Assembly (NCBI GenBank): GCA_017518185.1
Contig: JAFWWB010000088.1
Coordinates: 1-32,032 of the forward strand
Source: Lachnospiraceae bacterium
GTDB lineage: Bacteria; Bacillota; Clostridia; Lachnospirales; Lachnospiraceae
DNA: 32,032 bases
Direction of reading: 5' to 3'
Below are positions 1 through 32,032 of this stretch, one piece after another (the stretch's first letter is position 1; each line of letters opens with the position of its first letter). The position numbers were made by a program, and so were the translations under genes. Under the pieces are notes generated by a model. The model did no database searches. It worked only from the letters and a program-made list of their open reading frames with translations, and was not told where the DNA came from.

Positions 1-99
1 ATCCCGGAAACCTATCGAAACTTCATATTACCGCATATCTGCTCATTTCGATTGGAATTTTTGCTGTACATTTGCATGACTTTCATCTTCGGTCAAGTC

Positions 100-128
100 C
101 GCAAACCCTTGTGTTTACTAGGGTTGCG
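100..128 (-). other. Imperfect hairpin downstream of lysS
   Basis: The 128 bases after the lysS stop hold no gene that I can support. The only structure is an inverted repeat, CGCAAACCC on the left against GGGTTGCG on the right, with one bulged base and a loop of about ten bases. In the lysS transcript it would form just beyond the stop codon. No run of U follows it, so it is not a canonical intrinsic terminator. It could be a 3' stabilising hairpin or a chance palindrome. Confidence 0.3.
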
Positions 129-1766
129 TCAGCTGAGGCTCTTCAAAGTCGGGAACAGCAGCACGTCCCTGATCGCCGGACTGTCGGTGAGGAGCATGAC
201 GAGGCGGTCGATGCCGTAGCCGATGCCGCCGGTGGGGGGCATGCCGATCTCGAGGGCGTTGAGGAAGTCCTCGTCGGTGTGCTCGGCTTCGTCGTCGCCT
301 GCTGCCGCATTGGCGTCCTGAGCCGCGAAGCGCTCGCGCTGGTCGATGGGGTCGTTGAGCTCGGAGTAGGCGTTACACATCTCCCAGCCGTTGATGAAGA
401 GCTCAAAGCGCTCCACATGGCCCTCATAGCCGGGCTTCTTCTTTGTGAGCGGGGAGATCTCGATGGGATGGTCCGTCACAAAGGTGGGCTGGAGCAGTTT
501 CTCCTCGCAGAACTCCTCGAAGAAGAGGTTGAGGATGTCGCCCTTCTTATGGCGCTCCTCGTATTCAACGCCCTTTTCTTTAGCGATCTTCTTTGCTGCT
601 GCATCATCGGGAACCTGTGCGGGATCGTCGAAATCTACGCCGGAGTATTTCTTCACGGCCTCAGCCATGGTGATGCGCTCAAAGGGCTTCCCGAAGTCAA
701 GTTCGATCTCACCGTACTTGAAGGTGGTGGTGCCCAGCACGGTCTGTGCCAGGTGACGGAACATTTCCTCCGTCAGGTCCATCATGCCGTGATAATCGGT
801 ATATGCCTGATAGAGCTCCATCAGGGTGAACTCGGGATTGTGTCTTGTATCCACGCCCTCATTGCGGAATACCCTGCCTATCTCGTAGACACGCTCAAGG
901 CCGCCCACGATAAGGCGCTTCAGGTAGAGCTCAAGGGATATACGGAGCTTCAGATCCTCATCCAGCGCATTGAAATGGGTCATGAAGGGTCTTGCGGCAG
1001 CGCCGCCGGCGTTGGCCACCAGCATGGGGGTCTCAACCTCCATGAAGCCCTTTCCATCAAGAAAGCTCCTTATGGTGCTTATTATCTTTGAACGCTTGAC
1101 GAAGGTATCCCTTACGTCGCTGTTCATTATAAGATCCGTGTATCTCTGGCGGTAACGCAGATCGGTATTGGTCATGCCGTGGAATTTCTCGGGCAGCGGC
1201 TGCATGCTCTTTGAAAGCAGAGTCATTTCAGTCGCATGTATGGAAACCTCACCCGTCATGGTACGGAAGGCATAGCCCTTTACGCCGTAGATATCGCCTA
1301 TGTCCGACTTTTTGAACTCGCCGTAGGCATCCTCGCCCAGGGCATCCTTTGCCGCATAGATCTGGATATCGCCCTTAAGGTCGCGGATATTCGCAAATGA
1401 GGCCTTGCCCATAACGCGCTTGAACATCATACGGCCCGCAATGGAAACATTGACGGGAGAAGCATCAAGCAGTGCGCGCCTTGCTTCGTAAGCCGCCTTC
1501 TTTGCCGCACGGTATGCGCTGACCGTTTCGTTATCGGCGCCTTCTGCGGGCTCGGGGGGAAGCTCAGGCTCGGTGTGATCCTTCAGGATCTCCTTCTCAT
1601 GAGCTTCGTAAAGACTGATCACCTCATCGGTGTGATGGGTCTGGTCATATTTGGTTATCACGAAAGGATCGCAGCCTGCTTCCTGCAGCGCTGCGAGCTT
1701 TTCTCTCCTGACCTTCTTAAGCTGGTTTATATCCTGCACTGCAGGAGCATTGTTATTCTCTGCCAT
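129..1766 (-). CDS. lysS: Lysyl-tRNA synthetase, class II
   Basis: This enzyme charges tRNA-Lys with lysine in the cytoplasm, using ATP. The 545-residue product has an N-terminal OB-fold anticodon-binding region (about residues 106-195) and a class II catalytic domain. Motif 2 reads ERVYEIGRVFRNEG (about 291-304) followed by TRHNPEFTLMELY. Motif 3 is GGIGYGIDRLVMLL near the C terminus. The start is the ATG at 1766, preceded by GGAGAG five bases upstream; the in-frame codons further out lack a ribosome site. The gene begins one base after the greA stop, so the two are almost certainly co-transcribed and coupled. It is longer than the usual 490-505 residues because of an acidic Ala/Glu/Pro-rich stretch at about residues 56-100, before the OB fold. 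Confidence 0.96.
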   Translation of the reverse strand: MAENNNAPAVQDINQLKKVRREKLAALQEAGCDPFVITKYDQTHHTDEVISLYEAHEKEILKDHTEPELPPEPAEGADNETVSAYRAAKKAAYEARRALLDASPVNVSIAGRMMFKRVMGKASFANIRDLKGDIQIYAAKDALGEDAYGEFKKSDIGDIYGVKGYAFRTMTGEVSIHATEMTLLSKSMQPLPEKFHGMTNTDLRYRQRYTDLIMNSDVRDTFVKRSKIISTIRSFLDGKGFMEVETPMLVANAGGAAARPFMTHFNALDEDLKLRISLELYLKRLIVGGLERVYEIGRVFRNEGVDTRHNPEFTLMELYQAYTDYHGMMDLTEEMFRHLAQTVLGTTTFKYGEIELDFGKPFERITMAEAVKKYSGVDFDDPAQVPDDAAAKKIAKEKGVEYEERHKKGDILNLFFEEFCEEKLLQPTFVTDHPIEISPLTKKKPGYEGHVERFELFINGWEMCNAYSELNDPIDQRERFAAQDANAAAGDDEAEHTDEDFLNALEIGMPPTGGIGYGIDRLVMLLTDSPAIRDVLLFPTLKSLS

Positions 1767-1767
1767 C

Positions 1768-2253
1768 TCAACTCTCCGCAAATATCTCGAGGATCTTGAA
1801 CTTCAGCATTCCCGCAGGAGTCTCTATCTCTACCACATCTCCGGTCTTTGCGCCAAGCAGGCCTCTTCCCAGAGGAGACTCGTTGGATATACTGCCGGCC
1901 AGCACGTCTGCCTCGCTGGCACCCTTTATGGTATAGGTCATTTCTTCGTTAAGCTCGATATCCTGCACACGTACGGCGGAACCGAAAGTAACTGTGGAGC
2001 CTGCGCCGGTGGAGCTGCTGTCCACGACCTCCACGTTCTTCAGTATATTCTCGATGACCTCGATATGGGCCTCGTTGTCACGCTGCTCGTCTCTGGCTGC
2101 ATCGTACTCGGCGTTCTCGGAAAGGTCGCCCTGCTCTCTGGCTTCCTTGATCTTCTGCGCGATCTCGTTCCTGCGGACGGATTTACGCTCATGAAGTTCT
2201 TCTTCGTACTTTCTTAAGCCTTCCCGTGTGAGATAGTTCTTGGTTTCTTCCAT
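1768..2253 (-). CDS. greA: Transcription elongation factor GreA
   Basis: GreA rescues backtracked RNA polymerase by stimulating its intrinsic RNA cleavage through the secondary channel. The 161-residue product has the family length. An N-terminal antiparallel coiled coil (about residues 5-75) carries the tip motif DLSENAEY with the acidic residues D43 and E46, and a C-terminal FKBP-like domain follows (about 80-158). An AAAGGCGG ribosome site lies about nine bases before the ATG. The greA-lysS pair is a common bacterial arrangement. A near-consensus promoter lies in the tail of the upstream dus gene. Between promoter and start codon sits an array of palindromic repeats, so the mRNA should carry a leader of about 200 nt. 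Confidence 0.95.
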   Translation of the reverse strand: MEETKNYLTREGLRKYEEELHERKSVRRNEIAQKIKEAREQGDLSENAEYDAARDEQRDNEAHIEVIENILKNVEVVDSSSTGAGSTVTFGSAVRVQDIELNEEMTYTIKGASEADVLAGSISNESPLGRGLLGAKTGDVVEIETPAGMLKFKILEIFAES

Positions 2254-2286
2254 TGATAATGACCGCCTTTCTGTATGATTTGTGAT

Positions 2287-2441
2287 AAGATCCCTCGACT
2301 TCGCGGGCTTCGCCCGCTACGCTCGGGATGACATGTATATATGCTGCGTGCCCTTCGCTCGGGATGACATGTATATATGCTGCGCGCCCTTCGCTCGGGA
2401 TGACATGTATATATGCTGCGCGCCCTTCGCTCGGGATGACA
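2287..2441 (-). repeat. SRDL/HPERS-type palindromic repeat array upstream of greA
   Basis: The array has a 47 bp core at 2287-2333 (AAGATCCCTCGA...CGGGATGACA) containing the palindrome GCGGGC-TTC-GCCCGC and outer ATCCC/GGGAT arms. Three 36 bp units follow (2334-2369, 2370-2405, 2406-2441). Each runs TGTATATATGCTGCG, then GCCCTTCGCTC, then GGGATGACA; the first unit differs from the others by a single base. Read on the minus strand in one frame it encodes repeats of CHPERRARSIYT, which is a spurious peptide. The core is adjacent to the greA start (33 bp away) and the extra units lie towards the promoter. Similar elements occur before argF, pfkA and dnaJ. Confidence 0.9.
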
Positions 2442-2462
2442 TAGTTTTCGTAAGGACATCTA

Positions 2463-2491
2463 ATTATATGGATTTATGCCTGTCCTGTCAA
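2463..2491 (-). promoter_or_regulatory. Consensus sigma-A promoter for greA-lysS
   Basis: On the minus strand TTGACA (2486-2491) is separated by exactly 17 bases from TATAAT (2463-2468). Both hexamers are perfect matches to the sigma-A consensus. The promoter overlaps the last codons and stop of dus. Transcription would begin near 2456, just before the repeat array, which would then form the 5' leader of greA. Confidence 0.8.
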
Positions 2492-3445
2492 GCTTGCGCA
2501 GAGCTCTTCCAGGTCGGAGAGACTCTCCATTTCCGAGGCGCGGCGTCTGAGCTCCGCGGCACCCGAAAATCCTGTGAGATACCAGCCCGCATGCTTACGC
2601 ATCTCGTGTATGCCGGTATAGCTTCCCTTGTACTTTACCAGAAGCTTTGCATGCTTCAGCATCATGGCTGCCTTTTCGGCCCCGTCCGGTTTCGGAAGCG
2701 TTTCTCCCTTTTCGAAATACGTTCTCAGCTCCCTGAATATCCAGGGATTGCCTCTGGAGGCCCTGCCTATCATTATGCCGTCAGCCCCTGTCTCTTTAAG
2801 GCATTTCTCCGCAGCTTCAGGGGAATCTATATCGCCGTTGGCTATGACCGGAATGCTCACAGCCTCCTTTACAAGGCGTATGATCTCCCAGTCTGCCTTT
2901 CCGGAGTAATACTGCTCCCTGGTCCTGCCGTGTACCGCTATGGCGGCGGCTCCTGCGTCTTCCAGACGTTTGGCCATTTCCACGGCATTTACGTGGGCCT
3001 CATCGTAGCCCTTGCGTATCTTTACTGTCACCGGCTTTTTCACGGCTGCTGCCACCTTTTTAACTATGGCCGCGGCCAGCTCCGGATCCTTCATAAGGGC
3101 GCTGCCTTCGCCGTTATTCACGACCTTAGGCACAGGACAGCCCATGTTTATATCAAGCAGATCGAAGCGCAGATCTTCTATCATCCCGGCGGCTTCCGCC
3201 ATTATATCCGGCTCACAGCCGAAAAGCTGGAGACTTAAGGGACCTTCTTCCGGATCAGACTCCATCAGCTCCCGGGTATTCCTGTTATGGTAGGTTATGG
3301 CCTTTGCGCTCACCATTTCCATGCAGCAGAGGCCTGCTCCCGCTTCGCTGCACAGGAGCCTGAAGGCCGTATCCGTGACTCCCGCCATGGGAGCCAGTAT
3401 CAGCGGCATATCCAGGCTGAAGCTTCCTATGTTTAACGGCTTCAT
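2474..3445 (-). CDS. dus: tRNA-dihydrouridine synthase (DusB type)
   Basis: This flavoenzyme reduces uridine to dihydrouridine in the tRNA D-loop using NADPH and FMN. The 323-residue product begins with the flavin-binding strand [16 protein letters not shown]. It contains the family signature [13 protein letters not shown], with the catalytic cysteine at about residue 103, and the C-terminal TIM-barrel phosphate-binding segments NGDI and [16 protein letters not shown] helical domain completes the C terminus. It starts inside the coaX stop (ATGA overlap), so it is translated as the last gene of the argF-birA-coaX run. The greA promoter lies across its 3' end. Confidence 0.93.
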
Positions 3446-4218
3446 GCCCTTCCGCTGTTCTTCTCGTATATCAGGCGCAGGCCGTCAAGCGTCAGCATGC
3501 GGTCATACACGTCTATGAGCTTTGTCTCATCGGCTATGATGGAACCGAGACCGCCGGTGGCAACCACCTTCATGTTCTCAAGTCCGGCCTCTTCCTTAAC
3601 CTTTTTGATGATATACTCCGTCTGGCCTATCTGGCCGTATACAAGGCCCGCCTGCATACTGGTGATGGTGTTCTGGGCCAGGATGGAATCCGGCTTTTTT
3701 ATCTCCACCTCAGGCAGCTTTGCGGTATCCTCCCAGAGGGCCTTGGCACTTATCTTTATGCCGGGTGCGGTTATACCCGCAAGGAATTCGCCTTTTTCGC
3801 TGATAAGGTCGTAGGTGGTGGCGGTGCCGAAATCCATGACCAGCACGGGACCGCCGTATTTTTCATAGGCGCCTACGGCGTCCACTATACGGTCCGGACC
3901 GATCTCCTTAGGATTCTCGGTAACTATGTGTATGCCGGTCTTAAGGCCGGGCCCCACGATCATGGGCTTTTTATTCAGATAGCGCTCGATGCTGCCAACC
4001 AGTGCATGCATGACGTTTGGCACAACGGAAGCCACGATGACCCCGCTTATATCATCAACCTCTATGCCGTTATACTTAAGAAGCCCAAGGGTCATCCCGC
4101 CATACTCATCGGAAGTCCTTGCGCTTCCAGTCATGAGACGGAAGGTCGACTTAAGGCTGCTGCCGTCGAAAGCTCCAAAGGTAATATTTGTATTTCCCAC
4201 ATCTATAGCAAGAAGCAT
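3442..4218 (-). CDS. coaX: Type III pantothenate kinase
   Basis: CoaX phosphorylates pantothenate with ATP, the first step of coenzyme A synthesis, and is not feedback-inhibited like the type I enzyme CoaA. The 258-residue product carries the ASKHA-fold signatures AIDVGNTN at the N terminus, GPGLKTG, the catalytic [12 protein letters not shown] segment and ATGGLG near the C terminus. An in-frame GTG lies three bases further out at 4221, but it abuts the GGAGG ribosome site, so I prefer the ATG at 4218, which overlaps the upstream stop as TGATG. It is followed by dus with an ATGA overlap. Neighbouring birA places two cofactor-related genes in one operon. Confidence 0.93.
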
Positions 4219-4571
4219 CACTCCACCTCCGTAATATCCTCATGCTTTACCAGCACCCTGTAATACAGGCTCAGGGATTCAAAAAGCTCCCTGCGCTTCT
4301 GCCTGATCTGCCCGACAAGAAGGCCGGCCGAGACCTCGTCATACAGGTAATCCTCATCTGCGGCTATGGTGTCCATGGACACGCTGCCGTCGTCCTCAAA
4401 GACTATGGTAATAATGCCTCCCACCTCTTCGGTAAACAGGACGCAGATCACATGAAGCTCTTCTTTTATACTCTCGGGAAGATTCCCGAACTCCGCCTCG
4501 TTGAAATAGTATTTCTGCTCGTAGGCGTTGGCGCCGCACAGAACGCTGCGGCCGTTATCAGTTTCAGACAT
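4218..4571 (-). CDS. Conserved hypothetical protein, DUF6145-like
   Basis: This is a 117-residue acidic, soluble protein with no signal peptide or membrane segment. Visible blocks are [15 protein letters not shown] near the N terminus, the hydrophobic [16 protein letters not shown], and a C-terminal helix rich in Arg, Lys and Glu. The pattern fits the small Lachnospiraceae family that I recall as DUF6145, whose function is unknown; I could not verify this by search. The gene overlaps birA by 8 bases and coaX by one base at the chosen start, so it is translationally coupled to both. The tight packing suggests a constitutive housekeeping role, but nothing in the sequence reveals the activity. 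Confidence 0.75.
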
Positions 4572-5559
4572 AACCGTAAATACCTCTTACGGACACCTCT
4601 CCGGAGGCCACACAGCTTACGCTCCCGTCGGGAAGCCTCACTATGAGCTCACCCTTATCGTTGATGCCCTCTGCTTTTCCTTCATATTCACCCTTGGGAT
4701 CAAGCACCCTGACCTCCCTGCCACGGTTGATCAGATAGCTGTCATAGATATGCACAAAATCAGAGACATCCAGCCTCTGACGGAAGATATCAAAATAATA
4801 CTCAAAAAACTCCATCACGCCAACGATGATCTGGGCGCGGTCAACACGCTCGCCAAGCTCCAGCTTTATCGAAGTGGCGATATCCGCGATCCCTTCGGGG
4901 AAGGAGCTCTGGTTGACATTTATCCCCACACCGGTGACCACATGATGTATGAAATCCGGCTCTGCGCTCATCTCCGTGAGTATGCCGCAGACCTTCTTCT
5001 CATTTATAAGGACGTCGTTGGGCCACTTGATGTTGACCTTCAGGTCCTGGTAGAGATTACTGAGCACCTCAGCCACGCTGACAGCCATGAGGAGGGTGAG
5101 CATGGAGGCACGGTTCGGTGAGAAATCCGGGCGGAGGATCAGGGACATGAATATGCCTTCTCCTGCGGGGGATTCCCAGCCACGGCCCCTGCGGCCTTTT
5201 CCCGCGGTCTGGGCATCGGCTACCACAAGGGAGCCGTGGTCCATGCCTTCCTCCGCCAGATATTTTGCATCCTCATTGGTAGACTCGGTCTCTTTCCTGA
5301 AGTAGACCTTTGTTCCGGCCCATTTTGTCTTCATGCGGCTCATGAGCTCGCTGCCGGAAAGAGTATCGGGATAGCTTAAGAGCATGTAACCGCGGTTGTT
5401 CACGGCCTCGATATCATAGCCCTCAGCCTGGAGCTGCTTGATGACCTTCCATACCGCGGTACGGGACACGCCGTATCTGTCGCAGAGCTCCTGACCTGAG
5501 ACGTAATCCGTGCTCTCACGGATGGCCCTTAAGATGTCCGCCTTGATGCTTACTGCCAT
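4564..5559 (-). CDS. birA: Biotin--[acetyl-CoA-carboxylase] ligase with repressor HTH
   Basis: BirA activates biotin as biotinyl-AMP and attaches it to the carboxyl-carrier lysine of biotin-dependent carboxylases. The 331-residue product is of the bifunctional type. An N-terminal winged helix (about residues 5-60, with YGVSRTAVWKVIKQLQAEGY) can bind the biotin operator, so it probably also represses biotin genes. The catalytic domain contains the biotinyl-AMP loop GKGRRGRGW (about 120-128) and IKWPNDV. A C-terminal SH3-like domain follows (about 275-331). It begins three bases after the argF stop and overlaps the next small gene, which fixes it in the argF transcript. No biotin operator is obvious nearby. 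Confidence 0.94.
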   Translation of the reverse strand: MAVSIKADILRAIRESTDYVSGQELCDRYGVSRTAVWKVIKQLQAEGYDIEAVNNRGYMLLSYPDTLSGSELMSRMKTKWAGTKVYFRKETESTNEDAKYLAEEGMDHGSLVVADAQTAGKGRRGRGWESPAGEGIFMSLILRPDFSPNRASMLTLLMAVSVAEVLSNLYQDLKVNIKWPNDVLINEKKVCGILTEMSAEPDFIHHVVTGVGINVNQSSFPEGIADIATSIKLELGERVDRAQIIVGVMEFFEYYFDIFRQRLDVSDFVHIYDSYLINRGREVRVLDPKGEYEGKAEGINDKGELIVRLPDGSVSCVASGEVSVRGIYGYV

Positions 5560-5562
5560 ATA

Positions 5563-6552
5563 TCAGAAACCCAGGGTGGCCGCCATAACAGCCTTTATGG
5601 TGTGCATGCGGTTTTCGGCTTCCTGGAAGACCTTTGACTGAGGACTTTCGAAGACCTCGTCGGTGACCTCCATATCCTGTATGCCGTACTGCTCGCCCTT
5701 TTCTTTTCCGGTCTCGGTCTTAAGGTCATGGAAGGCAGGGAGGCAGTGGAGGAAAATGGCGCTGTCCTTTGCATGGGACATAAGCTCCTTCGTCACCTTG
5801 TAGGGGCTGAGTTCCCTGATGCGCTCTTCCCATATCTCATCGGGCTCGCCCATGGAGACCCATACGTCGGTGTAGATGATATCCGCATCCTTTGCTGCTT
5901 CCTCGGCGCTCTCGGTAAGAGTGACTGAACCGCCGCTCTCCTTTGCGTACTCCCTGCAGACCTCCACAAGAGCGGGGTCGGGGAAGTACTTCGCAGGCGC
6001 TGCTGCCGCAAAATGCATGCCCATCTTGGTGCAAAGTATCATAAGCGAATTGCCGGTGTTGTACCTGGCGTCGCCCATATATGCGAGCTTAAGGCCCTTG
6101 TGATCCCCGAAGACCTCGCGTATGGTGAGGAGATCGGCCAGCATCTGGGTGGGATGGTATTCGTTGGTAAGGCCGTTCCAGACGGGAACAGCGGAATACT
6201 TCGCAAGTTCTTCAACCTTTTCCTGACCGAAACCGCGGTACTCTATGCCGTCAAACATGGAAGAAAGTACACGGGCGGTATCAGCCGTGCTCTCCTTCTT
6301 TCCTATCTGGGAGCTCTTGGGATCCAGATAGGTGCAGCCCATGCCCAGGTCGTGGGCTGCCACTTCAAAGGAGCAGCGGGTACGGGTGCTTGTCTTTTCA
6401 AAAATAAGGGCTATATTTTTTCCGCGAAGGCGGTCTACGGGAACGCCTTCCTTTTTCTTCTTTTTAAGATCGGCCGCGAGATCCGTGAGATAGAGGATCT
6501 CCTCTGCGGTGAAGTCTCTGAGTGTGAGAAAGTCTCTGCCTTTTAAGTTCAT
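5563..6552 (-). CDS. argF: Ornithine carbamoyltransferase
   Basis: The enzyme joins carbamoyl phosphate to ornithine to give citrulline, in arginine synthesis or, in the reverse direction, in arginine catabolism. The 329-residue product has the carbamoyl-phosphate site STRTR (residues 55-59), HPTQ (133-136), and the ornithine-binding SMG and HCLP motifs in the C-terminal domain. I start it at the ATG at 6552 ([10 protein letters not shown]), preceded by AGGAGG. The frame stays open 65 codons further upstream, but that extension only translates the palindromic repeat array into [16 protein letters not shown]-type peptide and should not be annotated. It heads the argF-birA-coaX-dus run and has its own promoter beyond the array. 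Confidence 0.95.
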
Positions 6553-6565
6553 GGTTCCTCCTGAT

Positions 6566-6746
6566 AAGATCCCTCGACTTCGCGGGCTTCGCCCGCTTCG
6601 CTCGGGATGACATTGTGTGCGGGCCGTTGGCCTGCTCCGCCCGCGATGACATTGTGTGCGGGCCGTTGGCCTGCTCCGCCCGGGATGACATTGTGTGCGG
6701 GCCGTTGGCCTGCTCCGCCCGCGATGACATTGTGTGCGGGATGACA
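6566..6746 (-). repeat. SRDL/HPERS-type palindromic repeat array upstream of argF
   Basis: The 47 bp core at 6566-6612 differs from the greA core at one base. Three 39 bp units follow (6613-6651, 6652-6690, 6691-6729), each beginning TTGTGTGCGGGCC and ending GATGACA. A fourth unit is shortened to 17 bp (6730-6746), keeping only TTGTGTGCGGGATGACA. Units one and three carry GCGATGACA and unit two GGGATGACA. The core lies 13 bp from the argF start codon. The predicted promoter ends next to the last unit, so the whole array should be transcribed as leader RNA. Confidence 0.92.
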
Positions 6747-6749
6747 AGA

Positions 6750-6778
6750 ATGATACTACATTTCAGTCTGTATTTCAA
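6750..6778 (-). promoter_or_regulatory. Sigma-A promoter for the argF operon
   Basis: On the minus strand TTGAAA (6773-6778) and TATCAT (6750-6755) are separated by 17 bases, matching consensus at five of six positions each. The promoter lies directly after the terminator of the cell-wall hydrolase gene. The predicted start point near 6743 falls at the outer end of the repeat array, giving a leader of about 190 nt before argF. I saw no clear arginine-repressor operator, though one cannot be excluded. Confidence 0.65.
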
Positions 6779-6780
6779 TT

Positions 6781-6805
6781 AAAAAAACAGCGGCCTTACG
6801 GCCGC
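6781..6805 (-). terminator. Intrinsic terminator of the SleB-type hydrolase gene
   Basis: On the minus strand GCGGCC-GTAA-GGCCGC forms a 6 bp GC stem with a four-base loop, followed by TG and seven T residues. It starts 13 bases after the hydrolase stop codon. The argF -35 box follows within three bases of the T run. Confidence 0.85.
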
Positions 6806-6818
6806 CGCATTACTTTCT

Positions 6819-7964
6819 TTACCAGAAGACGTGGGCGCCGATCACTATGCCGTCATGCTTGCCGGCCCGCCTGAAGTACATGGCGTTTCCTACGTTGGAG
6901 TAGCCGTTAAGGGCTTCCTGTGCGGCCTGCAGGCAGCTGGGATTCACGCCCACTGCTATCTGCTTATCCACATGGCCCGTACCTGCGGGAGTGAACTGGT
7001 AAGGCGCATAGATGACGCCGTAGATGGTGTTGGGATATGCGCCGCAGCGTACACGGTTCATGACTACCGCACCTACAGCGACCTGGCCTTCGTAAGGCTG
7101 GTTTCCGGCTTCACACTGTATAAGTGCACCCAGCAACACGACATCGGATGCATCCGCTGCATACTTGCCGTAATACTGCTCTTTTCTTGCTGCGGTAGCT
7201 GCGGAGGAAGAGGCTTTCCTGGAAGCCTTTGCTGCCTTTTCCTTAGCTATCCTCTCGGCTTCCATCCTGGCCTGGATTGACTCGACCGTCTCACCCTCGC
7301 CTACGTGGAAAGCAACCTCTGCGTAGTCAGCGCTGATATAGCCGTTCTCGCCGTCATAATCGATCTCGACCCAGCCGTTCTCCTGTGAAAGGACCTCGTA
7401 GGTCTCGCCCTTGTTCACAAGACCGTAGATATCAGCTTCGGCATCGGGAGCTTTTCTCACGCGAAGATTCTCGGCGGTGATAAACGCCTGATCCGTACCT
7501 ATCTCTTTCGCAAGAGCCTCAGCCTCATCTCCGAAAAGGAGGTAGTCATTGCTGACCCAGCCCTTCAGATCACCTGTGGTGATGAGGGTCCACTCATCGG
7601 TATATTCCTCGATATAACCGCCGCAGTCCTTATAGAGCACGCCTGCAAGCGCCGCATTCTCATCTGCCTCGGCACGTACATTGACTGCGGTATTGACATC
7701 TGCCATAACAAGGGCTCCGGGAGCCTTCCAGGCATTTGCCTGCTCCTCGGCTATTATTGCAACTTCTTCACTGGTGGGGGTGGTGCCTGTCTCAACTGCT
7801 TCGGCGGCACCGGCGATAGCCTGTACAAGAACCTCGCTGCTCTCAAGCTCGGTAGCATAAGTCTCCATGGTCATCGAAGGAACATATGCTATAAGCATCA
7901 TGAGCATAGCCACTGATGACAGGATCGCGATCGTTATCTTTTGTAGTTTAACATTCTCTTTCAT
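6819..7964 (-). CDS. Secreted cell-wall hydrolase: two SH3 domains plus SleB-type (Hydrolase_2) domain
   Basis: This is a 381-residue exported protein. A signal peptide with a long hydrophobic stretch (residues 10-29) ends near AYVPSMTMETYA. Two bacterial SH3-like domains follow (about 85-150 and 155-222), the first with NVRAEADENAALAGVL and the second with NLRVRKAPDAEADIYG; these usually bind peptidoglycan. An Ala/Lys/Ser linker (about 230-262) leads to a SleB/CwlJ-like domain (about 268-381) containing LIQCEAGNQPYEGQVAVGAV and VVMNRV. That family includes lytic transglycosylases of spore germination, but many members, like this one, act on vegetative wall. I choose the ATG at 7964 behind GAGGTGG rather than the GTG at 7973, which lies within that site. 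Its promoter region carries helically phased TGTAAC repeats. Confidence 0.9.
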   Translation of the reverse strand: MKENVKLQKITIAILSSVAMLMMLIAYVPSMTMETYATELESSEVLVQAIAGAAEAVETGTTPTSEEVAIIAEEQANAWKAPGALVMADVNTAVNVRAEADENAALAGVLYKDCGGYIEEYTDEWTLITTGDLKGWVSNDYLLFGDEAEALAKEIGTDQAFITAENLRVRKAPDAEADIYGLVNKGETYEVLSQENGWVEIDYDGENGYISADYAEVAFHVGEGETVESIQARMEAERIAKEKAAKASRKASSSAATAARKEQYYGKYAADASDVVLLGALIQCEAGNQPYEGQVAVGAVVMNRVRCGAYPNTIYGVIYAPYQFTPAGTGHVDKQIAVGVNPSCLQAAQEALNGYSNVGNAMYFRRAGKHDGIVIGAHVFW

Positions 7965-8018
7965 GTAAACCACCTCTTACCACTATATCTTGTGGGACAA
8001 CCCCCGTTTTTGTGCAAC

Positions 8019-8100
8019 TTGTTACATATATGTGTAGATTTATTACAAATATGTATAACGTTGTTACAAAATTATGTCAACTTGTTACGAAATTGTTACA
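8019..8100 (-). promoter_or_regulatory. Helically phased TGTAAC repeats, WalR-box-like, around the hydrolase promoter
   Basis: Five copies of the octamer TTGTTACA (minus strand TGTAACAA) begin at 8019, 8040, 8061, 8082 and 8093. The second copy reads TTATTACA and the fourth TTGTTACG. Spacings are 21, 21, 21 and 11 bp, so all face the same side of the helix. The pair at 8082/8093 reads TGTAAC-N5-CGTAAC on the minus strand. That is one mismatch from the known WalR box TGTWAH-N5-TGTWAH and lies immediately upstream of the -35 hexamer. WalR controls cell-wall hydrolases in Bacillus and relatives, which fits this gene, but assignment to WalR is inference. Confidence 0.6.
8052..8080 (-). promoter_or_regulatory. 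Sigma-A promoter of the SleB-type hydrolase gene
   Basis: On the minus strand TTGACA (8075-8080), a 17-base spacer and TATACA (8052-8057) form a plausible promoter, with a perfect -35 and a four-of-six -10. One TGTAAC repeat lies inside the spacer, two lie upstream of the -35 and two lie downstream of the -10. The predicted leader is about 80 nt. Confidence 0.65.
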
Positions 8101-8154
8101 ATTTAATGTATGGTGATGATAGCACAGGGAGAATGATTTGTCAACTTTGAGAGG

Positions 8155-8184
8155 AAAAAAAGCCCCCCCGGGGGGAGGGCTTAT
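8155..8184 (-). terminator. Intrinsic terminator of proC
   Basis: On the minus strand AAGCCCTCC and CCCC pair with GGGG and GGGCTT to form a long GC-rich hairpin, followed by a run of seven T residues. It lies about 30 bases after the proC stop codon and separates proC from the hydrolase promoter. Confidence 0.85.
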
Positions 8185-8213
8185 AAATGTATAAAGTATA
8201 CAAGATTACTGTA

Positions 8214-9008
8214 TCATAGCTGCCTTGAGCGCTCGGCGGCTGCCTCGACCGCATCGATGACCGCGCCGCGGAAACCGCATTCCTCGAGGACGCGAACGGC
8301 GGCTATGGTGGTGCCGGCAGGCGAGCAGACCATATCCTTCAGCTCACCGGGATGCTTGCCGGAATCGATCATGAGCTTGGCGCTGCCGTATACCGCCTTT
8401 GCTGCGAACTCATAGGCCTGCGCCCTGGGCATGCCCTCTTCCACGGCTGCATCAGCCATTGCTTCTATAAACATGAACACATATGCGGGAGCCGAACCGC
8501 TGACGCCCACAACGGCATCCATGAGCTTATCGCTGACAACGGAAGCCGTGCCGAAGGAGGAGATGATATCCAGCGCGTTCTCCAGTTCCTCTTCACTTAA
8601 GGACGGATCGGGAGTGACTGCGGTTATGGCCGCTCCGACTAAAGCCGCGGTGTTGGGCATGCAACGCACGCATTTCACCTCCGCTCCCAGATGAGCGTGG
8701 AGCCACTCAAGGCTCTTGCCGGCCATTATGGAGATGACCACCGTATCGGCGGAAAGGGCGTCCTTAAAGCCTTCTATCGCTTCAGGTGCGAACTGGGGCT
8801 TCACAGCCAGTACCAGATAATCCACCGCCTTTACGACCTCACGGTTGTCGCTTCCTGTGACGATGCCGAATTCCTCCGCACGGGACTTTACCAGGGCGGC
8901 GTTAACGTCAGCACCGTAGATGTTCCCGGAGGGTACAAGGCCGTTCTTTACAAGGCCTCCTATCATGGCTCCCGCCATGTTTCCAAGTCCGATAAATCCT
9001 ATTTTCAT
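8214..9008 (-). CDS. proC: Pyrroline-5-carboxylate reductase
   Basis: ProC reduces pyrroline-5-carboxylate to proline with NAD(P)H, the last step of proline synthesis. The 264-residue product opens with the Rossmann motif GFIGLGNMAGAMIGG. It contains VLAVKPQ and MPNTAALVGA, and the C-terminal family signature VSGSAPAYVFMFIEA and SPAGTTIAAV. Length is typical. I start at the ATG at 9008 (MKIGFIG), which begins the fold directly and has GGCGGGG upstream. A GTG at 9035 would add nine residues, but its purine-rich AAAGGAG overlaps the start itself. The gene is monocistronic, with its own promoter and terminator, and is divergent from the acyltransferase pair. Confidence 0.94.
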   Translation of the reverse strand: MKIGFIGLGNMAGAMIGGLVKNGLVPSGNIYGADVNAALVKSRAEEFGIVTGSDNREVVKAVDYLVLAVKPQFAPEAIEGFKDALSADTVVISIMAGKSLEWLHAHLGAEVKCVRCMPNTAALVGAAITAVTPDPSLSEEELENALDIISSFGTASVVSDKLMDAVVGVSGSAPAYVFMFIEAMADAAVEEGMPRAQAYEFAAKAVYGSAKLMIDSGKHPGELKDMVCSPAGTTIAAVRVLEECGFRGAVIDAVEAAAERSRQL

Positions 9009-9075
9009 TTTTTTCCCCGCCGGGTGATCCGGCACTCCTTTCCCAAAATATAGGAAACGAACAAAACCATCCTGT

Positions 9076-9104
9076 ATTTTACTACAACGGGGGATTTAGT
9101 TCAA
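9076..9104 (-). promoter_or_regulatory. Probable proC promoter
   Basis: On the minus strand TTGAAC (9099-9104), 17 bases, then TAAAAT (9076-9081). The -10 matches five of six consensus bases and the -35 four of six. It lies back-to-back with the promoter of the divergent acyltransferase gene. Confidence 0.5.
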
Positions 9105-9110
9105 TCCTCC

Positions 9111-9139
9111 TTGACAGGGGTGGCCGGATAATTTAATAT
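9111..9139 (+). promoter_or_regulatory. Promoter of the O-acyltransferase pair
   Basis: TTGACA (9111-9116) is followed after 17 bases by TAATAT (9134-9139). The -35 is perfect and the -10 matches four of six bases. A TTGAGGT ribosome site lies eight bases before the ATG at 9161. The two divergent -35 boxes are only six bases apart. Confidence 0.6.
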
Positions 9140-9160
9140 AGCGGGGTTGAGGTATTACTT

Positions 9161-10492
9161 ATGATATTCAGTTCGGCCGTATTCCTGCTCCTGTTTTTAC
9201 CGATAGTATTTGTCGGAAATCTGTTTACCGGAAGATTCTCAAACTTTTTCCTGCTTTTAGCAAGTTTATTATTTTATGCATGGGGCGAACCTTATCTTGT
9301 ACTGCTCCTGATATTTTCGATCCTGCTGAACTGGAGCGTCGGCCTTGGCCTGACCAAGACAAAAGGAAAAGCCCGGAACATACTTCTGATATCAGGCATA
9401 GTCTGTGATCTGGGGATACTCTGCTTCTATAAGTTTACTGCAACAGCGATGCCGGTCGGATTATCCTTCTTCACATTTCAGGCGTTATCATACATCATAG
9501 ATATATATAAAGGTAATACAAAAGCTTCCCGGAACCCAGTGAACACAGGCTTATATATCTCATTCTTTCCGCAGCTGATAGCAGGCCCCATCGTCAGGTA
9601 CAGGGATATCAACAGGCAGATCGAAAGCCGTTCGATAAAGCTTAATGACGTATCGGACGGATTCAAACGCTTCATTTACGGGCTCGGCAAAAAGGTCCTG
9701 ATCGCAGATGTCCTCGGAAGCTGTGCCGATCACATTTATGCCTTTGATATCACCACCCTCGATACTAAGACCGCTTGGATAGGGGCACTGACATTCACTC
9801 TTCAGATATACTATGATTTTTCAGGCTATTCGGATATGGCTGTCGGTCTGGGAAAAATGTTCGGCTTCACTATCCCCGAAAACTTCAGCTATCCGTATCT
9901 GTCCCGTTCGATATCCGAATTCTGGAGAAGATGGCATATCTCGCTGGGTTCCTGGTTCAGGGAATATGTTTATATACCCTTAGGCGGAAGCAGGAAGGGA
10001 ACAGCCAGGACCTGTATCAATCTGCTGCTGGTCTTCATTCTGACAGGGCTCTGGCACGGTGCGGATCTGTCCTTCGTGATCTGGGGACTGTTTCACTGTT
10101 CCTTCATTATATTTGAGAAGCTCGGGTTAAAGAAACTGCTGGACAGATCAAAGATCATTTCCGTGGTCTACACCTTCTTTATAGTAATTATGGGATGGGT
10201 CATGTTCAGGGCCCGAGATACCCTGAGCGGACTCGCATATATCTCAAGAATGGTACTTCCCGGGAATAACCCGGAAATGGCATTATGGAAATATATGGAT
10301 AAGAAGACCGTGTTTGTCTTTATATGCGCGCTTTTAGGAATGGGTATCATAAAAGCACTCACTCCCGGAAAGCTAAAAAAGCTGTGGGATGGTTCCGTCA
10401 TAGAAGCGCTTTACTGTGTATGCATACTGCTGTTATGCCTGGCATCCATTGCGGCTGACACGTACAATCCCTTCATATATTTTCAATTCTAG
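9161..10492 (+). CDS. MBOAT-family membrane O-acyltransferase (AlgI-like)
   Basis: This 443-residue polytopic membrane protein belongs to the membrane-bound O-acyltransferase family. It shows the AlgI/DltB-type landmarks GLSFFTFQALSYIIDIY (about 100-116), FFPQLIAGPIVRY (about 135-147), SEFWRRWHISLGSWFREYVY (252-271) and the catalytic-histidine segment LTGLWHGADLSFVIWG with H299. Such proteins move acetyl or other acyl groups across the membrane to a surface polymer. The next gene encodes an AlgJ/DHHW-like protein eight bases downstream. That pairing points to acetylation of an exopolysaccharide, teichoic acid or wall glycan rather than D-alanylation, because no dltA/C/D genes are present. The polymer cannot be told from this sequence. 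Confidence 0.9.
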   Translation: MIFSSAVFLLLFLPIVFVGNLFTGRFSNFFLLLASLLFYAWGEPYLVLLLIFSILLNWSVGLGLTKTKGKARNILLISGIVCDLGILCFYKFTATAMPVGLSFFTFQALSYIIDIYKGNTKASRNPVNTGLYISFFPQLIAGPIVRYRDINRQIESRSIKLNDVSDGFKRFIYGLGKKVLIADVLGSCADHIYAFDITTLDTKTAWIGALTFTLQIYYDFSGYSDMAVGLGKMFGFTIPENFSYPYLSRSISEFWRRWHISLGSWFREYVYIPLGGSRKGTARTCINLLLVFILTGLWHGADLSFVIWGLFHCSFIIFEKLGLKKLLDRSKIISVVYTFFIVIMGWVMFRARDTLSGLAYISRMVLPGNNPEMALWKYMDKKTVFVFICALLGMGIIKALTPGKLKKLWDGSVIEALYCVCILLLCLASIAADTYNPFIYFQF

Positions 10493-10500
10493 GAGAAACG

Positions 10501-11610
10501 ATGAAAGAGAAAAAGGCAGGTCGCATCATCATACTGGCCGCATTTGCGCTGATCATATGTTTATCTGAAGTGATATGGGGTTTTGCAGGAAAAAACATTG
10601 ATACGGAAACCCCCGAAAAAAGACTGCCCGCGGAAAGACCGGAGCTGACTTTTGATACTTACGGAAGCTTTTCGTCTGATTACACTTCATACTTTAATGA
10701 TAACCTGCCCTTCAGGGACAGTCTGGTCACCCTGGATTCCGGGATCGACTATTTCTGTTTCGGAAGATCAAACAGTGAGCATGTGGCGATCGGATCCGAT
10801 AACTGGCTGTTTTACACCAGGGAAGATGACGGTGATCCCATCGGCTGTTACCAGGGGACAAATCTTTTTTCTGAGGACGAGCTGAACGCCATTGCTGCGA
10901 ACTGTTTGGAAATGCGCGATCTTATGGAGTCAGAGGGAAGAGAATTTGTAATACTCATAGTACCGAACAAGGAACGCATCTATCCGGAATATATGCCGGA
11001 AAGATACGGAAAACCCGCGGATAACTATGGCGCCCTGCAGATCTATGAACATCTTAAGAACAATACGGATCTGCGCGTCGTATATCCCTGCGCCGAACTG
11101 ATGGCCGCAAAAGAAAAGGTAAAGGAAAACATATGTTATAAGACCGATTCGCACTGGAACAGGATCGGAGGATATATCGGCGCGTCAGCACTTATGAAGG
11201 AGCTGGGGATAGAGATGCCGCCGGTTGACAGCATCACTGTCAAAAGCGGAGAAAAACACTCGGGGGATCTTGCCGAAATGTTAAGCCTTGAAGAGCAGCT
11301 GCTTTTTGCAGACAGGGAATATACAGTTGAAGGATATGATACGCATGATCTCAAATGCACCCGGAACGACTTTTATAAAATGATCAGCTATCATGCGGCA
11401 GGAGCTGATCCCAGGTGTCTTTATGTCATCAGGGATTCTTTTGCATCGCAGATGGCAGAATATCTGGGAAGTCAGTTTAATGATACTTATCTCAGGTATA
11501 AATATTCTTACTCTTATGATGACCTGCAGGAATGTGATCCGGATATCGTGGTCTATGAAACCGTCGAGCGTTATGCCGGCGATCTGGCCGCCTTTTCGAT
11601 CCGTCGATAG
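10501..11610 (+). CDS. AlgJ/AlgX-like SGNH (DHHW-type) surface acetyltransferase partner
   Basis: This 369-residue protein has an N-terminal signal anchor (about residues 8-25) and an extracytoplasmic SGNH-hydrolase-like domain. Key segments are SDNWLFYTRE (about 99-108), the Asp-x-His motif TDSHWNRIGGY (215-225, with D216 and H218) and VIRDSFASQM (309-318, candidate nucleophile S313). This fits the ALGX/DHHW family, which accepts acyl groups from an MBOAT partner and attaches them to a polysaccharide. A TAGGAG ribosome site overlapping the upstream stop couples it to the MBOAT gene. Its end is only six bases from the end of the convergent DUF2142 gene, and I see no terminator between them. 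Confidence 0.85.
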   Translation: MKEKKAGRIIILAAFALIICLSEVIWGFAGKNIDTETPEKRLPAERPELTFDTYGSFSSDYTSYFNDNLPFRDSLVTLDSGIDYFCFGRSNSEHVAIGSDNWLFYTREDDGDPIGCYQGTNLFSEDELNAIAANCLEMRDLMESEGREFVILIVPNKERIYPEYMPERYGKPADNYGALQIYEHLKNNTDLRVVYPCAELMAAKEKVKENICYKTDSHWNRIGGYIGASALMKELGIEMPPVDSITVKSGEKHSGDLAEMLSLEEQLLFADREYTVEGYDTHDLKCTRNDFYKMISYHAAGADPRCLYVIRDSFASQMAEYLGSQFNDTYLRYKYSYSYDDLQECDPDIVVYETVERYAGDLAAFSIRR

Positions 11611-11616
11611 TATGAT

Positions 11617-13512
11617 CTAATATCTTATCCGGCTCATTATCCCGGCGATGACTCCGAGATAAGCAAACCAGGCTATAGCCGTAAAATACTTTCTGTTGAT
11701 CTTAAGCGGTATCCTGCTCACGGACAGGCTGTAAAGTACCGGTGCCATAACAGGGATGAAATATCTTCCCTGTACACCGTCTATAAAACTGCTGCCGGCT
11801 TTCGTATAAGAGATCGTCATGGCTGTCAGTATGCCCAGTATGATGACAGCGGAGGTTCCCAGAGCGACGGCTTTCTGCCTGATCCCGGGTACGGAGCCTT
11901 TCTCCTGAAACAGCTGGTTTAATACGAGCATTATGAGATATGCCCAGGTATAAGTAACCGGGATGTTCACCGTTGTTCCCGCAAAACTGCATCCGACGGC
12001 CTCCAAAAGGTATTTTTCGCCGTATCGTTTCAGGGTCCCTGCCAGCAGTTCCAAAAAAGCGAAGGGCTGCTTCAATATATAGTTCATATCATAATAAGTA
12101 TTCGTCTCCCCGAAAGCGCTTCCGCTGACATGCCCGGCGATATCTGGCAGTCTTGTAAGCCCCAGTATGGCAACAGCAAATGCGATCACCGGGACACATT
12201 TGAGCAGTCTGTCCTTAAGTCCGTTAAAATTTTTAGAAGGTATCATGAACAGCAGCAGGAACATGGCGCAGTATACCACTTTTACAGGGCCAAGCGTCGC
12301 GAGCATAAGTGCGCAGACCAGCGCGTTTTTCCAGCTGAAGTTTTTCTTTTCAGCTATGATCCTGAGTACATAAGCAAAGAACACAAGGCAAAGCCCGTTC
12401 ACTAAAACGTCATAGGAGAGGGACACAGCCTGATGCATGGCCATAGGCATCATACCCACCATCAGCATCAGTTCTTTGTTGCAGGGCATCAGCCGGATCG
12501 CCAGCCATACCATAAGGACATATGCCAGAAGATTGAAAAGACGGGCCAGGGAGTAGGTCAGGTAATAATTCAGGCCCAGCAGCCGCCCTATGGTGATGGC
12601 GGTACCCGAAACCAGATAAGGCGCAGGCTGTACAAAGGAAAAAGAGTTGCGGCAGATAAAGTCATCTTCCCGGCCTTCCGCCTTCGGGGTCAGGATGTTC
12701 TGTTTAAGTTTCAGAAACGACTCATTGGAATTATAATGCTGTTTAAGGCCGTCATAATAGCCGCCTTCCAGCTCATTCAGGTTTTCTCTGCCCAGCATCA
12801 TATTTGATACTTTAAGTGCAGAGAAGTAATGTGTATTTTCATCCGTCTGGCTTGAAGGTGCCATGATAAAAAACATGATGAATCCCGTTCCCAGAAGGAT
12901 CGGGAACGACCATTTTTCAATTGGCTTCTCCATATTGAACCACCAGATATTCGCCGTGATAAAAAGAAGCCCAAGGGCAATGAGCGCGAAATCATTCCGC
13001 TCTTTCCTGTAGGTGGAAAAGCCGCTGACAAAGACGGACGTTTCCTCATCCGATGCCCGTGCGGAAACCTCTATACAGTATTTGTTTCCTTCTGTCAAAA
13101 GCCCCTTGCCTGCCTCAAAGAAGATCCACCTGTCTTTTCCCTGTTTCGTATCAAGTATCCTCATCTTATCGGTAGTCCAGGACCTGAGCGTTTCTCCGGA
13201 AGCATTTATAAGACTGACCTCAAATGTACCGAGATAGTCTTTTGCATCCATGTGAAGTTCAAAGCAGTCCTCTTCCCCGAGACAGATAAACTCATGTCTG
13301 AACTTGTGACCGCCGTATACCTCGGTCTTCTCTTCAAACTCCTGTCTGTCGGTGTAATACTCCTTAAGTAGGTCTATCGGTCTTTCGCCGAGAAGCCTGA
13401 GCATCATAAGGAGCAGGAACAGGTTTATCAGAACCGCTCCCACAGCAGGACGCAGCCAGGATATGTTTTTCATCGCTTTACAGCTGTTCTTTTCCGCTTT
13501 ATGCTTTTTCAT
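11617..13512 (-). CDS. DUF2142 polytopic membrane protein
   Basis: This 631-residue membrane protein starts with a transmembrane helix (about 21-41). An extracytoplasmic domain of probable beta structure follows (about 68-168), and then many hydrophobic segments to the C terminus. The loop after the third helix reads APSSQTDENTHYFSA (218-232), which corresponds to the Asp/Glu-containing first loop typical of DUF2142 and glycosyltransferase-C-like proteins. Family members are often found in surface-polysaccharide loci and are thought, without much direct proof, to be glycosyl or polymer-processing enzymes. It overlaps the preceding 240-residue gene by 14 bases. The beta domain resembles the extracytoplasmic part of that neighbour, so they may act together. 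Confidence 0.8.
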   Translation of the reverse strand: MKKHKAEKNSCKAMKNISWLRPAVGAVLINLFLLLMMLRLLGERPIDLLKEYYTDRQEFEEKTEVYGGHKFRHEFICLGEEDCFELHMDAKDYLGTFEVSLINASGETLRSWTTDKMRILDTKQGKDRWIFFEAGKGLLTEGNKYCIEVSARASDEETSVFVSGFSTYRKERNDFALIALGLLFITANIWWFNMEKPIEKWSFPILLGTGFIMFFIMAPSSQTDENTHYFSALKVSNMMLGRENLNELEGGYYDGLKQHYNSNESFLKLKQNILTPKAEGREDDFICRNSFSFVQPAPYLVSGTAITIGRLLGLNYYLTYSLARLFNLLAYVLMVWLAIRLMPCNKELMLMVGMMPMAMHQAVSLSYDVLVNGLCLVFFAYVLRIIAEKKNFSWKNALVCALMLATLGPVKVVYCAMFLLLFMIPSKNFNGLKDRLLKCVPVIAFAVAILGLTRLPDIAGHVSGSAFGETNTYYDMNYILKQPFAFLELLAGTLKRYGEKYLLEAVGCSFAGTTVNIPVTYTWAYLIMLVLNQLFQEKGSVPGIRQKAVALGTSAVIILGILTAMTISYTKAGSSFIDGVQGRYFIPVMAPVLYSLSVSRIPLKINRKYFTAIAWFAYLGVIAGIMSRIRY

Positions 13513-14221
13513 TTGTGACCTGCTCTTTTACGGCAGCGTTTTTCCAAAAACGCCGGTACATCACATAAGCTGTCCATTCCGCGAATAACGCGATATAAAA
13601 ACACATGAACCACTTTGACATCCTCATGTCGGAGGGCTCACTGCAGCCCGAGACCACCATGACCAGGTCGCCGCACACTTCAGCATTATCAACTGTCAGT
13701 TTTCCCTTTTCATACCAGTCCGAAGGAAGATAAGACAGCAACACGTTTTCCCCGTCTTTCATACCCTCAGTACTTATATCCAGTCTGAAGCTTCTGTTTC
13801 GCAGATCCCCATACTTAAACGGGCTGCCTACGCTGAATACTATCTTCAGGTCTTTCCCCAGTTTTTTTACAGGCGCTTCCCAGCTTTCCAGCATTTCGTT
13901 CTTTTCATCGTCATACAGGGAGACCACGATATTTCCCGTCAGCTCAACGCCCTCACAGCATCCCTGCAATATTATTTCCACGATGTGATCCATATTGCAT
14001 ACAAAGCCCTGGCTGACCTTAACGTTACCTGACAGGGGTATGACGGCGATCTCGCTCTCTTTAGGCATTTCGGGACACTCCACGATCGTAGCTGAATGAT
14101 AGGTATAAGGCGCCGTGCCTCGCAGCATATCAAGCAGACAGGGCATAAAGCACAGCACCGCGATAGCGATACACAGGGCCATATATTTTTTATTCAGTTT
14201 TACTCCCGTGATCTTACCCAT
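13499..14221 (-). CDS. Membrane protein with two transmembrane helices and an external beta domain
   Basis: This 240-residue protein is not assigned to a named family. One transmembrane helix lies near each end (about 13-33 and 204-223), with about 160 residues between them that should be outside the cell. That region has alternating hydrophobic patterns such as GNIVVSLYDDEKNEMLESW and RSFRLDISTEG. It resembles in order and spacing the external domain of the following DUF2142 protein (GTFEVSLINASGETLRSW). It may be a short paralogue of the N-terminal part of that protein. A GGAG ribosome site precedes the ATG. The 14-base overlap with the DUF2142 gene implies coupling. No separate promoter was evident, so read-through from the adhesin gene is possible. 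Confidence 0.7.
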   Translation of the reverse strand: MGKITGVKLNKKYMALCIAIAVLCFMPCLLDMLRGTAPYTYHSATIVECPEMPKESEIAVIPLSGNVKVSQGFVCNMDHIVEIILQGCCEGVELTGNIVVSLYDDEKNEMLESWEAPVKKLGKDLKIVFSVGSPFKYGDLRNRSFRLDISTEGMKDGENVLLSYLPSDWYEKGKLTVDNAEVCGDLVMVVSGCSEPSDMRMSKWFMCFYIALFAEWTAYVMYRRFWKNAAVKEQVTNEKA

Positions 14222-14255
14222 GCATATCTCCGGTGTTCCGGTCCTTTTACGATAA

Positions 14256-14280
14256 GCGCCGCCCCACGTAAGGGCGGCGC
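14256..14280 (-). terminator. Strong hairpin after the 1141-residue surface-protein gene
   Basis: GCGCCGCCC (14256-14264) and GGGCGGCGC (14272-14280) form a perfect 9 bp stem around a seven-base loop, 28 bases after the stop codon. On the minus strand only CTTATCG follows, so the U tract is weak. It may attenuate rather than fully stop transcription into the 240-residue gene. Confidence 0.5.
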
Positions 14281-14308
14281 CGTGAGAACTAAAAAGTTGT
14301 CCCGGTTC

Positions 14309-17300
14309 TTACACTACATTGACTGTGATGGTTACGGTCTTGCCATCGATCTTGGCCGTAAACTTACAGCTTCCCTTTGTCCTTGCCTGCACATTTCCGT
14401 CTTCATCCACAAATGCTGCCTCCGCATTGCTGTTCCTGTAGACGACCGGCTGATCCAGATCAACATAGTCCAGAGTAAGTTCCTCGCCTGCGGCTATGAC
14501 CAGCTTATACTTATTCGTCTTGATTTTTTTCAGGTCATATTTATCATCCTCATGTACCTCTTTTAAGGAGATATCATCAACCTTTACAGTCATGGTATAG
14601 CTGCTCAGGTCTCCCTTAGCTGTCAGCGTGACGGTTCCGGGATTCTTTCCTGCGGTTACCTTTGCATTCTTGATACTTACGAACGCCTTCTCATCTTCGG
14701 TGGTTCCTTCGGCATAATCCCAGACAGTCTTCTTTACTCCTGCCAGCTTTACGGTCTTGGGAGCGCCTGCTGCCAGATGCAGGGTACGTTCTTTGACTGC
14801 AGTGGGTTCCTTTACGGTCACGGTAGCATTATATGCCACTCCGTTCGCATACACCGTGATCTTTGCACTGCCCTTTGACAGCGCCGTTACGTTACCGTCC
14901 TGATCGACCTCGGCCACATCCGGAGAAGCACTGTAATAATATACGGCAATATTTTCAGCATTTCTCAGCGCTACGCTGCCGGTATCTTTACCGCTCGAAC
15001 CCGCTTCAAGTTTAAGCTTCTTATTTGACAGTTCAGGTTTTGAGATATTTACGGAAATACTCTGTACAACGTTTCCGCTCACATCCTTCTTCACTATCAC
15101 TGCCGTTCCGGGATTCTTAACCTTTACCTTACCGTTCTTAGCCATACTGATAAGCTTCTTATAAGCCTTCAGTTTGGTACTATCCTGATCATCCAGGCTC
15201 CAGCCCTTCAGGGTAAACTTCTGTCCCTTTACCAGCCACAGCTCGGTGGTGGCATCTGTTATCACAGGCACGGGATCAAGAGCGCTGTTGCCGCTGACAT
15301 TTATATCCGGGTTATCGGGATCGCTTTTCTTGGTCCATTTTGCGTAGAGCGTGATATCGTCAGTTACGGTATCGGTGTCAAAATCCCAGGCATTCTTGCA
15401 TGCCTTTTCCTTGTACCAGCCGTCAAAGGTATAGCCCTCTGCTACAGGAGCCGTGGGTTCCGTCACCTTTCCGTCCTTTGCAACACTCTTGGCTTCCGGT
15501 GCGGTGCCGCTCACATCATTCAGGTCAAAGGATACTATACAGGCACCTGCGATCTTAGTCCACTTTGCATAGAGCCTGGTATCGGCCGTTACGGTATCGG
15601 TGTCAAAATCCCATGCATTCGTGCATTCCTTTTCCTTGTACCAGCCGTCAAAGGTATAGCCCTCTGCCGTAGGAGCAGCCGGTGCCTTAACCGTATTGCC
15701 TTCCTTAACACCCTTGTTTTCCGGTGCGTTCCCGCTTACGCTCACACCATTCAGATCAAAGGATACTACACAATAGCCCTCTATTCTTTTCCAGCTTGCG
15801 TAGAGTGTGGTGTTGCCCGATACCCTGTCTTCGGAAAAATCCCACTTTTCCGTACATCCTTTATCTTTATACCAGCCACCAAAGGTATATCCTGCTGCTT
15901 CCGTATACTTCGGTGTCGTCAAAAGGCTGCCATCCTCGACACTCTGGGGTTCCGGCGCTTTTCCGTCTACACCGTTCATATCAAAGGTTACGGTATAGAT
16001 TTCCGGTTTTTGGGTCCATTTTGCATAGAGCGTGGTATCGTCCTCCACAGTATCAGTGCTAAAGCCCCATCTGTTCGTACAGGCCTTTTCTCTGAACCAG
16101 CCGCCAAAATTATAGTCTTCATCCGTCGGAGCTGTGGGTTCCGTGGCCTTTCCGCCTTCTTTAACACTCTGGGCTGCCGGCGCAGTCCCGCCATGACCGT
16201 TCATATCAAAGGATACGGTATAAGAAGCAGATTGGGCTTCAGACCAGTCTGCCCACAAAGTCATACTGCTGCCGTCTACCGTATCTGTAGCAAAATCCCA
16301 CTTATTCTCAAGGCCTTCTTCCGTATACCAGCCTTTGATAACATATCCTTTCACGGCTGCCGGTTCCGTCACTTTTCCGCCCTTCTCCACAAACTGGTTC
16401 GGAATGACACTGCCTGCACCTTTAAGCTTAAAGGCTACATTACATATTCCTGCTGTATCTGTTAATCTTACCTCTGCCGGTGCACTGGCAAGGTCGCTCT
16501 CCTTTTCTCCCCTGACATCCTCTGCCAGAATGTATACATGATAATCCTTGCCCCAGGTACCTTTCACATTTCCAGCCAGTGAAAACATACCCGTGCCATT
16601 AAGCGTAAACTCACTCTTATTCCTCGAAAGCTCTGTATACTGGAGCAGCTTCGCCCCATCGCTCCAGCCTTTGTCCGTCCATGTGCCGTCTGTCACCACT
16701 ACAGAAACCCTGTCAGGCTCGGCATCGCTGTTGTCTACGACCCCATACGATAATGCGTAACCATTGCCACTTTTCCTGGCCACGGACGGGCCTATGGCCA
16801 GGCCTTCATCCTTAAGCGTAAGCTTATATTCCGGAATGAACCAATTATCCCAGTCTTCAAGCGGAGCAGCCGGATCAAAATCCGCAGGCGGATCATTGAG
16901 CATGGAAGAAAAGATGACGGATGAACGCTTGACGTTAAAGACAGGGCTCACGCCTCCCCTCGATTCACTGTAAGGACCATGATCTACGAAGCCACCGCCT
17001 ACAAATGCGACATCTGCATAGGAATAAACATCCCCGTCGTATGAATAATTTCCTTCCGCCTTTGACCTCAGCCAATAGCAACCATTATATCCCCCTTCTT
17101 TGTTGCAGAAAGTGCCCCACGAATTCTCCGGATCAATAAGAGAATAATCATAATAACCGTAATCGCGCCTCATCACTTCCGCATAATCCAGAACGAAAAC
17201 ACGGTCATGGGAAAGAGGCGTAAACGTACTCCAGCCCTCAACATCTTTAGCTGATCTGTCACTCTTGCTGCTTGACGCGATGGCCGTCCTTTCGGCATCT

Positions 17301-17734
17301 GTAAATACAGCCGGACTGTTCAGGAATTCACTGCCGTTAAGCCAGGCCCTGAGCTCACTGTCAGCCCACACCACGCTGTCATCATCAAAGCGCATTTGCT
17401 TAATAACAGTGTCGCAGTCCAGAAGGAGGCTTCCGCCGTTCACTCCGAACTCGTCCGAATCGTTATCCAATACCCGGTATTTGAGCGGAGTATTATTATA
17501 ATTTCCGTAATACACATAGCAGCCGCTCCAGGGTTGCGAGCCTTCCTCCATGTACCAGAGCCTGTCATATCCCCTCGGATCGATGATGGACCCGGTGCCA
17601 AGGCTAAGGCCCGTCATCGTCTTCTCCCACGCCGCGTGTGCATCAATTTTGGGGACAGACAGATCCCCCACGCAGAGTGTAAGCGTCATCAGCGCAGTGA
17701 CCAGGCGGTTTACTTTCCGGTTTCTTATTTTCAT
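14309..17734 (-). CDS. Large secreted surface protein: DUF6273, five InlB-type repeats, Ig-like tail
   Basis: This 1141-residue exported protein has a signal peptide (about 1-34, ending DAHA). A DUF6273-like domain spans about 75-275, with LLLDCDTVIKQMRF, WADSELRAWLNGSEFL and GCYWLRSKAEG. A middle beta region (about 300-425) leads to five InlB B / Listeria-Bacteroides repeats (about 432-497, 504-573, 579-648, 653-725, 731-800), each ending like WDFDTDTV...TLYAKW. The C terminus has bacterial Ig-like domains (about 903-976, 980-1052, 1076-1141). There is no LPXTG sorting signal or SLH domain, so how it is retained is unclear; it may be released or held by charge. The role is probably adhesion or substrate contact. 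A GGGAGG ribosome site and a near-consensus promoter precede it. Confidence 0.88.
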   Translation of the reverse strand: MKIRNRKVNRLVTALMTLTLCVGDLSVPKIDAHAAWEKTMTGLSLGTGSIIDPRGYDRLWYMEEGSQPWSGCYVYYGNYNNTPLKYRVLDNDSDEFGVNGGSLLLDCDTVIKQMRFDDDSVVWADSELRAWLNGSEFLNSPAVFTDAERTAIASSSKSDRSAKDVEGWSTFTPLSHDRVFVLDYAEVMRRDYGYYDYSLIDPENSWGTFCNKEGGYNGCYWLRSKAEGNYSYDGDVYSYADVAFVGGGFVDHGPYSESRGGVSPVFNVKRSSVIFSSMLNDPPADFDPAAPLEDWDNWFIPEYKLTLKDEGLAIGPSVARKSGNGYALSYGVVDNSDAEPDRVSVVVTDGTWTDKGWSDGAKLLQYTELSRNKSEFTLNGTGMFSLAGNVKGTWGKDYHVYILAEDVRGEKESDLASAPAEVRLTDTAGICNVAFKLKGAGSVIPNQFVEKGGKVTEPAAVKGYVIKGWYTEEGLENKWDFATDTVDGSSMTLWADWSEAQSASYTVSFDMNGHGGTAPAAQSVKEGGKATEPTAPTDEDYNFGGWFREKACTNRWGFSTDTVEDDTTLYAKWTQKPEIYTVTFDMNGVDGKAPEPQSVEDGSLLTTPKYTEAAGYTFGGWYKDKGCTEKWDFSEDRVSGNTTLYASWKRIEGYCVVSFDLNGVSVSGNAPENKGVKEGNTVKAPAAPTAEGYTFDGWYKEKECTNAWDFDTDTVTADTRLYAKWTKIAGACIVSFDLNDVSGTAPEAKSVAKDGKVTEPTAPVAEGYTFDGWYKEKACKNAWDFDTDTVTDDITLYAKWTKKSDPDNPDINVSGNSALDPVPVITDATTELWLVKGQKFTLKGWSLDDQDSTKLKAYKKLISMAKNGKVKVKNPGTAVIVKKDVSGNVVQSISVNISKPELSNKKLKLEAGSSGKDTGSVALRNAENIAVYYYSASPDVAEVDQDGNVTALSKGSAKITVYANGVAYNATVTVKEPTAVKERTLHLAAGAPKTVKLAGVKKTVWDYAEGTTEDEKAFVSIKNAKVTAGKNPGTVTLTAKGDLSSYTMTVKVDDISLKEVHEDDKYDLKKIKTNKYKLVIAAGEELTLDYVDLDQPVVYRNSNAEAAFVDEDGNVQARTKGSCKFTAKIDGKTVTITVNVV
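15361..15668 (-). repeat. Near-identical 225 bp-spaced DNA repeats inside the surface-protein gene
   Basis: The segments encoding the last two InlB-type repeats (DNA around 15361-15432 and 15586-15668) are almost identical. Shared blocks include ACGGTATCGGTGTCAAAATC and CCTTGTACCAGCCGTCAAAG. The offset is 225 bases, i.e. 75 codons, one repeat unit. The other three repeats have diverged more. This suggests a recent duplication or gene conversion within the array. Confidence 0.75.
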
Positions 17735-17792
17735 GATCTACCTCCCTTTTGTTTCAAGAAGTAAGCTGTGTTTCAAGATAAAAACCCATTAA

Positions 17793-17821
17793 AGTATATC
17801 ACTCAAGGAATTTTGTGTCAA
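17793..17821 (-). promoter_or_regulatory. Promoter of the 1141-residue surface-protein gene
   Basis: On the minus strand TTGACA (17816-17821), 17 bases, then TATACT (17793-17798). The -35 is perfect and the -10 matches five of six. The first T of the -35 box is the last base of the T run of the upstream gene's terminator, so terminator and promoter overlap. Confidence 0.75.
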
Positions 17822-17860
17822 AAAAAAACTGAGGACAGGTCCTCAGCACCGGTCCTCAGT
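17820..17860 (-). terminator. Intrinsic terminator of the SpoU-family methyltransferase gene
   Basis: ACTGAGGAC (17829-17837) pairs with GTCCTCAGT (17852-17860), or alternatively with the nearer GTCCTCAG (17839-17846), giving a choice of stems. On the minus strand it is followed by nine T residues. The stop codon of the methyltransferase (17856-17858) lies inside the distal stem arm, so a terminating ribosome would overlap the hairpin. Confidence 0.8.
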
Positions 17861-18659
17861 TGTAGCCGCGCTGGCGGGCGGCTTCGTATAACAGTAATGA
17901 TGCGCTTACGGAAGCGTTCAGGGACTCTGTCTTCCCCGCCATGGGGATGAAGAGACAGCCGTCAGCCGCGGCAATGGTCTCCGGCTTTAAGCCCTTTCCT
18001 TCGTTGCCGACGATGAAGGCGCAGCCGCCGGTGAGATCCGCTTTGCTGAAGCACTGCGCCCCTTCCATGGCTGCCGCGTATATCTTTACTCCCTTCGAAC
18101 GGAGAGTGCCGAAGCAGAAGCTTAAGTCCCTGAGCTTCATAAAGGGAAGACGGAAGAGGGCTCCCATGGTGGAGCGCACCACCTTGGGGCTGTGGATATC
18201 GGCGCAGTCGCCTCCGAGTATCACGCCTGTGGCTCCCGCAGCTTCGGCGGAACGCATGACGGTCCCGAGATTTCCCGGATCCCGCAGATCCTCAAGCATA
18301 ATGATAAGGGGCTTCCTGTCAGGGGGGATAAGCTCCTCCCAGCTATGCTCCCGCTGCTTAACCACAGCCAGCACCCCCTGGGGGGTTACCACATCCGACA
18401 TCTTAGCAAAGACATCGTCTTTTACCAGGAAGGCCTTTTCACTTGCGAGCATTTCCTCGGCCCGTGCCGCGCTGCCTCTCTCCCTTAAAAGAGAAAGGCC
18501 GCCCTCCGTCAGGTAAAGCTCGCTTATCAGGCCATCCTCTATCTCCTCGAAGAGACGGGCGCCCTCAGCGATGAAGAGCTTTTCCTCCTCCCGCGCCGAT
18601 GCTTTTTTACCGAGCAGCGCCGCGTGCTTTATCCTTTCGTTGGCGGCTGAGCTTATCAC
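17856..18659 (-). CDS. SpoU/TrmH-family RNA 2'-O-methyltransferase
   Basis: The product is a 267-residue SPOUT methyltransferase that transfers a methyl group from S-adenosylmethionine to a ribose 2'-hydroxyl in rRNA or tRNA. An N-terminal substrate-binding domain (about 1-95, beginning with the family pattern NERIKHAALLGKKASAREEE) precedes the trefoil-knot domain. The latter has motif 1 EDLRDPGNLGTVMRSAEA, motif 2 FIVGNEGKGL and motif 3 IPMAGKTESLNASVSASL. The layout resembles RlmB and TsnR-type 23S rRNA enzymes; the exact target base cannot be read from sequence. The start is a GTG overlapping the pfkA stop (GTGA), so it is translated with pfkA. Confidence 0.92.
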   Translation of the reverse strand: MISSAANERIKHAALLGKKASAREEEKLFIAEGARLFEEIEDGLISELYLTEGGLSLLRERGSAARAEEMLASEKAFLVKDDVFAKMSDVVTPQGVLAVVKQREHSWEELIPPDRKPLIIMLEDLRDPGNLGTVMRSAEAAGATGVILGGDCADIHSPKVVRSTMGALFRLPFMKLRDLSFCFGTLRSKGVKIYAAAMEGAQCFSKADLTGGCAFIVGNEGKGLKPETIAAADGCLFIPMAGKTESLNASVSASLLLYEAARQRGYN

Positions 18660-19633
18660 AGTATCTTGCTCACCTCATACTCATATTCGTTGATGCTCTT
18701 TTCCATAGCCAGGGCCTCGTCGATATCGAAATCCACGAACTGGCCGTTCTTCTGGGCAACAACCCTGTTGCTCTTGCCGGCGCTTAAGAGATCTGCCGCA
18801 ATGGCCCCCATTATGGAAGCATAGTACCTGTCCTTGCAGGTGGGGGAACCGCCGCGCTGCATGTAGCCGAGTATGGTTGCCCTGGTCTCCATGCCTGTAG
18901 CTGCCTCTATACGTCTTGCCATGGAGGTGGAGTGGCCTATGTCCTCGGCATTGATTATGATGTGGTGCTTCTTGCCCTGCTTGCGGTTCTCGATTATATG
19001 GTTGATTATGCGCTGTTCGTTGTAATCATATTTCTCGGGAAGGAGTATATCCTCCGCTCCGTTTGCAACGCCGCACCAGAGAGCTATGTAGCCGGCGCCG
19101 CGGCCCATGACCTCGATGATGGAGCAGCGCTCGTGGGAGGAAGAGGTATCCCTTACCTTGTCGATGGCTTCCATGGCCGTGTTGATGGCGGTATCGAAGC
19201 CTATGGTATAGTCAGTGCAGGCGATGTCCAGGTCTATGGTCCCGGGCAGGCCCACAGTGTTTATGCCTTCATGGGCAAGCTTCTGGGCGCCCCTGTAGGA
19301 GCCGTCGCCGCCTATGACCACTATGCCGTCGATGCCGTGCTTGCGGCAGATCTCCGCGCCCTTCTTCACGCCCTCTTCGGTGCGGAATTCGGCGCAGCGG
19401 GCCGTGCCCAGGATGGTGCCGCCCAGGCCTATGGTCTCGGAAACGGAACGCTTGTCCATGTCGATGATCTCTTCGTTCAGCAGGCCCTGATAGCCCTTCT
19501 TTATACCCTTTACACTCAGGCCGTTGGCTATGGCCTTACGCACTACGGCGCGGATGGCTGCGTTCATTCCGGGAGAATCGCCTCCGCTGGTGAGAACGCC
19601 TATGGTGCGGATCTTTTTTTCGGATGTTTCCAT
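18656..19633 (-). CDS. pfkA: ATP-dependent 6-phosphofructokinase
   Basis: PfkA phosphorylates fructose 6-phosphate to fructose 1,6-bisphosphate, the committed step of glycolysis. The 325-residue product has VLTSGGDSPGMNAAIRA at the N terminus and GGDGSYRGA (108-116). The glycine after GGD indicates ATP rather than pyrophosphate as donor. PGTIDLDIACTDYTIGFDT is the catalytic loop, with Leu where Escherichia coli has Asn; I recall this from other Clostridia. EVMGRGAGYIA and MQRGGSP follow. I start at the ATG at 19633 behind GAGGT. The frame stays open for 73 more codons, but these translate the palindromic repeat array (CHPGLRMT-type peptides). It is followed by an rRNA methyltransferase gene with a four-base overlap. 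Confidence 0.95.
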   Translation of the reverse strand: METSEKKIRTIGVLTSGGDSPGMNAAIRAVVRKAIANGLSVKGIKKGYQGLLNEEIIDMDKRSVSETIGLGGTILGTARCAEFRTEEGVKKGAEICRKHGIDGIVVIGGDGSYRGAQKLAHEGINTVGLPGTIDLDIACTDYTIGFDTAINTAMEAIDKVRDTSSSHERCSIIEVMGRGAGYIALWCGVANGAEDILLPEKYDYNEQRIINHIIENRKQGKKHHIIINAEDIGHSTSMARRIEAATGMETRATILGYMQRGGSPTCKDRYYASIMGAIAADLLSAGKSNRVVAQKNGQFVDFDIDEALAMEKSINEYEYEVSKIL

Positions 19634-19653
19634 GTGTTTATACCTCGCTTTGT

Positions 19654-19846
19654 AAGATCCCTCGACTTCGCAGGCCTTCGGCCTGCTACGCTCGGGATGA
19701 CATATTACGTGCGTCGTCATGCGCAGCCCGGGATGACATATTACGTGCATCGTCATGCGCATCTTGTGATGACATATTACGTGCGTCGTCATGCGCATCT
19801 TGTGATGACATATTACGTGCATCGTCATGCGCAGCCCGGGATGACA
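19654..19846 (-). repeat. SRDL/HPERS-type palindromic repeat array upstream of pfkA
   Basis: A 49 bp core (19654-19702) has the stem GCAGGCC-TTC-GGCCTGC in place of the GCGGGC-TTC-GCCCGC seen elsewhere. Four 36 bp units follow (19703-19738, 19739-19774, 19775-19810, 19811-19846), each TATTACGTGCRTCGTCATGC plus a variable part ending GATGACA. Units one and four carry CAGCCCGG and units two and three CATCTTGTG, so variants are mirrored. The core is 20 bp from the pfkA start. The outer end stops two bases before the stop codon of the upstream GH28 gene. Confidence 0.92.
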
Positions 19847-19848
19847 TA

Positions 19849-21417
19849 TCAATTGTACTCTAAACCTGTTGTACTTATTTTGTCAACAGCTGTAAGATCG
19901 GGAGCGGTGTCGGCGGAGCCTTTTATGCTCACGTTTTCTATATCCAGCTCCTTCACGTTCTTAAGTACGAGACTGCGGCCGGAAAGCTTCGGGAAACCGT
20001 CCATCATTATGGGACACTGGGGCGTCCTCTTTTCCTCCGGAAGATATTCAGCCCTGATATCCTTTAAGCTTATCCTTCCGATGGGAGCCTCGGGAAGACC
20101 GTATGCGCAGACCAGGCTTGCGTCCACGCCGCTGCAGTCCGCATTACGCAGTTCTATGCCGCCTATCTTCGGCGTACGGAAATCCACGGGAGCCGGGGAC
20201 TGGTCCTGCACATAGGAGGAATGTCCGTCCGGATCGCAGAAATAAAACATGTTCATGGTGACGGGCATATGCACCCCGTCCATAGTTATATCTTCAAAAA
20301 GAAGGCCTTCCAGCACGGAGCGTTCGCCCCTGCCCCTTCTGGTCTTTATCCGCACGCCCCTGTCGGTGCCACGGAAGATGCACTTCGATACATGCACATT
20401 CTTTACGCCTCCGGCCACCTCGCTGCCTACGGTAACGGAACCGTGGCCGCTCTCAAGGAGGCAGTTGCGTACGGTGATATTTTCCGTCTCTTTATGATGA
20501 TACTTTGCCATGTAGAGCTTGCCGCTCTTGATGGCTATGCAGTCATCCCCAACGGAGATGCGGGTTCCCAGCAGCAGCACGTCCCTGCAGCTCTCGGGAT
20601 CGAAGCCGTCCGTATTGGGGGAATCCGCCGGATTTTCAATATCCAGGTCAAAGAATCCGAGCCTGTCGGAATAATATGGATGCAGGGCCCAGCAGGGCGA
20701 ATTCCTGAAATGCAGCCCGCAGAGCCTGATATCCTTCGAATTTATTATGGAAAGGAGCTTGGGTCTCCAGGCTGTGCGCTTCGTACGCACGTCCTGCCAC
20801 CAGTCTCCCGCGGCGGCGTTGCCGTCTATGGTGCCCCTGCCGAAGATGTCCACGCCTTCGGCGTTAAGCACCGTTATCAGGGAGGCAAAGGAATCCAGAG
20901 GGTTCCCCTCCCAGGAAGCTATATTGTATTCTATGTCGTTATCGTAAAGATTTCTTATGATACCCGGAAGCACCGGATATCTGCTCCTGTCGGCAAAGCC
21001 GAGGATGGTGGCGCCCTCGTCCACCCAGAAGCTCATATTGCTCTTAAGGAACAGGGGGCCCGTAATATACGTCCCCTTTGATATATGCACCGTGCCCTCT
21101 TCCGGGCAGGCCATTATCGCCGCCTGGAGAGCGGCAGTGTCATCATGCACACCGTCTCCCACGGCTCCGAAGGCGGAGACCTCCAGAAGGAAGCTCTCAT
21201 GCCTTGTGGTAAAGCCAATCTTTTCATTTCCCGGCTCAAAGGAAAGCTCATAAGCCCTGTCAGGTTCAAGGCCGTCAACGGTGATCACGTTTCTGTCGGT
21301 TTCAAAAAGAAACTCACCATCAAGAAAAACGCGATAAGGCTCGGGACTGAAATACCGTCCCGGGCCCTCGCGCTCTATCACTGCACTTCGTTTAAAGATC
21401 TGCCTTACGCTGTACAT
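19849..21417 (-). CDS. Glycoside hydrolase family 28 (polygalacturonase-like), cytoplasmic
   Basis: GH28 enzymes hydrolyse alpha-1,4 bonds of galacturonan by inversion. The 522-residue product has an N-terminal beta-sandwich-like region (about 1-75) and a right-handed beta-helix opened by VSAFGAVGDGVHDDTAALQAA (about 80-100, read with the preceding residue). All catalytic signatures are present: NTDGFD (258-263), GDDCIAIKSG (280-289), GHG (314-316) and RIK (356-358). No signal peptide is visible, so it probably acts inside the cell on imported oligogalacturonides as an exo-enzyme. I start at the ATG at 21417, five bases after the rubrerythrin stop; upstream codons only read through that gene. 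The ribosome site is weak (AAAAAG). It may be co-transcribed with rubrerythrin. Confidence 0.9.
   Translation of the reverse strand: MYSVRQIFKRSAVIEREGPGRYFSPEPYRVFLDGEFLFETDRNVITVDGLEPDRAYELSFEPGNEKIGFTTRHESFLLEVSAFGAVGDGVHDDTAALQAAIMACPEEGTVHISKGTYITGPLFLKSNMSFWVDEGATILGFADRSRYPVLPGIIRNLYDNDIEYNIASWEGNPLDSFASLITVLNAEGVDIFGRGTIDGNAAAGDWWQDVRTKRTAWRPKLLSIINSKDIRLCGLHFRNSPCWALHPYYSDRLGFFDLDIENPADSPNTDGFDPESCRDVLLLGTRISVGDDCIAIKSGKLYMAKYHHKETENITVRNCLLESGHGSVTVGSEVAGGVKNVHVSKCIFRGTDRGVRIKTRRGRGERSVLEGLLFEDITMDGVHMPVTMNMFYFCDPDGHSSYVQDQSPAPVDFRTPKIGGIELRNADCSGVDASLVCAYGLPEAPIGRISLKDIRAEYLPEEKRTPQCPIMMDGFPKLSGRSLVLKNVKELDIENVSIKGSADTAPDLTAVDKISTTGLEYN
19857..19886 (-). promoter_or_regulatory. Possible pfkA promoter in the 3' end of the GH28 gene
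   Basis: On the minus strand a perfect TTGACA (19881-19886) is followed at 18 bases by TAGAGT (19857-19862); TACAAT lies a little further on at 19852-19857. Transcription would begin around the GH28 stop codon, directly before the repeat array. The -10 assignment is uncertain. Confidence 0.4.
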
Positions 21418-21421
21418 CTTT

Positions 21422-21961
21422 TTAGCCGAAATATCTGTCCAGCAGGCCCTTGAAAGCCTTGCCGTGTCTTGCTTCATCCCTTGCCATCTCGTGAACCGTG
21501 TCATGGATCGCATCCAGGTTCAGCTCCTTCGCACGCTTAGCAAGGTCAGTCTTGCCTGCCGTAGCGCCGTTCTCGGCATCAACCCGGAGCTCGAGATTCT
21601 TTTTGGTGGAATCGGTGACCACCTCACCCAGCAGCTCGGCAAACTTCGCTGCATGTTCGGCCTCTTCGTATGCAGCCTTTTCGTAATACAGGCCGATCTC
21701 GGGATAACCCTCGCGGAAAGCGACCCTTGCCATAGCGAGATACATGCCTACTTCGGAGCACTCGCCCTCGAAATTGGAGCGGAGATCCTTAAGGATGTCC
21801 TCCGGAACACCCTTGGCTACTCCTACAACATGCTCTGAAGCCCAGGTCAGCTCACCTGACTGTGCCTTGAACTTCTCTGCCGGTGCATGGCAGATGGGGC
21901 ATTCTGCAGGGGGATTGTCTCCCTCATGGACATAGCCGCAGACAGAACATACATACTTCAT
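21422..21961 (-). CDS. Reverse rubrerythrin (peroxide-scavenging)
   Basis: This 179-residue non-haem iron protein reduces hydrogen peroxide in anaerobes. A rubredoxin domain is at the N terminus, with Cys5-x2-Cys8 and Cys21-x2-Cys24 ([22 protein letters not shown]). A ferritin-like four-helix domain follows (about 55-179) with the di-iron ligand patterns [16 protein letters not shown] (99-103) and DEARH (161-165). The rubredoxin-first order defines the reverse rubrerythrins, such as those induced by oxygen in Clostridium acetobutylicum. It lies 27 bases after dnaJ behind CAGGAGGTAGAG, with no terminator between, so it is probably an extension of the chaperone operon and shares its stress control. 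Confidence 0.93.
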
Positions 21962-21988
21962 ACTCTCTACCTCCTGGTTATAAAATTT

Positions 21989-23158
21989 TTAAAACAGTTT
22001 TCTCTTTTTCTTTTTGCCGGCATCAGATATATCACCGTTCCGCTCGGCCCGGAAGCGCTCCGCCGCATGGAGGGAGTCTCCGCATTCGGCATCGAATTGT
22101 CTCAGCAGCTCCTTTGCCTTTGCGCTCATATGGAGCGGGACCTGTATCACAAGCAGTACGTAATGGTCTCCTCTGGTCTTGGGATCCCGGAGGAACGGAA
22201 CTCCCTTGCCCTTTAAGCGCACTCTCGTATCCGTGGTGGTCCCGGGCTTCACCTCGTAGGTGACCGGCCCGTCCACCGTATCTATCACTATCTCGCCGCC
22301 CAGTGCAGCCACAGCATAGGAAATGGGCACTGTGGAAAAGATGTTCTGATCCTCCCTCTGGAAGATGGGATGATTGGCCACGACAGCCTCCACCAGAGCG
22401 TCTCCCCTCGGCCCGCCGTTGGTCCCGGGTTCACCCAGGCCGCTGATGCGCTTGCACTGGCCGTTGTCCACACCGGCCGGGAACTCCACGGGGATCTTTT
22501 TCCTCATGGGTACATAGCCACCGCCGTGGCAGGAAGGGCATTTATCACGGATCACCTTTCCGGTGCCTCCGCAGTCGGGGCAGGCCTGCACGTTCTGCAT
22601 CACTCCGAAGAGAGACTGCTGTGAGAACACCACCCGTCCCTTGCCGCCGCACTTGGTACAGGTATCCACGCTGGTGCCCGGCCTTGCGCCGGTGCCGTTA
22701 CAGGTGGTGCAGGTCTCCTTAACGGTAAGCTCCACCTCTTTGGTGCAGCCGAAGACCGCCTCCTCGAAGGTCATCCTGGCCACAGCGCGGACGTTGGCGC
22801 CCTTTGCAGGGCCTGTACCGCCGCCCCTGCGCCTGCTGCCGCCGAATATATCGCCGAATATATCACCGAATATATCCGTAAAGTCCATGGAGCTGAAGCC
22901 CCCGAAGGGATTGCCTCCGCCCATACCGCCTTCGAAGGCCGCATGCCCGAACTGGTCGTACTGCTTGCGCTTCTCGGGATCCGAGAGGACGCCGTAAGCC
23001 TCCGATGCCTTTTTGAATTTTGCTTCGGCTTCCTTGTCGCCAGGGTTCATGTCGGGATGATACTTCTTGGCAAGCTTACGGTAGGCCGCCTTTATGGTAG
23101 CGTCGTCAGCACCCTTCTCAACACCCAGTATCTCGTAATAATCTCTCTTATCTGCCAC
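21989..23158 (-). CDS. dnaJ: Chaperone protein DnaJ (Hsp40)
   Basis: DnaJ delivers unfolded proteins to DnaK and stimulates its ATPase. The 389-residue product has a J domain (1-70) with the HPD motif at 34-36, a Gly/Phe-rich linker (about 72-118), and a zinc region with four CxxCxGxG-type motifs (Cys150, 167, 193 and 207). Two C-terminal substrate-binding domains follow. The last zinc motif reads CPSCHGGG. In the linker the tandem [12 protein letters not shown] is encoded by three nearly identical 12-base units (22841-22876). The start is GTG at 23158 with only a weak ribosome site. A palindromic repeat element lies between dnaK and dnaJ and may lower DnaJ relative to DnaK. Confidence 0.97.
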
Positions 23159-23210
23159 TTTGGGTCACTTCTTTCTCTAGTTACTTACAGTTATAGTGTA
23201 TTCCGGTAAA

Positions 23211-23283
23211 AAGATCCCTCGACTACGCTTCGCTCCGCTCGGGATGACACTGTTCTGTGGGCTCCGCTACGCTCGGGATGACA
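23211..23283 (-). repeat. Short SRDL/HPERS-type palindromic element between dnaK and dnaJ
   Basis: A 39 bp core (23211-23249) begins AAGATCCCTCGACTACGC and ends CGGGATGACA. It lacks the central long stem of the other three copies. One 34 bp unit (23250-23283), CTGTTCTGTGGGCTCCGCTACG plus CTCGGGATGACA, follows. It begins eleven bases after the dnaK stop codon and lies 52 bases before the dnaJ start, in the same orientation relative to transcription as the other three arrays. Confidence 0.88.
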
Positions 23284-23294
23284 TTTCTATCGGA

Positions 23295-26082
<2,788 letters not shown>

Positions 26083-26083
26083 A

Positions 26084-27823
26084 CTACCAATCTCCCGACA
26101 GCACCCTGTCCATTTCCTCAGGCGTCATGAGCCTTCCGCTCAGCATATCCGCCATGAACATCAGCTCGCTCTGTGCCTTCTCGGCTTTCTTTGCCGCCGC
26201 ACCGCCCTTTTTCTGATCCTTTATGTAGCCGAAGAGGGTGTACATCTTTCCCTCAAGCCTTGCCATCTTTTCTTCGAATACCTTCGCCTCGATGCCTGAA
26301 AGATCGACCATGCGGCCGCCGTACTTATCGCCTATCTCGTCCTGCCTCATGCCGCCGAAGCTGGAGGCGAACTCTCCGTTGCCCAGCTTGTGGGTATGTC
26401 CGGTCTGGTTGGTGTAGCCCGGTGCATCGCTCTCGAAGCCTATGAGCAGGCCGCTGAATTCATCTTTATTTCCCTCCTGCACATGCATGAAGATATGCCC
26501 GCAGGTACCGTCGTTCCTTATCTTGCGGTATTCCCCTCCCTTTCCGGGGATACCCTCGTTGCCGTAGCCTCCTACAGCCACGTTGAAGCCCTGCTGGCCG
26601 GAGAAGGTGGCAAAGGTCTTTTTCTCGACCATCTTTCCGTCGGTATTGCGGCTCTTCTTCTTCAGTGAATGGGTCGCCGCATCCCTTTCGTAAAAGCCCG
26701 CTCCCAGACCATGGTTGGAGCCGGCGAAATAATCAAGGCTCTTCGTCTGTCCCGGAAGGGTAAAGCCCACTCTTGAACAGTGCGCGAAGGCCGATGCAAC
26801 GCCGCCTTCCCAGGGCCGCTCATCCCTGACCTTGTCGCGGGTGGTCACCATCTTCATGCCGCCGAGATGCGCTGCCAAAAGGGTCTTGGCGATAAAGATC
26901 TGTGCCCTGTGGTTCTGGAGCACCGCATCAGGCTGGTCACCTTCTACGGGCTCATCGGGACCGGTATATATGGTCGCGCTCATTATGCGCTGGTTGCAGA
27001 GATCCTCAACCTCTTTCCAGAATGCCGCATTCTTGTTTGCGAACTTTGCGTTCTGGAGAGGCCCCCCGCCGTTCATCAGTATCGATACGCCTATCCTGAA
27101 GACCGGGTTCATCAGTGCCGAAACGCCTTTGTCCTTAAAGAGGGCGTTCACCAGGCTTTCCGGATCAAGCTGTCCTTCAACATCGACGTTCAGCTTCTCC
27201 ATATAGGCTTTTGCCACCATGCTCCTGAGTGCGGGATCCAGTTTCGAGAGGTTTGCGAGGTCGCCCTGGGCAACACGCTTCATCAGCTCCTGCTGCTCAA
27301 CCTCTTCCTTATCTTTCCCGTACTTCAGCGTGACCTTCTTCTTCAGGATGTGCTCACGTATCCAGCCGTTCCTCAGCTCATCCACCTGAACGAACTGCTT
27401 GCCGGCATTCGCCTTTATGGTGTTGTAGTGCGCCTCCTGTTCGTTATCTATCTGCTCCTGTATCTTCTTCCTTTCGATATAACCCTTGCCTTCCAGCTCG
27501 TGCTCCCGGTGATGCTTTATCACCTCGGCGCTTACGGCTGTCTGGAGCTCCTGGCCCACACCGGTGAGGTTCACCTGGGCGGTGGCTTCGGTATAACGGC
27601 GCTGGTAGAGGGAGATCTCGGTCTCCGTCAGCCGGTACTGGGCCGCGGTGTGGTCATCCTTCAGCGCCTGCCTGAAGCTGGTGGCGGGGGTCTGCTGTAC
27701 GTTCCGGTAAGCCCTGCTTACAAAGCCCTGCTTTTCGACAAGCTCGGGTGTCTGCTGCCCGGTGATATCGCCGGAGTATTTCGCCTCATGCTTTTTTTTG
27801 AAAATACCGGTAAATGGAGCCAT
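26084..27823 (-). CDS. Unrecognised 579-residue protein inside the hrcA-dnaK operon
   Basis: I do not recognise this family. The protein is soluble, without signal peptide or membrane helix. Residues 1-190 are charged and mostly helical, with probable coiled coil (about 95-190, rich in Glu, Lys and Gln). Residues 190-330 are mixed. A Gly-rich, apparently globular C-terminal part (about 340-505) has Cys348, GTCGHIFMHVQE (Cys441, His443, His447) and QTGHTHKLGNGEF (His476, His478), which could form a metal or catalytic site. A helical tail ends LMTPEEMDRVLSGDW. A GAGG ribosome site lies seven bases before the ATG. It sits 36 bases after grpE and is coupled to the GNAT gene, so it should be expressed under HrcA control with the chaperones. 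It could be an enzyme, a scaffold or an effector-like protein. Confidence 0.85.
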   Translation of the reverse strand: MAPFTGIFKKKHEAKYSGDITGQQTPELVEKQGFVSRAYRNVQQTPATSFRQALKDDHTAAQYRLTETEISLYQRRYTEATAQVNLTGVGQELQTAVSAEVIKHHREHELEGKGYIERKKIQEQIDNEQEAHYNTIKANAGKQFVQVDELRNGWIREHILKKKVTLKYGKDKEEVEQQELMKRVAQGDLANLSKLDPALRSMVAKAYMEKLNVDVEGQLDPESLVNALFKDKGVSALMNPVFRIGVSILMNGGGPLQNAKFANKNAAFWKEVEDLCNQRIMSATIYTGPDEPVEGDQPDAVLQNHRAQIFIAKTLLAAHLGGMKMVTTRDKVRDERPWEGGVASAFAHCSRVGFTLPGQTKSLDYFAGSNHGLGAGFYERDAATHSLKKKSRNTDGKMVEKKTFATFSGQQGFNVAVGGYGNEGIPGKGGEYRKIRNDGTCGHIFMHVQEGNKDEFSGLLIGFESDAPGYTNQTGHTHKLGNGEFASSFGGMRQDEIGDKYGGRMVDLSGIEAKVFEEKMARLEGKMYTLFGYIKDQKKGGAAAKKAEKAQSELMFMADMLSGRLMTPEEMDRVLSGDW

Positions 27824-27859
27824 ACCTTTACCTCATTTCTAAGGATGACTGTGTGCGGG

Positions 27860-28483
27860 TTAATTTGCCACCTTCACCATACTGTGGCGTACTACGGATT
27901 CGCGGTAGGTGTAGCCTTTCTGCAGTTCCTCGACTACCGTGTTATCCGGCGCTTCCTCATCCTCCACATGCATTACCGCGTTGTGAAGGTTGGGATCGAA
28001 TTCCTTTCCTACAGCCTCGATGGGCTTTACTTCCAGCTTTTCCAGCTCGTCCATCAGCTGCTTGTATATCCTCTGCATGCCTTCCGCGAAGGGATCCTTC
28101 TTTCCTTCATCGGTAAGCCCTGCAAGGCCTCTCTCGAAATTGTCCACCACCGGCAGGAGCTTTTCGATAACGCTCTTTGCGCCGGTCTCGAACATGGCGG
28201 CCTTTTCCTTTTCGGTGCGCTTGCGGTAATTCTCAAATTCCGCCATCTGCCTCATGACCCTGTCATTCAGCTCGTCTATCTTAGACTTTTCCTTATCGCC
28301 TTTATCTTCAGCCTTTTCGGGAGTTTCTCCGGAAGCTTCTCCGGCCTCTTCCGCCGCTGCCTCAGCTGCGGTCTCCTCCGTTTCCCCTGCGGCCTCCGCC
28401 GTCTCTTCCTTTACCTCAGCCTCTTTCTTTTCGGCTTTCTTTTCTTCCTTCAGGCTCACGTCTTTCTTCTTCTTCTCGGTCAT
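27860..28483 (-). CDS. grpE: Nucleotide exchange factor GrpE
   Basis: GrpE releases ADP from DnaK and acts as a thermosensor of the chaperone cycle. The 207-residue product has an unusually Glu/Ala/Lys-rich N-terminal extension (about 1-65) and then the GrpE domain. The long dimer helix contains MAEFENYRKRTEKEK and LLPVVDNFERGL. The C-terminal beta wing contains GKEFDPNLHNAVMHVED and ELQKGYTYRESVVRHSMVKV. Its GGGAGG ribosome site overlaps the hrcA stop codon, so it is coupled to hrcA. Position and length match other Firmicutes stress operons, apart from the foreign gene that follows. Confidence 0.97.
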   Translation of the reverse strand: MTEKKKKDVSLKEEKKAEKKEAEVKEETAEAAGETEETAAEAAAEEAGEASGETPEKAEDKGDKEKSKIDELNDRVMRQMAEFENYRKRTEKEKAAMFETGAKSVIEKLLPVVDNFERGLAGLTDEGKKDPFAEGMQRIYKQLMDELEKLEVKPIEAVGKEFDPNLHNAVMHVEDEEAPDNTVVEELQKGYTYRESVVRHSMVKVAN

Positions 28484-28489
28484 GCCTGT

Positions 28490-29545
28490 CTACCTCCCAT
28501 CCTTCCTGTATATCCTTTCAAGCTCGTTCATCATCGTCCTTAAGGTTCCCACGACCTTCTCGTAATCCATTCGCTTGGGTCCCACTATGGCGATGCTGCC
28601 GCGCATTCCTTCTCCCAGCTCGTAGGTGGCCGTGACCACGCTGCAGTCCTTCATGGAATCTATGGGGGATTCGTTGCCTATGATGACCTGTATCCCCGTG
28701 TTCTCCTCCCCCGTAAGGGTCTCCGTTGCAAGCTTTGCCAGAGCTTCCTTCTCCTCGAAGGTCTGTATCAGCTCACCGGCCTTTTCCTTATCCGCAAGCT
28801 CAGGATAGCGGAGGATGTTGTTGGTACCGCTGGTGTAGATCTCCAGATCCTCTTCGCCGTTTATGGCCGCCGCCACCGCATCGATGACGTTTCCCACGAT
28901 GCTACCGTGCACACCGGCCTGCTGCTTCAGGGCGCTTATCATGCCCAGGTTTATCTCTTCCATGGCCAGCCCGTTCAGATGGGTATTGAGGAGGATGTTC
29001 AGCTTCAGCATGGTCTCCTCATCAATGGGCTCGGCTATCTCTATCATCTGGTTGCGGATCAGGTTGCCCTCCAGCACTATGACCGCAAGCACCTGATGCT
29101 CATCTACTTTCGAGAGCTGGATGAACTTCAGACGGTTGCCGGCGATCCTGGGGGCCGAGACCACGGTGGCGTAATTCGTGCGGTCCGCAATGACGCTGGC
29201 CACGTTCTTCAGCACCTTGTCCATCTTGGCTTCGGTTGCTTTCAGCACGCCCTTCAGGTCTTCTATCTCCCTGTCCTTCTCCTCCATCAGGCTGTCCACG
29301 TAAAGCCTGTATGCCTTGTCCGTGGGGATGCGGCCGGCAGAGGTGTGGGGCTGGATTATCAGGCCCATCTCCTCCAGGTCGGACATCTCGTTGCGGATGG
29401 TGGCGGAGCTTAAGTTAAGATCCGTATATTTGGAGATGGTACGGCTGCCCACGGGCTCGCCTGTCTCCAGATAATTGCGTATGATGGCATACAGGATCTT
29501 CTGTTTTCTCTCGTCAAGTTGTTCCTGTACTTCAGACGCTTTCAT
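28490..29545 (-). CDS. hrcA: Heat-inducible transcription repressor HrcA
   Basis: HrcA binds the CIRCE operator and represses chaperone genes; its folding depends on GroEL, so heat relieves repression. The 351-residue product has an N-terminal winged helix (about 10-80: ILYAIIRNYLETGEPVGSRT, SSATIRNEMSDLEEMGLI, HTSAGRIPTDKAYR). A central GAF-like dimerisation part and the C-terminal segment MRGSIAIVGPKRMDYEKV follow. I start at the ATG at 29545 (MKASEVQEQ) behind GAGGAG; the frame upstream runs back through the CIRCE region. It is the first gene of the operon and regulates itself. Confidence 0.97.
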   Translation of the reverse strand: MKASEVQEQLDERKQKILYAIIRNYLETGEPVGSRTISKYTDLNLSSATIRNEMSDLEEMGLIIQPHTSAGRIPTDKAYRLYVDSLMEEKDREIEDLKGVLKATEAKMDKVLKNVASVIADRTNYATVVSAPRIAGNRLKFIQLSKVDEHQVLAVIVLEGNLIRNQMIEIAEPIDEETMLKLNILLNTHLNGLAMEEINLGMISALKQQAGVHGSIVGNVIDAVAAAINGEEDLEIYTSGTNNILRYPELADKEKAGELIQTFEEKEALAKLATETLTGEENTGIQVIIGNESPIDSMKDCSVVTATYELGEGMRGSIAIVGPKRMDYEKVVGTLRTMMNELERIYRKDGR

Positions 29546-29570
29546 ACAGTGCTCCTCTTCTCTCCGGTTA

Positions 29571-29597
29571 TTAGCACTCAATGTATCAGAGTGCTAA
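29571..29597. promoter_or_regulatory. CIRCE operator (HrcA binding site)
   Basis: TTAGCACTC (29571-29579), nine bases, then GAGTGCTAA (29589-29597) is a perfect copy of the CIRCE consensus. It lies between the hrcA promoter and its ribosome site, the usual place for repression. It is the only CIRCE that I found in the window, so it should govern the genes from hrcA at least to dnaK and dnaJ. Confidence 0.98.
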
Positions 29598-29608
29598 CAT
29601 CTGGATAT

Positions 29609-29637
29609 AAAATAGCACGGTCAGGGAATAATGTCAA
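29609..29637 (-). promoter_or_regulatory. Sigma-A promoter of the hrcA operon
   Basis: On the minus strand TTGACA (29632-29637), 17 bases, then TATTTT (29609-29614). The CIRCE operator begins about twelve bases downstream of the -10. The insertion sequence begins 62 bases upstream of the -35. Confidence 0.65.
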
Positions 29638-29652
29638 CTGTTTGGGAAAATA

Positions 29653-29698
29653 TTATTTTTGCCAGATGACTTTCAGAAAACGGGCGATCTCGCCCCAG
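29653..29698 (-). other. Short left flank of the insertion sequence: hairpin and possible coding remnant
   Basis: Between the hrcA promoter and the insertion sequence, the minus strand contains GGGCGAGATCGCCC followed by GTTTTC, which resembles a small terminator. The same bases can be read as 14 codons ending WGEIARFLKVIWQK-stop. Both readings are weak. What matters is that this flank does not continue the VanZ reading frame found on the other side of the element. Confidence 0.3.
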
Positions 29699-29720
29699 GC
29701 CTCCCGAGTTTGCCACTTAA
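29699..29720 (+). repeat. Left terminal inverted repeat of the IS
   Basis: A 22 bp sequence beginning GCCTCCCGAGTTTG and ending CACTTAA, the exact reverse complement of the right end. The match does not extend by even one base outward. Confidence 0.92.
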
Positions 29721-29765
29721 TCATATGATCTGTTACTGATAAAACTTCAAAAAATGTTTGATTTT

Positions 29766-29789
29766 GCAAGGTTTCCCCTTGCTTTTTTT
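29766..29789 (+). terminator. Intrinsic terminator guarding the transposase gene
   Basis: GCAAGG (29766-29771), TTTCC loop, CCTTGC (29777-29782) and then seven T residues. It lies inside the left end of the element, upstream of the transposase, so transcription entering from outside would be stopped. It overlaps the probable transposase -35 box. Confidence 0.65.
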
Positions 29790-29807
29790 ATGTCTTTATG
29801 CTATGAT
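29779..29807 (+). promoter_or_regulatory. Probable transposase promoter
   Basis: TTGCTT (29779-29784), 17 bases, then TATGAT (29802-29807), a five-of-six -10 with a weaker -35. The -35 overlaps the stem and T run of the guarding terminator. Confidence 0.45.
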
Positions 29808-29852
29808 TGTGCTGTAGGTATATCGTTATATTTGACTGTACGAGGTGCATCT

Positions 29853-31679
29853 ATGTTCATTGAACAAATCAAAAACAACGGCAAACCATATCTCCGACTC
29901 GTCCATGCCGTTAGAAAACAAAATAAGAATGGGGACATGGTTTCTACAAAGCATGTTTTGCTAAATATTGGTCCTGTTGACCGCTACGATGACGGCCAGC
30001 CGGATTTTGTTGAACGTCTCAAGAAATCCTTTAAGGCCGGCACACCACTGATTCCCTCACTTCTTCCCTACTGCGATGATAAAAAGACCTCCGGGATCTA
30101 TCGCTTCAATATCCACGAAGGCAGCTCTGACTGTTTTGGCCATCCAAAACTTTTCTGCCATCTCCTCCTTGAACGTATCCTTGAAGAACTGGGACTCCAG
30201 AACTTCTTCTACTCTTACAAGGGATTTACGAAGATAGAATACGATGTGTACGGATTTGCTAAACTCCTCATCTTTGGACGCCTTCTTAACCCAGCTTCCA
30301 AAGCTGCCACAGTACGCCAGAATGAAGACTACTATGAACCGATCCTGAAAGATTTTAATCCGGATAACGTCTACGATACTCTTTCATTTATCGCCGAAAA
30401 CAAGGATAAGATCATCCGCCGGATGAACACCAGCCTTGTAAAGAAAGCTGGAAGATCTCCTGAAGTCATCTATTATGACGTGACGAACTTCTATTTCGAA
30501 ATCGAAAATCCAGATGACGATGTCTTGGATGAAGAGGGAAATGTCCTGGAAAAAGGACAGCGCAAGTACGGTGTGTGCAAAGAAGGACGCCACCAGCCGA
30601 TTGTCCAGATGGGCCTTTTCATGGATGACGAGGGCATCCCGATCGCTATAGAGTCTTTTCCGGGAAACACACTTGATCATCTGACCCTGTGTCCGGCAAT
30701 GAAAAAAACGATTGACAGCTTGGATTTTTCCCGTTTTATCATGATTGCGGACAGAGGAATCTGCAATTACATGAACCTGCTGCATTTGCTGGATGCCGGG
30801 AACGGATATATCATATCGAAAAGCCTTTTGAAAAGCAAAAGAAAGGAACGAGAATGGACTTACGGTGATGAAGGATATACGATCGTCAGCCCAGATTTTA
30901 AATATAAATCCCGGATAGTAAAGCGTACTGTCAAAGATGAGAACGGCAACTCCCGTAAAGTAGAGGAGCAGGTGGTTGTTTACTGGAGCAGAAAATTTGA
31001 GGAACGGAGTAAACGCGAAAACAAAAAGTTCCTGGATTTTCTGGAGAAGCTGGAGAAAAGCCCTTCAAAGTTCCGAATCACCGCACTTCAGGCAAAATCC
31101 CTTAAGAAGTTCATGAAGAAAGAATACGTCAACCAGAAGACTGGCGAAGTCCTAAATTCCTCCGATATCCTTGGATTTATCGATTTTGAAAAGGTTAAGG
31201 AATACAAAAACGGAATGGGATACTACCAGATCGTGACCTCAGAGCTTACGATGGATCCGAAAACGGTGATTGATAAATACCATGGCCTGACCCAGATAGA
31301 GGATCAGTTCAGAGTCATGAAGGGAGATCTGGAAACCAGGCCGCTATACGTCCGAACTCCGGAACACGTAGACGCCCATCTCCTCACCTGCATGATCGCA
31401 CTGGTTATGATGCGGATCATTCAGAAACACATCCGGGATCTGGCGATAAATAAAAAAGATGACGTTTACTGGAACGTAGGAATGAGCGGAGAACGCATAC
31501 AAGCAGCCCTGAACAAGTGGAAAGTGGATGCCCTTCCAGACGATCTTTATCGATTTATGGATGTGGATGACCCGGATCTGTCACTGATCCTGAAAGCATT
31601 CAACATCGAGATTCCGGCCAAACTATATCGCAGGACTGAATTGAAAGAAATCAAGACCGGAACGAAGATTTTCACGTAG
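29853..31679 (+). CDS. IS1634-family (IS4-like) DDE transposase
   Basis: The 608-residue transposase moves the element by a DDE mechanism. The RNase H-like core has the first Asp in EVIYYDVTNFYFE (D209) and the second in FIMIADRGICNYMNL (D300). The Glu region is GLTQIEDQFRVMKGDLETRP (about 478-497, candidate E483), which resembles the YREK-type signature of IS4 relatives. A long beta-rich insertion lies between the second Asp and the Glu, as is usual in IS1634. I start at the ATG at 29853 behind GAGGTG. An in-frame ATG at 29754 lies before the promoter and terminator and lacks a ribosome site. The frame is intact, so the element may be active. Confidence 0.92.
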   Translation: MFIEQIKNNGKPYLRLVHAVRKQNKNGDMVSTKHVLLNIGPVDRYDDGQPDFVERLKKSFKAGTPLIPSLLPYCDDKKTSGIYRFNIHEGSSDCFGHPKLFCHLLLERILEELGLQNFFYSYKGFTKIEYDVYGFAKLLIFGRLLNPASKAATVRQNEDYYEPILKDFNPDNVYDTLSFIAENKDKIIRRMNTSLVKKAGRSPEVIYYDVTNFYFEIENPDDDVLDEEGNVLEKGQRKYGVCKEGRHQPIVQMGLFMDDEGIPIAIESFPGNTLDHLTLCPAMKKTIDSLDFSRFIMIADRGICNYMNLLHLLDAGNGYIISKSLLKSKRKEREWTYGDEGYTIVSPDFKYKSRIVKRTVKDENGNSRKVEEQVVVYWSRKFEERSKRENKKFLDFLEKLEKSPSKFRITALQAKSLKKFMKKEYVNQKTGEVLNSSDILGFIDFEKVKEYKNGMGYYQIVTSELTMDPKTVIDKYHGLTQIEDQFRVMKGDLETRPLYVRTPEHVDAHLLTCMIALVMMRIIQKHIRDLAINKKDDVYWNVGMSGERIQAALNKWKVDALPDDLYRFMDVDDPDLSLILKAFNIEIPAKLYRRTELKEIKTGTKIFT

Positions 31680-31753
31680 GTACTTAAAAGTAGGTACATT
31701 TTCTCAAAAACCGAAAAGCATTAGAAATACTACGTTTTAGCGCTCACATCAAG

Positions 31754-31790
31754 GAACCGGAGCCCAACAGGACTCCGGTTCTACCTTTTT
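31754..31790 (+). terminator. Intrinsic terminator after the transposase gene
   Basis: GAACCGGAG (31754-31762) pairs with CTCCGGTTC (31773-31781) around a ten-base loop, followed by TACC and five T residues running into the right inverted repeat. The stretch 31680-31753 between the stop codon and this hairpin holds nothing else that I can name. Confidence 0.75.
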
Positions 31791-31810
31791 AAGTGGCAAA
31801 CTCGGGAGGC
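31789..31810 (-). repeat. Right terminal inverted repeat of the IS
   Basis: This is the exact reverse complement of 29699-29720. It ends at CTCGGGAGGC, where the truncated VanZ-like reading frame begins. Confidence 0.92.
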
Positions 31811-32032
31811 AAAAGAGCTGAGTCATTTCGATAAGTAGAGTAAACCCGGCCCCTGCAAATATTGTTTTTCTAACCGTATCAAGTCTGCTAAAACATATTG
31901 GCCATACGATCCCAACCGGTATGAACATTGTGATATTTCCAATAATGTTCATCTTCCAACCATCATACCGGTCTACAAGAAAATAAAATGGAATGAAACT
32001 GATCATATCACGGATATCATCTCCAAAGCCCA
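31811..32032 (-). pseudogene. VanZ-like membrane protein gene, truncated by the IS
   Basis: The minus-strand frame is open from the window edge and reads ISFIPFYFLVDRYDGW, then NIIGNITMFIPVGIVWP, then FAGAGFTLLIEMTQLF. The second and third blocks match the conserved NxxGNxxxFxPxG and SxxIExxQ pattern of VanZ family membrane proteins, some of which give low-level teicoplanin or antimicrobial tolerance. The usual following segment with the DIDDLILNTLG-type motif is missing, because the insertion sequence begins directly after QLF. The frame would run on into the element for about 20 foreign residues. The N terminus lies outside the window, so the gene's full length is unknown; the family assignment is fairly secure. 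Confidence 0.75.

What the first reader, a model, noticed from the sequence alone, without database searches (positions are those of the whole stretch)
2287..23283. Four palindromic repeat arrays share orientation and a fixed place between promoter and start codon
Elements with the same core (AAGATCCCTCGA...CGGGATGACA) lie before greA (2287), argF (6566), pfkA (19654) and dnaJ (23211). All four face the same way relative to transcription. The core lies 13-52 bp from the downstream start codon, and the expanded units always lie on the upstream side. At greA and argF, and probably pfkA, a sigma-A promoter ends just before the array, so the array becomes a structured 5' leader. Elements of this kind are known as interspersed repeats that give spurious HPERS-type peptides, but such a consistent leader position suggests selection or targeted insertion. 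A regulatory role in translation or mRNA stability is inference.
Basis: partly seen in the sequence, partly recalled or inferred. Interest (0 to 1): 0.72.

Follow-up and report, generated by a model that had tools for sequence, protein, structure and literature searches.

The report
Palindromic repeats invading gaps between genes
The four arrays belong to a large family of short palindromic repeats that has spread through this bacterium, mostly between genes but sometimes inside proteins; their shared orientation is unremarkable in this genome, yet in sampled sister species a relative of the repeat almost always points the same way before a gene's start.

Summary
In detail: four elements at the stated coordinates, one orientation, cores 13-52 bp before start codons, extra units on the far side. 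The stretches examined of this genome hold 118 such elements in 88 clusters. In gaps between same-direction genes the AAGAT end faces the start codon in only 20 of 33 clusters, so four of four is unremarkable. Position is uniform along the gap once a ribosome-site zone is excluded; the four leaders fold no better than shuffled sequence. Fifteen clusters lie inside reading frames, one in DnaE, where 27 congeners lack the insert. Stems co-vary with almost no G-U pairs, suggesting a DNA-level palindrome; no target duplication and no Y1 (RAYT-type) transposase was found. Arrays seem to grow by tandem duplication of the tagged half plus flank. Closest known kind: CGTC-tagged REPs, with clear differences. 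The surprise lies in sister species: a 28-nt relative faces the start codon in 76 of 78 usable clusters, usually 13-33 nt before it.

The parts
2287..2333 (+). element 1 core (47 nt), AAGAT end towards the greA start
   Evidence: E 1.1e-17
2334..2441 (+). three 36-nt tandem units on the GGGATGACA side of element 1
2463..2491 (-). promoter-like TTGACA-17-TATAAT before greA, upstream of the array
   Evidence: 12 of 12
6566..6612 (+). element 2 core (47 nt), AAGAT end towards the argF start
   Evidence: E 1.0e-17
6613..6746 (+). 39-nt tandem units of element 2 plus a short last unit
6750..6778 (-). promoter-like TTGAAA-17-TATCAT before argF
   Evidence: 10 of 12
19654..19702 (+). element 3 core (49 nt), AAGAT end towards the pfkA start
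   Evidence: E 9.3e-16
19703..19846 (+). four 36-nt tandem units of element 3
19857..19886 (-). promoter-like TTGACA-18-TAGAGT before pfkA (weak)
   Evidence: 10 of 12; 0.6 expected in shuffles
23211..23249 (+). element 4 core (39 nt), between dnaK and dnaJ
   Evidence: E 2.6e-13
23250..23283 (+). one tandem unit of element 4

Best explanation
The four arrays are copies of a non-autonomous, TGTC-tagged palindromic repeat (like the CGTC-tagged REPs) that has multiplied in this genome and survives mainly where it does least harm, in the short gaps between genes and outside the ribosome-site zone. It behaves as a DNA-level palindrome: a conserved 5-bp outer stem (ATYCY/RGRAT), a bulge, and a variable apical stem whose two arms change together. 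Arrays form on the spot by tandem duplication of the tagged half of the element with its adjoining flank. Shown: copy number, covariation, empty sites at greA and dnaE, in-frame copies, the tandem-duplication signature over 59 arrays. Inferred: that it moves (by an unidentified, non-Y1 route, perhaps through single-stranded or replication intermediates), that the stems are kept at DNA rather than RNA level, and that most copies in this genome are tolerated passengers rather than regulators. In sister species an additional orientation rule applies that this explanation does not account for.
For: 118 elements scoring at least 25 of 28 in the stretches examined, against a maximum of 21 in one shuffle of them; 124 covariance-model matches in the genome. 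Patchy in the genus: 24 of 34 congeners have no match, five have 1-2, five have 13-143. Empty sites: 22 of 22 resolved dus-greA gaps, of 29 congener loci fetched; DnaE insert absent in the 27 of 29 aligned congener sequences that cover the site. Covariation: 94.2% of cells paired, 108 double-change cells against 28.7 in shuffles, slid structures 29-43% paired, one G-U among 701 paired cells. No orientation bias in the own genome (20 of 33) and uniform position. Clusters inside genes: 15 of 88 although called coding sequence fills 91.5% of the stretches. Array unit ends match the outer flank above shuffled pairing over 59 arrays (5.0 against 3.2 of 12, 0 of 500 shuffles). No Y1 transposase in the genome, and in only 9 of 26 other element-bearing genomes.
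Against: No target duplication (best direct repeat 1.67 against 1.59 in shuffles), strand bias or target motif was found, and only Y1 transposases were searched for, so movement is not demonstrated. Full-length (47/49-nt) elements lean towards the start codon (22 of 30, p 0.016; post hoc). AAGAT ends lie closer to stop codons than tag ends do (medians 2 and 19.5, p 0.009), a polarity not explained. Three of the window's own four arrays do not show the unit-flank match (scores 3, 1, 4; pfkA 7). In sister species orientation is nearly fixed (76 of 78), which plain tolerance does not predict.
Confidence: 0.7

Rival explanations
1. The element is a functional 5' leader: its orientation and place before the Shine-Dalgarno are selected because it tunes translation or mRNA stability.
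For: Sister species: 76 of 78 usable clusters face the start codon. In sense orientation the element carries no AUG and ends in an SD-like AAGGAU or GAGGGAU; the reverse orientation carries GGAUGACA with an AUG (read from the sequence). Own genome: 22 of 30 full-length elements. One orthologous site in two sister species keeps core and leader identical while the tandem unit differs (L289, L274, by eye).
Against: Own genome 20 of 33 overall; leaders fold no better than shuffles; greA site empty in 22 of 22 resolved congener gaps; almost no G-U pairs in the stems, unlike a structure kept at RNA level.
Confidence: 0.15
2. Insertion itself is oriented, for example into single-stranded DNA exposed by transcription, and the window's species has since blurred the rule by secondary copies.
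For: Near-fixed orientation among near-identical copies in sister species; palindrome with Watson-Crick stems; no target duplication.
Against: No enzyme identified; the sampled sister copies were the best-scoring ones, so their near-identity is partly by choice; selection after insertion would give the same picture.
Confidence: 0.25
3. An ordinary REP/REPIN family moved by a resident RAYT (Y1) transposase.
For: Tagged palindromes, intergenic, paired copies.
Against: No Y1_Tnp match in the 99.77% complete genome; none in 17 of 26 other genomes carrying the element; tag is TGTC, not GTAG.
Confidence: 0.04
4. Conventional MITE of a DDE insertion sequence with target duplications.
For: Short, mostly non-coding, inverted ends.
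Against: No target duplication in 21 single copies; whole element is one hairpin with unlike ends. DDE transposases were not searched for.
Confidence: 0.04

Closest known systems
CGTC-tagged REPs (Di Nocera et al. 2013, PMC3733652; parts 1-6 of 8 read)
   Same: unpaired CGTC/TGTC tag at one end, stem starting with A-T pairs, 3-nt tail, high copy number, patchy among species, intragenic copies, no associated transposase
   Different: bipartite 5 + 6 bp stem with a bulge instead of 8-9 bp; tail CTT not CCA; dimers in this genome have tags inside (18 against 2) not outside; tandem arrays are frequent; almost no G-T pairs; the paper names five phyla, none of them the one of Clostridia
Rickettsia palindromic elements RPE-4/RPE-6
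   Same: palindromes in frame in protein genes, R. conorii DnaE among them; the paper equates them with CGTC families
   Different: host and sequence; here most copies are intergenic with tandem expansion
REP/REPIN with RAYT (GTAG family)
   Same: tagged hairpins, paired copies, gaps between genes
   Different: no Y1 transposase found, different tag, G-T stem pairs nearly absent where the paper finds them often
Neisseria dRS3
   Same: the paper lists it as a CGTC-1 repeat
   Different: not compared here by sequence

Membership tests
CGTC-tagged REP | CGTC (or TGTC/CCTC) unpaired tag at one end | tested here: met
   consensus ends in GACA, i.e. TGTC on the other strand
CGTC-tagged REP | stem begins with complementary A-T residues at positions 1 and 2 | tested here: met
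   AU 78 of 78 and UA 77 of 78
CGTC-tagged REP | stem of 8-9 bp, loop of 4-5 | tested here: not met
   5-bp outer stem, bulge, variable apical stem
CGTC-tagged REP | 3-nt tail, mostly CCA | tested here: inconclusive
   3-nt tail present but CTT
CGTC-tagged REP | dimers mostly with tags outside (HH), TT rare | tested here: not met
   own genome TT 18, HH 2; but met in loci of other genomes: HH 50, TT 6, and in B. aquikefiri: HH 47, TT 3
CGTC-tagged REP | clusters rare | tested here: not met
   45 of 88 clusters have tandem units on the tag side
CGTC-tagged REP | not associated with a transposase | tested here: inconclusive
   no Y1_Tnp in the genome; other transposases not searched
CGTC-tagged REP | intragenic copies | tested here: met
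   15 of 88 clusters
REP/REPIN-RAYT | GTAG tag and resident RAYT | tested here: not met
MITE | target-site duplication | tested here: not met
   21 single copies; no exact empty site was available
cis-regulatory 5' leader RNA | conserved at orthologous genes | tested here: not met
   greA 0 of 22; dnaK-dnaJ gap holds a family member in 3 of 28 congeners, plus one chance-like 2-mismatch tag; argF, pfkA not tested
cis-regulatory 5' leader RNA | effect on expression | not testable with these tools
   no expression data

The most novel reading that the evidence does not exclude
A TGTC-tagged palindrome with no transposase yet found, present with the same core in several phyla, is laid down or kept in relatives of this bacterium in a single orientation upstream of the Shine-Dalgarno (76 of 78 usable clusters face the start codon), that is, a mobile leader whose insertion or retention is directed by transcription or translation; in the window's species the rule has broken down and copies now also sit at stop codons and inside reading frames.
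Probability: 0.3. Interest if true: 0.8.

Novelty: new variant of a known kind. Interest (0 to 1): 0.58.

Why it matters
How palindromic repeats without a known transposase spread is a question left open by the 2013 survey of CGTC repeats (PMC3733652). This genus offers a natural experiment: 24 of 34 other species genomes with no match and five with many, one subfamily nearly fixed in orientation before start codons and another not.

Tried and rejected
Rejected: conserved regulatory leader at greA (empty in 22 of 22 resolved congener gaps). Rejected: RAYT-driven REPs. Rejected: MITE with target duplication. Rejected: element selected to be open in many frames; open frames 4.48 of 6 against 4.43 in shuffles. 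Rejected: local dispersal; nearby copies are no more alike than distant ones. Rejected: strand bias by GC skew (30 of 61). Not found: the exact core in viral contigs (0). Led nowhere: literature searches for the core sequence (two unrelated papers), for HPERS (German words), for Clostridia with CGTC repeats. The taxon of the genome was not identified by any search.
Full report
What is there. The four elements are at the stated places and in the stated orientation. Each has a core running AAGATCCCTCGACTNCGC ... GCTNCGCTCGGGATGACA of 47, 47, 49 and 39 nt, followed on the GGGATGACA side by tandem units with periods of 36, 39, 36 and 34 nt. The genes on the AAGAT side start 33, 13, 20 and 52 bp away. 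A perfect promoter precedes the greA array, weaker ones the argF and pfkA arrays, none the dnaJ array.

Genome-wide picture. I took 66 stretches around hits of a pattern search and of a covariance model, called genes with a codon-usage script of my own and found 118 elements scoring at least 25 of 28; none scored 22-24 and one shuffle of the same sequence reached 21. They fall in 88 clusters: 73 between genes, 15 inside genes. Of the 73, 68 have a called gene on both sides: 52 in same-direction gaps, 8 divergent, 8 convergent, that is 76, 12 and 12% against 80, 16 and 4% of the length of gaps without clusters. Of the 45 clusters with one AAGAT end and one tag end, 33 lie in same-direction gaps; the AAGAT end faces the start codon in 20 (p 0.30), in 16 of 29 outside the window, so four of four has a chance of about 0.09. 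RNA folding of the four leaders gives z-scores of +0.42, -0.95, -0.94 and +1.19. Results that point the other way: full-length elements of 47 or 49 nt face start codons in 22 of 30 cases and others in 12 of 32 (Fisher p 0.006, found after the fact), and AAGAT ends are nearer to stop codons than tag ends (medians 2 and 19.5, p 0.009, 38 of 45 clusters used).

A palindrome. In 79 aligned cores (78 distinct) the outer stem switches between CCC/GGG, TCC/GGA and CCT/AGG and the apical stem changes in both arms together: 94.2% of 744 cells pair, 108 double changes against 28.7 expected, and sliding the partner by one to three columns drops pairing to 29-43%. Of 701 paired cells one is G-U; pair types are fewer than in shuffles (14 against 18.3), which fits the missing G-U types. 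Over all 118 elements the outer stem is Watson-Crick at 589 of 590 positions, but my detector had required four of five; the apical stem of the 63 elements of 45 nt or more has 323 Watson-Crick, 1 G-T and 54 mismatched positions. Structures kept as RNA normally pass through G-U (general knowledge), so I read this as a constraint or a copying process acting on DNA; that is inference.

Pairs. Where two elements lie within 200 bp, tags face inwards in 18, outwards in 2, and 11 run in the same direction. Inward pairs have different stem subtypes in 17 of 18 cases, same-direction pairs in 2 of 11 (Fisher 5e-5; random pairing p 0.00035, shuffling within the inward pairs p 0.0018). Tandem copies are thus sisters, while inward pairs with equal stems seem to be missing, as expected if long perfect palindromes are removed; the 2013 survey noted such heterodimers and suggested protection from clearance. 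Against a general rule: in loci from other genomes outward pairs dominate (50 against 6 inward and 5 same-direction) and only 22 of the 50 are unequal, because 25 of 27 from one rumen genome are equal. In Bifidobacterium aquikefiri 94 of 120 model matches lie in 47 outward pairs with a median spacer of 22 nt, against 3 inward.

Array growth. Units lie on the tag side in 93 cases and on the other in 3; in the first sister sample 55 and 1. In 59 arrays of the own genome and relatives the sequence ending a unit resembles the flank just outside the array (5.0 of 12 against 3.2, 0 of 500 shuffles). Many single arrays do not show it, three of the four in the window among them (scores 3, 1 and 4; pfkA 7). 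Overall this supports arrays arising in place by tandem duplication of the tagged half plus flank, and explains why the expanded units lie on one side.

Inside genes. Fifteen clusters lie in open frames. Both sides score as coding in all 15, but in 7 one side is weak (under 0.1 per codon). DnaE carries about 41 extra residues with three HPERSAE repeats where the 27 congener sequences that cover the site, of 29 aligned, have a short turn; the closest solved enzyme (2hpi, Thermus by recall) has three residues between the aligned parts. A MoaA-like protein carries four HPE[RQ]S units between its two parts that align to a solved MoaA; congeners were not compared there. By recall of sequence, others are FtsK, Dxr and LarC; several begin with what looks like a signal peptide followed by an acidic stretch. 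Not all 15 cluster lengths are multiples of three; cluster borders are not insertion borders.

Empty sites. At dus-greA 29 congener loci were fetched, 22 gaps were resolved and none holds a tag with up to 2 mismatches; TATAAT is exact in 16 of the 23 gaps, own included. At dnaK-dnaJ 28 of 29 congener gaps were resolved; three (L215-L217) hold family members and one a chance-like match. argF and pfkA were not compared.

Relatives. In the genus 24 of 34 other genomes have no model match, five have 1-2 and five 13-143 (only 150 candidates are scored per genome, so high counts are lower bounds, and some genomes are incomplete). The sister form is AAGATCCTTCGCTTCGCTCAGGATGACA. From 60 stretches around well-scoring copies in four species I got 69 clusters, 65 between genes; 49 had one AAGAT and one tag end with neighbours within 600 bp, 43 in same-direction gaps, and 42 of these face the start codon (p 1e-11). 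Many show ATCTT, a few bases, then an AGGAGG-like site and ATG (by eye). I then fetched 40 further stretches as a test: 57 new clusters, 38 usable, 35 in same-direction gaps, 34 facing the start codon; the exception seems to have a degenerate partner that faces the start. Clusters with two AAGAT ends or a partial end (14 of the 57) were left out. Distances to the start lie at 13-33 nt in 53 of 78 cases listed. Own genome against the first sample: Fisher 4e-5. The samples are of near-perfect copies and mostly from two species (G001, G031). Fixed orientation means either oriented insertion or strong selection, for instance against the AUG that the reverse orientation puts before a gene. I cannot separate these.

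Wider occurrence. A core with 30 fixed bases occurs exactly in 69 stretches of the species-level genome collection, by record title from Clostridia, Bifidobacterium, Gordonibacter, several candidate-phylum bacteria, Alphaproteobacteria, a Gemmatimonadetes, a Binataceae, a Treponema and a Rhodothermales record; 26 of 26 such genomes searched hold 1-147 model matches (they were chosen for having one). The exact core is in 0 viral contigs. Y1 transposase is not found in the own genome nor in 17 of these 26.

Literature. I read parts 1-6 of 8 of PMC3733652 and the outline and three passages of PMC12306157; others only as search listings. The survey's CGTC families match in tag, A-T stem start and intragenic copies, and differ in stem, tail, dimer type and clustering. 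My searches listed no paper that I could see to describe this sequence or an orientation rule before start codons; the library lacks most subscription journals.

Verdict. Observation confirmed; regulatory-leader reading not supported in this genome; a real and unexplained orientation rule exists in the sampled sister species.

Noticed in passing
L169:2951-6526 (- strand), residues about 803-845: DnaE reading frame with three in-frame HPERSAE repeats, absent in the 27 congener sequences covering the site; the 2013 survey reports a REP in R. conorii DnaE too.
   Followed up: yes
L010:6594-7823: MoaA-like protein with an in-frame stretch of about 88 residues of HPERS repeats between its two conserved parts.
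   Followed up: partly
own genome, 18 inward pairs: Inward-facing element pairs almost always combine different stem subtypes (17 of 18), same-direction pairs rarely (2 of 11); in a rumen genome outward pairs are mostly equal (25 of 27).
   Followed up: yes
window 23159-23294 and L215, L216, L217: The dnaK-dnaJ gap holds members of this family in four species; many other congeners show, by eye, a different GC-rich hairpin there, as if the repeat had taken its place.
   Followed up: partly
L289 and L274: What looks like the same downstream gene in two sister species carries the element; core and leader are identical while the tandem unit has diverged, hinting at constraint on the core.
   Followed up: no
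L144 and L148, dus-greA gap: An unrelated palindromic repeat (CCTTCCCC...GGGGAAGG...GGATGAGG) sits in the same gap in other congeners.
   Followed up: no
L201-L213, DnaE near residue 281: Congeners' DnaE carry length-variable inserts at another site, not of this repeat type by eye.
   Followed up: no
window 15326-16333: Tandem repeats of 225-231 nt inside the 1141-codon frame 14309-17734 on the - strand.
   Followed up: no
window 6787-6808: Terminator-like hairpin with a T run just upstream of the argF promoter on the - strand.
   Followed up: no
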